A DNA stretch of 63,716 nucleotides from Acidobacteriaceae bacterium (GCA_030049955.1 JASIJX010000335.1:1-63716), one strand, 5' to 3'. Shown: positions 1-63,716, counted from the first letter of the stretch. Program-made: numbers and translations. Notes: a model not told the origin generated them from the letters alone.

Positions 1-62
1 ACACCAGCCTTAGGAGCTGGCGCCCAAAAGGCTTGCGGGTTCAAGTCCCGCCTTCCGCACCA
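1..62 (+). tRNA. tRNA-Leu (anticodon TAG), 3' part only
   Basis: The window opens inside a tRNA. The anticodon stem CCAGC/GCTGG encloses the loop CTTAGGA, giving anticodon TAG (reads CUA, Leu). A variable arm, a T arm with stem GCGGG/CCCGC around TTCAAGT, and the acceptor 3' strand followed by an encoded CCA are all visible. The longer variable arm fits a class II tRNA such as tRNA-Leu. The 5' half lies outside the window. Confidence 0.93.
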
Positions 63-120
63 GAAAGTTAAGTGGAAAATTCATGAACCTTTAGAATCAG
101 TTGCTTAAAGGCAGCTTAGA

Positions 121-141
121 GGCCGGGGAAACCCGGCCTTT
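121..141 (+). terminator. Intrinsic terminator after tRNA-Leu
   Basis: A perfect 7-bp GC stem (GGCCGGG / CCCGGCC) with a GAAA tetraloop is followed by a short T run. It lies about 60 bases after the tRNA CCA end and probably ends the tRNA transcript. Confidence 0.75.
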
Positions 142-472
142 GTCATGTCTGAGAGGCAACGTGTGGTTGCCTGCAGCTGATTGGAATTGTTAATGACGCC
201 TCCCGCTGTCCAAGGCGTATACAGCGTCGAAAAACGAGAGCTGGCGGAACGAAGGTTTTCATTTTGTTTCGGCATTAACCGAGGATCGCGGTGTACTGCC
301 GTGGAGAATGTGACAGGCGATAACGTCCACATTCCGCGAAACGCTCCCGGTCGACGACTTCAATGGCGCCGTAAGGTGGCTGGCGACAGTAGAGTGGTTG
401 GTGACAAAGGAGCGTGACTATGCCGCTTCCAATTAGCACCGCTGCTTTTGAGAATCGCACCACACTCTTCTG
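142..472. other. Gap with no recognisable gene
   Basis: Short open frames occur on both strands, but none has a recognisable protein pattern or a convincing ribosome-binding site. The stretch lies between the tRNA terminator and decayed genes and is most likely non-coding or decayed sequence. Confidence 0.5.
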
Positions 473-760
473 CTATGGATTAGCGGAAACGAGGAGCAGC
501 TCCAAATAGCGATCAGGGTGGGGTGGGAATTCAAATCCCAAGTCAAGGTAAAAGTCCTGGGCATCGTGCGTGATCAACGAGACACGTCGGATCGAACGAA
601 TGTCAGGATGATCAAGCATGCACCGTATCAGCCAGGATCCCAGGCCCAGTCCCCGCAAATCTTCGAGAACGTAAACATCGCACAGATAGGCGTAGGTCAC
701 GTGGTCGGTGATCAGGCGCGCAAACCCGACCTGAGATGATTCCCGGAAGAGAGAGAAGCA
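473..760 (-). pseudogene. GNAT N-acetyltransferase remnant
   Basis: The last ~95 codons of an open frame on the minus strand read as the core of a GNAT acetyltransferase. A strand with QVGFARLITD is followed by a strand ending in VYVLEDLRGLGLGSWL, which matches the acetyl-CoA pyrophosphate-binding V-x-x-x-x-R-G-x-G-x-G/A signature, and then a C-terminal YLDLGFE strand typical of the family. The N-terminal ~50 residues expected of a full enzyme (usually 140-150 aa) are not in this frame. The upstream part of the frame is out-of-frame aldo/keto reductase sequence. I read this as a truncated, probably inactive gene; the exact 5' limit is uncertain. Confidence 0.65.
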
Positions 761-892
761 TAGGATCAGGACGCGCTGGGAAAACAGGGAGACCGAGTGC
801 GGGATGAGGGCCCGCTGGAACTGTGGATGAGGCCGCTCCAGGATGGTTCGAAGGCCATCGCAGTCTTCAATCGTGGATCTGGTCGTTCGCCC

Positions 893-1252
893 TGGCCAGG
901 ACTTTTTCATACACAAAAGAAGGTGTATTGGGGCTCGCGACAAAATAGTCGTCGGCCTGCTGGACAACGTTGTAGAAGTTCTGACACGATGTCGGTGATA
1001 CGCTGCGCCTAGGCCAGCTGTTTTGCGGAGACAATGCTGAAGCCAATGTGCCGGATGAGTCCCGGGTTCTTGAGTTCGGCAAGTACCGTGAACGGCTCTT
1101 CGAAAGGATCGTCCTCCGGCCCGCTGAGCCGCCGATGCCGAGATTGACGATGTAGAGCGCGTCGAATCCGAGGTTCCGCAGAGTGTCGTGCGCGGCATCG
1201 ATGACTTCTTGGCTCGAGCGTGCGTGGATCCGGGAATCCCAGCGCTGATCAT
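893..1252 (-). pseudogene. Aldo/keto reductase remnant, frameshifted
   Basis: Reading the minus strand across frames gives successive pieces of an aldo/keto reductase: SQEVIDAAHDTLRNLGFDAL, then after a frame change DDPFEEPFTVLAELKNPGLI and RHIGFSIVSAKQL, an in-frame stop, and a further frame change into QNFYNVVQQADDYF. These match the order of the family: helix, strand with bound cofactor, G-x-S loop after 'IRHIGFS', then QNxYN. At least two frameshifts and one stop make it a pseudogene. It covers only the middle of a ~280-330 aa enzyme. It lies directly upstream of the GNAT remnant, so the 1-1.3 kb region is decayed accessory DNA. Confidence 0.7.
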
Positions 1253-1536
1253 CTCACCCAAAGGTTGCGTATGGTTGTCAATCCATAGTATGTCCTCCAA
1301 TTGGAGGAAGACATGGAATGTGCACTCATGAATAATTTAATTCGCAATCGAATACTGTCGGACGCGATCTTTGACCAGGATGCAGTTTCATCCATGACTA
1401 ATCTCCAATCGAGAATTTGCATGATTCTGTCGCGTCTCCTGCTTCTACGCAAAAAGCACCCCGACCGGAAGGTAACCGTTTTTTCAACAACACATCCGTT
1501 GCTTGTTTGTCGAATCTGACTCTTTGGCTATGAGGT
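1253..1536. other. Intergenic region upstream of CRTAC1 gene
   Basis: No recognisable gene. A 72-codon plus-strand frame (1301-1519) has no family resemblance and a basic, Leu/Ser-rich composition typical of chance frames. The promoter of the downstream secreted-protein gene should lie here, but I could not pick a convincing -35/-10 pair. Confidence 0.4.
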
Positions 1537-3474
1537 ATGTTAGGCATGTTGGCCGGCATTGTCCCTAAGGCTTCGCGTATTCACCTGCTTGTAAGCATCA
1601 TTTTTGTGATCGCACCGATAGGTCTGGCTCAGTCTGTGCAGCAAACCATACAACCATACGAACAAGGACAAGGGTCATCGCAAACACCGCAGGGTGGCTC
1701 CGCCACCGCCGGAGTTTTTGCCCCCGTGCTCGATTCTGAGATGCGTCCAATCACTGCCGGCGGATTCGTCAAAAATGGCCCGATTATCTTCAAGGACATC
1801 TCCGAAAAAGCTGGATTGACCGCCTGGACCCACAAGATGGGAACACCGCAGAAGCCATATATTCTCGAAACCACTGGCTCCGGTGTGTGCCTACTTGACT
1901 ATGACCATGACGGCTGGCTCGATATCTACCTCGTGAATGGCTCGACCTACGATGCGCTTAACGGAAAAGCCGAGCCACCGCACGCTGCGCTCTTTCACAA
2001 CAATCACGATGGTACATTCACGAACGTCGCCAACATCGCAGGCGTGACGAATGATCGGTGGGGCTTTGGCTGTGCAGTTGGCGATTACGACAACGATGGC
2101 TGGCCCGACTTGTATGTCACCAACTATGGCAAAAACCGTCTTTATCACAACAATCATGACGGTACATTCACCGACGTCGCCGAAACAGCAGGCGTAACAC
2201 TGGGCAACTGGTCCACAGGGCCGAGTTTTGGTGACTATGACGGAGACGGCCTGCTTGACCTGTTTGTTCCCGGTTATATTCACTGGGACTTCAAGGACGT
2301 ACCTTCATCTGATTCGAAAGAGGCCGCCAATGGATTTTGCGTCTTTCGCGGTGCACATGTGATGTGCGGTCCGCGTGGCCTGCCGGGAGAGCCCGATCAC
2401 CTTTTCCACAACAACGGCGACGGAACATTCACGGATGTAAGCGTAGAGGCAGGAGTGAATGACAAAGTTCACAACTATGGTTTCTCCTCGACTTTTGTGG
2501 ATGTGAACAACGACGGAAAGGTGGACCTTGTGGTGGCCGACGATTCGACCCCAAGCTATCTCTACCTCAACAAAGGCGATGGAACATTTGAGGACGCGAG
2601 TTTTTATTCGGGTTTTGCTTTGAATCAGGACGCTCGTGAAACTGCCAATATGGGGCTGGCAGTTGGCGACTACAAGAATAATGGGCTAGTCGATCTTTAT
2701 ACCGGAACATTCTCCGACGATTACAAACCGCTCTTCGAAAATGTTGGCAACGGCAACTTCCAGGAAATAGCGCCACAGATGGGCATGGCAGAACCCACAT
2801 ATCCGTTTCTTACCTGGGCCGCCGAGTTTATTGATTACGACAATGATGGGTGGAAGGACATCTTTTTGGCGAACGGCCATGTCTATCCACAAGTCGACCA
2901 GCATAACTGGGGCACCTCATTTGCCGAGCGACCTCTGCTCTTTCACAACATTGACCACGGCAAGAAATTCAAACTTATTCCGCCCGTAGAAGGAACGGGG
3001 TTGGCTGATGTGATTCCAGCACGTGGAGCGGCATTCGGGGATTTATTCAATAACGGCAAGATCGACGTGGTGATCAACTGTATTGACCATACGCCGGTCC
3101 TGCTCTTGAATGTAAGCCCAGATCACAATCACTGGGTCGAATTGCAACTTGTCGGCAACGCCAAAAGTCCCCGAGATGCGATTGGAGCGACCGTTTATGT
3201 GACCGCTGACGGCATGCGCCAGCGTGGCGACGTCATGAGCGGTGGCAGCTATGAGTCATCTAACGATCAGCGCCTTCACTTCGGTCTGGGACAAGCGACT
3301 GTCGTTAATGATGTCGAAATCCACTGGCCCAACGGTCCGGTAGAGCATGTCAAATTGCCCAGCGTCGATCGCATCTTCATGGTCGAGGAAGGCAAGGGCG
3401 TCGTTCCGAGTGTGTATAACCAGATCGCAAAAGACGCCGCGGCCAAGCGCAGTGAGCATCTCGCAGGTAACTGA
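1537..3474 (+). CDS. CRTAC1-family FG-GAP/VCBS repeat protein with ASPIC/UnbV domain
   Basis: Secreted 645-aa protein with an N-terminal signal peptide (hydrophobic segment ~14-35, cleavage near 'GLAQS'). Residues ~110-530 hold repeated FG-GAP/VCBS blades with calcium-binding signatures such as DYDHDGWLDIY, DYDNDGWPDLY, DYDGDGLLDLF, DVNNDGKVDLV and DYDNDGWKDIF, alternating with HNNHDGTFTDV-type strands. This is a beta-propeller like integrin-type CRTAC1 proteins. The C-terminal ~80 residues form an ASPIC/UnbV domain (SGGSYESSNDQRLHFGLGQ, then an EIHWPNG strand). Such proteins are very common in Acidobacteria next to TPR/cytochrome proteins; the molecular role is unknown. The start ATG has a weak GAGG 4-8 bases upstream. 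The next gene follows after 16 bases, suggesting an operon. Confidence 0.9.
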   Translation: MLGMLAGIVPKASRIHLLVSIIFVIAPIGLAQSVQQTIQPYEQGQGSSQTPQGGSATAGVFAPVLDSEMRPITAGGFVKNGPIIFKDISEKAGLTAWTHKMGTPQKPYILETTGSGVCLLDYDHDGWLDIYLVNGSTYDALNGKAEPPHAALFHNNHDGTFTNVANIAGVTNDRWGFGCAVGDYDNDGWPDLYVTNYGKNRLYHNNHDGTFTDVAETAGVTLGNWSTGPSFGDYDGDGLLDLFVPGYIHWDFKDVPSSDSKEAANGFCVFRGAHVMCGPRGLPGEPDHLFHNNGDGTFTDVSVEAGVNDKVHNYGFSSTFVDVNNDGKVDLVVADDSTPSYLYLNKGDGTFEDASFYSGFALNQDARETANMGLAVGDYKNNGLVDLYTGTFSDDYKPLFENVGNGNFQEIAPQMGMAEPTYPFLTWAAEFIDYDNDGWKDIFLANGHVYPQVDQHNWGTSFAERPLLFHNIDHGKKFKLIPPVEGTGLADVIPARGAAFGDLFNNGKIDVVINCIDHTPVLLLNVSPDHNHWVELQLVGNAKSPRDAIGATVYVTADGMRQRGDVMSGGSYESSNDQRLHFGLGQATVVNDVEIHWPNGPVEHVKLPSVDRIFMVEEGKGVVPSVYNQIAKDAAAKRSEHLAGN

Positions 3475-3490
3475 GGAGATTGCATTGCTT

Positions 3491-5788
3491 ATGAGGTGGA
3501 ATCGAGCATGGACAATATTGGCTGAGGCTGCATTTGCAACCGGACTGTTTGCACTTCTGTTGACTCCCGAGACCGGCTGGAGCCAGAATCAGCAGAATAA
3601 GTACCAGCAGGACCAGTACAAGGAAAGCCAGGAACAACTAAACGAGAAAAAACAGAGCCAGGACCTGCAGAGCCAGCGGCAGGCGTACTCGGAAAAGATC
3701 GCGTCCACCTACAATTTTCGATTTGGCAAGGAGATTCCCTTTGATCCCAGCAATGCCGAGGTGCAGGGAGGAGGCTTCATCCAGCCTGGAGCTTTTCCCG
3801 ATGCCACCTATTGCGCCCACTGCCATCAGGAGGCATATCACCAGTGGCGCCAGGCGCTGCACTCGAACTCCTTCCGCGAGCCGTTTTACCGAACCAGTGT
3901 GAATCTGCTCAACAACACCGAGGGCATCGAATTCTCGCGCCACTGCGATAGCTGTCATAATCCCATCGGGCTGCTTTCGGGTGCGCTCACCGAGAACTCG
4001 CTGGTGAACCGGAAGTTCGACGACAACGGCGTGACCTGCATGGTCTGCCACTCCATTCAGGGCTTGAAATCCACCAAAGGGAACGCCAGCTATATCATGG
4101 GCGTTCCGTCGGTGATGGTCGATGAAAATGGAAACCGCATTCCGGGCGAGGTACCCTACAGCGAAATCCTGATGCACACCGACCGCCACGCACGCGCTGT
4201 GATGCAGCCTTTTTACCGCACGCCTCAGTTTTGCTCCGCGTGCCACAAGGCCAATCTGCCGGAGCATCTGAACGATTTCAAGTTCATCAGTGCGTTCTCG
4301 GCGTACGACGAATGGCAGAACTCAAAGTTCTCGCACCAGAACCCGCTGACCTTTTACACGGGTGACTTCAAGACCTGTCAGAACTGCCACATGAAGCGCG
4401 CTCCTAATGCGCTGCCCGACTACGGCGCGAAGAACGGCACGTTTGCGTCGCACAGTTGGGCCGCTGGGAATACGGGCGTGCCCTTTTACTACGGCTTCGA
4501 CGAACAACTCGAGAAGACGGTCAAGTTTCTCCAGGCCGGAGACTACCTGAACGTGGATATCTTCGGGATCAAGAAGGCCAATGAGGACAAGGTGATCGGG
4601 CCGCTCGGTTCCGTGATTTTCCGCATCGACCCAAACGACATTCTCGACGTTTATGTAGTGATCCAGAACAAGAACATCGGGCATTCTTTCATTCCTGAGG
4701 TCCGCGACCTCTACCAGGCGTGGATGGAGTTCATTGTGAAGGACGCGGGCGGCAGGGAGATTTATCACAGCGGATTCCTGAAGCCGGACGGAATGCTGGA
4801 TGCGCGCGCGCACAGTTTTATCACGCGGCCGGTGACTAAAGACGGCGAGTTTGTCGATAACCACCAGGTCCAGACAATTCACGCGGCCGCCTATGACAAC
4901 ACCATTCAGTCAGGGCGGTCGACGCTAGTTCGCTACCGTTTCCGCGTCCCGGCGGACGCCAAAGGCTTCATCACCATCACCGCGCGGGTGAATTACCGGC
5001 ATTACCGACAAAGCTATATCAACAATGTACTGGGTAAGGACCATCCCGCTTATCCGGTGGTGGAGATTGCCTCGCGCAGCCGAGCGATCAACATTGGAGA
5101 CAACCAGCCCGCTCCACCCGATCCGCAGGACAATCCGGATTGGATGCGCTGGAATAATCTCGGCATCGCGTATTTGGATGAGATCCAATACGCGGATGCT
5201 GTCAGCGCGTTCAGCCAGGTCGTCAGACTCAGGCCGGACTACGCGGACGCATACACAAACATCGCTCTAACCGAGATTCAATGGGAAAAATACGGCTCGG
5301 CGCGAATGAACATCGACAAGGCGCTGGGAATGAACCCGGACAACGCGCGCGCGCTGTACTACGCCGCGTTGCTGGAACGGCGCGCCAGCAACATCGGCGC
5401 AGAGCTGGCCGATTTGCAGGAAGTAGTGCAGCAGTATCCGCAGTCGCGCGACGCGCGGCGTGAGTTGGGCATTGCTTACTACCGGCAGGGAGACTATGAA
5501 CACGCAACACAGCAGTTTGAAGCGTTGCAGGACATCGACCCGGACGATTTGGCCGCGCACTATAACCTTTCGATCCTGTATCACCGGATGGGCCGGACAA
5601 AGGAAGCTGAGGAGCAGCAGGCGCTGTTCATCACCGAGAAGATCAACTCCGACGCTCGCGTTGAGGCACTGAAATATCTGCGCGCACACCCGGAAGTATC
5701 CGACGAAAGCGTCCCCTGGCATGTGCATACCGATCTTCCCAATCCGCCCCACGCTGCCATGAGCATGGGCGACGGAGGAAATTATTAG
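3491..5788 (+). CDS. Periplasmic five-haem cytochrome c with C-terminal TPRs
   Basis: Secreted multihaem cytochrome, 765 aa from the ATG chosen here (MRWNRAW, with a signal peptide ending near TGWSQ and AGGAG 14 bases upstream; the longer open frame overlaps the preceding gene). Five CXXCH haem motifs are visible: CAHCH, CDSCH, CMVCH, CSACH and CQNCH, placed in the first ~320 residues as in cytochrome c554-like folds. A Gln/Lys-rich stretch follows the signal peptide. The central ~200 residues are beta-rich. The last ~230 residues are TPR units (for example NNLGIAYLDEIQYADAVSAF, ALYYAALLERRASNIGAELA, REL GIAYYRQGDYEHATQQF). Multihaem-TPR fusions beside CRTAC1 genes are typical of Acidobacteria and probably move electrons or assemble complexes in the periplasm. 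Substrate unknown. Confidence 0.88.
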   Translation: MRWNRAWTILAEAAFATGLFALLLTPETGWSQNQQNKYQQDQYKESQEQLNEKKQSQDLQSQRQAYSEKIASTYNFRFGKEIPFDPSNAEVQGGGFIQPGAFPDATYCAHCHQEAYHQWRQALHSNSFREPFYRTSVNLLNNTEGIEFSRHCDSCHNPIGLLSGALTENSLVNRKFDDNGVTCMVCHSIQGLKSTKGNASYIMGVPSVMVDENGNRIPGEVPYSEILMHTDRHARAVMQPFYRTPQFCSACHKANLPEHLNDFKFISAFSAYDEWQNSKFSHQNPLTFYTGDFKTCQNCHMKRAPNALPDYGAKNGTFASHSWAAGNTGVPFYYGFDEQLEKTVKFLQAGDYLNVDIFGIKKANEDKVIGPLGSVIFRIDPNDILDVYVVIQNKNIGHSFIPEVRDLYQAWMEFIVKDAGGREIYHSGFLKPDGMLDARAHSFITRPVTKDGEFVDNHQVQTIHAAAYDNTIQSGRSTLVRYRFRVPADAKGFITITARVNYRHYRQSYINNVLGKDHPAYPVVEIASRSRAINIGDNQPAPPDPQDNPDWMRWNNLGIAYLDEIQYADAVSAFSQVVRLRPDYADAYTNIALTEIQWEKYGSARMNIDKALGMNPDNARALYYAALLERRASNIGAELADLQEVVQQYPQSRDARRELGIAYYRQGDYEHATQQFEALQDIDPDDLAAHYNLSILYHRMGRTKEAEEQQALFITEKINSDARVEALKYLRAHPEVSDESVPWHVHTDLPNPPHAAMSMGDGGNY

Positions 5789-6271
5789 ATGAAGCTTGTC
5801 TACTGGATGCTATTGGGAACATCGTTGTCTCCGGCTCTTTGCCGGGCGCAGGCGGTGTGTCCGTGGATCAACGCGGTTACGGCAGTGGACGCTCCGAGCG
5901 GCACCCCCGTTCCTGCTGACCAAATTGCGGTTTCCAAAAACGAATGCCGGTTTCACTATCAGGATGATGGGGTCGCATACGAGCTGTGGGTCATCGTCCA
6001 GGAAACCGAGAACGGCAGCAAGGATATGGAAATGAAAGAGGCCGAATGCACGTCAAAAACGACTGCGCTTCGAGGCCTTGGCAATGAAGCAGTAATGTGC
6101 GCAGCCGATAGGCGTTCCTTGCGCGGAGAACAGGTGATTGGGCGCGTACGTAACGAAGTATTTGTTATCAATGTGGCTGTTAAGACTCATCGCAGTTCAG
6201 TTGAATTAACGAAGTCGCTTGATGACATGGCAACTATGATGGCGGAGCAGGTGGCGGGAAACTTGTTTTAG
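5789..6271 (+). CDS. Small secreted protein of unknown function
   Basis: 160 aa, starting at the base after the stop of the cytochrome gene, so translationally coupled. Signal peptide ~1-21 (MKLVYWMLLGTSLSPALCRA). The mature part has four cysteines (in AVCPW, KNECRF, EAECTS, VMCAA) that could form disulfides, and a predicted alpha/beta pattern with an amphipathic C-terminal helix (ELTKSLDDMATMMAEQV). It resembles secreted DUF3558-like proteins only in general outline; I do not recognise a family. Its position suggests association with the cytochrome. Confidence 0.75.
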   Translation: MKLVYWMLLGTSLSPALCRAQAVCPWINAVTAVDAPSGTPVPADQIAVSKNECRFHYQDDGVAYELWVIVQETENGSKDMEMKEAECTSKTTALRGLGNEAVMCAADRRSLRGEQVIGRVRNEVFVINVAVKTHRSSVELTKSLDDMATMMAEQVAGNLF

Positions 6272-6278
6272 CGATGCA

Positions 6279-6710
6279 ATGGAGAGTGTCGGACCAGTGA
6301 AAGTATCGGGCAAAAAATCGGAAGCCAGGGGTTGCCGCGGACGAAAGCCATTTAAGCTGCTTTACCTTTATGCGCCGATCATGGCTTTAGCTTTAATCGC
6401 GTTGTCAGCCATTTACGGATATGCGGAAAAGAAGATACCTGTTATCACAATTCATGCAAGGCGTTACAAATTTGCGCCCGCAGAGATTACGCTCACAATC
6501 GAAAAGCCGACCAGGCTTGTCTTTGTTGCGGATGATGTCGCACACGGGATATCCATAGACGGATTCTTCTCCGATTTGGATATTATTCCAGGCAAACCAA
6601 AGACGGTGGTGATTACACCCCACCGAACCGGCGATTTTGTTGGAGAGTGTTCGCGCTATTGTGGCCACGGCCACGAAAGGATGACATTTGTAATCCATGT
6701 TGCCGAATAA
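6279..6710 (+). CDS. Membrane-anchored CuA-type cupredoxin (COX2-like)
   Basis: 143 aa: basic cytoplasmic N-terminus, one membrane helix (~28-48, LLYLYAPIMALALIALSAIY), then a periplasmic cupredoxin. The C-terminus carries a complete CuA motif CSRYCGHGHERM (C-x3-C-x3-H-x2-M), and the fourth-type ligand is the His in DDVAHGI. In cytochrome oxidase subunit II and nitrous oxide reductase, this motif binds the binuclear CuA centre. The protein is far shorter than COX2 (usually 230-350 aa with two helices), and no oxidase subunit I is nearby. It is therefore probably a stand-alone electron carrier or a reader of the adjacent multihaem cytochrome. It lies 7 bases after the preceding gene and is probably cotranscribed. 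Confidence 0.85.
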   Translation: MESVGPVKVSGKKSEARGCRGRKPFKLLYLYAPIMALALIALSAIYGYAEKKIPVITIHARRYKFAPAEITLTIEKPTRLVFVADDVAHGISIDGFFSDLDIIPGKPKTVVITPHRTGDFVGECSRYCGHGHERMTFVIHVAE

Positions 6711-7083
6711 AAAACGCGACCGCAGAAATGCGAAGAAGCAGAAACCAAAGGTGGCGCTTGTAGAGACCTTGGCAGATGAGCTGATATGTCGCGTCCATGT
6801 TATTCGAATGTCCAATCTGGGGTCAGAACTCAATCCCACAGTGAGAATATTGTTGGTCACAGTCGGCGGTCGCCGAGCGATCTATGAAGGATGGGGACCA
6901 TTGTCGACCTTTCAAGATTGGATTGATCGGTATCTGACTCGCGGCAGGTGGAGAAGTAGAAAGAAATCAGGTGATGGCTACACGCCCGAAGCTCAGTTTT
7001 CAACAGTGAAGAGGCTGCACGTGTCTCCGCGCGAATTGCGGCTGCACGGCTTCGTGCGTGTTGACAGACTAAGCAGCTCCTAG
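6697..7083 (+). CDS. Hypothetical protein, doubtful
   Basis: A 128-codon frame overlaps the end of the cupredoxin gene by 14 bases. The N-terminus is Lys/Arg-rich (KKRDRRNAKKQKPK), followed by an alpha/beta-like segment (VALVETLADELICRV, PTVRILLVTVGGRRAIY) and a basic tail. No family recognised and no good ribosome-binding site close to the start. Could be a real small basic protein or a chance frame. Confidence 0.3.
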   Translation: MLPNKKRDRRNAKKQKPKVALVETLADELICRVHVIRMSNLGSELNPTVRILLVTVGGRRAIYEGWGPLSTFQDWIDRYLTRGRWRSRKKSGDGYTPEAQFSTVKRLHVSPRELRLHGFVRVDRLSSS

Positions 7084-7318
7084 ACCCAAAGTGTGTTAAT
7101 TGAAGTTATGCCCGCCAAAACTCCGAACTTCCCCTCAATTAGGCAACTGAGACATTGATTTCGACGACCGCTCCGATATGAAAATGGAGCCACGCGATAC
7201 CACCTGAGGCTTCTCGCAAAGTTAGCTGCCGGGCTTCTGTGTTCCTGCCGCTACTGATCTAATGGGATGGACTCGCCTCCTGTAAGTGAGTTGCTGAGCT
7301 CGCCACGAGGAGGACGTG
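7084..7318. other. Gap before the IS fragment
   Basis: No gene or clear regulatory element seen. The right-hand part (from about 7256) probably belongs to the leader of the IS110-type fragment that follows. Confidence 0.4.
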
Positions 7319-7319
7319 G

Positions 7320-7547
7320 CATGAAGTCAGTAGCCGCGATAGGGCTGGAACATTGCAAAGCAGGTATTTCAGATGCACGGGGCCGACAAGGCTGGTTGTG
7401 TAGTGCTTCGGCGGAAGCTTAAACGCAACGAGATGGTGCGCTTTTTTTCTGAGCTGGAGCAGTGTGTGGTGGGCATCGAAGCCAGCGGAAGTGCTCACCA
7501 CTGGGCTCGTGTGTTGAGCGGATTGAAGCACACTGTTCGGCTGATTG
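7320..7547 (+). mobile_element. IS110-family transposase fragment (N-terminal part, frameshifted)
   Basis: After a GGAGG site, an ATG at 7321 opens with MKSVAAIGLE, then a +1 change of frame gives IAKQVFQMHGADKAG and VVLRRKLKRNEMVRFFSEL, followed by VGIEASGSAHHWARVLSGLKHTVRLI. This is the N-terminal RuvC-like domain of an IS110/IS1111 transposase: the expected 'IGLDIAKxxFxxHG' start and the 'GxExxGSAHxWAR' second strand. Similarity stops at VRLI, where PPQFVKPYV normally follows, so about 270 of ~340 residues are missing. The element is a dead fragment at the left edge of the fluoride island. Confidence 0.8.
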
Positions 7548-7599
7548 AGGGGACCGGAGTTTTTGTACCAAGCGCAGTGGTAGTCTTCGACAGGTTTTT

Positions 7600-7662
7600 G
7601 AGGTGATCTCTTTCCTTCGTCCAAATCGTTTTCCAATTCGGACGAATCCAGGAGATCACCTC
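7600..7662. repeat. Long imperfect palindrome / hairpin
   Basis: Perfect 11-bp arms GAGGTGATCTC (7600-7610) and GAGATCACCTC (7652-7662) enclose a second perfect inverted pair TTCGTCC (7616-7622) / GGACGAA (7640-7646). The 63-base unit lies between the IS110 fragment and the first riboswitch promoter. It could be a REP/MITE-like unit, an IS end, or a bidirectional terminator without a T run. Confidence 0.6.
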
Positions 7663-7724
7663 ACATCCACGGGCGATTCGAAATGAGAGCTTGTCTCGCC
7701 ATATCTTCCTTTGTGCACTGGTTC

Positions 7725-7753
7725 TTGACAAAGTGGTTTGTTTGGTGTGTACT
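7725..7753 (+). promoter_or_regulatory. Sigma70-type promoter for riboswitch 1 / enolase
   Basis: A consensus -35 TTGACA (7725-7730) is followed by a 17-base spacer and the -10-like TGTACT (7748-7753). Transcription would start about 7760, just before the fluoride aptamer. Confidence 0.65.
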
Positions 7754-7765
7754 ACAACCAATCTT

Positions 7766-7857
7766 GTGGTGACGGAGTTCACCCTTAACCGCTGTCCCTC
7801 CAGTTGCGTGGCCGGACAGATGATGACTCCTGACAGGGAATCCTGTTGCGGGGTCAT
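7766..7857 (+). promoter_or_regulatory. Fluoride riboswitch 1 (crcB motif), upstream of enolase
   Basis: Aptamer 7766-7834. GGTGA pairs with TCACC around CGGAGT; then TTAACCG; then hairpin CTGTCC / GGACAG; then ATGATGACTCCTGAC. The GGAGT segment pairs with ACTCC (P1). This matches the fluoride riboswitch family (Rfam RF01734). Output: ATGACTCC (7823-7830) can instead pair with GGGGTCAT (7850-7857) around an inner ACAGG/CCTGT stem. That hairpin competes with P1 and could act as terminator or anti-aptamer, though no T run follows. Fluoride binding stabilises P1 and should favour expression of the genes below. Confidence 0.9.
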
Positions 7858-7899
7858 GTCTGTGGCTAGATTCCCAATCACAATCGAAAGTGAGATTCC

Positions 7900-8169
7900 A
7901 TGGCAAGCGCATGGCTTCTTTCTCTTTTGTGTTTCGGGTTCGCGGCGGTTGTGGCATTGTGCGCGGCGTTAGTGTCGCGTCGTGTAACAGCCTCCATTTT
8001 TCTTCCGATTTACGCAACCTCATTGGTTCTTCTTCCGGAGGGGTCGCGACAGCACACCTATGTGCCCCGCCTCAGTCCAATTTCTTCTTCGAGTCTTTCA
8101 ACTTCAGCGGCTTTTGTAGCCGGGAAAGTGTACGTGCATGTCGGAGATTGCCAAACTCAAAGCACTTGA
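7900..8169 (+). CDS. Possible small membrane protein between riboswitch and enolase
   Basis: An 89-codon frame starting [20 protein letters not shown] has one clear hydrophobic segment (~3-27), then a polar tail. It overlaps the enolase start by 32 bases. The region from the riboswitch to enolase is unusually long (~300 bases), which makes a leader gene possible. The upstream sequence has only a weak purine run as ribosome-binding site, and I recognise no family. It may be a leader peptide, a real membrane peptide, or chance. Confidence 0.3.
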
Positions 8170-9442
8170 GATCCTCGATTCGCGCGGAAATCCCACGCTC
8201 GCTGTCACGGTAATCCTAGCCAACGGAGTTGCAGCTACCGCCAAGGTCCCGTCGGGTGCATCTACGGGAAAGCGCGAAGCTGTCGAGCTTCGTGACGGCG
8301 ACAAGTCACGTTACGGCGGCAAGGGCGTTCTTAAAGCAAAGAGCCATGTTGAAGGCGAAATCCAGAATGCGGTTCGAGGGTTCGATGCCAACGACCAGAA
8401 AGGCCTGGACCGAAGGCTTTGTGAACTGGATGGGACGCCGAACAAGGAACGCCTGGGCGCCAATGCGATTCTGGGAGTTTCGCTTAGCGCCGCACTTGCC
8501 TCGGCTAGGGATCGCGCTCTGCCGCTCTATGCGGCGTTGGTCGACGCGCCAGCCAATCTTCTGCCCACGCCGGGCCTCAATGTGCTGAATGGCGGCAAGC
8601 ACGCCGACAGCAACGTTGATTTTCAGGAGTTCATGATCTCGCCGGTGGGCGCGCCTTCATTCAGCGAAGCTCTGCGGGCAGCAGCAGAAACATTCCATTC
8701 GTTGCAGGCGGTGCTGCGGAAGCGAGGCTACAGCACGGCTGTTGGCGACGAAGGCGGATTCGCGCCGCAGTTGAGATCGAATGAGGAGCCAATTGAACTG
8801 ATTCTCGAAGCGATCCAGAAGGCAGGTTACAAGCCTGGCAAAGACATCGTCATCATGCTTGATCCCGCCGCCAGCGAGTTTTTCGACGAGGGCAACTATG
8901 TCTTTGCGAAGTCGGACAAAAGCAAGAAAACTCCCGCAGAAATGGTCGCATTGTGGAAGAGTTGGCTTCAGAAATATCCGGAGATATGGTCGATCGAAGA
9001 CGGCGTGGCCGAAGACGATAGTGACGGCTGGAAGCAGATGACCCGCGAATTGGGCAGCCGGATTCAGCTTGTCGGGGACGACAACTTTGTTACAAATCCA
9101 GTGCTATTCCGGCAAGGGATCAAAGACGGCATTGCGAATGCCATTCTCATCAAGTTGAACCAGATTGGCACGGTGACCGAAACACTTGAGTGCATAGAGA
9201 TGGCCAGGGAAAACGGATATGGCGCGGTGATCTCGCACCGATCGGGAGAGACGGACGACAGCAGCATTGCCGACCTTGCTGTTGCTGCCGGGATGGGCCA
9301 GATCAAAACCGGCTCGGTTTGCCGCGGCGAGCGCATTGCGAAGTACAATCGCCTGCTCGAAATCGAGCGCCAATTAGGATCCAAAGGGCGCTATGCAGGC
9401 GTCAGTGCTTATGAACGCCGGAAGAAGCCGGTGAAGGCATAA
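8138..9442 (+). CDS. eno: Enolase
   Basis: Phosphopyruvate hydratase: interconverts 2-phosphoglycerate and phosphoenolpyruvate in glycolysis, cytoplasmic, Mg-dependent. 434 aa, the usual length. Visible landmarks: mobile loop [34 protein letters not shown] (catalytic Glu), metal ligands in [14 protein letters not shown] and [17 protein letters not shown] (catalytic Lys), [17 protein letters not shown] and the C-terminal [16 protein letters not shown], where most enolases have a Ser/Arg in place of the Cys-Arg-Gly. Enolase is the classical fluoride target (Mg-fluoride-phosphate complex), and this copy sits below a fluoride riboswitch at the head of the island. It is probably a dedicated, fluoride-induced copy that raises enzyme level or is itself less sensitive; the housekeeping gene would be elsewhere. 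Confidence 0.96.
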
Positions 9443-9453
9443 CGAAATTGCAC

Positions 9454-9523
9454 GCGGTGTTGGAGTCCACCGGAACAGCTCACAGAGGCAAATGACTCCT
9501 CGAAGGTCAAAAACTTGGAGGAG
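9454..9523 (+). promoter_or_regulatory. Fluoride riboswitch 2 with RBS sequestration, upstream of dynamin-crcB operon
   Basis: Aptamer 9454-9502, 11 bases after the enolase stop: GGTG...CACC arm around TTGGAGT, then GGAAC, a small hairpin GCTC/GAGGC and AAATGACTCCTCG. P1 is GGAGT with ACTCC (9495-9499). The ribosome-binding site of the next gene, GGAGGAG (9517-9523), is complementary to CTCCTC in the aptamer 3' strand. Ligand binding holds ACTCC in P1 and frees the ribosome-binding site; without fluoride, CTCCTC captures it. This is a translational ON switch readable from sequence. No separate promoter is obvious, so it may be cotranscribed with enolase. Confidence 0.9.
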
Positions 9524-9525
9524 CT

Positions 9526-11616
9526 ATGCGAGACATTGGACCAGAGGCTACGGAGACACGGTACCGAAGCGAGCTCAACAGCGCCCAGCAGCGGCGGCTG
9601 TATGTTACGTGCTCATATATTGACAAACTGCTCGTGGAAGTAGAACAGGTGCTCCATGAGACGACCTCGCCGTCTCCCTTTCCTCGTCACATCATCGACA
9701 TTACACTCGCGCAGTCGCGGGTCCTGGAAGATCACATTCGCCGGTTCCGTGAACAGATTTTGCGCACACTCGCGTGGCAGAGGATGAAGCCAGAACCATC
9801 GGAAATACCAGCTACACGGTCTGTGTTGACTCATCTTGAGTTCATCGACATCGCAATAGAGGAGCTCAAGCCCAGCTATATGCGTGGCTCAGGGGCGGTT
9901 CCAGACGATGCAGTTAATGAATTGACCGGCGTGGTCCATGAACTGCTTTCCATTGTGCAGAGCATGCAACGGTACATCCGTCAGGAGTTCGGGACCAGCC
10001 TTCAATCCCGCTTAGAAGAATTGGAACAGACCGGGCATGATGTGACTCTCTTGCGGGAGCTTGAGGAGATCATCACCCGGCATGGTCTGGTTGAGTTTCG
10101 CTCCCGGATGACTACTCTCGCCCATCGCATGGAGGACAACCATCTCGAAGTCGCACTTTTTGGGCGAGTCAGCAGCGGGAAATCTTCGCTCCTGAATGCT
10201 CTTTTGGAGACGACCGTCCTGCCGGTCGGTGTCAATCCGATCACAGCAGTACCAACGAAATTGCGATACGGGTCTGCTCTAAGAGCGGAGGTGACCTTTG
10301 CCACTGGACGCGTGGAGGAGGTTTCGCTCGAGGAGTTCGCGCAGCTCATCACTGAGCAGGGCAATCCTGGAAATGCCCGCAGCGTAGTCCGCGCGATGGC
10401 TGAAGTACCTTCGCCTCGCCTCAAAAAGGGAATCCTTCTGGTCGATACGCCTGGCCTCGGATCGCTCGCACGGCGGGGCGCGGCGGAAACCCTGGCCTAC
10501 TTGCCGGCGTGCGATCTCGCCCTCTTGCTAATCGATGCTGGCGTGTCTCTCAATGACGAAGACATCGGAACACTCCGGTTGCTCTACGAAGGCGGTATTT
10601 CATCAATCGTCCTGCTCAGTAAAGCGGACTTGTTACGGGAAGGTGATCTTCATCGCGTTACCGAGTATATCCAAGTCCAGTTGAAGCGCGAGCTTGGCAT
10701 AAACACCCAGATCCACCCAGTTAGTTCGTTGGCGCAGTATTCTCCCCTACTCGATCAGTTCTTTGAGCGTGAGTTGTACCCGAGATTCGAGCAGGCCAGA
10801 AGCCTACGCGAGGCGTCGGTTGCCAGAAAGATTGGAGCACTGCGCGATTCGGTGATAGCAGCTCTTGAAACTTCGCTCGACCGCGAGAAGCGCGGAAGAG
10901 AGTTTGCCCGCACAATTGATGCCCAAGAGATCGAAGCCCGGCTTCGCCGAATTAGCGGAGAGATCGGAGAACAGTGGAGTGTCTTAGGTCAAGCTTTTCT
11001 TGAATTGGGTGAATATCCAGACGCAGTGATGGCAGAAGTCGGGGAAATGATCACGGCACGTATTTGCGCAGGCGAGAAGAGGCACTTGTCTGCCTTCGAG
11101 ATTTCCGAGTGGACGCACGACACGGTGCAGCACCGCGTAGATCAGGCGATTGCCCGAACACGAAGCAGCCTTATGAGGGCAGTCGTAACGCTAAAGGAGA
11201 TCGCCAGGGAAATGTCTCGCTTTGATGAGCCGTCGGCCGAAGATGCGGAATTGCTATTGCGGGAAGTGCCACGTTTTGAGATTGAAGTCATTCCCGTGAA
11301 GATTAGCGCCGCTCGTTGGAGTTGGTTGGGAAGGTCCGTTGTTCGAGCGTTCGTGCGGAGCAATTTGCGGGAGCGCCTTGGCCCTCTGCTCGAGGAAGAA
11401 CTTCACCAGTACAGGCGCGCTCTCGATCTCTGGGCCGAGCAAACAAGCCGAAAGATGGTGACATTTGTGAATTCGTATGCGGATGCCTATCGCGCGCAGC
11501 TCAATCGGATCCGGGGGCTGTCAGGTGATGGTGCTGCGTTGCCGGAACTGACCCACGATCTAGCGCAACTTTTGAGATGGGGTTCGGAGAAGGATACCGC
11601 TGCAAGGCAATCTTGA
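9526..11616 (+). CDS. Dynamin-like GTPase (first of three)
   Basis: 696-aa bacterial dynamin-like protein. An N-terminal helical region (~1-205) leads to the GTPase domain: P-loop GRVSSGKS (213-220), switch Thr in the NPITAVPT segment, G3 DTPG (307-310) and G4 SKAD (365-368). The C-terminal ~300 residues are helical, resembling the stalk of bacterial dynamins. These GTPases remodel or protect membranes in other bacteria. First gene of the fluoride operon dynamin - crcB - Cys/His protein - DUF190 x2 - dynamin; the start ATG is fixed by GGAGGAG 3 bases upstream, which is also the riboswitch target. Role in fluoride stress is inferred: membrane integrity against HF entry, or organisation of the exporter. 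Confidence 0.9.
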   Translation: MRDIGPEATETRYRSELNSAQQRRLYVTCSYIDKLLVEVEQVLHETTSPSPFPRHIIDITLAQSRVLEDHIRRFREQILRTLAWQRMKPEPSEIPATRSVLTHLEFIDIAIEELKPSYMRGSGAVPDDAVNELTGVVHELLSIVQSMQRYIRQEFGTSLQSRLEELEQTGHDVTLLRELEEIITRHGLVEFRSRMTTLAHRMEDNHLEVALFGRVSSGKSSLLNALLETTVLPVGVNPITAVPTKLRYGSALRAEVTFATGRVEEVSLEEFAQLITEQGNPGNARSVVRAMAEVPSPRLKKGILLVDTPGLGSLARRGAAETLAYLPACDLALLLIDAGVSLNDEDIGTLRLLYEGGISSIVLLSKADLLREGDLHRVTEYIQVQLKRELGINTQIHPVSSLAQYSPLLDQFFERELYPRFEQARSLREASVARKIGALRDSVIAALETSLDREKRGREFARTIDAQEIEARLRRISGEIGEQWSVLGQAFLELGEYPDAVMAEVGEMITARICAGEKRHLSAFEISEWTHDTVQHRVDQAIARTRSSLMRAVVTLKEIAREMSRFDEPSAEDAELLLREVPRFEIEVIPVKISAARWSWLGRSVVRAFVRSNLRERLGPLLEEELHQYRRALDLWAEQTSRKMVTFVNSYADAYRAQLNRIRGLSGDGAALPELTHDLAQLLRWGSEKDTAARQS

Positions 11617-11637
11617 CGATCATAAGGAGACCGGGTT

Positions 11638-12015
11638 TTGCAAAAATACTTCCTGATTGCAATCGGAGGTTCGCTTGGTTCGATTGCCCGATACTGGGTC
11701 GGCTCTACGATCTCTGGTCGCTTCGGCACGAAATTCCCCTATGGAACTTTCGTCATTAACGTCACGGCCTGCATCATTATCGGCTTTTCGCTCGCTTACC
11801 TGGGAAAGCACGTTGAACTGAATCCGGCATGGCGTTTCCTGATACCAGTGGGCTTCGTGGGCGCGTATAGCACGTTTTCGACCTTCGAGTGGGAGACGCT
11901 CTCGTCGCTGCGGGGTGGGGCCTTCATGCTTGCTGCTCTTTATGTAACGGGAAGCTTGTTTTTAGGGCTCTTGGGCGCGTGGGGAGGCATTGTCCTCGCG
12001 GAGGTGATCTCGTGA
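11638..12015 (+). CDS. crcB: Fluoride exporter CrcB/Fluc
   Basis: 125-aa four-helix membrane protein of the Fluc family, which assembles as an antiparallel dimer and forms fluoride-selective channels in the inner membrane. Family marks: GGSLGSIARYW (Arg18-Tyr19), GTFVINVTA with the pore Asn at 41, and GFVGAYSTFSTFEWET (residues 72-86), which holds the pore Phe residues and the central Na+-site segment. TTG start chosen because AAGGAG lies 8 bases upstream and the frame opens right there. A single full-length copy implies a homodimeric channel. The following gene overlaps its stop by 4 bases. Confidence 0.97.
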   Translation: MQKYFLIAIGGSLGSIARYWVGSTISGRFGTKFPYGTFVINVTACIIIGFSLAYLGKHVELNPAWRFLIPVGFVGAYSTFSTFEWETLSSLRGGAFMLAALYVTGSLFLGLLGAWGGIVLAEVIS

Positions 12016-12578
12016 GAGCACATCGGCAAATCGTACTTCATCAATCAATCGAAGAACTCCTGTATGAGTCAGGATGTCCGTTCTGCCGCCTTTTGAAGGA
12101 CTTTCAGGCAATCCATTTGCAGGGAGATTCGGCCAAGGATATCCAGCGTCTATGTAACTTTCATGCTTGGGGCGTGGCCGCAGTACAAGACGCGCAGGCC
12201 GCTGCCGATGTCTTCCTGTCCCTGGTTAACGAAAATAGACCGATGGCCGACCAACGACCCGACTGCGACGTTTGCCGGAGGGTAATCGACGAGGAGGACC
12301 GGAGAATTCGCGAGTTGGTCACGCTCTTAGGAAAACCTGGCGTGGTGAAATGGCTCCGGACGGATGCAATCTTTTGTATTCCGCACGCTGTTAAATTGCG
12401 TCAAAAAGTGCCACTGACGTTAGCCGCCCGTATCGATATGATTATTGGAAATTATCGGGAACAACTGAAGGATGAATTGATTCAATTGCGGAGCGATTCC
12501 AGTCCTGATCGTTCTGGATGGGGTGTACTTGGGAGAACTGCCGAGTTTTTGGTCGCACAACGTGGACTACGAAGTTAA
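12012..12578 (+). CDS. Stand-alone Cys/His-rich module protein (CxxC-CxxHxW-CxxC-CxxH)
   Basis: 188 aa, GTG start overlapping the crcB stop by 4 bases (GTGA), so coupled to it. Two metal-site-like halves are visible: C22xxC25 with C48xxH51xW53, then C85xxC88 with C122xxH125. The rest is helical. I know this arrangement from DUF6062-like proteins but no function is established. The same ordered pattern forms the C-terminal domain of the dynamin-like GTPase at 31032-32732, also fluoride-controlled. This suggests a zinc- or iron-binding adaptor used with dynamin-like GTPases. No signal peptide or membrane helix, so cytoplasmic or peripheral. Confidence 0.8.
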   Translation: MRAHRQIVLHQSIEELLYESGCPFCRLLKDFQAIHLQGDSAKDIQRLCNFHAWGVAAVQDAQAAADVFLSLVNENRPMADQRPDCDVCRRVIDEEDRRIRELVTLLGKPGVVKWLRTDAIFCIPHAVKLRQKVPLTLAARIDMIIGNYREQLKDELIQLRSDSSPDRSGWGVLGRTAEFLVAQRGLRS

Positions 12579-12589
12579 CGGAGGAGGAC

Positions 12590-13339
12590 ATGCTGGATCC
12601 TGGCAAAGCTCTAAAAGTCTCCATCTATGTGAGTGAAGGTTCTACAAATCACGGAATCGCAACCTATTCGAGCATTTTGGATTTTCTGCTGTATCGTGGC
12701 GTCTCCGGAGCCACGGTCCTAAAGGGGATCGCCGGTTTCGGAGCCGATCACCACATGCACTCATCGAGCATTGTGGAAATCTCTGACCGGCTGCCGATCA
12801 AAATCGAGTTTGTCGAGACGCGAGAGAAGGTAAATCAACTCCTTGGAAAACTGGAGGATTTGGCTGGTACAGGAATGATCGAGATTCAGGAGACGACAAT
12901 AGCCAAACCGGCGCGCGCCTCGAAGCCCAAGGCCGTGTTGCCACCAGTTCATCTCAAGATTGAAGGGAAAGCGAAGCTGATGCGGATCTACATCGGTGAA
13001 GCAGACCGGTGGCGCGACAAGGCGCTTCACATCGCGCTGGTTGAAGCGATGCGGGCAAATGACATTGCAGGAGTGACCGTTTACCGTGGCATCCTCGGTT
13101 ATGGTGCGCACCGGCGAATACACAAGGACAAGCCGCTACACCTTTCTCACGATAGCTCAGTCATGTTATCGGTGATCGACAGCAACGAGAAGCTTCAGGC
13201 ATTTCTGCCGATTGTAGAGCAGATGGTCCAAGAGGGATTGGTGGTGCTGTCGGATGTAGATGTCATTAAGTACGCGCACCGCCCCATCGAAATGGGTATG
13301 GAGGAAGCACATTTTCCCGCTGCAGATCAAAGAGTGTGA
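12590..13339 (+). CDS. Tandem DUF190 (PII-like) protein
   Basis: 249 aa, ATG chosen because GGAGGAGG ends 2 bases upstream. Two DUF190 domains: ~6-105 (ALKVSIYVSEG ... GVSGATVLKGIAGFGADHHM ... LPIKIEFVETREKVN) and ~128-240 (LMRIYIGEADRWRDKALHIA ... GVTVYRGILGYGAHRRIH ... SSVMLSVIDSNEKLQ). A basic Pro/Ala linker joins them. DUF190 proteins adopt a PII-like fold, often occur in operons with crcB, and are thought to regulate or assist fluoride export; the mechanism is not established. Duplicate domains may mimic part of a PII trimer. Confidence 0.9.
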   Translation: MLDPGKALKVSIYVSEGSTNHGIATYSSILDFLLYRGVSGATVLKGIAGFGADHHMHSSSIVEISDRLPIKIEFVETREKVNQLLGKLEDLAGTGMIEIQETTIAKPARASKPKAVLPPVHLKIEGKAKLMRIYIGEADRWRDKALHIALVEAMRANDIAGVTVYRGILGYGAHRRIHKDKPLHLSHDSSVMLSVIDSNEKLQAFLPIVEQMVQEGLVVLSDVDVIKYAHRPIEMGMEEAHFPAADQRV

Positions 13340-13352
13340 CCGGAGGGAATTC

Positions 13353-13721
13353 ATGAAAGAACAATTCCAGGCACAGATGCTGCGAATTCATTTCGGCGAA
13401 GGGGATAAGTGGCGCAGCAAACCTTTACACGAAGCGATCCTCGACAAATGCCACGAATTGGGCTTGGCGGAGGCAATTGTTTACCGGGGCATTGAGGGCT
13501 ATGGGACCAGCACCCGGATTAGGCATGCCAATCATTGGAAATTCTCCAAGGATGCTCCGATCATGCTGAGCATCATCGATACGGAAGAGCAGATCGCTAA
13601 GCTAGTTCCTTATCTAGACGAAATGATCGACGAAGGCCTAATTGCAACGTCCCGTGTGGACGTGATCCGCTATTCGCGTAAAGCTGAGAATCGACAGGAG
13701 GGCGCTTCAGGGAGACTGTAA
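13353..13721 (+). CDS. DUF190 (PII-like) protein
   Basis: 122 aa, single DUF190 domain: QMLRIHFGEGDKWRSKPLHE, AEAIVYRGIEGYGTSTRIRH, APIMLSIIDTEEQIAKLVP and a final RVDVIRYS strand. GGAGGG lies 5 bases before the ATG. Most similar in pattern to the second domain of the tandem protein just upstream, so the three domains probably arose by local duplication and may form mixed trimers. Its stop overlaps the start of the next gene by one base (TAATG). Confidence 0.9.
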   Translation: MKEQFQAQMLRIHFGEGDKWRSKPLHEAILDKCHELGLAEAIVYRGIEGYGTSTRIRHANHWKFSKDAPIMLSIIDTEEQIAKLVPYLDEMIDEGLIATSRVDVIRYSRKAENRQEGASGRL

Positions 13722-15487
13722 TGGGCTCAGATCCAACAAGTTGGAATATCAATGAGTCCGCTCAACGTTGCGGCAACCTCTCATGTGGCAATACCGTGCC
13801 CACAGATGGCTCCTCCAGGCTATTGCGGCTTGCCGATCTGACTCAGGAACTCGGGGCTGGCTCTGTGGCCGATGAAGCGCGTGAGTTAGCTGAAAGGGTC
13901 TCTGAAGGGCGTTTCTACGTGGCTTGTGTAGGTCAGGTTAAGCGCGGCAAGTCCACTTTGCTGAATGCTCTGGTCGGCTATGAAGTTGTTCCGACTGGCT
14001 TTGTTCCAGTTACTGCGGTGCCGACCGTGGTCCGGTATGGCAACGAGCTTCGCGCGCGGATTCGCATGCGGAGCGGATCTTGGCGGAACGTAGCCTTGGC
14101 CGATTTGAAGGAATACGTGACCGAAGAACTAAACGCCGAAAACAAAAAGGGCGTGGATGGGGCGGAAGTATATGTGCCCAGCCCCTTGTTGTCTTCAGGC
14201 ATGTGTCTTGTGGATACACCTGGTCTGGGCTCTGTTTTCACTAGAAACACGGTCACGACGCAGGCATTTATCCCTCACATTGACGCCGCATTGGTTGTGG
14301 TCGGAGCTGATCCACCGATCGCCGGCGAGGAATTAGCGCTGGTCGAAGCAGTGGGCAAGCAGATACACGATTTAATTCTGGTCATCAACAAAGCGGACCG
14401 TACTACTGATGCGGAGCGTGCGGCGGCGGTTAAGTTTACGCGCGAGATTCTGGAAAAGCGACTGCATCGACCGGTGGGCAGAGCCCTTGAGGTGAGCGCA
14501 GCTGAACGGATAGAGAACCGTGGCCCGTTGAGGGACTGGGAAAATCTCCTAAAGACTTTGCATCACCTTGTTGAAGACTCAGGCAGAAGTCTTCTCCGCG
14601 CTGCTTGCGACCGTGGCCTTCAACGCCTAAGTGAGCAACTGCTGGCTGTGATCAGTGAGGACCGCGACGCGCTTCAACTGCCAATCGAAGAATCCGAGCA
14701 GCGTATCAAGCTCATGAGGGAAACCATCAGTGATGCAGAGCGCTCCATGCGCGAGTTGGGCTTCCTGTTTATGGCAGAGCAGCAACGAATTTCGGATTTT
14801 TTTGTTGAACGGCACAAACAGTTCGTTCGTTCCGCGTGGACGGAATCTGAGGCGGAATTCAGTACGGAGCTACCGTCTGTACCCCGCGGCCTCGGTCCGC
14901 ATTATCGGCGGCGAGTGATGCGCCTCGCCCAGAAGATTTCCCGAGCCAAGGTTATGCCCTGGCTCAGACCTGAGCAAGAAGAAGGCGAGCGCCAGTATCG
15001 CGTCGTGGCCGTTCGCTTTGTGGAGATGGGAAATAGCTTTTTGAAAAAGCTCGCTGATGCGGGCCTCAATGAATTGACACGGATACCTCATGCGCTCGAT
15101 CCGGAGAAGGGCTTCCGCGTCCGTTCCACATTCACTTTCGAGGACTTCGTTGGAGCTGCGCAACCCTCTTCGCCGCTGCGCTGGCTCGCTGATATCTTTT
15201 TGCCGCTTGTGGGTGGACGCAAGATAATCACAAACGAAGCTCGAGAATTTCTGCTGTATCTGTTGGAGACGAATAGCGCGCGCGTACAAAACGATGTTCT
15301 TAATCGCATTCAGGATAGTCGGGATCGCCTGGAAGTTGAGATTCGAAAGCTGCTGCATGAAATCAGCCGCATTGCAGAACAGGCACTTGACCGCGCTCGG
15401 AAAGTCAAGGATGAAGGAATTCCGGCAGTACAGTCGGCAGTTGAACGGCTCAACCGATTTGAACAAGAAGTTCTGGCACTTGTGTAA
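13721..15487 (+). CDS. Dynamin-like GTPase (second of three)
   Basis: 588 aa. P-loop GQVKRGKS (71-78), switch region with PVTAVPT, G3 DTPG (165-168), G4 NKAD (223-226), then ~350 residues of mainly helical sequence with a hydrophobic stretch near WLADIFLPLVGG that could be a membrane paddle. Last gene of the crcB operon, started by one-base overlap with the DUF190 stop. Shorter N-terminal helical region than the first dynamin, and the G-domain sequences differ. In bacteria, dynamin-like proteins often work in pairs encoded side by side; here the pair brackets crcB and the DUF190 genes. Ends 21 bases from the convergent operon. Confidence 0.9.
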   Translation: MGSDPTSWNINESAQRCGNLSCGNTVPTDGSSRLLRLADLTQELGAGSVADEARELAERVSEGRFYVACVGQVKRGKSTLLNALVGYEVVPTGFVPVTAVPTVVRYGNELRARIRMRSGSWRNVALADLKEYVTEELNAENKKGVDGAEVYVPSPLLSSGMCLVDTPGLGSVFTRNTVTTQAFIPHIDAALVVVGADPPIAGEELALVEAVGKQIHDLILVINKADRTTDAERAAAVKFTREILEKRLHRPVGRALEVSAAERIENRGPLRDWENLLKTLHHLVEDSGRSLLRAACDRGLQRLSEQLLAVISEDRDALQLPIEESEQRIKLMRETISDAERSMRELGFLFMAEQQRISDFFVERHKQFVRSAWTESEAEFSTELPSVPRGLGPHYRRRVMRLAQKISRAKVMPWLRPEQEEGERQYRVVAVRFVEMGNSFLKKLADAGLNELTRIPHALDPEKGFRVRSTFTFEDFVGAAQPSSPLRWLADIFLPLVGGRKIITNEAREFLLYLLETNSARVQNDVLNRIQDSRDRLEVEIRKLLHEISRIAEQALDRARKVKDEGIPAVQSAVERLNRFEQEVLALV

Positions 15488-15508
15488 TCCCAATGCTTCC
15501 AGGTTTTT

Positions 15509-17653
15509 CTACGTTGCTCTGTACACGCAGAGTACGAGCAAGAGAAACGCGAGAACATAAACCACGTAGGCGTTCAGCTTGCCGTGATGCATGCCCGCAA
15601 GGAAACCGGCGACCCCCCGTACCGCAGCGCCCACAGGTCGCAAGAAAACCCGGTCGACGACATGAGTTTCCTCGCGCTGCCTGTGGATGGCGGTACGGAA
15701 ATGTACCGCAACTGTTTGGCGAGTATCTTCGGTAATATTGGGACGAAAAATGGCATGGAAAACGACCCGCACCGGGTTTGAGAATCCCGTAGCCGTATAG
15801 GTCATCTGCGGCAACAATCGGGGGATTCCCCCAGCCCATAAGGGCCGCCGAGCGGTGTTGCGGCGTCGAGTGAGGAGCGTAACGATAATCCCTGCGAGCG
15901 CAAGCAGGATCACCAGGGCGACAACACTGTACGAGGGAGACATAGCGAACACGACTGGGTTGCGGTCGGAGCCGCGGAGGAGCACGACCAGGCCCCTGCC
16001 GGGAAGAAATCCTTTGCCAGATTGCGCACCCAGATTGTGGAAATCCTGGAGAAAACCCGGCGGAAGCTGACTGTTTTCTGAAGTGGCCGTGAAGAACGGC
16101 GGCACCAGTGATTCGGCAGCCTCCACGCTGATTAGAGGCTGCAAAGCCCGATTCATCGCAGGCATCAGGTAGGTCGGAAGAATGCCCAGCAAGAGACAAA
16201 GAACAGCCAGCAGTCCCATGGACGTGATTGCGCTGCCACTGGCTTCTCTGGCCTTTGCCGCGCCTTCAGAACGCGGCAGGCCAAGAAATGCCATCGCAAA
16301 TACTTTCACAAAACAGGTCACAGCGAGCGCGGCCGTCAAGGCAAGGATGGCGCCGGAAACTGCAAATACCAAACGCAAGGGGATAGAGGAAAGTTCGACG
16401 CCGCGGAGCAGAGTCTGAAGGATAAGCCACTCACTTACGAAGCCATTGAACGGCGGTACGGCAGAGATCGCGAGAGCCCCGACGAGAAATGCGCCTGCGG
16501 TCCAGGGCATAAGCCGCATCAGCCCGCCCAGGCGATCGAGATTGCGCGTACTGGCGTGTTCGTCCACTGAGCCCGCGCCCAGAAACAGAAGGGCCTTATA
16601 AATGGAATGATTGAGCATGTGATAAAAGGCTGCGATCATGGCCATGCCTGAAAACAGCGGCTGACCCGCTGCTGCAAAAATCACACCTGCGCCAAAGCCG
16701 AGAGTCACGATTCCAATATTCTCAATCGAGCTATGAGCAAGAACACTTTTCAAATCTGTTTCTGTCGTCGCATAAAGAATGCCTACAAGAGCCGAGGCGG
16801 CTCCCGTTAAAAGAATCACCAGTCCGGCTGAGATTGTTGTGACAGGCGTGATTTGAAAATCCAAGCGGATGATCCCATAAAGTCCCAGGTTCAGAATCAC
16901 GCCGGAAAGGATCGCAGAGACATTGGCTGGTGCAGCCGGATGCGCTTTTGGGAGCCAAGCATTGACCGGAACAAGGCCTGCCTTTACCCCAAAACCAAAG
17001 AACGTTAGGACAAACACGGTCCAGCGGGCAAAACGACTCAGCATAGCAACGCCGATGCGGAGTTCTGAAAACTGCCAAGATCCACCCTTTGCCGCCAGGA
17101 TGACTAGTGCCACTGTTATGGCGACGAACCCTGCTTCGCTCATCGCCAGCATCAGATAACCTGCATGGCTGGTTTCTCTTCGCCGATGCTCAAAGCTTAC
17201 GAGAAGATAACTGGAAATGGACATCGCTTCCCATGCGAGCAAGAAGCCGAAGACATCGTTCTCGATGAGGGTCCATGCGATCGAGGCGCATAAAACCAGG
17301 TACCATGCATTGAATGCTTCAAGGCTATAGTGACCGACAAAGCGCTTCATATATGTAGCGGAGAATACTGAGCTCGCGAGAATGACAATGGCGGCAATCA
17401 GAAGAAAGAACGCCGACACGCGATCCAGAAGTATCGTCAGCGTACCGACGGAAGGAATCGTCCACAAGGAGTGGTGGAAGTCGCTACCGGAAACGAGAAC
17501 TTTCCCTGCAACATACAGCTCCAAAACTGCAGTGATCGATCCAGCCCAGGCAAGAATAGAGGGAATGCGCTTTTCGGGAACAAGGATTCCCAAGATGATG
17601 CCTGCAGCGCAGACCGCAAAAACCAGACTCAAGATGAGCCCATCAGGATTCAT
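15509..17653 (-). CDS. HyfB/NuoL-like proton-channel subunit, copy 2
   Basis: 714-aa membrane protein of the complex I / hydrogenase-4 antiporter-like family. The core segment has the membrane Glu in LLAWEAMSISSYLLV and the Lys in GFGVKAGLVPVNAWLPKAHP, both needed for proton transfer in NuoL/M. A soluble insertion (~500-580) and a final helix follow. Its C-terminal ~200 residues are nearly the same as those of the upstream copy, for example LVVLLRG, AGGIPRLLP, TGFSNPVRVVF, FRPNI and AVHFRTAIHRQREET. This is a recent-looking tandem duplication or a functional pair. Last gene of the hydrogenase-related operon, 104 bases after copy 1. Probably translocates H+ or Na+. Confidence 0.88.
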   Translation of the reverse strand: MNPDGLILSLVFAVCAAGIILGILVPEKRIPSILAWAGSITAVLELYVAGKVLVSGSDFHHSLWTIPSVGTLTILLDRVSAFFLLIAAIVILASSVFSATYMKRFVGHYSLEAFNAWYLVLCASIAWTLIENDVFGFLLAWEAMSISSYLLVSFEHRRRETSHAGYLMLAMSEAGFVAITVALVILAAKGGSWQFSELRIGVAMLSRFARWTVFVLTFFGFGVKAGLVPVNAWLPKAHPAAPANVSAILSGVILNLGLYGIIRLDFQITPVTTISAGLVILLTGAASALVGILYATTETDLKSVLAHSSIENIGIVTLGFGAGVIFAAAGQPLFSGMAMIAAFYHMLNHSIYKALLFLGAGSVDEHASTRNLDRLGGLMRLMPWTAGAFLVGALAISAVPPFNGFVSEWLILQTLLRGVELSSIPLRLVFAVSGAILALTAALAVTCFVKVFAMAFLGLPRSEGAAKAREASGSAITSMGLLAVLCLLLGILPTYLMPAMNRALQPLISVEAAESLVPPFFTATSENSQLPPGFLQDFHNLGAQSGKGFLPGRGLVVLLRGSDRNPVVFAMSPSYSVVALVILLALAGIIVTLLTRRRNTARRPLWAGGIPRLLPQMTYTATGFSNPVRVVFHAIFRPNITEDTRQTVAVHFRTAIHRQREETHVVDRVFLRPVGAAVRGVAGFLAGMHHGKLNAYVVYVLAFLLLVLCVYRAT

Positions 17654-17757
17654 GACCCCCTCTCAGTTGGGAGCCTCCACCCGAGTTCACATTGCGCATA
17701 CCCAAGCTTGAAACCGCATGAACAACTGAAAAGCGTTGTGGGGGCATTCCGCAGGTT

Positions 17758-19899
17758 TTAACCTCCTCGATAGAAAAAGAGCACCAGCAACAGGAACGCC
17801 AGTACATACGTGACATAGGCGTTCAATCTTCCGTGGTGCATGCCAGCCAGAAAGGCGGCAACTCGCTGGACAGCGGTTCCGACCGGTTTCAGCAGCAGAC
17901 GGTCTATGACAGGGGTCTCTTCACGCTGTCGGTGAATGGCCGTCCGGAAATGCACTGCAACAGTTTGGCGTGTATCTTCAATGATATTTGGTCGAAAAAT
18001 GGCCTGAAAGACGACGCGAACGGGATTGGAGAAGCCTGTTCCTGTGTATGTCAAGAGCGGTAGCAGTCGCGGAATACCTCCTGCCCATACCGGGCGTCGC
18101 GCAAGAGCGCGGCGCCGCGTCAGGCGCCGCAATCCGAACCAGGCGGCAGCGAAAAGCACAACCAAAGCAACAATGCTGTAAGAAGGCGACATCGCGAATA
18201 CGACTGGATTCGTCTCAGCACCGCGGAGAAGCACGACGAGCCCACGGCCAGGGATGAATCCTCGACCTGCCTGCGCGCCCAGGTTGTGAAAGTCTTGGAG
18301 GAATGCGGGAGGAAGCTGCGCATTGGCGGGAGTTGCCGTAAAAAATGGCTGTACCAGAGCGGTCGTGATGCTTGCGCCGGCCAGGGGCTCAACCCCTTGA
18401 TTGAGTATGGGAAGGACATACGTTGGAAGAATTCCGAGGAGGAGGCAAACGACGGCAAGGAACCCCATCGGGAATCTGCTGGCCTCTTTCGCCTCGGCCC
18501 GCAGTTTCCATTCGCCTCTCCGGAGTCCGAGGAAATTCATGGCGTATGCCTTGACAAAGCAGGTTACGGCCAGTGCCGCTGTCAGCGCGAGCGCGGCGCC
18601 GCAAAGAGCAAAAACAATTCTTACCGAGGTGGACGCGAGGACTGCGCTGCGTAGCAACGCCTGCAAGGCCATCCATTCACTCACAAATCCGTTAAATGGA
18701 GGAACCGCAGAGATCGCCAGGCAGCCTACAAGAAAGATCGCCGATAAGCTCGGCAGAAACTTGGCTAAGCCGCCGAGCTGGTCCATTTCTCGCGTACCTG
18801 TTGCAGCTTCAACATGTCCCGCCCCTTCGAAAAGGAGCGTCTTGTAGATCGAATGGTTCACCATGTGATAAAGCGCCGCGGACATCGCGAGCGCTGCGGC
18901 GACTGCCTGGCCGAGGGCTCGAAAAACAAGAAAGGCGCCTAGTGCAGCGGTGATAATGCCTGCGTTCTCGATGGAGCTGTGAGCGAGCATCGTCTTCATA
19001 TCACCGTCTGTTGTTGCATAGAGAATTCCGACCAGCGCGGTGACGCTGCCGGTGATTAGCACGACTAGACCCGTTCCGTATCCTGCATGTATCAGGTCCG
19101 TGTTGAGCCGCAAAACTCCGTAAAATCCAAGGTTGAGTGTTACGCCTGCGAAGACTGGCACGAAAACTGGTGGAGCGGCGGTATAGGATCGGGGAAGCCA
19201 GAAATTGACCGGAACCAAGCCGGCCTTGACTCCGAAGCCGAAAAATCCCAGCAGGAATGGCAGCCAGATGACTTGAGGTGAGAGCGTCACACTTGCTACG
19301 CGGAGAGCCGCAAACGAAAAGCCTGTTGCAGAACGGGCAAGAAGCAGAAAAGCTACCGCGACCGCGAGAAAGCCTGCTTCGCTCATCGCCAGCATGATGT
19401 AACCGGCGGATTTGTCCGGCTGTCTGCGTGGACTGTAGTTGATCAGTAGAAAGCACAGGATGGACATGCATTCCCAGCTGATCAGGAAGAATAGGGTATC
19501 GCCGGCGACTAGAATCAAGACCACCGAAGCCATGAGCGCGAAGTAGAGGATCGAGTAGTGCAGGTGGGAATGCACCTCGTCCACATAGCTCTTGAGGAAG
19601 CTTCCTGCGAATAAGGAAGTGGAAAAGTAGACGACTCCGGAGACGAGAAGAAAGATAGACGAGAGCGAGTCGATTCGAATCGTGAAGCGGCCAAACCCAT
19701 CCAGCATCCAGAGTGCAGACTCGAAGATCTGGCCGGTCATCAGCACGGTTGCTGATGTCAGGACCATGAGGATTGCGGAGAGAGTGCCCACGATCGCTAG
19801 CACTGAGGGGACTCGATTGCGGCCAAATAAAACCGAACAGAACACTCCTGCCGCGCAAACGATGAAGATCGCAATCAGCCAGGAACCAGTGATGGCCAT
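17758..19899 (-). CDS. HyfB/NuoL-like proton-channel subunit, copy 1
   Basis: 713-aa antiporter-like subunit, same architecture as the downstream copy. Membrane Glu in LISWECMSILCFLLI and Lys in GFGVKAGLVPVNFWLPRSY are kept. The usual His-x-x-AAPA-like segment after the Lys helix reads SYTAAPPVFVPVFAGV, so the His present in the other copy is lost. C-terminal third strongly conserved with copy 2. Starts 3 bases after the small-subunit gene. The two proteins may be two adjacent pump modules, as NuoL/NuoM are in complex I. Confidence 0.88.
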   Translation of the reverse strand: MAITGSWLIAIFIVCAAGVFCSVLFGRNRVPSVLAIVGTLSAILMVLTSATVLMTGQIFESALWMLDGFGRFTIRIDSLSSIFLLVSGVVYFSTSLFAGSFLKSYVDEVHSHLHYSILYFALMASVVLILVAGDTLFFLISWECMSILCFLLINYSPRRQPDKSAGYIMLAMSEAGFLAVAVAFLLLARSATGFSFAALRVASVTLSPQVIWLPFLLGFFGFGVKAGLVPVNFWLPRSYTAAPPVFVPVFAGVTLNLGFYGVLRLNTDLIHAGYGTGLVVLITGSVTALVGILYATTDGDMKTMLAHSSIENAGIITAALGAFLVFRALGQAVAAALAMSAALYHMVNHSIYKTLLFEGAGHVEAATGTREMDQLGGLAKFLPSLSAIFLVGCLAISAVPPFNGFVSEWMALQALLRSAVLASTSVRIVFALCGAALALTAALAVTCFVKAYAMNFLGLRRGEWKLRAEAKEASRFPMGFLAVVCLLLGILPTYVLPILNQGVEPLAGASITTALVQPFFTATPANAQLPPAFLQDFHNLGAQAGRGFIPGRGLVVLLRGAETNPVVFAMSPSYSIVALVVLFAAAWFGLRRLTRRRALARRPVWAGGIPRLLPLLTYTGTGFSNPVRVVFQAIFRPNIIEDTRQTVAVHFRTAIHRQREETPVIDRLLLKPVGTAVQRVAAFLAGMHHGRLNAYVTYVLAFLLLVLFFYRGG

Positions 19900-19902
19900 G
19901 GA

Positions 19903-20658
19903 TCAGGGTCTCCCTTCGGAGATTGGTTCAGGGTTCTTTAACGATTTCCTGCCCGCAACGACTAGGAGCCCATGCAGTATTGCCAGAGGCGGGGGAGGGT
20001 TCCCTGGAACTTCAAAATCGACCGGCAAGACTGAACCAACTCCGCAGGCACACATAAAGCTCTTGCCAAACACTCCGCCTGAGATGGCGCAGCTACCAAC
20101 GGCCATCATTTTCCTTGAAGTCGGCATGGCCTCCCAGGTTTTGAGCAACGGTCCGCGCATATTTTCACTCACAGGTCCCACCACCAGCAGAACATCCGCC
20201 GTGCGCGGCGTAGCTGTCAAAAAGAACCCCAGCTGATGAAGGTTGTACAGAGGATTGTTGAGCTGTTTTACCTCATGTAAGCAGGCGCCGCAATCTCCGG
20301 CATCAACGACCATGATGTGCATCGACCTTGCAAAGGCCGATGGTAGGGGAAGCGACTCTGCGTGATCTGCGGGCCGCCGAGTCCATTCGTATCCTGATTC
20401 CCAATTCATGGGCGACTTGAGGGAGTGCAGACAGTGTTGGCAATGTACGCACTTGCCAAGGTTTACGTAGGTTGATTTTCCGTGCGCAGCAATTGCATTG
20501 GTTGGACAGATTTCCGCGGCGAGTTGAGCGTCTTCCACCGTCGAGAAATCCGTGTTTACCGGACGTCCCGGAGAAACTCCGGGCGCGCCCTCTGCATGCC
20601 CAGGATAGCGAGTCGATTGAATGCCTTTGCGTAATCCGTGCCAAAACCAGAAGCTCAT
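19903..20658 (-). CDS. Ferredoxin-HycG/NuoB-like small subunit, fourth Cys replaced
   Basis: 251 aa. The N-terminal part (~20-85) has C51-Pro (ICPTNAI) and C70xxC73xxC76. Together these supply one complete [4Fe-4S] set in the crosswise fashion of 2[4Fe-4S] ferredoxins, while the other cluster is missing. The C-terminal part (~110-235) is like HycG/NuoB: C123xxC126, then C190 in VGSCAISGG. The expected fourth ligand in VPGCPP is Asn220 (VPGNPPPP). An extra pair C203/C205 (MCACG) lies nearby and might substitute. So the electron path to the large subunit is altered or broken. Encoded between the large subunit and the channel subunits. Confidence 0.88.
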   Translation of the reverse strand: MSFWFWHGLRKGIQSTRYPGHAEGAPGVSPGRPVNTDFSTVEDAQLAAEICPTNAIAAHGKSTYVNLGKCVHCQHCLHSLKSPMNWESGYEWTRRPADHAESLPLPSAFARSMHIMVVDAGDCGACLHEVKQLNNPLYNLHQLGFFLTATPRTADVLLVVGPVSENMRGPLLKTWEAMPTSRKMMAVGSCAISGGVFGKSFMCACGVGSVLPVDFEVPGNPPPPLAILHGLLVVAGRKSLKNPEPISEGRP

Positions 20659-20670
20659 CCCGACCCACCT

Positions 20671-22296
20671 CTACCGATCACATTCAGTTGCAGAGAGCCC
20701 GAAAGTTGCAAGAATGATCGGGAAATCCTGAAACGCGAAATTCTCTGCCGCAACATGAAAGCCCAGCCAATTGTTGAAGGATGGTGTAATCGCGCGATAT
20801 CGTTCGACCAGACCATTTTGATTTACCCGCAGCCAGTGAAGAGCGGCTCCTCTTGGGGCCTCTGCCCATCCAAGCGCCGCGTCTGCGTGATCCAGCTTGC
20901 AAGAAACCCGAACTGGGCCTTCCTCTAAAGCGCCGGCAACCTGATGAATAAGTTTTGCTGACTGTGTCGCTTCCGCAAAAAGCACGCGCAGCCTGGCGTA
21001 GCCATCGCCTTCCGCCTCAAAGGGAACCTCAAATGCAAATCGTTCGTAACCTGAATAAGGACATGCTCTTCGTAGATCGCAGGGCTGCGCAGAAGCACGG
21101 CCAATTGGACCTACGAGATTCAGATCCCTAGCACTCTCTCCAGTAACGACTCCAACATCCTCTAGACGGTCAAGAAAGCTACTGCTCAGGCGAAGGCGCT
21201 TTTCCAGAACGCGAAGGTCGCTTTCGGCCTTATCGACTGCGAGAAGCAACACCTTACATTGCTCCGATCCGAAATCACGATTGAGCCCACCTGGAGTATT
21301 CAGCCCGAAGAGGTACCGGTGGTCGGCAAATACGCAGGAGGCTCGCAATAGATTCTCTTCGATGATCGAGGCTTGCGCGGCAGGGACGGCTAGCGCGGTG
21401 GACTCACAAATCGCCGCAATCGCACCGGCATGGTGCCTCAGTCTTTCAAGTTCCGCGAGCAGCACCCGGAGAGCCGCGGCGCGTGGCGGCACCTCGACCG
21501 CCGCGATTTTCTCGGCAGCTAGACAGAAGGCGAGCGAATGGGCAAATGCAGATGTCGCAGCAAATCGCTCGGCAATAAGGAGAACATCCGCAACGGTACG
21601 GCCCTCGGCAATCTTTTCGATAGCCCTGTAGTTGTAGAAGAGCCGCGGCACAGCTCGAATCACATCTTCACCGACTGTCTCCAGGAGAAAGTGCAGGGAT
21701 TCCCCAATTCCACCCTCGTATACCGGACCAATCGGCATCGCAAACGAACCCGGATCACCGACAACGAGCAGGGGCTGCCACTCAAGGTCAACCTTCCGCT
21801 CGAGTTGTGGGTGGCCGGCAAAGAAGCCCTTTCGCATCGGATCGATGCCCTCATGCCAGATCTGATCGTGCAGCACAAAATCACCAAGCCGGGGGTGGTT
21901 CTCGAACTGAATGCCGAACAGGTCTTCCACTTCGCGTTCATGCCAATCGGCCGCGTGCACGTCGGCTACGATACTCGGCAGGGTTGTCGTCTGGATTGGC
22001 AGCGAGAGTCTTACGTCGATCCAACCAGACCCCGGTAAGAGGAAGCTGTAGTGGATTTGCCATTGGCCGGGTTCTTCTTCCGCTGTGATTCCGCCAAACA
22101 GACACCCGCTTTCCCAGAACAGAAATCGGCACACTGCGGGCAGCACGGCTGCCTGAGCGGTAATCAAGGTAAGGACAAAGCCACCGTTTGCTGGCGCCGT
22201 AGTGACTTGGCTTCCGAAATGCTGTTCGAGGGCAACAGTCAGATCAAGCAGGCCTGCTACATTACCTCCAGTAATCGGCGAGGAATAGGTCGTCAT
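20671..22296 (-). CDS. Hydrogenase-related large subunit (NuoCD/HycE-like) lacking Ni-Fe cysteines
   Basis: 541 aa: NuoC-like domain (~20-170, with HEREVEDLFGIQFENHPRLG), then a NuoD/HycE-like domain (GPVYEGGIGESLHF, NYRAIEKIAEG, FAHSLAFC, NLVGPIGRA). In [NiFe] hydrogenases of this group, the region before FAHS reads ERVCGIC; here it is ERFAATS (residues 243-249). The C-terminal DPCxxC is replaced by FGLSATEC (532-539). Both CxxC pairs are thus lost, so no Ni-Fe site is expected. This is the hallmark of energy-converting-hydrogenase-related (Ehr) complexes. What the complex oxidises or reduces, if anything, is unknown; it might be a quinone- or ion-linked module. Confidence 0.9.
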   Translation of the reverse strand: MTTYSSPITGGNVAGLLDLTVALEQHFGSQVTTAPANGGFVLTLITAQAAVLPAVCRFLFWESGCLFGGITAEEEPGQWQIHYSFLLPGSGWIDVRLSLPIQTTTLPSIVADVHAADWHEREVEDLFGIQFENHPRLGDFVLHDQIWHEGIDPMRKGFFAGHPQLERKVDLEWQPLLVVGDPGSFAMPIGPVYEGGIGESLHFLLETVGEDVIRAVPRLFYNYRAIEKIAEGRTVADVLLIAERFAATSAFAHSLAFCLAAEKIAAVEVPPRAAALRVLLAELERLRHHAGAIAAICESTALAVPAAQASIIEENLLRASCVFADHRYLFGLNTPGGLNRDFGSEQCKVLLLAVDKAESDLRVLEKRLRLSSSFLDRLEDVGVVTGESARDLNLVGPIGRASAQPCDLRRACPYSGYERFAFEVPFEAEGDGYARLRVLFAEATQSAKLIHQVAGALEEGPVRVSCKLDHADAALGWAEAPRGAALHWLRVNQNGLVERYRAITPSFNNWLGFHVAAENFAFQDFPIILATFGLSATECDR

Positions 22297-22297
22297 C

Positions 22298-23743
22298 TCA
22301 ATGTCCCCCCAATTGCTGCGCCGCGAGCATCATCAATGAGTGGACGGGTCCGGGGATGTAAACGCCGAGAACCACAACAGGCAGTGCGGCGATGAGTATT
22401 GCAACTTGGCAGCTTTGAGGTACGACGGTCGAGGCTGCTGCTGGTTCAGGATTACCGAATAGCATCCGATTAACTTGCAGGAAGATCGCAATAAACGCGA
22501 TGACAATCAGGATGGCAAGAATGATGACCGCAGCATTGTGGCCCGATCTGAGGCCGGCGGATAAGATAGAAAACTCACTTAGGAAAATGGGGAATGGGGG
22601 TGCGCCGGCGATGGCCAAAGAGCAGAGCAAAAGCGCGCTACCCGCAAATGGAGAAAGCCTAAATAGCCCACGCACTTCCTTAATCTGTCTCGTCCCAAGA
22701 GCAACTAGAACGACGCCCGCCGTATAAAAGCAGAGGGATTTTGTGATCGAGTGATTCAATAACTGAGCAACGGCTCCCGAAGCTCCTCCGCGGGTCGCAA
22801 AACCGGCCGCAGTAAGGATGATTCCCATATGTTCCACTGTGGAGTAAGCGAACATGCGCTTGTAATCACGGACTTGTAGAAGCAGGAAGGCCGCGATTCC
22901 CACGGATACGAGCCCAATGAACACCATCCAATTTCCAATTCGCACTTCGGTGGACGCGAGAACGATTGAGAGAAGTCGCAGAATTGCATATAAAGGAACA
23001 GTGGTTTTAATTCCAGAAAGCACCGCGCAAATTGGCGTGGGAGCTTGACTGTGAGCATCGGGTAACCAGGTATGCATTGGAGCAAGCCCGGCTTTTGCAC
23101 CGAATCCCACGAATACTAGCAAGAATGAAAACTTGAGCAAATTCGGGGGCATTGTTGCTGCCAAAGCATAAAGTCCCTGCCACGTCTCCGGCGTTCTACC
23201 GCCGGCCATGTGGTACGCCCAGTAGAGCGTGAAAAACCCCAACAAGGAGATCGGCGCGCCCATAAGTGTCAGAATGGCGTACTTCCACGCCGCCTCCAGA
23301 GCCGTTGGAGTGCTCTCAAATCCAACCAACAGGATCGCGAACAGCGTGATTAACTCGACCCCGACCCAAACGAGATTAGGACTCGTAAATGCGGGCACGA
23401 CTATCAGGGCAAACGTCAACAGGTTGTAATTGCAATAGAACCACCAGAGGCGGTCCGATTGCTGGCTGACATGATGCATGTACCCGCCTGCAAAGAGTGC
23501 GGCAAGCGTACAGACGAAGCTAACCAGCAAAATTACAAGCGCGCTTAGTCCGTCGGCCTCAAACCAACCGGGAATTCCGACGGTGTTTCCGGCCGCGAGA
23601 ATGTGGGCTGCGGTGACGATCGCCGCGGCGAAGCTCCCCGCCAAACACAGGACCGTGACGATCCAGGCGAAGACGCGGAAAGGTTTTATCCAACAAAGAA
23701 GCGCTGCCAGAGGCGGAAGAGATATTGAAATCATCAGCGCCAT
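22298..23743 (-). CDS. HyfF-like antiporter subunit
   Basis: 481-aa membrane protein, about 13-14 helices, resembling hydrogenase-4 subunit HyfF / NuoN-M. Conserved Glu in LVWVGVELITLFAILLVG and Lys in GFGAKAGLAPMHTWLPDAHS, followed by QAPTPICAVLSGI and the second-half Lys region YSTVEHMGIIL and LNHSITKSLCFY. Third channel-type subunit of the complex. Its start overlaps the end of the HyfE-like gene by 10 bases; its stop is 1 base before the large-subunit start. Confidence 0.9.
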   Translation of the reverse strand: MALMISISLPPLAALLCWIKPFRVFAWIVTVLCLAGSFAAAIVTAAHILAAGNTVGIPGWFEADGLSALVILLVSFVCTLAALFAGGYMHHVSQQSDRLWWFYCNYNLLTFALIVVPAFTSPNLVWVGVELITLFAILLVGFESTPTALEAAWKYAILTLMGAPISLLGFFTLYWAYHMAGGRTPETWQGLYALAATMPPNLLKFSFLLVFVGFGAKAGLAPMHTWLPDAHSQAPTPICAVLSGIKTTVPLYAILRLLSIVLASTEVRIGNWMVFIGLVSVGIAAFLLLQVRDYKRMFAYSTVEHMGIILTAAGFATRGGASGAVAQLLNHSITKSLCFYTAGVVLVALGTRQIKEVRGLFRLSPFAGSALLLCSLAIAGAPPFPIFLSEFSILSAGLRSGHNAAVIILAILIVIAFIAIFLQVNRMLFGNPEPAAASTVVPQSCQVAILIAALPVVVLGVYIPGPVHSLMMLAAQQLGGH

Positions 23744-24426
23744 AACTGAGGTTCCTCCCTCAATTCGCTCATCGCCGCCGCTTCGGTGGTGCCGGTCGCC
23801 CTGGTAATGTCACGTGTGAGAATTCCGATGACCACGGCAATCAGGATCACGTCGATTGCGATGGCCAGCTCAGCGATGAGGGGAAGCTCGGGTGCAATCG
23901 CCACACCGGCAAAGAATGCACCATTTTCCATCGCTAAGATCCCCACCATCTGTGGAATCGCTTCGCGCCGCGCAATCAACGAGTAAGCGCCGATCAGAAT
24001 GCCAGCGAGCCCGATTGGGAGATTGACATGAACGACAGGGTCGATCGATTCGCTGAGCAACGGACCGACCAGAAACTCTGCAGCAATCGCGAGAAGGAGC
24101 GCCAGTAGAAGTGATGAAGGTATGTTAATCACTTGGTCGATTTCGCGCCGCTCATAGAGATCGCCGGGGAGCGTCCGCTTGAGAACCCAAGGAATCGCAA
24201 TGACCTTTGCGCCGATGGTGATAACGCCGAGAGCCATAAGGTGAATCGAGCCGCGATCGAACCCGATCAAGAATGCAGAGGCAGCCAGAAAAGCAGACTG
24301 GACGATGAAAAAGCGCAGCACCCCTTGTACCTGGCGTGTTGCCACCATTCCGAACGCCGTCAACAGAATGAATCCCGCGGCCAGCGCGTTGAGTCCTTCA
24401 ATCAGCTGTGTCTGAGCACTTGCCAC
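23734..24426 (-). CDS. HyfE-like membrane subunit (NuoK-related)
   Basis: 230 aa with about seven hydrophobic segments. The C-terminal half contains the NuoK-like core, including the acidic residue in VGILAMENGAFFAGV and the following LAIAIDVILIAVVIG helix. Matches HyfE in length (E. coli HyfE is ~216 aa) and in position between the HyfC-like and HyfF-like genes. The middle has an extended loop (LKRTLPGDLYERREIDQV). Cotranscribed, 13 bases after the HyfC-like gene. Confidence 0.87.
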   Translation of the reverse strand: MASAQTQLIEGLNALAAGFILLTAFGMVATRQVQGVLRFFIVQSAFLAASAFLIGFDRGSIHLMALGVITIGAKVIAIPWVLKRTLPGDLYERREIDQVINIPSSLLLALLLAIAAEFLVGPLLSESIDPVVHVNLPIGLAGILIGAYSLIARREAIPQMVGILAMENGAFFAGVAIAPELPLIAELAIAIDVILIAVVIGILTRDITRATGTTEAAAMSELREEPQLWR

Positions 24427-24439
24427 GCGGAGTCCTTTT

Positions 24440-25399
24440 CTATGCAGCGGAAGCTGAAAAAATGCTCGCGATCATCGCCGCGACAGAGATGATGAAGGCG
24501 GCTCCAAGGAATTCGCTAATGCGAAAGAGACGCAACTTCGCAAGCGAAGACTCGATCATCACCAGGACAATCGTGAACAACAGAATCTTGAACAGGATTA
24601 ATGGAATAGCAAGCAATACATGTCCGAGTTGCACTCCGCCGGCCAAGCCCCACGGTGCCAAAAGCACGTTGAGAAAGATGCAGGTGAGCACAAGGAATTT
24701 CATCTGGCCTCCCCACTTCATCAATGCTGCACCCCGCCCGGAGTATTCGAGCCCTTTCGACTCATCGATCATCGCGAGTTCGAAGTGCCCGGTTGGGTTA
24801 TCCACGGGAATTCTTCCACCCTCCGCCAAAATCAGCATCAGAAACGCGATGAGTAAAAGAATGTGAGCCGGAGAGAAGAATGCGGCAGGACTTTCCACCC
24901 ATTTCTTTTGAACGATGTACGGAATGGTGGATTGGGCCACGAACGAGACAGTGAAGAACACGATCATGAAGACCGGCTCGGCGAGGAACCCAACCATTCG
25001 CGTTCTGCTCGCCCCCATGGGACCATAAGGATTCCCTGTGTCGACCGCTGCTAATGCGGCGAAAAAACCTCCAAGCCCGAGGAAGAACCCTCCTGCGAGC
25101 ATATCGCCCATAAACGCAAAGGCGAGAGGGTAGTCCGTGAGAACGGGAATCAGGCTCGCGACGAATAGGGGAACGATAAAAACCAGATAGGGCGTTACGC
25201 GAAAGATCCATGTAGTTTCCGACGAGACAACCTCGTCTTTGTGGAAGAGCTTCCAGAGATCCCTATAAGCTTGAAAAACACTTGGTCCACGCTTGCTTTG
25301 AATGATTTCTTTAAATCGGCTGAGCACGCCGGAGTACAGAGGGGCGAAGCCGAGTACGAACAAGAGTTGAATGAGGTTGTAGAGAATCGTCCGTGCCAT
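24440..25399 (-). CDS. HyfC/HycD/NuoH-like membrane subunit
   Basis: 319 aa with eight predicted helices, family of NuoH/HycD, the subunit connecting the peripheral arm to the membrane arm. Landmarks: FAPLYSGVLSRFKEIIQSKR at the N-terminus, the cytoplasmic charged loop AEGGRIPVDNPTGHFELAMI, and the acidic segment DESKGLEYSGRGAA. The Glu/Asp-rich loops that form the quinone-side E channel in NuoH are kept. First structural gene of the operon, with GAGGGA before the ATG. It lies ~80 bases after the 43-codon leader ORF and below fluoride riboswitch 3. Confidence 0.9.
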   Translation of the reverse strand: MARTILYNLIQLLFVLGFAPLYSGVLSRFKEIIQSKRGPSVFQAYRDLWKLFHKDEVVSSETTWIFRVTPYLVFIVPLFVASLIPVLTDYPLAFAFMGDMLAGGFFLGLGGFFAALAAVDTGNPYGPMGASRTRMVGFLAEPVFMIVFFTVSFVAQSTIPYIVQKKWVESPAAFFSPAHILLLIAFLMLILAEGGRIPVDNPTGHFELAMIDESKGLEYSGRGAALMKWGGQMKFLVLTCIFLNVLLAPWGLAGGVQLGHVLLAIPLILFKILLFTIVLVMIESSLAKLRLFRISEFLGAAFIISVAAMIASIFSASAA

Positions 25400-25476
25400 C
25401 AGAACTTCCCTCGGCTTTGAATGTTGAGTGGCTACTCAGTGCAAGGAACGAAAAAGCCGCCTTTAGCGCACCTTTT

Positions 25477-25608
25477 TCAGCAGCGCCGGACGGCGACCGA
25501 AGCGGTCGCCTGGCACAACCCGGGCGCGGTCAATTGGGGAATCTGCAGGAGAGGATCTGATGCCAATTGCTGATGTTGTAAGGTGGATTTCTGCATGATC
25601 TTCTTCAC
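25477..25608 (-). CDS. 43-codon leader ORF under riboswitch 3
   Basis: GTG start with AAAGGAG 7 bases upstream; the frame starts VKKIMQKSTLQHQQ and ends SVAVRRC (43 residues). Its ribosome-binding site can be captured by ATTCCT of the aptamer, so it is the direct translational output of the switch, which supports real translation. The C-terminal codons lie over a strong hairpin (25492-25511). No family recognised. It may be a leader peptide coupling translation to transcription of the hydrogenase-related operon, or a small subunit. Confidence 0.5.
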   Translation of the reverse strand: MKKIMQKSTLQHQQLASDPLLQIPQLTAPGLCQATASVAVRRC

Positions 25609-25626
25609 GGCGCAACTCCTTTGAGG

Positions 25627-25676
25627 GTAGGAATCATCAGCCGTGAAGGCGGTTATCGGTGGAGTTCCATCACCGT
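25627..25676 (-). promoter_or_regulatory. Fluoride riboswitch 3 (minus strand), hydrogenase-related operon
   Basis: On the minus strand: GGTG ATGGAACT CCACC, GATAACCGCC, hairpin loop, GGCTGATGATTCCTAC. P1 is GGAA/TTCC where the other copies have GGAG/CTCC, a compensatory G-C to A-T change that supports the helix. ATTCCT can alternatively pair with AGGAGT, which carries the ribosome-binding site of the 43-codon ORF. Output is therefore translational. Confidence 0.92.
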
Positions 25677-25834
25677 CCCGACATGTAATGCGAACATATT
25701 GAACCGTAAGGGCCTAATTGTCAAGGTGCTAATTGCGAAAGGCGTCTTGATCTCGCAGTCGCTCAAAAAGCTCACGCCCGCGAAATGCGTGGCGATTGAC
25801 ATACCGTTGCACTGCTTTTGATACTGATAAGAGG
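25677..25834. promoter_or_regulatory. Divergent promoters for riboswitches 3 and 4
   Basis: The 158-base gap between two head-to-head aptamers carries a TTGACA box on each strand. On the plus strand TTGACA (25796-25801) is 17-18 bases from TGATACT (25819-25825). On the minus strand TTGACA (25724-25719) precedes AATATGTT; the spacing there is 18-20, so the -10 is less certain. No separate gene in the gap. Confidence 0.6.
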
Positions 25835-25908
25835 CGGGTGTTGGAGTCCACTCTTATATGCCCCGGAAGCGAGGGGAAGATGACTCCTACGAAGAAGACA
25901 TGAGGAGT
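25835..25908 (+). promoter_or_regulatory. Fluoride riboswitch 4 with RBS sequestration, upstream of MutS-like pair
   Basis: Aptamer 25835-25891: GGGTG (25836-25840) with CACTC around TTGGAGT, hairpin GCCCC/GGGG, then AAGATGACTCCTACG. P1 GGAGT/ACTCC. ACTCCT (25883-25888) is also complementary to AGGAGT (25903-25908), which contains the ribosome-binding site of the first MutS-like gene. Same translational logic as riboswitch 2. The usual AAC after the first arm is not clear here (TTATATG), so this copy is slightly off consensus. Confidence 0.85.
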
Positions 25909-25913
25909 TGTCT

Positions 25914-27572
25914 GTGCCCGCAAACCCCGCCAATCACCCGAACTTCAGTTCTTCGAAAGAATTTCACCGTTGGCCCCCTACTGGACCAGACGGAGCGACT
26001 CGCGAAACCGCAGTATTCCCGAGTATTCTCTTCGACTCGGGGGATGGTGACGGGCAAGTGGAGCAGCAAGAGGCTCCAGAGTTCTTTCTCGATTTGAATC
26101 TTGACCAGATTGTCAACGCGATTACTGCCGGCCGGGACGAATACGATCTCAAGCCATTCTTTTACACTCCACTGGCTCGCGTCGAAGCCGTTCGTTATCG
26201 TCAAGAGGTCTTCCGGGATCTTTTGGAAAATGCTCACCTGCTGCAGCTTGTTCGGTTATTTGCCGAGAGCATGCAGAAGATGCGCGCTCACCGGGCGGTT
26301 TCCGAAAAGCGATACTACAAGCGTCAAAAGCAGGCTGCCTTTCTCGATGGGGTTGAGACGTATTGCAATGCGACGCGGGACCTCACAGAGGGCTTGTTCT
26401 CCTTGAGCCTCTCATCGAGAGGCTTCCAAGCGATTCGCGATTTTCTGATACGCTACTCCGGCTCAGAAGAATTCACCAACCTCAGGGATGAAACGGAACA
26501 GGTCCGAGCCGCTCTCGCGAAGGTTCGATACTCGCTCCACATTTACCAAGGACATGTTGCAGTCGATCGCGATCACAGACGAGGCGACTACAGCGAAGAA
26601 GTTCTCAAAACTTTCGAGAAATTCCGCCAAGCCGATCCCCGCAACTATCGCCTCAAGTTAACTCTGTCGAGGGAGATGACTCACATTGAAGCGCGAATCC
26701 TCGACCTGGTTGCTGCGCTGCATTCGGAAGTCTTCGCGCACCTCGACGACTACTTCGATCGCTATCGCAACTACTCTCATGAACTGATTGCCAGATTCGA
26801 TCGGGAGGTGCAGTTCTACACCGCCTACCTCGAACAGTTAGAAGAGTTGAAGAAGGCTGGGCTCCCGTTCTGCCTCCCCAGCGTCAGTATTGATTCGAAA
26901 GAAATCCAAGCGGTCGACACCTACGATCTCGCGCTTGCCATTCAGTTGAATAATGCCCGAAAAAATGTTGTCACGAACAGCTTCAACTTGGAAGAACCGG
27001 AACGCATCTTCGTTGTGTCTGGGCCAAACCAAGGCGGCAAAACCACGTTCGCCCGTACTTTCGGACAGCTCCACTATTTGGCGGCTCTTGGCTGTCCAGT
27101 ACCGGGTGCGTCGGCAAAATTGTTCCTGTTTGACAAGCTTTTCACGCATTTCGAGAGGGAGGAGGACATCAAGAATCTGCGTGGGAAGCTCGAAGATGAG
27201 CTGATCCGCATCAACGCGATCCTCGAGAAGGCGACACCAAACAGTATCCTCATTATGAACGAAAGCTTCCTGTCTACGACGATGGGCGATGCGCTCTTTC
27301 TGAACCGCGAGGTGATGAAGCGGGTAGCGGCACTAAACATACTTTGCGTCACCGTCACTTTTCTAGACGAGATGGCTTCCTTCAACGAAGCGACAGTGAG
27401 CATGGTCAGCATGGTCAATCCCACGGATCCGCAACAGCGAACATTCAAGGTCATTCGCAAACCAGCAGACGGGCTTGCCTACGCCGCTGCAATCGCCGAA
27501 AAATATCACCTGACCTATGATGCTGTGATTGCGCGGGTCGACGCGAGGCAAAGCGGGGTAACCGGATCATGA
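25914..27572 (+). CDS. MutS-related ATPase, copy A
   Basis: 552 aa from the GTG chosen here, 6 bases after GAGGAG; the in-frame TTG at 25908 touches the ribosome-binding site and is less likely. Only the core and ATPase parts of MutS are present: a long helical lever region (~85-320), then Walker A GPNQGGKT (370-377), the Q/signature region HFEREEDIKNLRGKLEDEL, and a Walker B-like LIMNESFLSTTMG. The MutS Walker B is LDE; here the acidic pair is Asn-Glu. No N-terminal mismatch-binding domain and no Smr nuclease domain. MutS-like genes are known companions of fluoride riboswitches but their job is not known. Coupled to copy B by a 4-base overlap. Confidence 0.88.
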   Translation: MPANPANHPNFSSSKEFHRWPPTGPDGATRETAVFPSILFDSGDGDGQVEQQEAPEFFLDLNLDQIVNAITAGRDEYDLKPFFYTPLARVEAVRYRQEVFRDLLENAHLLQLVRLFAESMQKMRAHRAVSEKRYYKRQKQAAFLDGVETYCNATRDLTEGLFSLSLSSRGFQAIRDFLIRYSGSEEFTNLRDETEQVRAALAKVRYSLHIYQGHVAVDRDHRRGDYSEEVLKTFEKFRQADPRNYRLKLTLSREMTHIEARILDLVAALHSEVFAHLDDYFDRYRNYSHELIARFDREVQFYTAYLEQLEELKKAGLPFCLPSVSIDSKEIQAVDTYDLALAIQLNNARKNVVTNSFNLEEPERIFVVSGPNQGGKTTFARTFGQLHYLAALGCPVPGASAKLFLFDKLFTHFEREEDIKNLRGKLEDELIRINAILEKATPNSILIMNESFLSTTMGDALFLNREVMKRVAALNILCVTVTFLDEMASFNEATVSMVSMVNPTDPQQRTFKVIRKPADGLAYAAAIAEKYHLTYDAVIARVDARQSGVTGS

Positions 27573-29116
27573 AGGTTTTCCTCATGTTTTGTGATCGCGA
27601 CTTCACTCTCGAAGAAGGCGTACCCCCCAATGCTCGGGAACTGATCCAAGATCTAGAGCTGAACACTTTATTTCGAGCGATGGCCGGAAGCGATGAGTTT
27701 CTGTTCCAAGTCGTCAGAAGCGCCGTACTCGCGAGCGTAAAAAGCCGGGAAGCGATTGTCTATCGGCAGGAGATACTTGCGGAAAGTTTGGAATTCCCAG
27801 ATATCGTGCAAGATCTCTACTCTCTCGCAGTCAATGCCATTGAACGCGAAAAGCATATCTGGGGCTGGTTCTCGCTTTCCTCCCCGGACTCCCTCTTGCA
27901 CAGATCCGTCGAGGCACTTGGATTGTTTGTTGGATCATTGGAGCGCCTCAAGAAGCTCGCTGACGAGCACAGCTCCAAATTCCGCTCCCAGGGATTCCGA
28001 CGCTTTTTTGGCATGATCGTCGAGGAGCTCAACGATATTTATCTGCAGGCGATAAAGAACCACCTAGCACTGCTGGAATTCCGCGGCGGCATATTGATGA
28101 GTGCAGATCTCGGGCCGGATCTTCGAGGGACCAGGTACGTGCTCCATAGCCTCGAGGTAAAGAAGTTGGGTTGGCTAGAGCAGCTCCACAAATGGGCGGG
28201 ACAGATCACCCGTAAGAATGACTCGGCGCTCGCATTTGACGTCGACCCCCGCGACGAGGCCGGCTTACATGCGTTGGAGGCATTGAGAACTCAGGGAATC
28301 ATCCATGTTGCGACGGCATTGTCGCAGTCGAGCGACCACATCCTGAGTTTCTTTAAGGCACTGCAGTTGGAACTGGGATTTTATGTAGGCTGTCTCAACT
28401 TGCGGGAGAAACTCGCTGCGAAACAGGAGCCTATGTGCGTTCCGACTCCACTATGCGAGGAACACGAGGTCCTTCGATGTTCGGGAATCTACGATGTGTG
28501 CCTGAGCCTGAGCACAACTGAGCGGGTGGTCGGCAACGACATTACCGGCGAGAATAAATCTCTGGTTATGATTACAGGGGCCAATCGGGGCGGCAAATCG
28601 ACATTTCTGCGCAGCGTTGGATTGGCTCAACTCATGATGCAGTGCGGCATGTTTGTATCGGCTCGGGAGTTTCACGCTAACATTTGCCACGGGGTTTTCA
28701 CGCACTTCAAGCGCGAAGAAGATGCCAGCATGAAGAGCGGCAAGCTCGATGAAGAACTCAGCAGAATGAGCGGTATTGTGGAGCAAATTGTACCTCGCTG
28801 TGTACTTCTCCTGAATGAATCGTTCGCTTCAACGAACGAGCGAGAAGGCTCAGAAATCGCTCGACAAATTGTTCTAGCTCTTCTGGACAAGAAAGTGAAG
28901 ATCTTCTATGTCACTCACATGTTCGATTTGGCGGATGGATTCTTCCGGCAACAGACGGATTCCGCACTCTTCCTCTGTGCCGAACGTCTTGAGGATGGCA
29001 CGCGTACTTTCCGCCTTCTAGAAGGGGCGCCCGAGCGGACAAGTTATGGGGAAGATCTGTTCCGGCGAATATTTGAAGCCGAATCCGAGCGCCTTCAGGT
29101 CTCGGCTCAGGATTGA
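27569..29116 (+). CDS. MutS-related ATPase, copy B
   Basis: 515 aa, ATGA overlap with copy A. Helical core (~20-330), Walker A GANRGGKS (337-344), THFKREEDASMKSGKLDEEL signature region, Walker B-like LLLNESFASTNEREG with Asn-Glu as in copy A, and a His switch THMFDLADGF. The different N-terminus and ATPase details suggest that copies A and B form a heterodimer, comparable to MutS homologue pairs with two composite ATP sites. DNA binding cannot be inferred because the mismatch-recognition domain is absent; a clamp-like or RNA/ribosome role as in MutS2 is possible. Confidence 0.88.
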   Translation: MKVFLMFCDRDFTLEEGVPPNARELIQDLELNTLFRAMAGSDEFLFQVVRSAVLASVKSREAIVYRQEILAESLEFPDIVQDLYSLAVNAIEREKHIWGWFSLSSPDSLLHRSVEALGLFVGSLERLKKLADEHSSKFRSQGFRRFFGMIVEELNDIYLQAIKNHLALLEFRGGILMSADLGPDLRGTRYVLHSLEVKKLGWLEQLHKWAGQITRKNDSALAFDVDPRDEAGLHALEALRTQGIIHVATALSQSSDHILSFFKALQLELGFYVGCLNLREKLAAKQEPMCVPTPLCEEHEVLRCSGIYDVCLSLSTTERVVGNDITGENKSLVMITGANRGGKSTFLRSVGLAQLMMQCGMFVSAREFHANICHGVFTHFKREEDASMKSGKLDEELSRMSGIVEQIVPRCVLLLNESFASTNEREGSEIARQIVLALLDKKVKIFYVTHMFDLADGFFRQQTDSALFLCAERLEDGTRTFRLLEGAPERTSYGEDLFRRIFEAESERLQVSAQD

Positions 29117-29197
29117 GCGGGCAGATGAACGATGGGCCATGGTCTTCAAGTCTGATTAGGGCAATCGATTCGCGCTTTCTCATCGTCATACGTTAAC

Positions 29198-29294
29198 TTG
29201 GAGGCCGAGACGTGCTTACTTCTCCACATTGCCGGGTTGCCGCCCGAAACGGGCCGGATGATGACTCCTGCGATCACGCAGGGGTCTTTCTTTT
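29198..29294 (+). promoter_or_regulatory. Fluoride riboswitch 5 (degenerate) with terminator
   Basis: The 3' half is clear: hairpin GCCGCCC/GGGCCGG, then ATGATGACTCCTGCG. The 5' half is atypical: GGAG (29200-29203) and CTCC (29222-29225) are 18 bases apart instead of about 8, and the AAC is not seen. A strong terminator follows: GACTCCTGCG / CGCAGGGGTC with an ATCA loop and TTTCTTTT (29263-29294). The terminator reuses the aptamer strand ACTCC. The 3' half closely matches riboswitch 6, so the two are probably a tandem duplication; this copy may bind weakly or not at all. Confidence 0.7.
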
Positions 29295-29330
29295 GCTCCT
29301 GCTTCCGAGAGAGCAAGGCGGACCGTCTCT

Positions 29331-29519
29331 ATGGAGCATCCAACGGAGCCAAATTTCGTTCATCGGACCAACGGCGACGGTACCTTCGATTCGATCTGTT
29401 TAAAATGCTTCATGACCGTCGCGACAGTGAAGTACCAGGTCGACCTAAAAAATGTGGAGTGTGAACATGCCTGCGATCCACAAACGGTCGCGGGATTCAG
29501 AATTGAACGTAGCAACTGA
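29331..29519 (+). CDS. Small CxxC/CxxxC acidobacterial protein (62 aa)
   Basis: 62 aa, soluble. Pattern NGDGTFDSICLKCFMTVAT, then a helix ending ECEHACDP. This matches a family of short acidobacterial proteins with a conserved 'DSICxxCxxTVAT ... H-x-CDP' core that I recall as unnamed. Cys-x-x-Cys plus His/Cys could bind zinc as a small treble-clef-like finger. The ribosome-binding site is weak. Lies directly below the terminator of riboswitch 5, so it is probably its regulated gene. Confidence 0.65.
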   Translation: MEHPTEPNFVHRTNGDGTFDSICLKCFMTVATVKYQVDLKNVECEHACDPQTVAGFRIERSN

Positions 29520-29597
29520 ACCTAAGAAACAGGCTGAGTTCCATGCCAATCACTCGAAAACCTTTGCAGTTGAATTCGCAAATATGCTACTTTCGTG

Positions 29598-29679
29598 ATG
29601 GCGAAGGAATCCGCCATTAAGCGCCACCCGAAATGGGCTGGCTGATGACTCCTGCGATGGCGCTGGGGTCTTTCTTTTT
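29598..29679 (+). promoter_or_regulatory. Fluoride riboswitch 6 with intrinsic terminator, upstream of pyrophosphatase
   Basis: Aptamer 29598-29656: GGCG AAGGAAT CCGCC, ATTAAGC, hairpin GCCACCC/GGGCTGGC, then TGATGACTCCTGCG. Overlapping terminator: GACTCC (29647-29652) with GGGGTC (29665-29670) and inner GCG/CGC, followed by TTTCTTTTT. Aptamer P1 and terminator compete for ACTCC, so fluoride should cause read-through. Transcriptional ON switch. Confidence 0.92.
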
Positions 29680-29710
29680 GCTCCTGTGCCGCATGGGTAA
29701 AGGAGCTCCT

Positions 29711-30244
29711 ATGGAGAATTATCTCGACCTCCCGATCGGCGACAAAGCGCCTGAGATCGTCACCGCCGTCATCGAAGTTCCCCAAGACAGTACCAATAAA
29801 TACGAGTACGACAAAGACATGAACGTCTTTGTGTTGGATCGCGTGCTGCACTCGCCAGTACACTTTCCCGGTGATTATGGCTTCATTTCGCAGACCGCCG
29901 CTCAGGATGGCGAGCCCCTTGACGTTCTGGTTCTGGGCAACACGCCGGTTTTCCCGGGCTGCGTTTACAACGCCCGACCGATTGGCCTTTTCATCATGCT
30001 CGATCAGGGAGTCTGCGACGAGAAAATTGTGGCTTATTCCACCGCCAACCCGCGATTCCGGGACGTCAACAGCTACCAGGAAGTGCAGGAGCATATCTTG
30101 CGCGAAATTGAGCATTTCTTTTCGGTCTATAAGAACCTGGAAGGGAAACAGACGAAGGTAATTGGATGGAAGGACCGCGAAGAAGCATTCGCGGTGATCC
30201 GATCGAGTCATGAACGCTTTACGCACAACCTAGTTGCGCAGTGA
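29711..30244 (+). CDS. ppa: Inorganic pyrophosphatase, class A (family I)
   Basis: Hydrolyses PPi to 2 Pi, Mg-dependent, cytoplasmic. 177 aa from the ATG after AAAGGAG; the longer frame would run through the riboswitch. Active-site residues of the family are visible: K30/E32 (NKYEYDKD), R44 (VLDRVLHSP), Tyr in FPGDYGFIS, the signature D66-G-E68-P-L-D71, and D98/D103. The middle acidic residue is Glu instead of the common Asp. Fluoride is a strong inhibitor of this enzyme class, so an inducible copy fits the island. Cotranscribed with the ATPase gene 9 bases downstream. Confidence 0.95.
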   Translation: MENYLDLPIGDKAPEIVTAVIEVPQDSTNKYEYDKDMNVFVLDRVLHSPVHFPGDYGFISQTAAQDGEPLDVLVLGNTPVFPGCVYNARPIGLFIMLDQGVCDEKIVAYSTANPRFRDVNSYQEVQEHILREIEHFFSVYKNLEGKQTKVIGWKDREEAFAVIRSSHERFTHNLVAQ

Positions 30245-30253
30245 GGACGATCG

Positions 30254-31009
30254 ATGCCCGTTTCAGCATTGTATAGCGCTACCGATTCGCAGCAATATCT
30301 CGCAACGGTAGATCGGGTCGAGGAGATGGCGCGGCTGCGGGCACAGGCGCAGCGAAGAAAGCCTATGCTCATTTTTGGAGGCGAAGGTGTGGGCAAGACA
30401 CGGCTGGTTGAGGCATTTGTGAAGACTCAGCCGCTCGCGCTGCATGTTCCAAAGACGCAATCGCCGCGTGAGATTCTTCTGACTTTGGTCCAAGAACTTC
30501 GCCGAACTGGACACAAGGCGATTACCTTGCCTTCCGAACCAGCCTCAAAGAGCACTGGATCTCTCAAGGCAATCGTCCAACGAGCACTGGATCAGGCCAC
30601 TTTTTTGCTGGTGATGGACCATCTGGCTGGTCCTTCGCGCGTGGTGACCGGACTTATTAAGGATCTCAACTATTACGACCGCACGCCGGTGTTCTTCGTT
30701 GCCCGCACGCCACACATGGAGGACATCGGCGCGCTGCAGCCGATGTGCGCACGGAAATCAGAGTGTTTGGAGATGAAAGATTTCCCTCCGTCGATCGCCC
30801 TGGAATTCGTCCGGCGAGAGGCTGAACGAACTCGGCTACTGGCCTCCAACTTGGACGAGGTTTTGCACTCTCTCGTTGAATGGAGCAAGGGCAACCCGGG
30901 TAGTTTGATCCAGATGGTGCAGATGGCGCATCTGCCGCGCTACCGCGCAGATGACCAGGTCAAGATTCATATCCTCTATGTCGATTACCGCATGGGCCGT
31001 CGCAGCTAG
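30254..31009 (+). CDS. AAA/STAND-type ATP-binding protein
   Basis: 251 aa. Walker A GGEGVGKTRL (~42-51), Walker B-like FLLVMDHL (~117-124), a sensor-like Arg region TPVFFVARTPH, and a C-terminal helical WSKGNPGSLIQMV motif seen in ATPases of the STAND/ORC type. It lacks an effector or DNA-binding domain. GAGGA lies a few bases before the ATG. Paired with pyrophosphatase under riboswitch 6. Function unknown; perhaps a chaperone-like or regulatory ATPase. Confidence 0.75.
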   Translation: MPVSALYSATDSQQYLATVDRVEEMARLRAQAQRRKPMLIFGGEGVGKTRLVEAFVKTQPLALHVPKTQSPREILLTLVQELRRTGHKAITLPSEPASKSTGSLKAIVQRALDQATFLLVMDHLAGPSRVVTGLIKDLNYYDRTPVFFVARTPHMEDIGALQPMCARKSECLEMKDFPPSIALEFVRREAERTRLLASNLDEVLHSLVEWSKGNPGSLIQMVQMAHLPRYRADDQVKIHILYVDYRMGRRS

Positions 31010-31031
31010 GCTCGATGAGCGAGGCGAGCAA

Positions 31032-32732
31032 TCAACCGAAGAGGAACTCGACTCTCCAGGGGGCGCAGAGGCTACGATGGCCGGCCAGCATCAACAGCAA
31101 CAGTTGCGATGCGCTTCGCTCTTCCTCGCTCGTCAAATAGCGGCGCAACGCATCGTGCCGCAATGCGTAGCGTTGTGCGTCTTCAGCGAGGCGCTCCAGG
31201 AATTCAGAATGTGCCCGCAATAGTTTTTGCGCCGGCAGACCTGCGCCTACGGCTCTTGTGGTCGCCGCCAAGTGTGGCAAGCAGCAGGACGGAAGCCGTT
31301 TCTGGGAAGATGCCGCTACTTCCTTCACCTTCGTGGCCGCCCGTTCCACGGCGGTTTTCTCAGCCTCAATCTGAACCTGGCAAACACGGCAGGTCGCGGG
31401 GCCAGACAATAGCTGGCTTACGCTCCTGGTGGGCCAATCTATATTGCTCGCAGCGTCCGCAAAGTGCCTTAAAGCGGATGCGACGCGGCCCGCCAAGGCC
31501 GGATAGGCAGTGCATACGCCATAAGGGGATGAGAGATTTTCGTACTGCCATGTGTGCAAAGAACAGAATCCGCCGCGTTCTGAATGGTTGCGCTGCGTTT
31601 CCTGGTTGATGGTCAACTCGTATTGATATTTGCTGAGAAAGTGAAAGACAGCATCCAGAACTTCGCCGCAGATTTGGCAACCGCTTCGCTTCTCGAATTC
31701 CAGATGCAATCGAGGTCCTTCCCGCCGGCGAGGACGCGCCGAGACGGCGCCACGGTCCGCCGCACTGCCAGCATGTACCCCTTCAACCCGTTCGAGGAGG
31801 GCTTCATATGCAGGCTCACTTTCATTCCCAACCATCAGAGCACGTCGCTGCTCAAGGAAATCCCCAATGCGCCGGCGCATCATCTGGATGAACGCTTCCA
31901 CGCGTTCCTCGGTCAGAAACCGGAATAACTCAGCTTCAAACAGTTCAATGCCGGAGTTTGTCGCGAGAGCATCATTCTGTTTCAACCTTCCTTCCAGCGC
32001 TTGTCGAGCCGAAACAGAGAACACCTTCGGTGCCTGTAGAAACGCAAATTCTTTAAGCTTGTTCTGCACGTAGTCGAGCACCTGCGAGCGTTCCGCTTCG
32101 CCAATGGTGTCCTGTTTGTTCACAATGATAAAGAGCGGCTTGCTCGCCTCTCGAATCCGCCTCAAGGCACGAATCTCTTCTTCGGAAAGAGGGCTTTCAT
32201 AGCTGGTAATCAACACGAACGCATCGGCTTCGGGAAAGAACCGTTCCGTTGTTTGCGTATTTTCGGCGATCGCAGAGCCCAGGCCTGGGCTATCGACAAA
32301 GAACAGGCCTCGACGCAAAATATCTACCGGAAGCTCGATCTCTGCATATGCAACGTTTTTCACGTTGCCTGGATTTGCCTGCTGCGTCACGTATTCCGGT
32401 AACTGGGAAAGCGGAATGTCCTGCCGCAAACGCGACCCGGAAAAATTTAGCACGACACGATTTCGGCTACCGTACCGCACGGTCGTGATGACTGAGGTCA
32501 ACGGAAGAATACCGGTGGGAAGATATGCGCCACCCAGCAATGCATTCACCAGCGTCGATTTCCCGCGGTTGAACCTGCCGACAAGCATCAGATTGAAACG
32601 ATCGTCTGCAAGGCGCCCCTGGAGGTCACGCACGACTGATTGCACGTCGGTGTCCTTCGTACCCACCGCCTGAGCGGCACGAAGGATTTCTGCCATGGCG
32701 AACTTCGCTTGTTCGTATTCCTTCAGATCCAT
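31032..32732 (-). CDS. Dynamin-like GTPase fused to Cys/His module (third dynamin)
   Basis: 566 aa. GTPase domain: P-loop GRFNRGKS (52-59), G2 Thr in LPLTSVITT, G3 DSPG (147-150), G4 NKQD (205-208). After ~320 the usual long stalk is replaced by an Arg-rich linker and a Cys/His domain: C352xxC355, C390xxH393xW395, C448xxC451, C484xxH487. This order is the same as in the 188-aa protein beside crcB. The C-terminal ~70 residues are helical with a Leu-rich end. The fusion suggests that the free module also acts with a dynamin-like GTPase. Last gene of the operon below riboswitch 7, 48 bases after the HEAT-repeat gene. Confidence 0.88.
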   Translation of the reverse strand: MDLKEYEQAKFAMAEILRAAQAVGTKDTDVQSVVRDLQGRLADDRFNLMLVGRFNRGKSTLVNALLGGAYLPTGILPLTSVITTVRYGSRNRVVLNFSGSRLRQDIPLSQLPEYVTQQANPGNVKNVAYAEIELPVDILRRGLFFVDSPGLGSAIAENTQTTERFFPEADAFVLITSYESPLSEEEIRALRRIREASKPLFIIVNKQDTIGEAERSQVLDYVQNKLKEFAFLQAPKVFSVSARQALEGRLKQNDALATNSGIELFEAELFRFLTEERVEAFIQMMRRRIGDFLEQRRALMVGNESEPAYEALLERVEGVHAGSAADRGAVSARPRRREGPRLHLEFEKRSGCQICGEVLDAVFHFLSKYQYELTINQETQRNHSERGGFCSLHTWQYENLSSPYGVCTAYPALAGRVASALRHFADAASNIDWPTRSVSQLLSGPATCRVCQVQIEAEKTAVERAATKVKEVAASSQKRLPSCCLPHLAATTRAVGAGLPAQKLLRAHSEFLERLAEDAQRYALRHDALRRYLTSEEERSASQLLLLMLAGHRSLCAPWRVEFLFG

Positions 32733-32780
32733 GCAATTCCCCAGTCTTGCGACCGTTGAAGCTTACAACGTTCCATGCCG

Positions 32781-33719
32781 TCAAGCCTCAAGCCTGTTGC
32801 CGAGAAGATGGTGCAAAACGCGCCAGAAGGGCGAAAGCCAGTTCGGGTTTTCGCCAAGTCGCTGTCGATGCGCGGCAACTCTCGCCGCAACCGATTGCGC
32901 GATCATCGCGTGCTCGTCCAGCAACTCGATCGTCTCCATTTCCTGCGCTCCATTCATACTTTTGGCGCCTTCAATCAAAGCCGACACAATCTCTTCCTTG
33001 TTTGCTTCGGAACCGATTCCAAAACCGATTCGAGCGGTTGCAATCACGCAATCTGCATCTTCGTGCCACAGGTAGCCACGCAGTTCCGGCCATTCGCTTA
33101 CGCCAGCTCCCCACTCGGCCAATAGCTGGAGCGTCGAACGCAGGCGACGTAATGCGGCAGATCCGCAGATTGAAACTTCCGATAATCCTCTAAGGAGCAA
33201 CACTGCGAACGGCCGGGCAGCTTCGGGCATCTTCCTCAAGGCTGCTTTTGCGTCTTCACGGCATAGATCATCTTCAAGCAGTTCAAACAGGATCGGAACA
33301 GCCTCAGGAGGGCGAAACTCGCCGACGGCTTCCACTAGGCCACCGGTTGCGCGGTCCCGAAGCGCTCTCAACAGTGTTGGAAGCACCTCGTCAGAATGGC
33401 AATGCAGAAGTTCTTGTGCCGCCGCGCTGCGCACAGCGTCCTCCGCAAGCAGCACAGCGGCATCTGCAGGCTTCGAGTATTCGTGAAAATAAGTAAGCAA
33501 CGATGAGCACGCGCCCAGTTCGCCCAATACTCTAACGGCGCGGCAGCGTGGCATCGCAAGCGATCGCGGCAGTGATCTCAACAGAAACTGCGCTACGTCG
33601 GGAACTACTCGCGGCCCCTGAGCAATCAGTTCTTCCGTCGCGCGATCCCCGTCGACAACTGAATCCAGCAATCTAATCAGCCGTTCAATTCGTTCATATT
33701 CTTCGGGTAAATTTCCCAT
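32781..33719 (-). CDS. HEAT-repeat protein
   Basis: 312 aa, almost entirely helical. Repeated HEAT-like units are visible (PRCRAVRVLGELGACSSL, AEDAVRSAAAQELLHCHSDE, VLPTLLRALRDRATGGLVEA, AVPILFELLEDDLCREDAKA). Such solenoids act as protein-binding scaffolds. No catalytic motif or signal peptide. Lies between the metallophosphoesterase and the third dynamin-like GTPase, so a scaffold for one of these is a fair guess. Confidence 0.8.
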   Translation of the reverse strand: MGNLPEEYERIERLIRLLDSVVDGDRATEELIAQGPRVVPDVAQFLLRSLPRSLAMPRCRAVRVLGELGACSSLLTYFHEYSKPADAAVLLAEDAVRSAAAQELLHCHSDEVLPTLLRALRDRATGGLVEAVGEFRPPEAVPILFELLEDDLCREDAKAALRKMPEAARPFAVLLLRGLSEVSICGSAALRRLRSTLQLLAEWGAGVSEWPELRGYLWHEDADCVIATARIGFGIGSEANKEEIVSALIEGAKSMNGAQEMETIELLDEHAMIAQSVAARVAAHRQRLGENPNWLSPFWRVLHHLLGNRLEA

Positions 33720-33772
33720 CTTCGATGTTCCCTGTGAACTCTGCGCGCTTTTATGTCAATGCTCAATTCAAT

Positions 33773-34471
33773 TCACTTCGGCAAGTTGCCGGTCTGCAAT
33801 ACGGAAATAAGGGCATCCTGATCTGGCGTAGTAATCGGCATTTCACGAATCCCCCGAATCGTTTCTTCGACCGGGTACTCATATTCTTTGCGGAGGATCC
33901 GTCCGTTCTGCCAAACTGCGTAGCAGGCCATCGGTCGCCCTGTCTTCGGCTGTCCGAGACTGCCTGGATTAAGAATCGCGGTGCGGCCTTCCATCCGCAA
34001 AAACGGTGTATGCGTGTGGCCAACGATCAGCACGTCGGCATCGATGGCCCTCACATGGTCCCGCCACGCCGCTGAATCTTCCGGGCAGTAGCCAAACAAC
34101 GGATCGACTGGAGTTGCATGGACGAGATAAAACCTCGCTGAGCCGGTGCAAATTTCCCGGTAGAGAGGCAAATTGCGAAGATAATCCAGATCATCCCCGG
34201 AACAGACCTGCTGTGTATACCGGAGTGTTTCCGCCGCCAGCCGCTTATATGGAGGCGAACAGCGGGGATCGGCTGAGAATCCGGCCGCATTGTCGTGGTT
34301 CCCGCGTACGCATGCGGATGCATTGTGCTTTATCCACTGCACAACTTCGTGCGGATGAGGCCCGTAATCGACGAGGTCTCCGATACACCAGAGCGCGTCA
34401 TAGTCTCGCTCTGGTAGCGCGTCCAGTGCAGCAATATTCCCGTGAATATCAGACACCACGACGATCTTCAC
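33773..34471 (-). CDS. Metallophosphoesterase (YfcE/MJ0936-like)
   Basis: 232 aa, calcineurin-like fold with a complete set of metal motifs: SDIHGN (Asp8/His10), GDLVDYGP, RGNHDN, LVHATP and VGHTHTPF; then NPGSLGQP as in small YfcE-type phosphodiesterases. Substrate unknown; relatives hydrolyse phosphodiesters or nucleotides using two divalent metals. First gene below riboswitch 7. A fluoride-induced metallophosphatase could replace fluoride-inhibited phosphatases, which is inference only. Confidence 0.88.
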   Translation of the reverse strand: MKIVVVSDIHGNIAALDALPERDYDALWCIGDLVDYGPHPHEVVQWIKHNASACVRGNHDNAAGFSADPRCSPPYKRLAAETLRYTQQVCSGDDLDYLRNLPLYREICTGSARFYLVHATPVDPLFGYCPEDSAAWRDHVRAIDADVLIVGHTHTPFLRMEGRTAILNPGSLGQPKTGRPMACYAVWQNGRILRKEYEYPVEETIRGIREMPITTPDQDALISVLQTGNLPK

Positions 34472-34565
34472 AGTACCCTCGTTCCTGGTCGCGAGAGCAC
34501 TCGGCTCCGCAACCGCTCAAATGCGAAGATGAATTTCGGGGAGCCAGCCAGGAGGGCAGGAGAAT

Positions 34566-34656
34566 CCCCGACGACATCTCGTCAGGGGTCATCATCTGCC
34601 CACCCAAATGTGGCATATAAGGATGGAACAGCAGTTAAGGCGAACCCCTTCGCCTG
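34566..34656 (-). promoter_or_regulatory. Fluoride riboswitch 7 (minus strand) with GC hairpin
   Basis: On the minus strand: GGCGA AGGGGT TCGCC, TTAAC, hairpin closed by CTG/CAG bases, then GCAGATGATGACCCCTGAC. P1 is GGGGT/ACCCC where copies 1, 2 and 4 have GGAGT/ACTCC, a clean compensatory change. The overlapping hairpin pairs CCCC and GACGA with TCGTC and GGGG around GATG (34566-34588); no T run follows, so the platform may be a transcriptional block or Rho-linked. It sits ~95 bases before the metallophosphoesterase start. Confidence 0.9.
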
Positions 34657-34686
34657 CGACCTCCGTATTTGCGAAGGTTCACCACG

Positions 34687-34692
34687 AGTATA
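34687..34692 (-). promoter_or_regulatory. Probable -10 box for riboswitch 7
   Basis: TATACT on the minus strand, about 31 bases before the aptamer. A -35 match is weak, so only the -10 is called. Confidence 0.4.
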
Positions 34693-34837
34693 CCCAATAA
34701 GTGTGGTCATAGACATAATGCGACAGCAGCCAGCGCGCCTAATGATAGCTACGACGGAAACGGCGTGGCAGTCTCAGGCCCGGGGAAACGAGTCGCCGTT
34801 CTTGCCGGTCGCAGGAACCACGCAAGAGAGTAGGCAA

Positions 34838-35165
34838 TATCCGCACTCCGTATCTATCTTCGTCGCGGTGATGTCAAGAAAGGCCAGCGCTGGTGGCAGC
34901 AGCTCGTGGAGAAGTCGCTTTCTACATATTGGTGGAGTCTGCGATGCAGACAGGAATGGCACACGCTACTGTGAACCTGTCACACATCGGCTATACCCAC
35001 GATGCGACTAGGGTCAGTCATGACCATTCGGAGATTCCCGCGAGCGCTCTGCCTGTCTGCGTTGAGCTCCTGGCGCCCAAGCGGCTTCTCGACCAGTTCA
35101 TCCGCGAACAAGCCAGTCATCTGAAGAACACCACCCTGGTTCTGGTCGATGGAGTCCACATTTCA
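34838..35165 (+). pseudogene. DUF190-like gene, frameshifted and lacking a start
   Basis: Frame one reads SALRIYLRRGDVKKGQRWW and QQLVEK, then one frame change leads to YILVESAMQTGMAHATVNLS, HIGYTHDATRVSHDHSEIPA, LPVCVELLAPKRLLDQFI and TTLVLVDGVHIS. This has the order of a DUF190 protein (LRIY start, GxxxATV, GYxH loop, 'LPV-x-VE' strand, final 'VDGV' strand). An in-frame stop just before the start region, no start codon and the frameshift indicate decay. It would be the fourth DUF190 domain near this island; no riboswitch is visible upstream of it. Confidence 0.5.
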
Positions 35166-35259
35166 GATCTCTTTCGGGCGGAGAGCGAGGAGACGATCGA
35201 GAAACATCCGCATTCTGTCGAGCACCTCCGCGGCGTTGATGACACAGAGCTTCAAGTCG

Positions 35260-35856
35260 TAGCCATGGGAGATGGCATACCGGAATATCTACCCAGTTGT
35301 TTCAAGTGCGCGCTTTGCCAAGTCAGACGCGCCGCGAGTCTCAATCCCCTTGATCGTCGCCACCAGCTCCGGAACTTCGATTTTAGCGATGGGGCGCGCC
35401 CCCAGCTTGGGGTACACATTCGCGTCCAAGCGCCGGCGTGTGGTATCTACGTGGTGGGGGACTCTTTCCAGCGCTCCAGTGAGACAGCCACTTTTGCGCT
35501 ACCGTCTGAAAGGAACTGGGGGTAGATACTTTCAACGCAACCTTGTCAGCCTTGCGCTTCGCCATTGGGTCGACGCCATCGGTGAGCATCTTCCGGGCTT
35601 CCGCGTGGCGCTCTCGGGCGTCAACAAGCGCCACGAGTGGATAATGCCCAAAGCTCATCCGTTATTCAGCATCTTTGAACCGGTATTTCCAGCGCCAGAG
35701 CTTTCCGCCGACTCGCGTGACCAGCAGGTATAGCCCGCGCCCATCGGTGAGCCTGTAAGGCTTGGATTTCACTTTGGCTCTGCGGATTTCGGTGTCAAAT
35801 AACACGAATACTCCACCAGTTGCTCCGGAGCTCCTCAAAAATACGCCCAGAAACAC
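35260..35856 (-). pseudogene. Tyrosine recombinase (P4-type integrase) remnant
   Basis: The minus strand encodes an arm-binding domain (LFDTEIRRAKVKSKPYRL, DGRGLYLLVTRVGGKLWRWK), then after a frame change MSFGHYPLVALVDARERHAE and ARKMLTDGVDP, then SFQTVAQKWLSHW, then after another frame change DTTRRRLDANVYPKLGARPI and VPELVATIKGIETRGASDLA, a stop in place of Gln, and IFRYAISHGYD. These are the N-terminal and core-binding parts of a prophage/island integrase of the DUF4102 type. The catalytic domain is absent. Right-hand flank of the fluoride island. Confidence 0.85.
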
Positions 35857-35961
35857 ATGGATTACATCCTATCCGAATGGACGAAGGCTGTGGTCGTGGT
35901 TGGATGAGGCTGGATGGGTACTTGGCGGTGCACGGAGTCTGGAGCGAGCTTGTCTCTGGAC

Positions 35962-37416
35962 CTAAATTGGCGTTATCAGGGAAAAATACAGGGAATTTCC
36001 GCGATTGATCGGTGGAGCGGCGGAAATCCAAAGCGCTCCTCGATGCAGGGGAGCGCCGAAATGCGTGCGCGGGATGGACGCGGCACCCAAGGTGAGCAGC
36101 AGCGCCACGACAGCAATGATGGTTTCACACAGCGACCACGAACGAATGGTTTGCGGAACTGTCATGTTGAAGTATTGCTTCACCAGCCAGAAGCCACCGT
36201 CGTTTACGTGCGAAAAGATCAGCGAGCCCGCACCCGTGGAGATGGCGAGCAACTCCGGGTGGGGATAGGCGCTATGCAGCGCGATGGGGGCGACAATGCC
36301 CGCGGCTGTTGTCATAGCCACGGTTGCGGAGCCCGTGGCAAGCCGCATGAGCGCGGCCAACAGCCAAGCCAGCAGCAGCAGAGGCACGTGCCATGCAAGC
36401 GCCACGCCCACGATGGCGCTCGCTACTCCGCTGTCCTGCAGGACACGTCCGAAGCCGCCCCCCGCACCGATGAGCAGGGTGATGAGGGCCGTGGGAGCAA
36501 GGCTCTCCTGGCTGAGGCGGAGGATGGTGTCACGCGTGAATCCGCGTAACCGGCCCAGCGTGTAGAAGCTAACGAGCGTCCCGATGAGCAGCGCAACATC
36601 GTCATTGCCGACGAGGCGCAGCGTTTCGATGAGTCTTCCCTTGCTTCCCAGAACCTCAGCTGCCGTGCTGCCAATAAGCATGAGAAGCACAGGCAGTAGC
36701 ACGGTGAAAATAGTCAGCCTGAATCCCGGCAAGCTGCGCTCGGTATGGTGGTCGACGAATTCGGCGGCCATCGGATTCTCCGGAGGGAGTTCGATCCGCG
36801 GCGAAATCCATGCGGCATACACCGGCCCAGCGACGATTGCCGTAGGAATGCCAATGAGAAGCGCATAGAGAATCGTGTGGCCAACATCGGCATTGAAAAT
36901 GGTGACTGCGAGGATCGCAGCGGGGTGCGGCGGAACAAGCCCTTGCGCCACCGAGAGCCCAGCGACCAGCGGCAGCGCTACGAGCACAAGCGATTTGCCG
37001 GTACGGCGGGATACCGTATAGGCAATCGGGATCAAGAGGACGAATCCCACTTCGAAGAAGCAGGGAAGACCCACGACAAGCCCAATCACCATCATGGCCC
37101 AGGCGATGCGTTTTTCGCCAAAGAAGCCAATGATCGTGTTTGCAATCTGCTCTGCGCCGCCGGATTCGGCCAGCATTTTGCCCAGCATTGTCCCCAGCGC
37201 GACAATGACAGCAATATGCCCCAGCGTTGCGCCCATCCCCGTTTCAAAAGAATGAATTCCAGCACTAAACGGCATGCCGGCCGCCATCGCCAGGGCTAGC
37301 GAAACCACGAGCAGTGCAATGAACGGGTTCAGCTTGACAGCCGCGACGAGAAGAATCAGGCTGACGATGGCCGCAAGCGCGGAAGTGATAAGCAGGATGC
37401 TGTGAGGATCGATCAT
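35962..37416 (-). CDS. GntP-family gluconate/organic acid permease
   Basis: 484 aa from the internal ATG (MIDPHSILLI), chosen because the longer frame adds a non-hydrophobic leader. Family marks of GntP H+ symporters: FGEKRIAWAMMVIGLVVGLP, CFFEVGFVLLIPIAYTVSRR, LVPPHPAAILAVTIF, RLATGSATVAMTTAAGI and SHVNDGGFWLVKQYF. Twelve or more membrane helices. The last ~25 residues are unrelated to the family and probably run past an eroded stop. Transports gluconate or related sugar acids; substrate not predictable. Confidence 0.9.
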   Translation of the reverse strand: MIDPHSILLITSALAAIVSLILLVAAVKLNPFIALLVVSLALAMAAGMPFSAGIHSFETGMGATLGHIAVIVALGTMLGKMLAESGGAEQIANTIIGFFGEKRIAWAMMVIGLVVGLPCFFEVGFVLLIPIAYTVSRRTGKSLVLVALPLVAGLSVAQGLVPPHPAAILAVTIFNADVGHTILYALLIGIPTAIVAGPVYAAWISPRIELPPENPMAAEFVDHHTERSLPGFRLTIFTVLLPVLLMLIGSTAAEVLGSKGRLIETLRLVGNDDVALLIGTLVSFYTLGRLRGFTRDTILRLSQESLAPTALITLLIGAGGGFGRVLQDSGVASAIVGVALAWHVPLLLLAWLLAALMRLATGSATVAMTTAAGIVAPIALHSAYPHPELLAISTGAGSLIFSHVNDGGFWLVKQYFNMTVPQTIRSWSLCETIIAVVALLLTLGAASIPRTHFGAPLHRGALWISAAPPINRGNSLYFSLITPI

Positions 37417-37535
37417 GAGTCGGAAGTGGCGCTCGCGGTGCAGGATTACTTCGTGAACCGCAATGATACTCAATCCGGCGTATCGGGCGCAGTTCAAAAT
37501 TGACGCACCGCATGCATCGGCCGCCAGTGGCGAAC

Positions 37536-38855
37536 TCAGCGGGAGGTTTCGATCATGGCAACCTCCTGCCCTATGCGCCCGCTCAGCACGCGCTCTGCTA
37601 ATTCCGCGTCGTAGGCGCCCTCCCAGCGTGCAATCACGAGTGTGGCTACGCTGTTGCCGATAATGTTCAGGACGGCACGTGCGGGAGTGGTGAGCCGTTC
37701 CACGCCCAGCAACAGAACCAACCCGGCCAGCGGAATCTGGTGAACGGCGGCCAGGGCTGCGGCCAGCACCACGACCCCCGCGCTGCTGACGCCCGATACT
37801 CCCTTGGAGACAAGCATCATGGTCAGAAGAAGCACGGCAAGATCGTGACCGGCCAGATGTGTGTTTGTGGCCTGGGCAATGAAGATTGCACCTATGGAAA
37901 CGAAAATCGCGGTGCCGTCAGCATTAAAAGCATAACTGGCGGGGAATACCATCTCGACGATGGGACGCGCGCAGCCCAGTCGCTCCAACTTGACCATAAG
38001 CGGCGCCATTACTGCCTCAGAACAGGATGACCCTAGCGTTATTACGATCTCCTCCTGGATATAACGGAGAAGCTTCACGAGATTGACGCCGGCAAGATGT
38101 GCAGCGACGCCCAGAACCGCGGCGGTAAAGACCGTGCAGACCATCCAGATGGCAGCGACGAATTTGGCCAGCGGCATCAGCGTGACGACGCCATATTGGC
38201 CAACGGTGAATGCGATGGCGCCGAAGACAGCAACTGGAGCCGTATAGATGATGAATCCGATGATACCGAACACGCCACGCAGGCACAGGTCCATGACATC
38301 GATCAGCGGGCGCGCACGCTCACTGAACTGCGCCAGCGCCAGCCCGAAAAGAACGCTGAGGAAGACGATCTGGAGCATGTTGCCGCTGACAAACGCGCCG
38401 CCAATGCTGGTGGGAACAATGCTCATGAGGAAATCGCCTGCGCCGTGATGTGCGGCAACCGTGGCGTAATCGGCGATCTCACGGATGTCGAATGCGGCAG
38501 GATTGATGTTCATGCCAACGCCGGGGCGCAGCAGGAGGGCCCCGCCGAGACCCATTACGAGCGCGAGAGTGGAGACGATCTCGAAGTACGCCAGCGTCTT
38601 GGCTCCGATTCGTCCTATTTGCCTGAGATCGCCAAGGCGCGCAATGCCAATGGTGATGCTGAAGAACATGAGCGGCGGCAGCGTCATGCGGATCAGCCGC
38701 ACGAAGAGATCGCCTAGCGGCCGCAGATGAATGGCTTGATGCGGCATGAGCGCACCGGCAAGAACGCCGAGGCCCATTCCCAGCAGCACCTGAAGCCACA
38801 GTGGGCCCAAAGTGAGACGGCGCGCGGGGGCGGGGCTGGTCTTATTCAAAGGCAT
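37536..38855 (-). CDS. Dicarboxylate/amino acid:cation symporter (DctA/GltP-like)
   Basis: 439 aa of the DAACS family. The two re-entrant loop motifs are visible: TLGSSCSEAVMAPLM and the GVSGVSSAG segment, with the transport-site helix FPASYAFNADGTAIF (usual form: GATVNMDGTA). N-terminal helices start at LWLQVLLGMGLGVLAG. Import of C4-dicarboxylates or acidic amino acids with H+ or Na+. Divergence in the first loop (Cys in place of Ser/Ala) makes the substrate uncertain. 38 bases from the next coding region; GntP and this gene share orientation. Confidence 0.9.
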   Translation of the reverse strand: MPLNKTSPAPARRLTLGPLWLQVLLGMGLGVLAGALMPHQAIHLRPLGDLFVRLIRMTLPPLMFFSITIGIARLGDLRQIGRIGAKTLAYFEIVSTLALVMGLGGALLLRPGVGMNINPAAFDIREIADYATVAAHHGAGDFLMSIVPTSIGGAFVSGNMLQIVFLSVLFGLALAQFSERARPLIDVMDLCLRGVFGIIGFIIYTAPVAVFGAIAFTVGQYGVVTLMPLAKFVAAIWMVCTVFTAAVLGVAAHLAGVNLVKLLRYIQEEIVITLGSSCSEAVMAPLMVKLERLGCARPIVEMVFPASYAFNADGTAIFVSIGAIFIAQATNTHLAGHDLAVLLLTMMLVSKGVSGVSSAGVVVLAAALAAVHQIPLAGLVLLLGVERLTTPARAVLNIIGNSVATLVIARWEGAYDAELAERVLSGRIGQEVAMIETSR

Positions 38856-38921
38856 GGCAGTGGCTCGGGCATTCGTGTGAGGCGCAGTTGACCGCGCTCC
38901 TCAGAGCAGGCGATGGGGACA

Positions 38922-40799
38922 TCATTTGCTCGGATTCGCATCGCTGTTCACCCCGGTGAAGCGGTAAACGTTTGATAGCGAGAGGAAGTAGATCGAATTG
39001 CCGCGTAGCGCGAAGCCTGCGGTAATCGGCTCAGGTGATTGCGCAACCAGAGTCGCCCGGTGCCGAGTATCATCGATCCGAAACACTCCTTCTTCTGCCA
39101 GGCCCCAGATCGTTCCGTCTTTCGCAGTGCCTACGCTGTTGTAGGCAACGCTGCGGAACGGGAGTTCCTGCCGCGCGATGACCTCGTAATGCTGGGGGTC
39201 AATCGTGAAGAGCGTGTTCCGTTGGTCGCGGATGGCTATCCCGTAAACCAGTCCGCTTGCCGAAGTAATCAGATCCGTAATGGAATTTGCGCCGGACACA
39301 GGAACAATCGACCACACAAGTTTTTTGCTGGCCCCATCCCACAGGAAGACTCGTGCTTCGGTTTCGGTCGGATGGCTCCCGCCGCCTCCCTCGATAGTGG
39401 TGCCGCCGACGATATTTCCGTTCCATAGAGCAAGCGAAACTACGCTCTGGTTGTGAACTAAATCTCCATACGCGTGCACGGATCCCGTCGACGCATCCCA
39501 CGCCACAAGCGGCCCCTCCAGTTGTCCGTACCCTGCAGTTCCGCCAACGTAGACCAGCCCGTCACCGCCCTCAATCATTGCTTGTGGTCGCCAGTGCCCG
39601 TCGGAACCTGCAAAATCCACCAGAGTAGGATTCCCATCCTTCGCGGGCCCCACCTTCTCTGCCGGATCGTACGACATCAGCGGCGCAAGGCCTGCATAGG
39701 CGCCCATCAGCAGGAGCTTTCGATGCGCGAGAAAAGAGTATACTTCTCCCTCGCCCAGATGGCCAATGTTCTCAATGCGGCGACTCGCGAGATCGACCCT
39801 CACAAAATGGATAGGCAGGATCGAGCTGCCGTAGAGCACGTTATCGGGACCGAAGCCGATTCGGAACAACTGCAGATTCTCGCCTTGATAGGCGATCTTC
39901 AATTTGGTTTCGTGGTGTGTCTTTGGGTCGAGTACCATCATCATGCCATCTGGCTCGAGACGAACAACACGGCCATCCTTCAATACATCCGCATTTAAGG
40001 TCTGCACTTTCTCCGAGGCCGGAATCTCGCGCACCGTAAAGCCGCAAAGCGAAAACAACCTGTCGCCAACGGTTGCATACACCTTCCCGTCGATGCCGAG
40101 GTAAGGTTGGGCGGTTCCGACGATCTGCGCGTCATTAGGCAGCACCTCGCGCATTTTGCCGTCGCGAGTGTCGTAGACGGCCACATTCGCTTTCGCCGTT
40201 CCGATGCCCATATACAGGTATCCGTCGTGATCAGCGACGATCCATCGTCCGTACTTCTCCGTTGGGTCCATTTTCCCCAGGTCGCTGAGCTTTCCGGTTG
40301 CCGGATCGTAGCGCACCAGGCGGCATCCCGGATACGTGACGCCGTAGAGCTTCTTATCTGCACCGAACGTTACATCCCAGATGTACTCCTCGTCATTGCT
40401 CGGCCGGCCGAGGTCAATGAGCCTGTGCGCCTTGCGATCCAGTCGCAGGAAGTGCGCGTGCGGCAGTGTTCCCAGGTAAATGTCACCGTCCTGGCCCTCG
40501 GCAATATTGCGTGCTCCAAATTCTCCCTTCACCGGGCTATGAAACACCTCAGCGGCCCCCGTGTCGGGATCGATCGCGACAACATCAAGGGTGGTATCGT
40601 CGTAAAGATAGCTGGCGTAAATGCGTTCGGACCCAGGCGTGGGGCCAGGTGCCGCGGTGCTTGCCACCAACCCACCGAGCGCGCGGTAACTGGCGATCAG
40701 GTCGAACTGCGCGGTTGCTGCCTGCCCTGCCTGAGCAGCGCAAATGCCGCTTGCCGTTAGCAGCGCAATCGCGCCAGCAAGTTTAGTGCCGTAGCGCAT
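38922..40799 (-). CDS. Secreted beta-propeller protein of unknown function
   Basis: 625 aa from MRYGTKLAGA, chosen because AAAGGGG precedes it and a signal peptide follows (cleavage near AAQAGQA). Repeated strands such as DGDIYLGTLPHAHFLRLD, DKKLYGVTYPGCRLVRYD, DGYLYMGIGTAKANVAVYD and DGLVYVGGTAGYGQLEGP indicate a six- to seven-bladed propeller of the quinoprotein/SMP-30-like kind. No PQQ-binding or catalytic motifs identified. 49 bases after the PLP-enzyme gene, probably cotranscribed with it and the ceramidase-like gene. Confidence 0.75.
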   Translation of the reverse strand: MRYGTKLAGAIALLTASGICAAQAGQAATAQFDLIASYRALGGLVASTAAPGPTPGSERIYASYLYDDTTLDVVAIDPDTGAAEVFHSPVKGEFGARNIAEGQDGDIYLGTLPHAHFLRLDRKAHRLIDLGRPSNDEEYIWDVTFGADKKLYGVTYPGCRLVRYDPATGKLSDLGKMDPTEKYGRWIVADHDGYLYMGIGTAKANVAVYDTRDGKMREVLPNDAQIVGTAQPYLGIDGKVYATVGDRLFSLCGFTVREIPASEKVQTLNADVLKDGRVVRLEPDGMMMVLDPKTHHETKLKIAYQGENLQLFRIGFGPDNVLYGSSILPIHFVRVDLASRRIENIGHLGEGEVYSFLAHRKLLLMGAYAGLAPLMSYDPAEKVGPAKDGNPTLVDFAGSDGHWRPQAMIEGGDGLVYVGGTAGYGQLEGPLVAWDASTGSVHAYGDLVHNQSVVSLALWNGNIVGGTTIEGGGGSHPTETEARVFLWDGASKKLVWSIVPVSGANSITDLITSASGLVYGIAIRDQRNTLFTIDPQHYEVIARQELPFRSVAYNSVGTAKDGTIWGLAEEGVFRIDDTRHRATLVAQSPEPITAGFALRGNSIYFLSLSNVYRFTGVNSDANPSK

Positions 40800-40848
40800 C
40801 AGTGCCCCTTTCCAGGAAAGCCTCGCTCGTTCGCTTCGCAGTGTCCCG

Positions 40849-41940
40849 CTACCGAACTTTGCCCCGCGCAGCAATCTTCCATGTGCCGACAACCTCGCCG
40901 CGCCGGGAAACGTAGATTTCATCGTGCATATTGATACATGTGCAAACATGATTGGGGATCACAGAGAGCACTTGGCCCACCGAGAAAGCGCTGTAGTCGC
41001 CTGCCTCCACAAATCCGTGCTCTTCATTGAGCTTCGAGAGGCCCGCGCCTTCCAGTTCCATAATTCGTCCGTAGCCACGTTTGGGGCCTGAGCTCAACAG
41101 GTCGGACGAAAACACTTTCGAGCCCGCGTCGACGATTACTTGTCCAGGCACACAGGTGGAGACGACCGTCGTCATCACTCGCACGGCGCAATCGTCCAGT
41201 TTGCAAAGGCCCTGGTAAAAGGTGTTCAGGTCGTTATACACATACGTGCCAGGACGTATCTCGGTAATGCCGGGAACCAGGTGAGACAGCTCTGCCGCTG
41301 GGGTCGACCCTGCGGAGACGATCTCCAGCGGCAAGCCGGCGCGGCGGCATGCGTCGATCGTGTGCTCCACGTCGTCGCTGAGCCGGCCAATCTCGTCGCT
41401 TCTACGCTGCTCGTCGCCCCAAACGCTACCGAAGTAGGTCATCAGCCCGCGCACCTGCACCCCTTTCAACGCGCGAATCGCCTTGCCCAATTCGGCGCAT
41501 GCTTCACCGGCCGCAACGCCGCACCGGTGCGATCCGGTGTCGAACTCCACCAGTACCCCTAGTGTGCATCCCGCCTCATGCGCGACCTGCGCGAGCCCCT
41601 TTGCCGTCTGCAGCGAATCCAAAGCAACCACAACGTCCACTCGGGATGCTAATGCCGCCAATCGCCGTAATTTCTCTTCGCCTACGATGGGGTGTGCGAC
41701 GAGAATCTGCTTTGTGCCGCTTTCGGCCATCACCTCGGCTTCACCCACTTTCGCGACCGTGAGCCCACGCGCTCCCTGTGCCAATTGCATGCGCGCCACT
41801 TCCAGCGTCTTGTGTGTTTTGGTGTGCGGACGCAAACCAAGCCCATGCGCTGCACAGTAGGCCGACATGCGATCGAGATTGCGCTCGAGTACATCCAGAT
41901 CCACTACGATGGCCGGCGTTGAAACCTCTGTAACGCGCAT
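40849..41940 (-). CDS. DSD1-family PLP enzyme (D-threonine aldolase / D-serine dehydratase-like)
   Basis: 363 aa, fold type III. N-terminal alanine-racemase-like barrel with the PLP Lys41 in RPHTKTHK, the phosphate-binding and substrate segments LVEFDTGSHRCGV, SAGSTPA and EIRPGTYVYND, and the C-terminal D-serine-dehydratase-like domain with the metal ligands His and Cys in PNHVCTCIN. Reaction in the family: cleavage of beta-hydroxy-D-amino acids or dehydration of D-serine, metal-dependent. Located 10 bases after the ceramidase-like gene. Fits the D-amino-acid theme with the N-acyl-D-amino-acid deacylase at 50 kb. Confidence 0.88.
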   Translation of the reverse strand: MRVTEVSTPAIVVDLDVLERNLDRMSAYCAAHGLGLRPHTKTHKTLEVARMQLAQGARGLTVAKVGEAEVMAESGTKQILVAHPIVGEEKLRRLAALASRVDVVVALDSLQTAKGLAQVAHEAGCTLGVLVEFDTGSHRCGVAAGEACAELGKAIRALKGVQVRGLMTYFGSVWGDEQRRSDEIGRLSDDVEHTIDACRRAGLPLEIVSAGSTPAAELSHLVPGITEIRPGTYVYNDLNTFYQGLCKLDDCAVRVMTTVVSTCVPGQVIVDAGSKVFSSDLLSSGPKRGYGRIMELEGAGLSKLNEEHGFVEAGDYSAFSVGQVLSVIPNHVCTCINMHDEIYVSRRGEVVGTWKIAARGKVR

Positions 41941-41950
41941 CCTTCGGCCC

Positions 41951-43345
41951 TCACTTGCCTTGTGCGTTTTCCCGGAAAATCTTCAGCAACTGGTCCAGCG
42001 CCGAGTCAACGAGCTTTTCGCCTGCGCCCTGGGGCAAGCGCGCGGCCGTTGGTTCGTAGTTACCCTCTTCATAGGCGATCCGGTTGGGTATATAGACCAG
42101 TGCGCCGTTCGCCAGTTCTGCAAGGATGGTAACGGGGAAGGGCGAATCTTCTTTAAGCTGTAGTCCGAATTCCGCGAACATTTCGCCGGGGAATCCGACG
42201 ATTGCCACCTTGTCACCCAGCGTGAACACTTGCACCTCGGCTTCGAGCGGCTTGCCGTCACGCGCGTTCAACTCCAGGATGCGCGCGGCTTTGACCAAGT
42301 CGAGGAAAGGCGCGGCTTGCGGAGTGTTGTACGTCGCTTGCGTGCGCGTGGCCCAGTCGATTTCCGCTTGCGTATACCGTGGCACCGGAAAATGCAACAC
42401 TTCATCACTTACGCGAATTGGATAGGTGTCCGCCACCGGCGCCTTTTGGATCACCTTCAGAACATCGCCAGCCAGCACGGCGCCAATTCTCGACGCTTCC
42501 TGGTAGCTTCTCTGCGAATCGGGGGTGGAAACATCAATATGGACTACATTGCCAGCCGCTCCGATGGTGAACATCGGGAAAAAGCTGCCACCTTTGGCCA
42601 TTTTGAGAACCTGGCCAAGGGTGTAGGAAAAGTCTGCCGAAATCTTGAAGCCCCCCGTCGTGTCCTGGTGCAGCCCGAAGTTCACGTACGCAGCTATTGG
42701 CGTTTTTCCATCCGTCGATTCGAAATAAAGCACCGGCAATCCCGGATCCACGGGGCCTGCAGGTAAGGCGATTTTAGGATTAAGTTTGCCCGGATTCCAT
42801 CCGATGGTTCCGTCCTTCATGAAGAAACGGCGGTTGAAACTCAGTGTCTTTTCTTCTCCGATGCCTGTCCGCATCTCCACCGGTCCGAGATTCGAGTTCG
42901 CCTCGACGATGGCGTCTGCGATTTTGCCCGCTAGCGAATCGGTATACGTCTGTGCTACCTGCTTGTCCTTGCCTTCCAGGTTGTAGCGTGAAGGATTTGT
43001 AAGAACCACGGGCGTCGTGTGCGCGTGGGTTGCGCTGATCATTACATGATCCGGGGTCAAGCCGATTCGCTTTCGCACGATGCCTCGCGCGCTCTCCACG
43101 ATCTCGCGCGGGAGGGAAACCAGATCGAGGGCGGCCATGGCCACCTTCACCCCGCCCTGCTCCAGCACCATCGCTTTTACATGAAGAGGATCGTGTACAC
43201 CGGTGGCGTCACGGTTGTAGTAGTAGCCGGCCAGTGGCGCGCCCACCGGCGGAGTGATATCCGTCTCTGCTACGCCCAGCCGCAACTGCTGCGCATGCAA
43301 ACGAAGACCTGCAAATATGAGGACAAAAGTCAGCAGTTTTTTCAT
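41951..43345 (-). CDS. Neutral ceramidase-like hydrolase
   Basis: 464 aa from MKKLLTFVLIF (signal peptide, cleavage near LHAQQ). The neutral/alkaline non-lysosomal ceramidase N-terminal domain is recognisable: LGVAETDITPPVGAPLAGYY, ALDLVSLP, DHVMISATHAHTTP with zinc-binding His, and the later FPGEMFAEFG. The C-terminal Ig-like domain of true ceramidases is absent (family members 650-780 aa), as in many acidobacterial 'neutral/alkaline ceramidase' proteins in sugar-related clusters. An amidase reaction on an N-acyl substrate is likely; the lipid identity is doubtful. First gene of the minus operon, below a strong promoter. Confidence 0.82.
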   Translation of the reverse strand: MKKLLTFVLIFAGLRLHAQQLRLGVAETDITPPVGAPLAGYYYNRDATGVHDPLHVKAMVLEQGGVKVAMAALDLVSLPREIVESARGIVRKRIGLTPDHVMISATHAHTTPVVLTNPSRYNLEGKDKQVAQTYTDSLAGKIADAIVEANSNLGPVEMRTGIGEEKTLSFNRRFFMKDGTIGWNPGKLNPKIALPAGPVDPGLPVLYFESTDGKTPIAAYVNFGLHQDTTGGFKISADFSYTLGQVLKMAKGGSFFPMFTIGAAGNVVHIDVSTPDSQRSYQEASRIGAVLAGDVLKVIQKAPVADTYPIRVSDEVLHFPVPRYTQAEIDWATRTQATYNTPQAAPFLDLVKAARILELNARDGKPLEAEVQVFTLGDKVAIVGFPGEMFAEFGLQLKEDSPFPVTILAELANGALVYIPNRIAYEEGNYEPTAARLPQGAGEKLVDSALDQLLKIFRENAQGK

Positions 43346-43480
43346 GCCACCCCTGCACCGTTGGGTTGAAACGTGCTGTTGCCGTAATGTGTCGCGTCGT
43401 GTTCCGCATTCGCCGGCACTGTCGCCGTCAGTCGAGTGCCGATGGAGCTGCGCGCGGAGGGGAAATTTCTTGTCAATTAA

Positions 43481-43509
43481 CATCTAAACAGTGTAGATTC
43501 AGATGTCAA
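43481..43509 (-). promoter_or_regulatory. Strong promoter and inverted repeat for ceramidase operon
   Basis: On the minus strand, TTGACA (43509-43504), 17-base spacer, TAGATG (43486-43481). An inverted repeat ACATCT / AGATGT (about 43480-43506) overlaps the core promoter and could be an operator. The divergent GH20 gene starts at 43609. Confidence 0.6.
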
Positions 43510-43608
43510 TAGCAAACCATTTGTCTCTCTTACGAAATTTCGATTGCGCGGTAATTATCTGCAGTCGATCTGTTCCCTTTTCTGTCATCACGTTCCCAGG
43601 GTGTACGG

Positions 43609-45681
43609 ATGAAAATGCAAATAGGGTCTTGTCCCTCGACGGCGTTCGCCGCAATGTCCTGTTTACTCTTGGCAGCTTCTATTTCTGCGCAAGAGCAGCA
43701 CTCTCCGTTGCTGCCGGCTCCTGTAAAGGTGCAATACGGCACAGGCTACGTTGACCTCACTAGGCTTTGTGTCGCCCCTCTCACTTCTTCTGCGCCGGAA
43801 GATGCATTTGCGGTCACCACGCTGATCGATGGTGCGCATGGCGCGCTCTCTGCATGTGCCGGGCAGCAAAAGCCCTCCATCCAGCTTGAGCGCAGCGGCC
43901 CCGTAGCAGCCCTTCCCGTTCCTGGTGAAACGCCGGGCCCCGATTCGCGCGAGTCTTACACGATTACTATCTCAGCCGATGGCGTTGTGGTGCGCGGCCA
44001 CTCTTCTGCCGGTGAGTATTACGGCGTGCAAACGCTGCTGCAGATGATCGAATACGGCTCTGACGGCGCGCTGCGCCTTCCCTATGCGCATCTGGAAGAC
44101 TGGCCTGCGCTCGCATATCGCGGGACGCTGATGGACGCCGGCTCCGAAGGCCCGATGCTCACCTTCGACGAGGTGAAGCGCCAGATTGATTTCATCGCCA
44201 GGTGGAAGGGCAACCAGTACTTCTTCTACTCGGAGGGCAATATCGAGCTGCACGGCTACCCATTGCTCAATCCGCAGGCCCGCTTTACGCAGAAGCAGGT
44301 TCGGGAACTGGTTGCTTATGCCAGGGAGCGCCACATCGATGTGATCCCGGCCATCGAGATGTACGGCCATCTGCACGATCTATTCCGGATTGAGACCTAC
44401 TCCGGCCTCTCGGATTTTCCCCACGGCGGCGAGTTCGATGCCACGAATCCACGGGTGAAGGCGCTGCTTGCAGATTGGGCCGCCCAGATCGGCGCTCTGT
44501 TTCCCAGCCCATTCATTGACGTTGGTTTTGACGAGACCTGGAGCCTGCAGAAAGCCGCCGCGCAAACGGCCAACTCCACGCCTGTACAGCTTTTCATCCA
44601 GCAGCTCACGACTGTGACCAATCTGTTTCAGGCGCAAGGCAAAACCGTGATGGCCTACGCCGATATCATGGTCAAATTTCCCGGCATCGTGCAGTGGCTG
44701 CCCAAGGGCGTGGTGGCTCTGCCTTGGTGTTACGAGGCCCAGCCCGATCCGGAGTACCACCACTGGCTGGATCCGCTCATTGCAGACAACGTCCCGAATA
44801 TCGTCAGCTCGGGTGTCATGAGCTGGGATGAAATCGCTCCGGACTTCACCGTGACCTTCGACAATATTGGCACTCTGCTGGTGGCGGGACGTAGGTCGCA
44901 TTCGATGGGTTTGCTCAATACTCTCTGGACCGACAACGACCAGATGCTAATGCAGACGTCCTGGCCTGGCATCGCCTACGGAGCGGCCGCAGCATGGCAG
45001 CAGGCTCCGATGCAGCAAAAGACCTTCTTCCGTGAATATGCTACGGTCCAGTACCCAGCTGCGATCGCGCCGGATTTCGCCGCCGCGCTGACTAGCCTGA
45101 ACCAGGCCGAGCGGGACCTTCACGTGGCGGTGGGCGAGGAGACCACGCGCGAATTTTGGCGCGATCCTTTCACCGCGAGTTCGCTGAATGCCCTCGAGGG
45201 CAAATACGACGACCTGCGCCGCAGCCGTCTGGAAGCGGAAGATGCGCTAGCTCACCTCTACGCCGTCCAGCAGGCCGCGCCGCAGACGTCCCAACTGGAT
45301 AGCTTTCTTTTCGTCGCGCAGGCAGTGGACCTGGCCGGCATGAAGTTTATTTATGCGGGCGAAATTGCCAAGGCCTGGCAGTCCCTGCCGCCGAATCCGA
45401 CGCGCGAGCAGTTTGATGATGCGGTGGGGAGGGGCATCTCAAATGAAACCCACAGCCGCATGATGGACATGATGGATGGCATCACGGGCACGCGTGAGCT
45501 CTATCGCACGGCCTGGCTCGAACAGTACACACCCTACAGGATGGGAACGGCCCTCGGCCACTGGAATGCAGAGTTTCTGTTCTGGCTGCGCGCGCAACGT
45601 AACTTTGAGGATTTTAGACGCAGTTTCAAGAGCGGCCAAACGCTGCCTTCGCTGCACGATCTACTGATTATGCCGCAGTAG
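43609..45681 (+). CDS. GH20-like beta-N-acetylhexosaminidase
   Basis: 690 aa with signal peptide (~1-28). N-terminal GH20b-like beta domain (SYTITISADGVVVRGHSSAG, YYGVQTLLQMIE), then a barrel: AYRGTLMDAG, DFIARWKGNQYFFY, VIPAIEMYGHL, and FIDVGFDETW, which holds the Asp-Glu pair of GH20 in a variant setting (usual HIGGDE). A long helical C-terminal region (~500-690) may bind partners. Likely releases N-acetylhexosamines from chitin-, glycan- or peptidoglycan-derived oligosaccharides in the periplasm. Sits alone on the plus strand between two minus operons. Confidence 0.8.
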   Translation: MKMQIGSCPSTAFAAMSCLLLAASISAQEQHSPLLPAPVKVQYGTGYVDLTRLCVAPLTSSAPEDAFAVTTLIDGAHGALSACAGQQKPSIQLERSGPVAALPVPGETPGPDSRESYTITISADGVVVRGHSSAGEYYGVQTLLQMIEYGSDGALRLPYAHLEDWPALAYRGTLMDAGSEGPMLTFDEVKRQIDFIARWKGNQYFFYSEGNIELHGYPLLNPQARFTQKQVRELVAYARERHIDVIPAIEMYGHLHDLFRIETYSGLSDFPHGGEFDATNPRVKALLADWAAQIGALFPSPFIDVGFDETWSLQKAAAQTANSTPVQLFIQQLTTVTNLFQAQGKTVMAYADIMVKFPGIVQWLPKGVVALPWCYEAQPDPEYHHWLDPLIADNVPNIVSSGVMSWDEIAPDFTVTFDNIGTLLVAGRRSHSMGLLNTLWTDNDQMLMQTSWPGIAYGAAAAWQQAPMQQKTFFREYATVQYPAAIAPDFAAALTSLNQAERDLHVAVGEETTREFWRDPFTASSLNALEGKYDDLRRSRLEAEDALAHLYAVQQAAPQTSQLDSFLFVAQAVDLAGMKFIYAGEIAKAWQSLPPNPTREQFDDAVGRGISNETHSRMMDMMDGITGTRELYRTAWLEQYTPYRMGTALGHWNAEFLFWLRAQRNFEDFRRSFKSGQTLPSLHDLLIMPQ

Positions 45682-45695
45682 GCAGTGCGGCGGTT

Positions 45696-46679
45696 TTACT
45701 TTTGTTCGTCTTTTCCCCTACGCTGAAGGTCCGCGTACTCGGCTGTAAGCCGCCGTATCTTATAGTTGAAGTCAATGAATTTCTCTTCCCATGCTTTGGC
45801 TTCTTCAGGCGTGTACTGGTAGAAGCCATGCCGGTTCGAGATGCCGCGACCGCCGCTCTCCACCACGTCGCGCATCAGTTTGGGAATTTCGGGACTGCTC
45901 GACAGGTCGGGCAGCAGATCGCGCATGACCCGGTGATAGCCTTCGATACCCATCATGTCCATGTAGCGGAAGGGACCGGCGAAGGGAATCCACCAGCCGA
46001 CGTCATTGCGCAACGACCGGTCCACGTCCTCCACGGTGCAGACTCCTGAGTCCACCAGGTAGCAGGCCTCGCGAAACATCGCGTAGGAGATGCGGTTGGT
46101 GATAAAACCGCGAATCTCCTTTCGCAGCTTAGATGGTTCTTTTCCCCACGCCAGCGCAAGCTCGTTAACTTGGTCCAGATACTCCAGCGCCGTAGCTTTG
46201 CCCGGAATGATCTCCATGAAGCGAGTAATGTGCGCAGGCTCGTCCCAATGGAGCCCGAGGATCCGCTCGGGATGCTTTGCGTCCTCCTGCATGTACGAAA
46301 CCGGCAGAGCCGAGGTGTTGGTGGCGAGAATGCAGTCGGGAGCAACCACCTGTTCGGTGCGGTGCAGGAGTTCTCGCTTCAGCTTCAGGTCCTCTGTGAC
46401 GGATTCGAAAACGATTCGTGCTTCGGCGATATCGCGCAACTCTGCCGTCATACGGAAGCGCTCCACGACGGTTTGAAGCGGCTCTGTGAGCAGCCCTTCT
46501 TCGGCCATCTCTACCAGCAGTTCGCGAACCCGTTCCGGTGTGCCCGCGCTTTCCTCCAGGTTATCCGTCACGCCGGTTACACGATGCCCGGCGGCCATCA
46601 GACATGCCGCTATGCTGCGGCCCATCAGCCCCAGCCCGATCACTGCAACCGGGCTCCCCTTGCGCTCTCCCTTGGTCAT
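45696..46679 (-). CDS. 3-hydroxyacyl-CoA dehydrogenase-family NAD-dependent dehydrogenase
   Basis: 327 aa: Rossmann motif GLGLMG (17-22), catalytic-type segment with TNTSALPV, HWDEPAHITRFMEII (His of the HCDH active site) and the C-terminal helical domain with FITNRISYAMFREACYLV and DVDRSLRNDVGWW. The family includes L-gulonate and L-carnitine dehydrogenases as well as 3-hydroxyacyl-CoA dehydrogenases; no crotonase domain is fused, so a stand-alone hydroxy-acid oxidation is likely. Cotranscribed with the APC permease 14 bases upstream. Confidence 0.85.
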   Translation of the reverse strand: MTKGERKGSPVAVIGLGLMGRSIAACLMAAGHRVTGVTDNLEESAGTPERVRELLVEMAEEGLLTEPLQTVVERFRMTAELRDIAEARIVFESVTEDLKLKRELLHRTEQVVAPDCILATNTSALPVSYMQEDAKHPERILGLHWDEPAHITRFMEIIPGKATALEYLDQVNELALAWGKEPSKLRKEIRGFITNRISYAMFREACYLVDSGVCTVEDVDRSLRNDVGWWIPFAGPFRYMDMMGIEGYHRVMRDLLPDLSSSPEIPKLMRDVVESGGRGISNRHGFYQYTPEEAKAWEEKFIDFNYKIRRLTAEYADLQRRGKDEQK

Positions 46680-46693
46680 CTTCGCATCATCCC

Positions 46694-48031
46694 TTATTCG
46701 CTAAAGTGCAGTTGTACTGGAGCACGATTGAAACCGCGCGTCAGGGTGGTCAGGTAAACCAGCCCGATAATCAACCAGGTGGCTCCAATCTCCTTAGCCA
46801 GGCGTGGCAGGCTAATCCAGATCACCGTACAGAAAAGAAAGCCGGCAATGGGGGCAGCCACATCCCTCCACAGGCTGGCGAAACTTCGCCGCCTATAGAA
46901 GGTACGCATGGCTGCGAGATTCACCCCCATGAAAGCGATGAACGCTCCGAAGTTCAGCACTTCGGCAGCGTGTTCGTAATTCATCAGCATCGATCCTGCA
47001 AGTGTGATGGCTCCAATCAGCAGTATGTTGAAAACCGGTGTGCCGTGGCCATCGAGACGCCCGAATGCCGAGCGCGGCAGGACACCGTCGCGGCCCATCC
47101 CATAGAGCAGACGCGCCGCCCCAAGCTGCCCGGTAAGCGTGGTACCGATGCACGCCACAAACAGCGTCAATGCCATTGCCTGAAACAGCCACGGGCCCCC
47201 TGCCCGTCCGCATACGTCCAGAAATGCGGTTTCAACATTCGGAAAATTGTTATAAGTGGGCCATACCCGTGCCGCCAGATAAATCTGCAACGAACTCATC
47301 AGCCCGGTGAGCAGGCAAACCAGCACGGTGGCGATCAGCACGTTCCGGCGCGGATTCTTCACATCCTCAGCGAGCGTCGTGACGCCATCGAACCCGATAT
47401 AGGTGAGCGCCGCAAACGACGTCGCTGTGAAAACCGCGCGCAAGTTGAACTCGACCGGGTTATAGATCGGCTGCAGGCTGAACAGCGCGTGAGTACCGCC
47501 GTGGAGGGCCAGGTAGCGAACCGCCATGACGAAAAACCATGCGATGATCACGCACATGGCGAAGAGCAACGCGATATTCGATTTCGCGGCAGATCGTATG
47601 CCGGCCACGTTGAGTCCAGTGATGAGGACAGTAAGCACCCCCACCCAGGCGGCATACGGCACCCCTGGGACAAGCCGCGTCAGGGTGAGCGCAGCGTAGA
47701 TCATGCTGACGATCGGTACAATAAGGTAATCGAGCACCATCGCCCATCCAGCGAGGAAGCCCATGTGCGCGTTCAAGCCGCGGGATACATAGGTATAGGC
47801 CGAGCCCGCCGAAGGATAAACAGATGCCATGCGCCCGTAGCTGACGGCGGTCAGCATCATAGCGCACATGGCAATCAGCACTGTCGTTACCATTTGCCCG
47901 TGTGATAATTGCTGCGCCACTCCAAACAGCCCCACGGCCGCAATCGGCTGGATCAATACGATTCCATAAAAGACCAGGTCCCAGAGTCCGAGGACCCTGT
48001 TTAGGCCGGGAGCTGCCTGAGTGCTCGACAA
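46694..48031 (-). CDS. APC-family amino acid permease
   Basis: 445 aa from the TTG start, chosen because GGAAGGAGG lies 5-6 bases upstream and the protein then begins right before helix 1 (GLNRVLGLWDLVFYGIVL). Twelve helices; family marks are GSAYTYVSRGLN, FAALTYIGFDGVTTLAEDVK and GAARLLYGMGRDG. Exchanges or imports amino acids or amines. Divergently arranged with the aminotransferase gene; the 120-base gap contains both promoters. Likely supplies the substrate for the aminotransferase. Confidence 0.87.
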   Translation of the reverse strand: MSSTQAAPGLNRVLGLWDLVFYGIVLIQPIAAVGLFGVAQQLSHGQMVTTVLIAMCAMMLTAVSYGRMASVYPSAGSAYTYVSRGLNAHMGFLAGWAMVLDYLIVPIVSMIYAALTLTRLVPGVPYAAWVGVLTVLITGLNVAGIRSAAKSNIALLFAMCVIIAWFFVMAVRYLALHGGTHALFSLQPIYNPVEFNLRAVFTATSFAALTYIGFDGVTTLAEDVKNPRRNVLIATVLVCLLTGLMSSLQIYLAARVWPTYNNFPNVETAFLDVCGRAGGPWLFQAMALTLFVACIGTTLTGQLGAARLLYGMGRDGVLPRSAFGRLDGHGTPVFNILLIGAITLAGSMLMNYEHAAEVLNFGAFIAFMGVNLAAMRTFYRRRSFASLWRDVAAPIAGFLFCTVIWISLPRLAKEIGATWLIIGLVYLTTLTRGFNRAPVQLHFSE

Positions 48032-48154
48032 ACCTGCCTCCTTCCGCCCGGTTAACGGACACATGCACGTCCAATGGGCGGCTTGGGCTTTTCCCAAATC
48101 GCCTTGACTTTAGGTGTCCATTACATCACTATAAGGGCCGGGACCAATTGAAAC

Positions 48155-49534
48155 ATGAATGATTCAATACAAAAATACACCATTTCTCCGGATACCGCGT
48201 TCACCGACACTCCGCGATTTTTTGCTCCTGCGGCGCGTGAAGCGAGTGTGCGCCGCAAGACGAATTGTTCCTTGGAGCGCTTTAAGCGGGCTTCACGCAG
48301 CTTGAGCGGAGGCGTATCGAGCGGACTGCGCCGCAATGCCCGGCCTTACCCGCTTTATTTCTCGCATGGCCAGGGATCTCGCCTGCAGGATGTCGACGGA
48401 AATATATATATCGATTACACGCTTGGCTGGGGTCCGAATATCCTGGGAAACGCTCCCACTGAAATCGTCGAGGCCATTCAGCAAACGGTGCGCAAGGGAC
48501 TGACCTTTGGTGCTCAGCACGATCTTGAATACGAAGTCGCGGAGATGCTCACCAGCGTGATTCCGTGTGCCGATCGGGTCTGCTTTTCCAATAGTGGCAC
48601 TGAGATCGTCCAGGTGGCTCTGCGGCTGGCGCGTGCTGCCACGGGACGACGTAAGATCCTCAAGTTTGAAGGCCATTACCATGGCTGGGATGACGGCATG
48701 CTGCTCAGTTATCATCCTTCACCCATGGCACTTCCTTTGTCGCCGCACCAGCCGGTGCATGAAGGCCGCGGCCAATTGCCCGCCAATCACACCGTCATTG
48801 CGCAGTGGAACGACGTTGAAAGCGTGCGCTCAGCTTTTGCCGCCAATCAGGGCGAATTTGCCGCTGTAATTTGTGAACCCCTCATGTGCAATAGTGGCTG
48901 CATCGCACCGCAGCCTGGATTTCTTGAGTTTTTGCGCCACATCACTAGCAACGAGGGGGCTCTGCTGATCTTCGATGAAGTGATCACGGGTTTTCGCCTG
49001 GGCATTGATGGAGCGCAAGGCTTCTACGGGGTGATTCCCGACCTGGCCACATACGCCAAGGCTGTTGGCGCTGGTGCGCCGTTAAGCGTCCTTGCCGGCC
49101 CGCAGAAATATATGGATCTCATCGAGCGCGGAGAAGTTGTGCACGCCGGCACGCTTAACGGCAATCTCATTGCGCTTTCCGCCGCGCGCGCCGCGCTGGA
49201 GGTGCTTACGAGCAATCCGGACAAGATCTACGGCGATCTCTTCCGCCGTGGCGAAACTCTTCGTGACGGTATCGCGCAAATTCTCCGCGAGCGCGGGCAC
49301 AAGGTTTGTGTCGCCGGCGAAGGAGCCGTTTTCCATCTGTCCTTCACAGATCGCCAACCGCAGAACTATCGCGACCTGCTAGTCGCCGACAAGCAAAAGT
49401 ACAGCGACTTCCTCCTTGCCCTCCTTGATGAAGGCGTTCTTCCGCTCCCCGACGGACGCTGGTATATTTCAACCGCTGTCACCGACCAGGATGTCGAGCA
49501 TACCCTTGAATCCGTGGAGCGCGCAGCCGGCTGA
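48155..49534 (+). CDS. Class III aminotransferase (glutamate-1-semialdehyde aminomutase-like)
   Basis: 459 aa. N-terminal extension ~60 aa, then the HemL-like fold: DVDGNIYIDYTLGWGPNILG, FSNSGTEIVQVALRLARA, FEGHYHGWDD, LLIFDEVITGFRLG (PLP Asp), TYAKAVGAGAP (PLP Lys) and HAGTLNGN. The SG-T-E in place of the SGSEA motif is a variant. Probably an omega- or D-amino-acid aminotransferase rather than tetrapyrrole HemL, given the catabolic neighbours (RidA, permease, deacylase). Followed 10 bases on by convergent RidA. Confidence 0.88.
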   Translation: MNDSIQKYTISPDTAFTDTPRFFAPAAREASVRRKTNCSLERFKRASRSLSGGVSSGLRRNARPYPLYFSHGQGSRLQDVDGNIYIDYTLGWGPNILGNAPTEIVEAIQQTVRKGLTFGAQHDLEYEVAEMLTSVIPCADRVCFSNSGTEIVQVALRLARAATGRRKILKFEGHYHGWDDGMLLSYHPSPMALPLSPHQPVHEGRGQLPANHTVIAQWNDVESVRSAFAANQGEFAAVICEPLMCNSGCIAPQPGFLEFLRHITSNEGALLIFDEVITGFRLGIDGAQGFYGVIPDLATYAKAVGAGAPLSVLAGPQKYMDLIERGEVVHAGTLNGNLIALSAARAALEVLTSNPDKIYGDLFRRGETLRDGIAQILRERGHKVCVAGEGAVFHLSFTDRQPQNYRDLLVADKQKYSDFLLALLDEGVLPLPDGRWYISTAVTDQDVEHTLESVERAAG

Positions 49535-49544
49535 GCCTGAAGGG

Positions 49545-49937
49545 CTATTTCTGGGGCAGGTAAGCGACGCAGTCGATTTCCACCTTCATTCCCTCTTCTA
49601 CTAGTGCAGCCTGCACCGTGGTGCGCGCCGGCCGCGTCTCCCCAAAAAATGCCGCGTAGGTCTCGTTCATTGCTCCGAAGTCGCTCGCCTTTGCCAGGAA
49701 CACGCCGCACTTCACGATGTTCTTGCGGCTGGCCCCGCAACTTGCCAGCGCACGCTCCACATTCTCCAGTACCAGCTTAGTTTCTGCCCGAATATCGCTG
49801 AATACGAACTGCTGCGTCTCGGGATCGATGGGGCCTTGGCCGGAAACAAACAGGAAATCGCCTGCACGCACCACCGGGGAGTAGGGACCCTTCGGCGCAG
49901 GTGCATCCTCAGCTTCCAGCTGGTCCATTCCGCTCAT
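49545..49937 (-). CDS. RidA-family enamine/imine deaminase
   Basis: 130 aa, the usual length. Visible: KGPYSPVVRAGDFLFVSGQG, LENVERALASCGAS, FLAKASDFGAMNETYAAFF and the active-site Arg in ETRPARTTVQ, then the final VEIDCVAYLP. Hydrolyses reactive 2-aminoacrylate-type intermediates released by PLP enzymes, such as the D-serine-type dehydratase in this region. Divergent from the deacylase, with a 109-base promoter region between them. Confidence 0.93.
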   Translation of the reverse strand: MSGMDQLEAEDAPAPKGPYSPVVRAGDFLFVSGQGPIDPETQQFVFSDIRAETKLVLENVERALASCGASRKNIVKCGVFLAKASDFGAMNETYAAFFGETRPARTTVQAALVEEGMKVEIDCVAYLPQK

Positions 49938-50010
49938 GTTGACCGCTCCTATTTTTGGCTCTTTGGATTTAGGTTGGGGAACAAGTCCTGTCTCAATAGG
50001 TATATACTAC

Positions 50011-50023
50011 GTTCATTAGAAAC
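50011..50023. promoter_or_regulatory. Possible IclR operator upstream of the D-aminoacylase
   Basis: GTTCATTAGAAAC lies between the divergent RidA and deacylase genes. A near-identical element precedes the IclR regulator at 51566, with one base difference in spacing. Candidate binding site of that regulator; weak evidence. Confidence 0.35.
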
Positions 50024-50046
50024 ACACGACAAAAAATTCAACTCTA

Positions 50047-51549
50047 ATGGCTCAATTGCTCTTTTCCAACGCGAGCGTCTTAGACGGCAGCGGAGCCGAT
50101 CCCTTCTGCGCTGACATCCTCCTTTCTGGCGATCGCATCGTCAAGGTCGCGCCAGCTATTCAAGCGGACGATGCCGCGCGCATCGATTGCACCGGACTCA
50201 CTCTTGCTCCTGGCTTCATTGATTCGCACACTCATTCCGACTTGCAGGTGATCGAAGGCCGCACAGACAAGCTCCGTCAGGGCGTCACTACGGAGGTGGT
50301 TGGCAACTGCGGCTTCTCTGCGTACCCTCCCGCACATCCCGCCGAGGATCTACGCAGCTTCGCCAATGGCATATTCTGTGGCGATGAAAGTTGGGGCTGG
50401 AACTCAAGCGAGGAGTACCTGCGCGCTATCGAGCATAGCCACACGGCTAACGTTGTATCGCTGGTGGGTCATGGATCGCTGCGTATAGCCGTCGCCGGCC
50501 CCAGGCAGGGGCCCTTGAGCGAGGCGCAGCTCCGTTCCATGGAAAGCTTGCTCGAAGAAGCCTTCGCGGCAGGCGCTGCTGGGTTTTCCACCGGACTCAT
50601 GTACGCTCCGGGTTCTAGTGCGCCGCAGGAAGAACTTCAGCGCCTTTGCAACGTCACCGCGAAAGCGGACAAGATCTACACCAGCCACATTCGTTCCTAT
50701 TTCTCCGGGCTTGTGGACGCAGTCGATGAGCAGCTCGAGCTCGCGCGAAAGAGTGGCGGCCGATTGCAGATCTCGCATCTGCAGGCGGTCGGAGCGGCTA
50801 ATTGGCCTCTCCAACAGGTCGCCATCGATCACATCGAGCAGGCTCGTCGCGACGGCATCGACGTGGAGTTTGACTGCTACCCGTATGTAGCCGGTTCCAC
50901 TGTACTCACGCAGATTCTGCCGCAGAGTGCGCTTGATGGCGGTGTACGTGCGCTCATTCAGCGCCTGCGCGATACCGCGGCCCGACAAGCCATTCGCGAG
51001 GAACTGAACCGCATCAACCCCTGGCGCTGGTCCGATATTTACATCTCTTCGGTCGGTAGCGCCGCGAACCAGTCAGCCATCGGCAAAAACCTACAGGAAC
51101 TGGCCGAGATCCGCGGGACATCCCCGGCCGACGTCACTCTCGATCTTCTGCTCTATGAGGAGGGCGATGTGAACATGCTCTGCTTTAACCAGAGCATGGA
51201 AAATCTCCACGCAACGCTCACTCATCCCTGCTCCACAATCATCAGCGACGGTTTCTACGTCAAGGGCCGTCCTCATCCGCGGCTGCATGGCACGTTCCCG
51301 CTGCTGCTCGGCTCTTTCACCCGCGATCGAGGCTGGTTGACGCTTGCACAGGCCGTGCACAAGATCACCGGCAAGCCAGCCGAGAGGTATTCGCTGAAGC
51401 ACCGCGGCCGACTTGCCCCAGGATTCTTCGCGGACATCGTCGGGTTCCGGGCCGAGACCATCGACAGTCCGGCCACCTACGAGTGTCCTGCCCAAGCGCC
51501 GCTCGGCATTCAGTTCGTCTATCACGACGGCATCCAGGCAGCGTTGTGA
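50047..51549 (+). CDS. N-acyl-D-amino-acid deacylase
   Basis: 500 aa, amidohydrolase superfamily. Metal and catalytic motifs of the D-aminoacylase family in order: GFIDSHTHSDL (HxH), VVGNCGFS (Cys ligand), YTSHIRSY (His), QISHLQA (His), IISDGFYVKG (catalytic Asp), with the C-terminal small domain (HRGRLAPGFFADIVGF). Releases D-amino acids from N-acylated forms; cytoplasmic as no signal peptide is seen. Followed by its likely regulator 51 bases downstream. Confidence 0.93.
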   Translation: MAQLLFSNASVLDGSGADPFCADILLSGDRIVKVAPAIQADDAARIDCTGLTLAPGFIDSHTHSDLQVIEGRTDKLRQGVTTEVVGNCGFSAYPPAHPAEDLRSFANGIFCGDESWGWNSSEEYLRAIEHSHTANVVSLVGHGSLRIAVAGPRQGPLSEAQLRSMESLLEEAFAAGAAGFSTGLMYAPGSSAPQEELQRLCNVTAKADKIYTSHIRSYFSGLVDAVDEQLELARKSGGRLQISHLQAVGAANWPLQQVAIDHIEQARRDGIDVEFDCYPYVAGSTVLTQILPQSALDGGVRALIQRLRDTAARQAIREELNRINPWRWSDIYISSVGSAANQSAIGKNLQELAEIRGTSPADVTLDLLLYEEGDVNMLCFNQSMENLHATLTHPCSTIISDGFYVKGRPHPRLHGTFPLLLGSFTRDRGWLTLAQAVHKITGKPAERYSLKHRGRLAPGFFADIVGFRAETIDSPATYECPAQAPLGIQFVYHDGIQAAL

Positions 51550-51565
51550 CGCGCGAAACTGCGTT

Positions 51566-51583
51566 ATGTTCCAATAGAAACAT
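51566..51583. promoter_or_regulatory. Palindromic operator candidate before the IclR gene
   Basis: ATGTT and AACAT half-sites 8 bases apart, sharing GTTC...AGAAAC with the site at 50011. Suits autoregulation by the IclR-type protein. Confidence 0.4.
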
Positions 51584-51600
51584 ACCTCGGGGGAATTCCA

Positions 51601-52437
51601 TTGACGAATGTGAGCTCAAAAAATGGCGCGGCGGTCCGCAAGCGGCAGGCCACGAATTCTTCTGGTCAGGACGGCAAGTACTCCGTTCCGGTTGTTCGCA
51701 GCACCTTTCAAATCATGGAAGAGCTCGCGCGTTCTCAGCCGCTGGGCCTCAAAGAGATCACCCATAACACCAGTATCGCGAAATCTACGGTGTTTCGCAT
51801 TCTCAACACACTGGTGCAAATTGGCTACGTCATTCGCGATAGCAATCGCGACTACCGAATCAGCCCCATGCTCGGCCGTCTCGTCAACGAAGAATCGCTC
51901 AATGAAGAATTGCGGCGCCTTGCACTACCTCTAATGCTCGAACTGCGCGACAAATACGGCGAGACCGTCAACCTTGGGGTGCAGCAGTTCGATAAGGTGA
52001 CCTACATCGAAGTCGTTCCCAGTGAGTTTGCCTTGCGCCTCCAGGAAAGTCGCGGCGCCTCAGTTCCCGCGCACGCCAGCGCACTGGGCAAAGCCATCCT
52101 GGCGTTTTCTCCGCAAGATCAGGTGGAACGGCTCGTCCGTCATCAACAGCTTGAGATCATTACCCCGAACACAATCACGCGGCCTGACGATCTTCTGACC
52201 GAAATCAAACGCGTGCGTGCCGCAGGTTTTGCCTTCGACCGCGGAGAAGGCTCTTTGCTGGCCGTCTGCGTCGGCGCACCGATTCTCGACCCTCACGGCA
52301 ATGCCGCCGCCGCGATGAGCATCTCCGGTCCCGCTTCCCGCTTCAACCCCAAGCGCGACTCTCCTGTGATCACATCCCTGTTGAAGGCCACGACTGAGCT
52401 CAGCCGCGCGCTTGCCCGAATCCTCAACCCAAGCTGA
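51601..52437 (+). CDS. IclR-family transcriptional regulator
   Basis: 278 aa from a TTG start with GGGGGA upstream. A ~35-residue Ser/Lys-rich tail, then the winged helix (LGLKEITHNTSIAKSTVFRI, LNTLVQIGYVIRD) and the GAF-like effector domain (GETVNLGVQQFDKVTYIEVV, HASALGKAILAF, AFDRGEGSLLAVCVGAPI). Probably controls the surrounding D-amino-acid/amine catabolic genes. Confidence 0.93.
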   Translation: MTNVSSKNGAAVRKRQATNSSGQDGKYSVPVVRSTFQIMEELARSQPLGLKEITHNTSIAKSTVFRILNTLVQIGYVIRDSNRDYRISPMLGRLVNEESLNEELRRLALPLMLELRDKYGETVNLGVQQFDKVTYIEVVPSEFALRLQESRGASVPAHASALGKAILAFSPQDQVERLVRHQQLEIITPNTITRPDDLLTEIKRVRAAGFAFDRGEGSLLAVCVGAPILDPHGNAAAAMSISGPASRFNPKRDSPVITSLLKATTELSRALARILNPS

Positions 52438-52860
52438 CCTGCAGTCGTTCGCAAGTATTGTCGTCTCTGTTCCCCGGCTGTCGCAGCACCTCGACCTTAC
52501 GCCTGGTCTAACCGCGGTCCTGATTTGTCCCTGACGCTTTCTCGGACCCTCTCCGGCGCCTTTTTATCCCACCTTTCCGCCGATCCCCAGCCGGCGCAAT
52601 TGGTGCGGCGGGTCTATTTCTGTATTGGCACAAAGTATTGTCTTTTGAAATTTTTCTTGACACCCATTTAACAAACTGGTAACTGCTAGAGGTACATATC
52701 AACCGGGCCGATTTCAGATTAGTCCGGTGTGCTGCCTGCGGTTCCGAATTGCAGCCGACGGACTCGCTTCTGGCCGCTGGTTCTTCGAATTCGAGATATG
52801 GCACCCCGGAAAGGCGCACGGCCAATGGTGGGTATGCATTGCAGGTGCGGCAGGTGAGTC
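52438..52860. promoter_or_regulatory. Upstream region of the TonB-receptor operon
   Basis: 423 bases with no convincing gene. A promoter-like TTGACA (52657-52662) with a 17-base spacer to TAACTG (52680-52685) lies about 200 bases before the acyltransferase start, leaving a long leader. Short open frames between 52727 and 53012 show no family pattern. Confidence 0.45.
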
Positions 52861-54060
52861 ATGTCAACGCACGACCATGGGGTGCATGCGAACGCGGTAC
52901 TCGATGGGGCCTCCCCGGCAATAGAAGAGGTCGCGCCGGGACTTCGTGCAACGGAGGCTCCTGCGCCGCCAGCCGCACGCATGGTCTCCATCGATGCGTT
53001 GCGCGGCTTTGACATGTTCCTGATCATCGGCGCAGATGATGTCATCCGGTCCCTGGCAGCGAATTCTCACAATCGCTTCATGCAGATGCTAGGCGCCCAG
53101 TTCGATCACGTGCCCTGGGCTGGCTGCCATCTCTATGACCTGATTTTTCCGGTATTTCTGTTTGTCATCGGTGCGTCAATGCCCTTTTCGTTCAGTAAAC
53201 GGCTGGCGCGCGGCGACGGCAAGGCCAGCATCTACGCGCACGTCTTCAAGCGTGTTGCTGTGCTGGTGCTTCTAGGGGCGGTGATCCATGGGCACTTGCT
53301 CTCGTTGAATGTGCATAATTTTACGGCGAGCTACAGTGTGCTGGAGGTGCTGGCCCTTGGATACCTGGTCGCCTCCATCATCCTGCTGAATCTCAACCTC
53401 CGCTGGCAGATCGTCACGACTCTCGCGCTGCTGGTGGTCTATTGGGCCCTGATGGACTATGTCCCGGTCCCGGGTCACATCATTGGGGTCTACAAGCCGG
53501 GGCTGAATTTTGGAGACTGGCTGAACAACTTCGTGCTGGGAAGGCTGCAGGCCGGCTGGCATAATGGCTGGATCCTGCAAAGCATGACCAACGGAGCCAC
53601 GGCGATGCTGGGCGTTTTTGCCGGCTACCTTCTCCGCTCATGCAAGCCCGATCGTCAAAAACTGCTCTGGCTGCTCTTGCTGGGCGTGGCCTGTCTGCTG
53701 GCAGGATGGGCCTGGAGCTTCTGGTTTCCGATCATCAAGAACCGCTGGACGAGCACCTACGTGCTGTGGGCAGGTGGATGGAGCTATCTTGCGCTGGCGC
53801 TCTTCTATTGGATCATTGACATGCGCCGCCATCGCAAATGGGCATTCCCCTTCATCGTGATCGGCATGAACGCCATCGTCGCCTATATGTTCTGGGGCGT
53901 CTTCGCGCGCTCCTTCCGGCTGATGGCAGACACGTTGCTTGTAGGACTGCAGCAGTACACAGGCGTCTGGTATGACGCGATTGGCTGGTTCGCTGCCATG
54001 AGCATTCTTTGGCTGCTCCTCTATTGCATGTATAGAACCCGAACGTTCGTCAGGATCTGA
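52861..54060 (+). CDS. HGSNAT-like membrane acyltransferase (DUF5009)
   Basis: 399 aa, about ten helices. N-terminal RMVSIDALRGFDMFLIIGAD and YDLIFPVFLFVIGASMPFSF are typical of DUF5009 / heparan-alpha-glucosaminide N-acetyltransferase-like proteins, which acetylate amino sugars across the membrane with cytosolic acetyl-CoA. Such genes are frequent beside TonB receptors in polysaccharide-utilisation clusters. A ~40-residue hydrophilic N-terminus precedes the first helix; a start at the Met of RMVSID is an alternative. The conserved His in VIHGHLLSL may be the catalytic residue. Confidence 0.85.
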   Translation: MSTHDHGVHANAVLDGASPAIEEVAPGLRATEAPAPPAARMVSIDALRGFDMFLIIGADDVIRSLAANSHNRFMQMLGAQFDHVPWAGCHLYDLIFPVFLFVIGASMPFSFSKRLARGDGKASIYAHVFKRVAVLVLLGAVIHGHLLSLNVHNFTASYSVLEVLALGYLVASIILLNLNLRWQIVTTLALLVVYWALMDYVPVPGHIIGVYKPGLNFGDWLNNFVLGRLQAGWHNGWILQSMTNGATAMLGVFAGYLLRSCKPDRQKLLWLLLLGVACLLAGWAWSFWFPIIKNRWTSTYVLWAGGWSYLALALFYWIIDMRRHRKWAFPFIVIGMNAIVAYMFWGVFARSFRLMADTLLVGLQQYTGVWYDAIGWFAAMSILWLLLYCMYRTRTFVRI

Positions 54061-54150
54061 TTGTTATGTGTGTAGCCCGCTGATAAGGCCGTTCTAGAAA
54101 TCAGTGGGAGGAACTGCTCTAACGAAAGACATTTCAAAGGAGGCTGGCCC

Positions 54151-57100
54151 ATGCGATTTCCCGATTGGTTTGTGAAGTTTCTCTCGAACTCGTCCGCACA
54201 GTTAATTGCAAAGAGAACGGCGGCGGCAACCGTCTGTCTGCTGCTGTCCATGGTAGGACCACTCATGCAAAGAGGCCATGCCCAGGAAAACCGTGGCAGC
54301 ATTCTAGGCACGGTGACGGACCCGACGGGAGCGCCCGTGGGGAACGCGACGGTGCAGGCGACCGATATAGCGACTGGCATTGAGGCCACGACGCATAGCG
54401 ACCAGACCGGGGATTTCAACCTGCCCTTCCTGGCGCCAGGAGATTACCGCGTCGAGGTCGACGCAACCGGGTTTGCGAGAGCCACGAATCCAACAGTCAC
54501 GGTACACGCGCTGGAAACGCAACATGTGGCTTTTTCGCTGCAGGTAGGGGGCGCCACCCAAACCGTGACCGTCACCTCCGAAGCGCCCCTGCTCGAGACG
54601 GCGAACACCACGACGGGACAGACCCTGGGGACCCAGACCGTCCAGAACCTGCCGGTGAACAATGAAAACCTGCTCTCGGAAACCTTGCTCGGGCCTGGTA
54701 TGGAACCCAGCCAGAACTCGATCTCGACGACCTTGCAGTTAACGCTCACCAACGGGGTGACGGTGACAGCGAACGGATTGCGCGATAGCGCCAACCAATA
54801 CACCATCGACGGCGCCAACATGAACATCGGCATTTATAACTATCCCAGCTATGTGCCGATGCCAGATGCCGTCGCCGAATCGAATGTAGTAACGGGCAAC
54901 TACGCGGCCGAATACGGGCAATTTGCCGGCGCCCATGTCAACTACGTAATGCGCTCGGGCACCAACCAGTTTCATGGCAACGCGTGGGAATATCTTGAGA
55001 ACACCGACTTGAATGCGATCAACTACTTTACGCGCCCTCCGACTCCGAAGCCGGTTCTGCGCCAGAACTTGTTCGGAGGCGTCTTCGCAGGCCCCATTAA
55101 GCGGGACAGCACCTTCTTTATGGTCGCCTATGAGGGAGTGAGAAACTTTACCGATACCATACTCTCGCAAACCACTATTACGCAGGACGAGCGCAACGGC
55201 AACCTTTCCAGCTATTCCGGGACTATCAAAGATCCAACCACCGGACAGAACTTCCAGAATAACCAGATCCCATCGCAGCGGATTTCTGCAACCGCCATCG
55301 CTGCTATGGCGCTTGATCCGCTGCCCGCTCCCGGCGGAGACCTCCTCACATACTTGCTTCCAACACCCAGGGACGACGATGAAGGCGTCGCCAAAGTGGA
55401 CCAATCGTTTGGCCAGCACGATCAATTGACCGGCCGCTACATTATTCGCAACCTGTTCATCGACAAGGTTAGCTATACAGTTGGCGCGCTGGATTTGATC
55501 CAGGCTCCGATTCTGACGAGAAATTTTGCTCTGATGGAAACCCATACGCTTTCGCCTACGGCCGTCGTTGCCTCGCGGATCGCAATTAACCGGGAACATA
55601 ACGAGAATCTCTACCCTGAGGTGCCGCCAGGCACCAATATGAACCAGTTGTTCAGCATGAACAACCAGTATTACCCGGGCCAAAACAACCTAATGAACAC
55701 CTATCCGCTATTCACGATTACCAACTTTACCGACATCGGTCTAGACGGCGGTGCGCCCCTGATTCAGCCGGATCAGAACTATGAGATCGCGTCGGACATG
55801 TCGGTGGTACGGGGCAAGCACTCGCTGAAAATGGGCTTCGAGCTGGATCGCTATCGCACTGACCGCCAGGTGAATGACAATACGAACGGAATACTCAACT
55901 TCACGAATCAAAATCCTGCAGGAACCACATATGCGCTTGCTGACTTCCTGCTCGGCCTGCCCAGCTCAACTCAGGTGGCGACTCTGCCGGTGGTCATCGA
56001 TCTTCGTCGTACCGCAACAAACCTCTACATTGCAGACCAGTGGCTGGCCACGCCGAAGCTTACTGTCGAGATGGGCCTGCGCTATGAGATCTATGCACCG
56101 GCCAGCGAGCATAACGGGCGCGTTTCGTTGTTCAACTTCACGGCTCCCGGCGGTTTCCAGCAACTGTCTCCTGGTCAGGAACTATGGAACCCCGATCTGA
56201 GAGACTTCGCGCCGCGCCTGGGCATCAATTACAGGTTTATGCCGAGTACCGTGGTGCGCACCTTCGGCGGCATCTTCTACTCCAACCCCCCAACGCTGGC
56301 GCTTACCACTCTCGGCAGTAACCCACCGTTCATCACCAGCTATACCTTTAACGCCGCGGCCGGCAATCCACTGAACTCAGCCAACCCGTTCCCCGCGGGC
56401 AACGCAGCGGTGGGGGGTGTGCCCGCACCGATCACCGTGCAGCAGAACCGGCGCACGCCTGCAGTCTACGAATGGATGGTGGACATTCAGCACAGCTTCT
56501 CGCCGAATCTCCTCTTCGATGTGGGTTATGTTGGCAACCGCGCCGATCACCTGGGCCGCGAGATGGGGCTGAACATACCGCTGACGGCTGGTCCCGGCGC
56601 CGTCCAGGCGCGCCGGCCGCTGCCGAACTTCGGCCAGGCTACGAACATCCAGTACGACGCCTTCAGTACGTACCACGCGCTCCAGGCCAAACTGGAAAAG
56701 CATTTCACCAAGGGCTTCGCGTTCCTCGTATCGTACACGTGGTCGAAGAATCTGGATGAGGCCTCGAATGAAAACTCGGGCGGCACGGTGATCCCGACAA
56801 ACTTGAACTTCGACTATGGCCCGTCGGACTTCGACATTCCGCATAACCTCACGGCGAGCTACATCTACGACCTGCCATTTGGCCGCGGCCGGCAATTCAT
56901 GAACAACGGCGGCGTGATGGACGAAGTCTTTGGCGGATGGCAGTTCAGTGGCGTAACTACGTTGCGGTCCGGCTTCCCGAACACCATCACCCTGTCGGGT
57001 GACGATGCCAACGTGGGATTAAGCAGCAGCAGGCCCGAACGGATATGCAACGGCAAATTGTCCAACAGGACCATTTCGGCCTGGTACAATACCGCCTGCT

Positions 57101-57390
57101 TTGTGGCGCCCGCGAACCCGACCGGAACTCCAGCTACGTACGGTTTCGGCAACTCGAACCGGGGCATCATCGAAGGGCCAGGCTATAAGGACTGGGACCT
57201 TGCGTTGATGAAATCATTCGCCACGTACCACGAACAGAACCTGCAATTCAGGTTTGAGTTCTTCAACGCTTTCAATAACGTGAACTTCGGGCAGCCTGGA
57301 GACACGGCGAACGCAACATCGACGGCAGCCAAAATCACTTCAGCCAGCTCGGCGAGGGTCGGTCAAATGGCGCTCGAGTATCGATTCTGA
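54151..57390 (+). CDS. TonB-dependent receptor, Oar-like, with carboxypeptidase-regulatory domain
   Basis: 1,079 aa outer-membrane protein. Signal peptide to about residue 48 (RGHAQENRG). Residues ~49-130: CarboxypepD_reg-like Ig fold (GSILGTVTDPTGAPVGNATV, GDFNLPFLAPGDYRVEV). Then a plug-like region (NTTTGQTLGTQTVQNLPVNN, YTIDGANMN, NVVTGNYAAEYGQFAGAHVN) and a ~900-residue beta barrel ending in ALEYRF, with the terminal Phe typical of outer-membrane proteins. AAGGAGG sits 7 bases before the ATG. No TonB box was recognised. The usual acidobacterial type of receptor for large oligosaccharides or other polymers; the substrate is not shown. Confidence 0.94.
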   Translation: MRFPDWFVKFLSNSSAQLIAKRTAAATVCLLLSMVGPLMQRGHAQENRGSILGTVTDPTGAPVGNATVQATDIATGIEATTHSDQTGDFNLPFLAPGDYRVEVDATGFARATNPTVTVHALETQHVAFSLQVGGATQTVTVTSEAPLLETANTTTGQTLGTQTVQNLPVNNENLLSETLLGPGMEPSQNSISTTLQLTLTNGVTVTANGLRDSANQYTIDGANMNIGIYNYPSYVPMPDAVAESNVVTGNYAAEYGQFAGAHVNYVMRSGTNQFHGNAWEYLENTDLNAINYFTRPPTPKPVLRQNLFGGVFAGPIKRDSTFFMVAYEGVRNFTDTILSQTTITQDERNGNLSSYSGTIKDPTTGQNFQNNQIPSQRISATAIAAMALDPLPAPGGDLLTYLLPTPRDDDEGVAKVDQSFGQHDQLTGRYIIRNLFIDKVSYTVGALDLIQAPILTRNFALMETHTLSPTAVVASRIAINREHNENLYPEVPPGTNMNQLFSMNNQYYPGQNNLMNTYPLFTITNFTDIGLDGGAPLIQPDQNYEIASDMSVVRGKHSLKMGFELDRYRTDRQVNDNTNGILNFTNQNPAGTTYALADFLLGLPSSTQVATLPVVIDLRRTATNLYIADQWLATPKLTVEMGLRYEIYAPASEHNGRVSLFNFTAPGGFQQLSPGQELWNPDLRDFAPRLGINYRFMPSTVVRTFGGIFYSNPPTLALTTLGSNPPFITSYTFNAAAGNPLNSANPFPAGNAAVGGVPAPITVQQNRRTPAVYEWMVDIQHSFSPNLLFDVGYVGNRADHLGREMGLNIPLTAGPGAVQARRPLPNFGQATNIQYDAFSTYHALQAKLEKHFTKGFAFLVSYTWSKNLDEASNENSGGTVIPTNLNFDYGPSDFDIPHNLTASYIYDLPFGRGRQFMNNGGVMDEVFGGWQFSGVTTLRSGFPNTITLSGDDANVGLSSSRPERICNGKLSNRTISAWYNTACFVAPANPTGTPATYGFGNSNRGIIEGPGYKDWDLALMKSFATYHEQNLQFRFEFFNAFNNVNFGQPGDTANATSTAAKITSASSARVGQMALEYRF

Positions 57391-57414
57391 AAGATCCCAA
57401 CCAACGGGGCACGT

Positions 57415-59292
57415 TTGTCTGTGCAGTCACGACTCAGTGGAGCAAGCGCCGCGCCGGCCCAAGGATCGGCGCGGCTGCTTTTCGGAAACATATGGCCTGG
57501 CATGATCCTACTCGTTTGCGCAGGCGCCTTGACACTGCCGACCGCAGCGGCCGGGCCGCTGCCGTGGTGGCAGCGCGAAACAGCAATGTCGGCCACAGGA
57601 AGGTTGACGATGCTCGACAAACCGTGGTGGCCGCGCGCGAAATCGCTCAAAGAAGGCGAGCGCTTGACTCTGGACCTGAACGGCGACGGACGGCCCGACA
57701 CGATCATAACGCGCATGGGTGGTGACATCGTGGAGGCGATCGACGATACCGGCCACGCCGCGGACATCTGGAACAAAGTGAGCACAACCTACGTTGTGAG
57801 CTACGGCGGAACGGGCCTCGTGGACAGGATGGTGTCGTACATCGACGACGACCACAGCGATCATGCGACTGAGGTGGAACTGCGCTACTTCCGTGACGGA
57901 TATCTTCGTTACGCATGGTTTGGACGCAGTTATGGCGGCGATGCGGCGCAAATTTTCGCGCTGAGGCGCTGGCAGTACGCCGGTAACGACCAGGGAAGTA
58001 AGTTTCGCGGCAACGCACAAATTTATATCGACAAATATGACGCGAAAACCAACTCATGGGTTCCGCTGTCGGAGTGCCCGTTCTCGTTCTGGGATACGGA
58101 CAACGACGGGCGCACAGATGTAACGCTGCGCGTGAGCGCGACACCGCCCGAAGCCCTGGCGCGTAAGGATACTGACTACGCGAACAATTACGACTATATG
58201 TGGGCGGGCGAGACCGTGCCGGCGCGTCAAATCGTGGCCGGCAACATGCGCCTGAGCTTTAATATTGACGCGCGGCCGCGAAGCGGTTCGCTCGATGAGC
58301 CCCACTCCAACTTCAGCTTCACGCTGGTGGGACATGAGCCTTATCAGTATCCGGGCATGGAAGACTTCAACCCTCGGCGCAGGCCGCCGCAGACAACCGT
58401 TCACATGCCATGGTCGCTGCGCTGGGAACCGGCGCTTGAGTACCCGGCCGAGCAGGCGGGATTCACTTGGGATGAGGCGCGCACGAACTTTCGCTGGGAA
58501 GGCCAGTTCTGGATTTATGAGCGGCAGTATCTTGCCAACACCGGCAGCCCAACGGAGCGATGGAACATGCGCCGGGAGTTTTCCCCGGACCGCAGCGACC
58601 GGCGGGAGCTGTATTTTTCCGCGGCCGATGAGCGCTACCACCTGAAGGGCGCTCGAGAGGGCTGGATGGAAGTCGGCCATCTGGTCGACGAAGGCAAGGA
58701 CCTCGAGTTCCGCTGGTGGGACGCAAGCGGGCGCGGCTACCTGGATACGCTCGAAGTGTATCGCGGCAACAGCACCGAGCCTGCCTGGGTTCAGCACTTC
58801 GATTCTCGCCCGCAGCCGGCAACGCTCGACATCACGGTGCTGGCGCAGCAGTACAACGGTATAGTGCTGCCGCGCAGCATTGCCGTGGACCGGCAGGTAA
58901 TCGCAGCGCTGAAAGAACGCGTAACGGACACACTGGCGGCGCAGTATGAGCAGGCAGCCGATCGTGCCGGCTCGCTCGAGCGCCAACGCTATTGTCTCGA
59001 CATCGCGCGCACGCTCTACTACCTGCGCCTGCGCGACAAGGTGATGGCAGAGGAAGCATCGAACCCTTACGCGAGCCGGCCAGTTGACAAGCAGCGTTTC
59101 CGCGATCGGTCGCCGGAGACCGCGAGCGGCGAAGCCAACGCATACACACTCGGCGACAGCGAACGGTTCTGGTCGCTCGTGCGCACGCTGCATCGCCTGG
59201 ACGGGACGTACGCGAACGGCGACTTCGTTGCGTTCCTGGCGACACTGGCGCAGCTTCCGCCGGCACAGGAGAGCCATGCGCTCATGCATTGA
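57415..59292 (+). CDS. Secreted protein of unknown family
   Basis: 625 aa from a TTG; a start further in is possible. Hydrophobic signal-like segment ~24-46 (NIWPGMILLVCAGALTLPTA). The mature part has EF-hand-like Asp-rich loops (DLNGDGRPDTI, DTDNDGRTDV), many aromatic residues, and a helical C-terminal ~130 residues (ALKERVTDTLAAQYEQAADR). Reads like a large periplasmic or surface protein, perhaps carbohydrate-binding or a lyase, but I recognise no catalytic motif. 24 bases after the TonB receptor, overlapping the next gene by 17 bases. Confidence 0.7.
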   Translation: MSVQSRLSGASAAPAQGSARLLFGNIWPGMILLVCAGALTLPTAAAGPLPWWQRETAMSATGRLTMLDKPWWPRAKSLKEGERLTLDLNGDGRPDTIITRMGGDIVEAIDDTGHAADIWNKVSTTYVVSYGGTGLVDRMVSYIDDDHSDHATEVELRYFRDGYLRYAWFGRSYGGDAAQIFALRRWQYAGNDQGSKFRGNAQIYIDKYDAKTNSWVPLSECPFSFWDTDNDGRTDVTLRVSATPPEALARKDTDYANNYDYMWAGETVPARQIVAGNMRLSFNIDARPRSGSLDEPHSNFSFTLVGHEPYQYPGMEDFNPRRRPPQTTVHMPWSLRWEPALEYPAEQAGFTWDEARTNFRWEGQFWIYERQYLANTGSPTERWNMRREFSPDRSDRRELYFSAADERYHLKGAREGWMEVGHLVDEGKDLEFRWWDASGRGYLDTLEVYRGNSTEPAWVQHFDSRPQPATLDITVLAQQYNGIVLPRSIAVDRQVIAALKERVTDTLAAQYEQAADRAGSLERQRYCLDIARTLYYLRLRDKVMAEEASNPYASRPVDKQRFRDRSPETASGEANAYTLGDSERFWSLVRTLHRLDGTYANGDFVAFLATLAQLPPAQESHALMH

Positions 59293-60553
59293 GTTTGCCA
59301 GTCTCGTGCTTCTGGTCGCGGTCGCGGCGTGCTCCGCGCGCGCCCAGCAAAGCGCTGGAGAACTATCCGGTGGCTGGCGACTGCCGAACTTCTCCGATCT
59401 TCTGCAGGTGACCGTCAGCAATTCGACATCGGAGCGGATGGATGCGCTGGCGACACTTGATATTGATACGGTCCGCAAGGTCGCTCCCGGATTTCCGGGG
59501 ACGCTTGCGATCGTGGTGGAACAAAAGAAAGGTGTGCGTTTTTTGCCCTCGCAGGTCGACGCCGGGACCAGCGGCTCCGGCGACGGGGCGTTTGTCTTTG
59601 CGGTCAAGCTGGCCCCGCGCGAGCGGGAACGGCTCTCTATTTATTATTCGGAGACCTTGCAGGTGTCATTGCCCTGGCCAAAGAGAGTGCACGCAACCCA
59701 CTCCTACGGCTATAACCGTGCGACCGCGGCAATCGAGAGCGAGCTCATGGGCTATCGCACCTACGGGGGATTCTTACTTGATGTGCAGGCGCATCGCAAG
59801 AGCGAACTCGGCCTGTTTAACTCGCTGATCGGGTACTCGCGCATTTCCGTGCCTTCAAGCGTTGGCGAGGATGTGCTGCACGTGGGCGATACTCTTGGGC
59901 TAGGAGGAATTTTTTTGCGTGCAGATGGCCAGGTTTTCCGACCACCCTTCAACACGCCGGACTACGTTCACCGACCCGCAAAGCCAGGCGAGCCGGATTA
60001 TCAAATCCTTGCAACCGGGCCGTTGCGCGCACTGGTGGAGGCGCGCCTTCCTCACTGGAAAGTCGGCGATGATGAAGTGGCTCTTCGCGCTATTTATGAG
60101 ATGCGCGAGGGCGAAGAGGATGTGCGGTGCCACTTCTGGATTGAGCCGTTGCATGTCTCGCGCAGTTATGAGGTTGGCGCCGGAATTCGCAATCTTCCCA
60201 GGATGCGCATGGCAGACGGGCAGGGCCTTGTGGCCCTTGAAGGAGCGCAGACGCCGAAGGTGGGAAGCATTGCGCTCGGGCTCGCGTACGCACCGGGTCG
60301 GGCGCATCGCGCAGGAGACCTTATTACGCCAGAGGATAAAAATCAGATCGTGCTGTTCAATGACATACTGCGTTCGCGCAATGCCGTGAGCGGCACATAT
60401 GCTGTGGCGGCAGCGTGGCAGGGAAGCGGATGGAGCGATCCACTTACTCACGTGCAGCGGACTTTGCAGCAGGGAACGGTCGATCCGGTCGTTCAAATCG
60501 AGACGCATGAGCGCAACCCGCAGCCCCGCGAACTGGAATCGGAGCCACAATGA
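59276..60553 (+). CDS. Secreted DUF4861-like protein
   Basis: 425 aa from ATG 59276 (signal peptide MRSCIEFASLVLLVAVAACS with a lipobox-like LVAVAACS; an alternative is lipoprotein processing at that Cys). Strand-rich: FSDLLQVTVSNSTSERMDAL, HSYGYNRATAAIESELMGYR, LHVGDTLGLGGIFLRADGQV, YQILATGPLRALVEA. The overall layout resembles DUF4861 proteins found in pectin/uronate-degrading clusters. Overlaps the previous gene by 17 bases and the next by 4, so translationally coupled. Confidence 0.72.
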   Translation: MRSCIEFASLVLLVAVAACSARAQQSAGELSGGWRLPNFSDLLQVTVSNSTSERMDALATLDIDTVRKVAPGFPGTLAIVVEQKKGVRFLPSQVDAGTSGSGDGAFVFAVKLAPRERERLSIYYSETLQVSLPWPKRVHATHSYGYNRATAAIESELMGYRTYGGFLLDVQAHRKSELGLFNSLIGYSRISVPSSVGEDVLHVGDTLGLGGIFLRADGQVFRPPFNTPDYVHRPAKPGEPDYQILATGPLRALVEARLPHWKVGDDEVALRAIYEMREGEEDVRCHFWIEPLHVSRSYEVGAGIRNLPRMRMADGQGLVALEGAQTPKVGSIALGLAYAPGRAHRAGDLITPEDKNQIVLFNDILRSRNAVSGTYAVAAAWQGSGWSDPLTHVQRTLQQGTVDPVVQIETHERNPQPRELESEPQ

Positions 60554-61287
60554 TCGTCGACGCACATGTGCATATCGGCAAATCGACGCGTTTGCAGATC
60601 AATATGGATGGCGAGGGACTGGTTCGTATCGCCGACTCGCTGGGTGTGGACAAACTCTGCTGCACGGATCTGACCGCGCTTTTCTATGACATGCACGAAG
60701 GCAATCGTCTGCTCTTCGACGAGATGCGGCGTTTTCCGGACCGCATTCTGGGCTACGCCAGCCTTCACTCCACGCGCTTCGACGAAGAGGCGCTCGACGA
60801 AATCCGGCGCTGCCGGGAGGTATACGGCATGCGCGGCCTCAAGATCTACTCGACCCCCGAGATGAGCATTGCCGAGTCGGCGACAATTCCGATCCTCGAG
60901 CTTTGCGCCGAGCTGAAAATGCCGATCCTGGCGCACACCACGCCGGCCGAGTGCGAGTACCTAATGGCGCGCGTGCCGGAGGTGCAATTCATCATGGCGC
61001 ACGCGGGCGGGCAGCCATTTGCGCACGGCGACTGGAACCGCGCCATCATGGTGGCTGAGCGCTTTCCCAATCTCTACCTGGACACTGCTTGCTCGACGGT
61101 AGACACAGGATTTGTCGAGGCCTGCGTGCGCGCCTTGGGGGCGGATCGAGTGATCTTTGGTACTGATGTGCCGCTGCTCGATCCATGGCCGCAACTGGCG
61201 AAGGTGAGAGAAACGCAATTAACCGATGCCCAGCGGGCGCTGCTGATGGGCGGCAACATTCTGCGGCTGATGGGGGTGAGCGCATGA
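60550..61287 (+). CDS. Amidohydrolase_2-family hydrolase
   Basis: 245 aa, TIM-barrel metallohydrolase of the amidohydrolase_2 (ACMSD-like) type: DAHVHIG (HxH metal ligands), GLKIYSTP, ILAHTTP (His), FIMAHAGG and FGTDVPLLDP (Asp). Typical substrates are cyclic or aromatic acids and sugar lactones. ATGA overlap with the preceding gene. Forms a tandem pair with the next gene. Confidence 0.9.
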   Translation: MIVDAHVHIGKSTRLQINMDGEGLVRIADSLGVDKLCCTDLTALFYDMHEGNRLLFDEMRRFPDRILGYASLHSTRFDEEALDEIRRCREVYGMRGLKIYSTPEMSIAESATIPILELCAELKMPILAHTTPAECEYLMARVPEVQFIMAHAGGQPFAHGDWNRAIMVAERFPNLYLDTACSTVDTGFVEACVRALGADRVIFGTDVPLLDPWPQLAKVRETQLTDAQRALLMGGNILRLMGVSA

Positions 61288-62063
61288 TTTTCGATGCGAA
61301 TGCATTCCTGGGCAAGTGGCCGTACTGGCCGACGCCGCGTAGCACCGCCGCGGAGGTCGTGGAAGAGCTGAAAGGATTGAGGATCGAACGAGCCGCAGTC
61401 TGCTCCACGCGTTCCATCTTTGTAAATTGGGAGGACGGCAACTGCGAGACGCAGGCCGCGGCGACATCTTTTCCTGAAGTGCTGATTCCGTTCGCCTGCC
61501 TTGGCACCCAGGAGCTCAGCCATTCCTGGAAACCTTCTGACTACGGGTTTGAGCGCTATGCCGCGCGCGGCTTTCGCGGCATTCGGCTCTATCCGCAACA
61601 TCATAGCTATCACTTGCTGTTCGAATCGTTCGTCGATGAGATCCTTGAAGACGCGGCTGCGTGCCGCTGGCCCGTGGTTCTGCCGCTGCGTGTCGTAATG
61701 AACTGGGGTGTTCCGGCGCTCGATCCAGCGGTGATGCACGCCATCGTCACGCGTCATCCGCGGGTGCGATGGATTCTGGCGGGAATAAATTATCTGCACG
61801 AACTGCAGATGGCAACTGGGCTCATGCGGCAGTACGCCACGGTGCACCTTGAAACCTCGTGCGTGATGGGCTACGCGGCGATCGAAAAAACGGTGCAGCG
61901 CTGCGGGCATGCGCAGGTGTTGTTCGGCAGCGGCTTGCCGCTCCAGCATGGCGGCGCCGGCCTGAGCAAGATCATGCATGCTGCCATCACCACTGAAGCG
62001 CGCGAGGCGATCCTCGGCGGGAATCTGCAGCGCTTGTTAGGAGACGAACAACCTTGCGATTGA
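61284..62063 (+). CDS. Amidohydrolase_2-family protein lacking the HxH motif
   Basis: 259 aa from ATG 61284 (4-base overlap; the longer frame begins inside the previous gene). Same fold as its neighbour: GFRGIRLYPQHHSYHL, VRWILAGINYLHELQ, VLFGSGLPLQHGGAG. The N-terminal DAHxHxG is replaced by DANAFLGKW, so both first metal ligands are gone, and the usual TD-x-P Asp is Ser-Gly-Leu-Pro. Probably a non-catalytic partner or an altered enzyme. Confidence 0.85.
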   Translation: MIFDANAFLGKWPYWPTPRSTAAEVVEELKGLRIERAAVCSTRSIFVNWEDGNCETQAAATSFPEVLIPFACLGTQELSHSWKPSDYGFERYAARGFRGIRLYPQHHSYHLLFESFVDEILEDAAACRWPVVLPLRVVMNWGVPALDPAVMHAIVTRHPRVRWILAGINYLHELQMATGLMRQYATVHLETSCVMGYAAIEKTVQRCGHAQVLFGSGLPLQHGGAGLSKIMHAAITTEAREAILGGNLQRLLGDEQPCD

Positions 62064-62905
62064 TCCGTTTTGTACACAGAGATGGAAGCATCCACACGGG
62101 CGTGCGCGACGGCCATCAAGTTCGCGACCTGGGCGACCATTCTCCATTGGCGCCAATCGCGGCGGAGCAGTTGGCGGCCGCACCGCTCATTCCTTTCGAA
62201 GCCGAAAAGCTGGAGGTGCCGTTGCTTTCGGTGGGCAAGATTCTGGCGCTGGCGGGCAACTATCGCAAGCATGTTGCGGAATCGGGGTTCTCGGGGCCTG
62301 CAGGCGGCGTATGGACGCCGCAGATCTTCTGGAAACCGTCTTCTGCGCTGCTGCGTCCGGCCGGCACTGTGCACCTGCGCAGAAAGAATAACTTCTTCGA
62401 CTGGGAAGCAGAGCTGGCGGTGATCATTGGCAGGCAGGCGCGCAACGTCACTGCCGCAGATGCAATGCAGTACGTGTTCGGCTACAGCATCCTGAACGAC
62501 CTTTCCGAGCGCAAGTACAACGCGGCGATCGAGCAGCGCGACAAACGCGAGTTCGATCCCTTCTTCGACTGGTTGATGGGCAAGTGGTTCGACGGGTCCG
62601 CGCCGCTGGGACCGGAAATTGTGACCACAGACGAGATCCCCAACCCGGCAAATCTGGATCTGCGGCTATGGCTCAACGACGAGCTGATGCAGGACTCGAA
62701 TACGAAGAACATGATCTTTCAGATTCCGGAGACAATCGCAGCGCTCACCGCCGTACTTACGCTCGATCCGGGAGACGTGATCGCAATGGGCACTCCGGAA
62801 GGAGTGGGCTTCGCACGCGGACGCGCGCTGCGGGCGGGCGATCATTTGCGCGCCGAGATTGAAGGACTGGGCCATCTGGACACGTATATCGGAGAGCAGC
62901 AATGA
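62054..62905 (+). CDS. Fumarylacetoacetate hydrolase-family protein
   Basis: 283 aa, TTG start overlapping the amidohydrolase end by 10 bases. FAH fold: ILALAGNYRKHV, PQIFWKPSSALLRPAG, NFFDWEAELAVIIG, YVFGYSILNDLSERKYN, PLGPEIVTTDEIP and IAMGTPEGVGFARGRAL (Glu ligands in the EAEL and DLSER segments). Metal-dependent hydrolase or decarboxylase of 2-oxo acids, for example 2,4-diketo-3-deoxy sugar acids. Fits a sugar-acid breakdown route. Confidence 0.92.
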   Translation: MRLIRFVHRDGSIHTGVRDGHQVRDLGDHSPLAPIAAEQLAAAPLIPFEAEKLEVPLLSVGKILALAGNYRKHVAESGFSGPAGGVWTPQIFWKPSSALLRPAGTVHLRRKNNFFDWEAELAVIIGRQARNVTAADAMQYVFGYSILNDLSERKYNAAIEQRDKREFDPFFDWLMGKWFDGSAPLGPEIVTTDEIPNPANLDLRLWLNDELMQDSNTKNMIFQIPETIAALTAVLTLDPGDVIAMGTPEGVGFARGRALRAGDHLRAEIEGLGHLDTYIGEQQ

Positions 62906-63716
62906 AAAGCATGGGAGCGGGCCTGGGAGTAGGATTGATCGGCGCGGGGTTCATGGGCCGCACCAATGCGGAGACGGTGAAGCGCTATACGCATAGCGCG
63001 CATCTGGTGGCGATTGCCGGCGGAAACCGTGTCGTGGCGCTTGCTGCAGAGTATGGCATGGTGGCGGAACCGAGCGTGGAGGCGCTACTAGCGCGACCGG
63101 ATGTGGATGCAGTGTTGATCAGCACGCCGCACGCGGCGCACGCAGAGCAGGCAATTGCGGCTGCCCGCGCAGGTAAGCACATTCTGCTCGATAAGCCGAT
63201 GGCGACCACCCTCGAAGACTGCGACCGCATTCTGGAAGCAGTGCGCAGAGCCGGCGTGCGTCTGATGATCATGTTTGGGCAGCGCTTTCGCGATTGCAAC
63301 CTCGAAGCATATCGGCTGGTGCGCGCCGGCGCCATCGGCCAGGTGCGCATGATGCAGGAGCAGATTCTGGCGGCCGGCGGCCTGGCCTCGCTGCCCGCGT
63401 GGCAATCGTTGCCGGAGAATGTGGGCATCCTGATCGGCCACGCAGTGCACAACATCGACCGCATTCGCTGGATCAGTGGAGCCGAGATCGTAAGCGTCAG
63501 CGCCCAGGTGCAGCGCGACCCCTCCACAAACAATGAAGTTTCAAGCATGATGCTGCTCGGGCTGGCAAATGGGACCATGGCGACGCTTTGGGCTTCCTGG
63601 GGCATCGCTTCGCCTGCATTTCCGCACACCGCTTCGCGGTCACTCATCGCAGGAGAGACGGGGAACCTGGACTGTGATGCCTATGGCGATCTGCGCCTGG
63701 GGCAGGGAAGTGAGTG
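62902..63716 (+). CDS. Gfo/Idh/MocA-family dehydrogenase, truncated by the window end
   Basis: 271 codons visible with no stop. Rossmann start GLIGAGFMGRTN, then AVLISTPHAAHAEQAIAAAR, KHILLDKPMATT (the catalytic Lys of EKP, here DKP) and GHAVHNIDRIRWISGAE. NAD(P)-dependent sugar or inositol dehydrogenase family. ATG overlaps the FAH stop by 4 bases. Substrate probably a sugar derivative; the C-terminus lies outside. Confidence 0.93.
   Translation, partial: MKSMGAGLGVGLIGAGFMGRTNAETVKRYTHSAHLVAIAGGNRVVALAAEYGMVAEPSVEALLARPDVDAVLISTPHAAHAEQAIAAARAGKHILLDKPMATTLEDCDRILEAVRRAGVRLMIMFGQRFRDCNLEAYRLVRAGAIGQVRMMQEQILAAGGLASLPAWQSLPENVGILIGHAVHNIDRIRWISGAEIVSVSAQVQRDPSTNNEVSSMMLLGLANGTMATLWASWGIASPAFPHTASRSLIAGETGNLDCDAYGDLRLGQGSE

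What the first reader, a model, noticed from the sequence alone, without database searches (positions are those of the whole stretch)
7725..34692. A 27-kb island whose transcription units all lie under fluoride riboswitches
Seven aptamer-like sites (one degenerate) precede every transcription unit between 7.7 and 34.7 kb. The genes include CrcB, the two classical fluoride targets (enolase, pyrophosphatase), DUF190 proteins, three dynamin-like GTPases, two MutS-like ATPases, a seven-gene hydrogenase-like complex, a metallophosphoesterase, a HEAT protein and an AAA ATPase. Several of these families are known riboswitch companions one at a time. A single contiguous locus with this whole set looks like an integrated fluoride response: export, enzyme replacement, membrane remodelling and ion pumping.
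Basis: partly seen in the sequence, partly recalled or inferred. Interest (0 to 1): 0.97.

Follow-up and report, generated by a model that had tools for sequence, protein, structure and literature searches.

The report
Fluoride riboswitch island with hydrogenase-derived pump
In this stretch of bacterial DNA six neighbouring gene groups each follow an RNA element of the fluoride-riboswitch type, parts of the same gene set recur beside such elements in other phyla, and its "hydrogenase-like" complex lacks the metal-binding residues of real hydrogenases, so it likely moves ions to help the cell survive fluoride rather than making hydrogen.

Summary
Seven sites of fluoride-riboswitch type lie between 7.7 and 34.7 kb, none elsewhere in the window. 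They head all six transcription units; the seventh is a 5'-truncated copy. Three pass the Rfam cut-off, two score below it, two are seen only by a model built here. Downstream DNA can pair with each aptamer's 3' strand, as in ON-switches.

It recurs. Of 78 loci with a relative of one island GTPase, 67 carry such elements and 34 carry three or more, in several phyla. One Paraburkholderia genome has 34 in 126 kb.

New here: riboswitch-linked "formate hydrogenlyase" complexes lack the four Ni-Fe ligands, with no formate dehydrogenase or maturation genes nearby. In two surveys (62 large-subunit loci) 25 of 25 from two Cys-less clades have a riboswitch within 8 kb; 0 of 37 others do, three genuine Ni-Fe subunits included. 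A 2024 review reads this gene as fermentative formate oxidation; these data contradict that for the taxa tested.

The third dynamin-like GTPase carries a (CxxC-CxxH)x2 tail (66 of 66 sequences), related to a stand-alone protein beside crcB.

Ion pumping, membrane repair and enzyme rescue are inferred; nothing was tested with fluoride.

The parts
7759..7839 (+). Fluoride riboswitch aptamer heading the enolase unit
   Evidence: RF01734 35.2 bits (gathering 34); R1 60.3 bits (in its training set); 8-bp possible competing helix
8138..9442 (+). Enolase
   Evidence: NCBIfam TIGR01060 609.8 bits (cut-off 300)
9447..9508 (+). Degenerate fluoride aptamer whose 3' strand can pair with the Shine-Dalgarno GGAGGAG just before the dyn1 ATG
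   Evidence: R1 28.6 bits E 1.2e-6; not seen by RF01734; SD helix
9526..11616 (+). dyn1, dynamin-like GTPase
   Evidence: PF00350 82.6 bits
11638..12015 (+). CrcB (Fluc fluoride channel family)
   Evidence: PF02537 90.8 bits
12012..12578 (+). cys: small protein with (CxxC..CxxH)x2, related to the tail of dyn3 (GTG start read from the sequence)
   Evidence: motif and hhalign prob 96.5, P 7e-10; weak DUF6062 18.5 bits (cut-off 27)
12590..13339 (+). DUF190 protein (two DUF190 stretches)
   Evidence: PF02641 194.7 bits
13353..13721 (+). DUF190 protein
   Evidence: PF02641 106.2 bits
13721..15487 (+). dyn2, dynamin-like GTPase
   Evidence: PF00350 94.6 bits
15509..17653 (-). hyfB1-like antiporter-type membrane subunit
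   Evidence: PF00361 177.8 bits; FHL subunit 3 and Mbh/Mrp relatives
17758..19899 (-). hyfB2-like antiporter-type membrane subunit, 57% identical to hyfB1
   Evidence: PF00361 140 bits
19903..20658 (-). hyfI-like small subunit fused to a ferredoxin-like stretch; PGC replaced by PGN
   Evidence: PF01058 74.1 bits; alignment
20671..22296 (-). hyfG-like large subunit lacking all four Ni-Fe ligand cysteines
   Evidence: PF00346/PF00329; alignments
22298..23743 (-). hyfF-like antiporter-type subunit
   Evidence: PF00361 172.4 bits
23734..24426 (-). hyfE-like subunit
   Evidence: PF00420 21 bits (below cut-off 26.1); position in operon
24440..25399 (-). hyfD-like (NuoH family) subunit
   Evidence: PF00146 102.5 bits
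25621..25683 (-). Fluoride riboswitch aptamer heading the hyf operon; 3' strand can pair with a Shine-Dalgarno AGGAG before a GTG (helix no stronger than in shuffles)
   Evidence: RF01734 53.9 bits; helix score 13.5
25828..25896 (+). Fluoride aptamer heading mutS1-mutS2; 11-bp helix covers the Shine-Dalgarno of mutS1
   Evidence: RF01734 21.3 bits (below gathering); R1 30.1 bits
25914..27572 (+). mutS1: MutS-like ATPase, domain V only (GTG start inferred from the SD)
   Evidence: PF00488 59.3 bits; PDB relatives align at the ATPase end
27569..29116 (+). mutS2: second MutS-like ATPase
   Evidence: PF00488 70.9 bits
29215..29277 (+). 5'-truncated duplicate of the pyrophosphatase riboswitch, terminator retained
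   Evidence: R1 26.1 bits; alignment; terminator
29591..29661 (+). Fluoride riboswitch aptamer with overlapping intrinsic terminator, heading ppa-aaa
   Evidence: RF01734 44.5 bits; terminator
29711..30244 (+). Inorganic pyrophosphatase (PF00719 type)
   Evidence: PF00719 182.7 bits
30254..31009 (+). AAA-type ATPase
   Evidence: AAA/ATPase_2/NB-ARC hits, all below cut-off; found next to ppa in many loci
31032..32732 (-). dyn3: BDLP-type dynamin GTPase with C-terminal (CxxC..CxxH)x2 module
   Evidence: PF00350 87.6 bits; PDB 2j68 E 3.6e-34 over 24-339; model pLDDT 87.5; motif in 66 of 66 sequences
32781..33719 (-). HEAT-repeat protein
   Evidence: PF13646 29.9 bits (cut-off 27.7)
33773..34471 (-). 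Metallophosphoesterase
   Evidence: PF12850 77.9 bits
34576..34663 (-). Fluoride aptamer heading mpe-heat-dyn3
   Evidence: RF01734 31.3 bits, E 4e-5 (gathering 34); 9-bp possible competing helix

Best explanation
This is a fluoride-riboswitch island in which six units, each headed by an aptamer of the fluoride-riboswitch type followed by DNA that could form a competing hairpin, would be switched on together by fluoride, and whose hydrogenase-like complex lacks the Ni-Fe ligands and so likely works as a complex-I-type ion pump rather than as a formate hydrogenlyase. Shown by sequence: the sites, the possible competing hairpins (terminator or Shine-Dalgarno in five of seven), the gene set, its recurrence with riboswitches across phyla, and the missing ligands. 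Inferred: in acid surroundings HF enters and splits into H+ and F-; the aptamers bind F- and free the terminator strand or the Shine-Dalgarno; CrcB lets F- out along the membrane potential; spare enolase and pyrophosphatase replace inhibited enzyme; the Cys-less Hyf/Ehr-like complex would pump out the protons that HF-in/F--out cycling carries in, keeping up the potential on which CrcB depends; the BDLP-type dynamins would maintain the membrane; and the two MutS-like ATPases, in which no mismatch-binding domain was found, might act on protein-metal targets rather than on DNA mismatches. What drives the pump is unresolved: the small subunit keeps a ferredoxin-like cluster motif, but in the window it has lost one of the four proximal-cluster cysteines.
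For: Sites. Possible helix between the aptamer 3' strand and downstream DNA in 203 sites (7 window + 196 in loci): mean score 19.9 against 13.5-13.9 in ten shuffles; terminators 44 of 203 against 0-5, SD+start 48 of 203 against 8-18, no helix 10 of 203 against 81-87 in three shuffles. Recurrence: 67 of 78 dyn3-relative loci have at least one site at E<=0.05, 55 two or more, 34 three or more; 65 of 78 if only matches of 30 bits or confirmed by RF01734 count. 118 of 196 sites in loci have an island-family reading frame directly downstream, against a mean of 22 (max 41) in 200 random placements. Acidicapsa dinghuensis keeps nearly the same block order. Background: most genomes have one site; >=5 in 9 of 150 in the family of Acidicapsa and 13 of 144 in the genus of Paraburkholderia DHOC27. 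Ni-Fe ligands absent. Survey not selected by riboswitch: 11 of 11 + 14 of 14 signature-clade loci have a site within 8 kb, 0 of 20 + 0 of 17 others (Fisher 1.2e-8 for the first set). No fdhF, hypA-C, hycH or hycI relative in the 78 loci, the window or the four large islands, nor in the 25 riboswitch-linked survey loci. Antiporter subunits align over most of their membrane part to FHL, Mbh and Mrp pumps.
Against: No ligand binding, transcript or growth data. Four of seven window sites are below the Rfam cut-off. The helices at 25621 (13.5) and 29591 (14.5) are about as strong as shuffles give on average, though the latter has a U-run. 101 of 203 sites have a helix that my rules called neither terminator nor SD, a share no higher than in shuffles (99-109). 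The first-ligand column is Cys in 2 of 15 close relatives of the large subunit (P0091, P0104; whether they are riboswitch-linked was not checked), though the other three ligands are missing. No driver of the pump is identified. 78 of 196 sites in loci have no recognised island gene directly downstream. The 78 loci were chosen by a dyn3 relative, so 67 of 78 is not a random sample. One of the 25 survey positives (L127) rests on a 25.9-bit match.
Confidence: 0.6

Rival explanations
1. The complex is a genuine formate hydrogenlyase or hydrogenase and the island shifts the cell to anaerobic fermentation under fluoride, as a recent review assumes for riboswitch-linked formate hydrogen lyase.
For: Subunits are homologous to FHL (FHL subunit 5, E 2e-66) and are often named so; the review states it (PMC11139923, section read).
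Against: Ni-Fe ligands missing in every riboswitch-linked large subunit read; a real FHL on a Pantoea plasmid and three real Ni-Fe loci in the survey keep them, and three of these four have fdhF and hycI relatives nearby; the three survey loci have no site, and the Pantoea locus only a 21.6-bit antisense match that I take for chance.
Confidence: 0.04
2. A loose accretion of fluoride-resistance cassettes, each with its own portable riboswitch, with no integrated physiology; the dynamins, MutS-like ATPases and Ehr complex are passengers.
For: Block order varies between loci, riboswitches are re-used and duplicated (29215 is a decayed copy), islands are sporadic within a family and a genus, and what read as integrase and transposase remnants flank the window's island.
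Against: The same families recur together across phyla directly behind riboswitches; Acidicapsa keeps nearly the window's block order; only particular Ehr clades are recruited (25 of 25 against 0 of 37).
Confidence: 0.25
3. The Cys-less complex is a redox-independent Mrp-like cation/proton antiporter rather than a redox-driven pump.
For: Proximal cluster ligand replaced in window and L065 (N) and L072 (E), all four ligands lost in L069; antiporter subunits doubled in the window; Na+/H+ exchanger under a riboswitch in L078.
Against: A ferredoxin-like C..CxxCxxC stretch remains in all seven HyfI sequences that reach it, and four of eight keep the PGC cysteine; an Mrp exchanger normally imports H+ (recalled).
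Confidence: 0.35
4. An anti-phage or membrane-defence island (dynamin pair, AAA, MutS-like) rather than a fluoride response.
For: Weak PADLOC hits of dyn1-3 to LeoA/LeoBC (best 58.8 bits), and weaker ones of the AAA protein and the metallophosphoesterase (17.7 and 22.1 bits); mobile remnants nearby.
Against: No PADLOC hit for the MutS-like, DUF190, cys or HEAT proteins; presence of CrcB, enolase and pyrophosphatase and a fluoride-type aptamer before each unit.
Confidence: 0.03

Closest known systems
Fluoride riboswitch (crcB motif, RF01734) regulon
   Same: Aptamers, overlapping terminators; crcB, enolase, pyrophosphatase, mutS and 'formate hydrogen lyase' are known companions (PMC2864571 passages; PMC11139923 section)
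   Different: In the two groups sampled here most genomes have one site; here every unit of a 27-kb locus has one, and one relative has 34; the 'formate hydrogen lyase' lacks Ni-Fe ligands; no paper in the library holds both 'fluoride riboswitch' and 'dynamin'
[quoted passage not shown]
   Same: Island with crcB, enolase and pyrophosphatase under a fluoride riboswitch; strong induction by fluoride and loss of resistance on deletion (abstract and Results part 1 read)
   Different: The fluoride-induced fragment is 4.5 kb with six genes; Mn-dependent pyrophosphatase, uspA, gpmA; its gene table shows no dynamin, MutS-like or Ehr-like gene
Ehr (energy-converting hydrogenase-related) complexes
   Same: Group 4 hydrogenase-like subunits without the Ni-Fe ligands, with Mrp-like subunits (definition: PMC6349859 passages)
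   Different: In the two surveys the riboswitch-linked ones form two clades (FGLS/T..C[DA]R C-terminus) and 34 other Cys-less complexes have no riboswitch within 8 kb; the actinomycete L069 is riboswitch-linked but falls outside both clades on a long branch
Bacterial dynamin-like proteins (BDLP, IniA, Campylobacter pair)
   Same: GTPase and neck by sequence (residues 24-339) and Foldseek (BDLP E 2e-15, TM 0.39, so only part superposes)
   Different: C-terminal part carries a (CxxC..CxxH)x2 module, also found as a separate gene beside crcB

Membership tests
Fluoride riboswitch RF01734 | Score at or above the curated gathering score | tested here: inconclusive
   Met by 3 of 7 sites; 2 below, 2 not found by RF01734
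Fluoride riboswitch RF01734 | Expression platform that competes with the aptamer | tested here: met
   All 7 window sites have a possible competing helix: two terminators, two classed SD plus start, one more that covers the mutS1 SD, two others; 25621 and 29591 are no stronger than shuffles by helix score alone. Set-wide excess over shuffles
Fluoride riboswitch RF01734 | Fluoride binding and switching | not testable with these tools
   none
Formate hydrogenlyase / group 4 [NiFe] hydrogenase | Two CxxC motifs binding Ni-Fe in the large subunit | tested here: not met
   RFAATSAFAH and FGLSATECDR against RVCGICGFTH and DPCYSCTDR of the control
Formate hydrogenlyase / group 4 [NiFe] hydrogenase | Formate dehydrogenase FdhF and Hyp/HycI maturation genes nearby | tested here: not met
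   No relative of six control proteins at E<=1e-3 in window, 78 loci and 4 islands
Ehr complex | Complex I/hydrogenase-like subunits plus antiporter-like subunits, no Ni-Fe ligands | tested here: met
   definition from PMC6349859
Ehr complex | Charge translocation coupled to a redox reaction | not testable with these tools
   none; one proximal-cluster cysteine lost in the window
Respiratory complex I | Quinone-ligating His38 and Tyr87 of the 49-kDa subunit (T. thermophilus numbering, roles recalled) | tested here: not met
   Aligned to positions 197 and 247, Ile and Ala in the window
DNA mismatch repair MutS | Mismatch-binding domain I beside ATPase domain V | tested here: not met
   Only PF00488 found in both proteins at E<=1e-3
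KamC reactivase (NF052383) | Score at or above the curated cut-off of 300 | tested here: not met
   52.1 and 68.7 bits
Bacterial dynamin-like proteins | Dynamin_N GTPase with BDLP-type fold | tested here: met
   PF00350 above cut-off for all three; BDLP first in Foldseek for dyn3, GTPase/neck part only; dyn1 and dyn2 not modelled
Bacterial dynamin-like proteins | Membrane binding and remodelling | not testable with these tools
   none
Fluoride-resistance genomic island (GI3 type) | crcB, enolase and pyrophosphatase under fluoride riboswitch control | tested here: met
   (crcB behind the degenerate 9447 site)
Fluoride-resistance genomic island (GI3 type) | Loss of resistance on deletion | not testable with these tools
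   none

The most novel reading that the evidence does not exclude
Bacteria in fluoride-rich, acid habitats share a mobile, many-riboswitch fluoride survival machine built around a hydrogenase-derived ion pump that works without H2, NADH or quinone, zinc-motif dynamins that seal the membrane, and MutS-like ATPases that rescue fluoride-poisoned metalloenzymes; the 'formate hydrogenlyase' of the fluoride field is this pump.
Probability: 0.35. Interest if true: 0.88.

Novelty: new variant of a known kind. Interest (0 to 1): 0.77.

Why it matters
Riboswitch-linked 'formate hydrogen lyase' is cited as part of a fluoride-driven shift to fermentation (PMC11139923). If the riboswitch-linked complexes are Cys-less Ehr-type pumps, that reading fails and a plain test appears: does this complex keep pH and membrane potential up while HF leaks in? 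The islands also give a short list of unexplained but recurring fluoride genes (CxxC/CxxH dynamin, MutS-like pair, DUF190, (CxxC-CxxH)x2 protein), and a named strain in the genome collection, Acidicapsa dinghuensis 4GSKX, in which to study them. The same review names fluoride toxicity as an obstacle to microbial PFAS degradation.

Tried and rejected
Own-genome search: no genome is held for the window. Defence-island idea: weak LeoA-type hits only. KamC membership of the MutS-like pair: far below cut-off. Literature on KamC-type reactivases: nothing useful. First structure model of dyn3 with 13 close relatives was poor (pLDDT 63) and was not searched; the 40-sequence model was used. A 62-aa ORF behind the truncated riboswitch (29331-29519) has no relative in the loci held at that time. 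Strict terminator test by folding: 57 of 203 against 9-32 in five shuffles; replaced by the helix test, which also sees SD sequestration. GC content did not delimit the island on its left. Plasmid search for the large subunit gave 228 records, all under 60% identity; three were opened: one real FHL, two Cys-less, none with a credible riboswitch. I considered SAM synthetase in Acidicapsa as riboswitch-led and dropped it: no fluoride site lies upstream on its strand, and a SAM riboswitch lies just before it. Absence from print rests on searches of an open-licence library; except for 85 (no paper) and 18 (six papers) only the top rows of longer lists were shown. Baker 2012 (PMC4140402) is not held and was not read.

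Full report
WHAT IS THERE. The finding names seven fluoride-riboswitch-like sites in 7,725-34,692. RF01734 at its gathering score gives three (25683-25621 minus, 29591-29661 plus, 7759-7839 plus); a permissive scan of 7.0-36.0 kb adds 34663-34576 minus (31.3 bits) and 25828-25896 plus (21.3 bits), and otherwise two unrelated weak matches. I aligned 17 sites from the window and six related loci, built a covariance model (R1) and scanned the whole window with filters off: the same five plus 9447-9508 and 29215-29277, then a gap to E 0.45. Three of the window's sites were in the training set. R1 is not free of false positives: in a control locus it scored 21.6 bits antisense inside a gene. The 9447 site has lost core positions; the 29215 site lacks its 5' half and matches the 29591 element along aptamer and terminator.

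THE SITES LOOK LIKE ON-SWITCHES. In the window, the 3' strand of the aptamer can pair with downstream DNA in all seven cases: terminators at 29591 and 29215; a Shine-Dalgarno before a GTG at 25621, before the dyn1 ATG at 9447, and an 11-bp helix over the mutS1 Shine-Dalgarno at 25828; helices of 8 and 9 bp at 7759 and 34576. Judged by helix score alone, 25621 (13.5) and 29591 (14.5) are no better than shuffles. Over 203 sites (window 7, loci 196) the mean helix score is 19.9 against 13.5-13.9 in ten shuffles; 10 sites have no helix against 81-87 in three shuffles; terminators number 44 against 0-5 and SD-plus-start 48 against 8-18; the remaining 101 'other' helices are as common as in shuffles (99-109). 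Ligand binding frees the terminator strand or the Shine-Dalgarno in such designs, so fluoride would turn the genes on. That step is inferred.

EVERY UNIT HAS ONE. The six units are eno; dyn1-crcB-cys-DUF190-DUF190-dyn2; the seven-gene hyf-like operon on the minus strand; mutS1-mutS2; ppa-aaa; mpe-heat-dyn3 on the minus strand. R1 finds no further site in the 63.7 kb. Those dyn3 relatives that carry a source's organism name among the 120 listed are Acidobacteriota; the window's own organism is not told.

IT RECURS. A scan of genome contigs with a dyn3 alignment gave 78 loci. R1 finds sites at E<=0.05 in 67 of 78; 55 have two or more, 34 three or more, 20 four or more. Of the 203 matches in that scan 21 score under 30 bits; counting only matches of 30 bits or more, or confirmed by RF01734, leaves 65 of 78. 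The 11 without a match include six contigs shorter than 7 kb. Gene maps show subsets of enolase, crcB, DUF190, dynamins, the mutS1-mutS2 pair, hyf genes, pyrophosphatase and the AAA ATPase, in changing order, in Acidobacteriota, alpha-, beta- and gammaproteobacteria, Negativicutes, Sporomusaceae, Syntrophobacteraceae, Streptosporangiaceae and Niastella. Of the 196 sites in loci, 118 have an island-family reading frame directly downstream; 200 random placements give 22 on average and 41 at most; 78 sites have none. Acidicapsa dinghuensis has site-eno, site-dyn1-crcB-cys-DUF190-DUF190-dyn2, mutS1-mutS2 with a site, site-ppa-aaa and dyn3-heat-cyclopropane synthase-mpe with a site, and a hyf operon whose own site lies 23 kb before that of eno. 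The densest case is Paraburkholderia sp. DHOC27: 34 sites between 51,350 and 177,321 of one contig (34 again with R1 on that stretch; 33 with stricter filters). Other genes directly behind sites there, in Acidicapsa or in other loci are CLC-type anion transporters (L093, L030, L082), a Na+/H+ exchanger (L078), an outer-membrane efflux protein (L090), an SMC ATPase (L092), an EAL/GGDEF protein (L079) and a histidine-phosphatase-superfamily protein (L083).

BACKGROUND. In 150 genomes of the family of Acidicapsa, 126 have a site and most have just one; 9 have five or more. In 144 genomes of the genus of DHOC27, 113 have a site and 13 have five or more. The many-site islands are therefore sporadic, which fits horizontal spread. 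In the window, what read as remnants of a P4-type integrase (minus strand, about 35.25-35.8 kb) and an IS110-like transposase fragment (about 7.36-7.56 kb) lie just outside the island (family names from my reading of the translation, not from a search).

THE HYDROGENASE-LIKE COMPLEX IS NOT A HYDROGENASE. The large subunit aligns best to FHL subunit 5, but where a real enzyme has RVCGICGFTH it has RFAATSAFAH, and at the C-terminus FGLSATECDR stands for DPCYSCTDR (control from a Pantoea alfalfae plasmid with fdhF and hyp genes). In 15 close relatives the second ligand column is Ser in all; the first is Cys in two (P0091, P0104), otherwise A, T, V or S; the C-terminal ligands are missing in all 15. 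Ten distinct subunits from riboswitch-bearing loci (Acidobacteriota, alpha-, beta- and gammaproteobacteria, an actinomycete) all lack the N-terminal pair, and nine of nine with a C-terminus lack the C-terminal pair; in nine of the ten a site heads the hyf genes, while for L065 the upstream end is not in the locus and the sites seen head other genes. No fdhF, hypA-C, hycH or hycI relative lies in the window, the 78 loci or the four large islands. The residues that ligate quinone in complex I (His38, Tyr87 of T. thermophilus Nqo4; roles recalled) align to positions 197 and 247, Ile and Ala in the window. The small subunit has a ferredoxin-like stretch, but the fourth proximal-cluster cysteine is Asn in the window and L065 and Glu in L072, and all four are lost in the actinomycete L069; it is kept in four of eight. 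The antiporter-like subunits align over most of their membrane part to FHL subunit 3, Mbh and Mrp.

A SURVEY NOT SELECTED BY RIBOSWITCH. I took the best large-subunit loci of the 150 and 144 genomes above, returned by similarity to the subunit (30 + 30, plus two added by hand), and classed them by motif. For the first set the motifs were read before the riboswitch scan; the second set was scanned and classed in the same turn by the same signature. Acidobacteriaceae: 11 of 11 in the two clades ending FGLS/T...CDR have a site within 8 kb (one, L127, only at 25.9 bits), 0 of 20 others (Fisher 1.2e-8, or 2.5e-7 if L127 is not counted). Paraburkholderia: 14 of 14 in clade II (FGLT...CAR), 0 of 17 others. 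The others comprise 3 genuine Ni-Fe subunits, two of them beside fdhF and hycI relatives, and 34 Cys-less Ehr-like ones. One of these, L218 of G195, has sites about 11 kb away on the same contig, outside the 8 kb. Without the two hand-added loci the totals are 24 of 24 and 0 of 36. So in these groups the riboswitch-linked complexes are particular Cys-less clades; the actinomycete L069, from another source, is riboswitch-linked but falls outside both on a long branch. This contradicts, for these groups, the statement that riboswitch-associated formate hydrogen lyase oxidises formic acid during fermentation (PMC11139923, 'Metabolic acclimation' section, read); the link itself was reported in 2010 (PMC2864571, passages). 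By the definition in PMC6349859 (passages) they are Ehr complexes.

THE DYNAMINS AND THE CxxC/CxxH MODULE. dyn3 matches BDLP (2j68) over residues 24-339, E 3.6e-34; its model (pLDDT 87.5, pTM 0.79, 40 sequences) has BDLP, IniA and mitofusin on top in Foldseek (E 2e-15 for BDLP, but TM 0.39, so only part superposes). The rest carries CxxC...CxxH...CxxC...CxxH, present in 66 of 66 dyn3-type sequences, window included, and in 0 of 11 dyn1 and 0 of 13 dyn2. The protein encoded right after crcB in the window has the same motif order; of 12 such sequences 10 are complete, L014 is cut by the end of its locus and L001 lacks the first CxxC. It is related to the dyn3 tail (hhalign 96.5%, P 7e-10). Metal binding is inferred.

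THE MutS-LIKE PAIR. In both only MutS domain V is found by Pfam. Walker A is read in 27 of 28 mutS1 and 26 of 26 mutS2 sequences; an NES in place of the usual Walker B DE (recalled) is read in 25 of 26 mutS2 and, by a narrow pattern, in 11 of 28 mutS1. Both occur in 24 of the 30 loci (window included) that have either. A role outside mismatch repair is likely; enzyme rescue is my guess, prompted by a sub-cut-off likeness to the KamC reactivase.

HOW IT WOULD WORK. HF enters and dissociates, and Fluc channels release F- along the membrane potential (PMC11139923, section read), so each HF-in/F--out cycle brings in one H+. A pump that restores the potential would then matter as much as the channel, and the Cys-less complex is the best candidate in the island. 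Enolase and pyrophosphatase would replace inhibited enzyme, as proposed for E. cloacae GI3 (PMC5533749, abstract and Results part 1). Dynamins and, in relatives, cyclopropane synthase would act on the membrane. Apart from the cited points and the gene content this paragraph is inference.

LIMITS. No experiment; source genome not held; the literature library lacks most subscription papers; the 78 loci were selected by dyn3; R1 E-values are rough; family and motif names marked recalled come from no call.

Noticed in passing
window 35250-35800, minus strand: Degraded frames that read like a tyrosine-recombinase (P4-type, DUF4102-like) integrase with stops and frameshifts just outside the island's right end; a DUF190 fragment lies in the plus-strand ORF 34893-35525.
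   Followed up: partly
window 7360-7560, plus strand: Fragment that reads like an IS110-type transposase just left of the first riboswitch, followed by a hairpin at 7604-7661 (weakly matched to a microRNA family, taken for chance).
   Followed up: partly
window 25477-25608, minus strand: A 43-codon ORF with GTG start and Shine-Dalgarno sits between the aptamer and hyfD; the possible riboswitch helix covers its Shine-Dalgarno, so it may be a translated leader.
   Followed up: no
window 29331-29519, plus strand: 62-aa ORF with a CxxC motif behind the truncated riboswitch; no relative in the loci fetched.
   Followed up: partly
G002:C3:51350-177321 (L079-L085): Paraburkholderia sp. DHOC27 holds 34 fluoride riboswitches in 126 kb, leading a CLC gene, mutS pairs, a Hyf-like operon, an EAL/GGDEF protein and many unknown genes; most of its units were not annotated.
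   Followed up: partly
L092:14840-18544 minus: An SMC ATPase directly behind a fluoride riboswitch in Acidicapsa dinghuensis; the reason is unclear.
   Followed up: no
L090:17429-18781 and on into L091: An outer-membrane efflux protein follows a fluoride riboswitch in Acidicapsa, and the next two ORFs have the lengths of the other parts of an RND-type pump (not searched).
   Followed up: no
L069:5747-6637: In a Streptosporangiaceae relative the small subunit of the Cys-less complex has lost all proximal-cluster cysteines but keeps the ferredoxin-like stretch.
   Followed up: no
window 1-59: 3' part of a tRNA at the window's left edge (RF00005, 30.3 bits).
   Followed up: no
L127:11060-11151 minus and 11292-11367 plus: A weak divergent riboswitch pair (25.9 and 22.8 bits) beside a hyf-like operon, the same arrangement as the window's 25621/25828 pair.
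   Followed up: no
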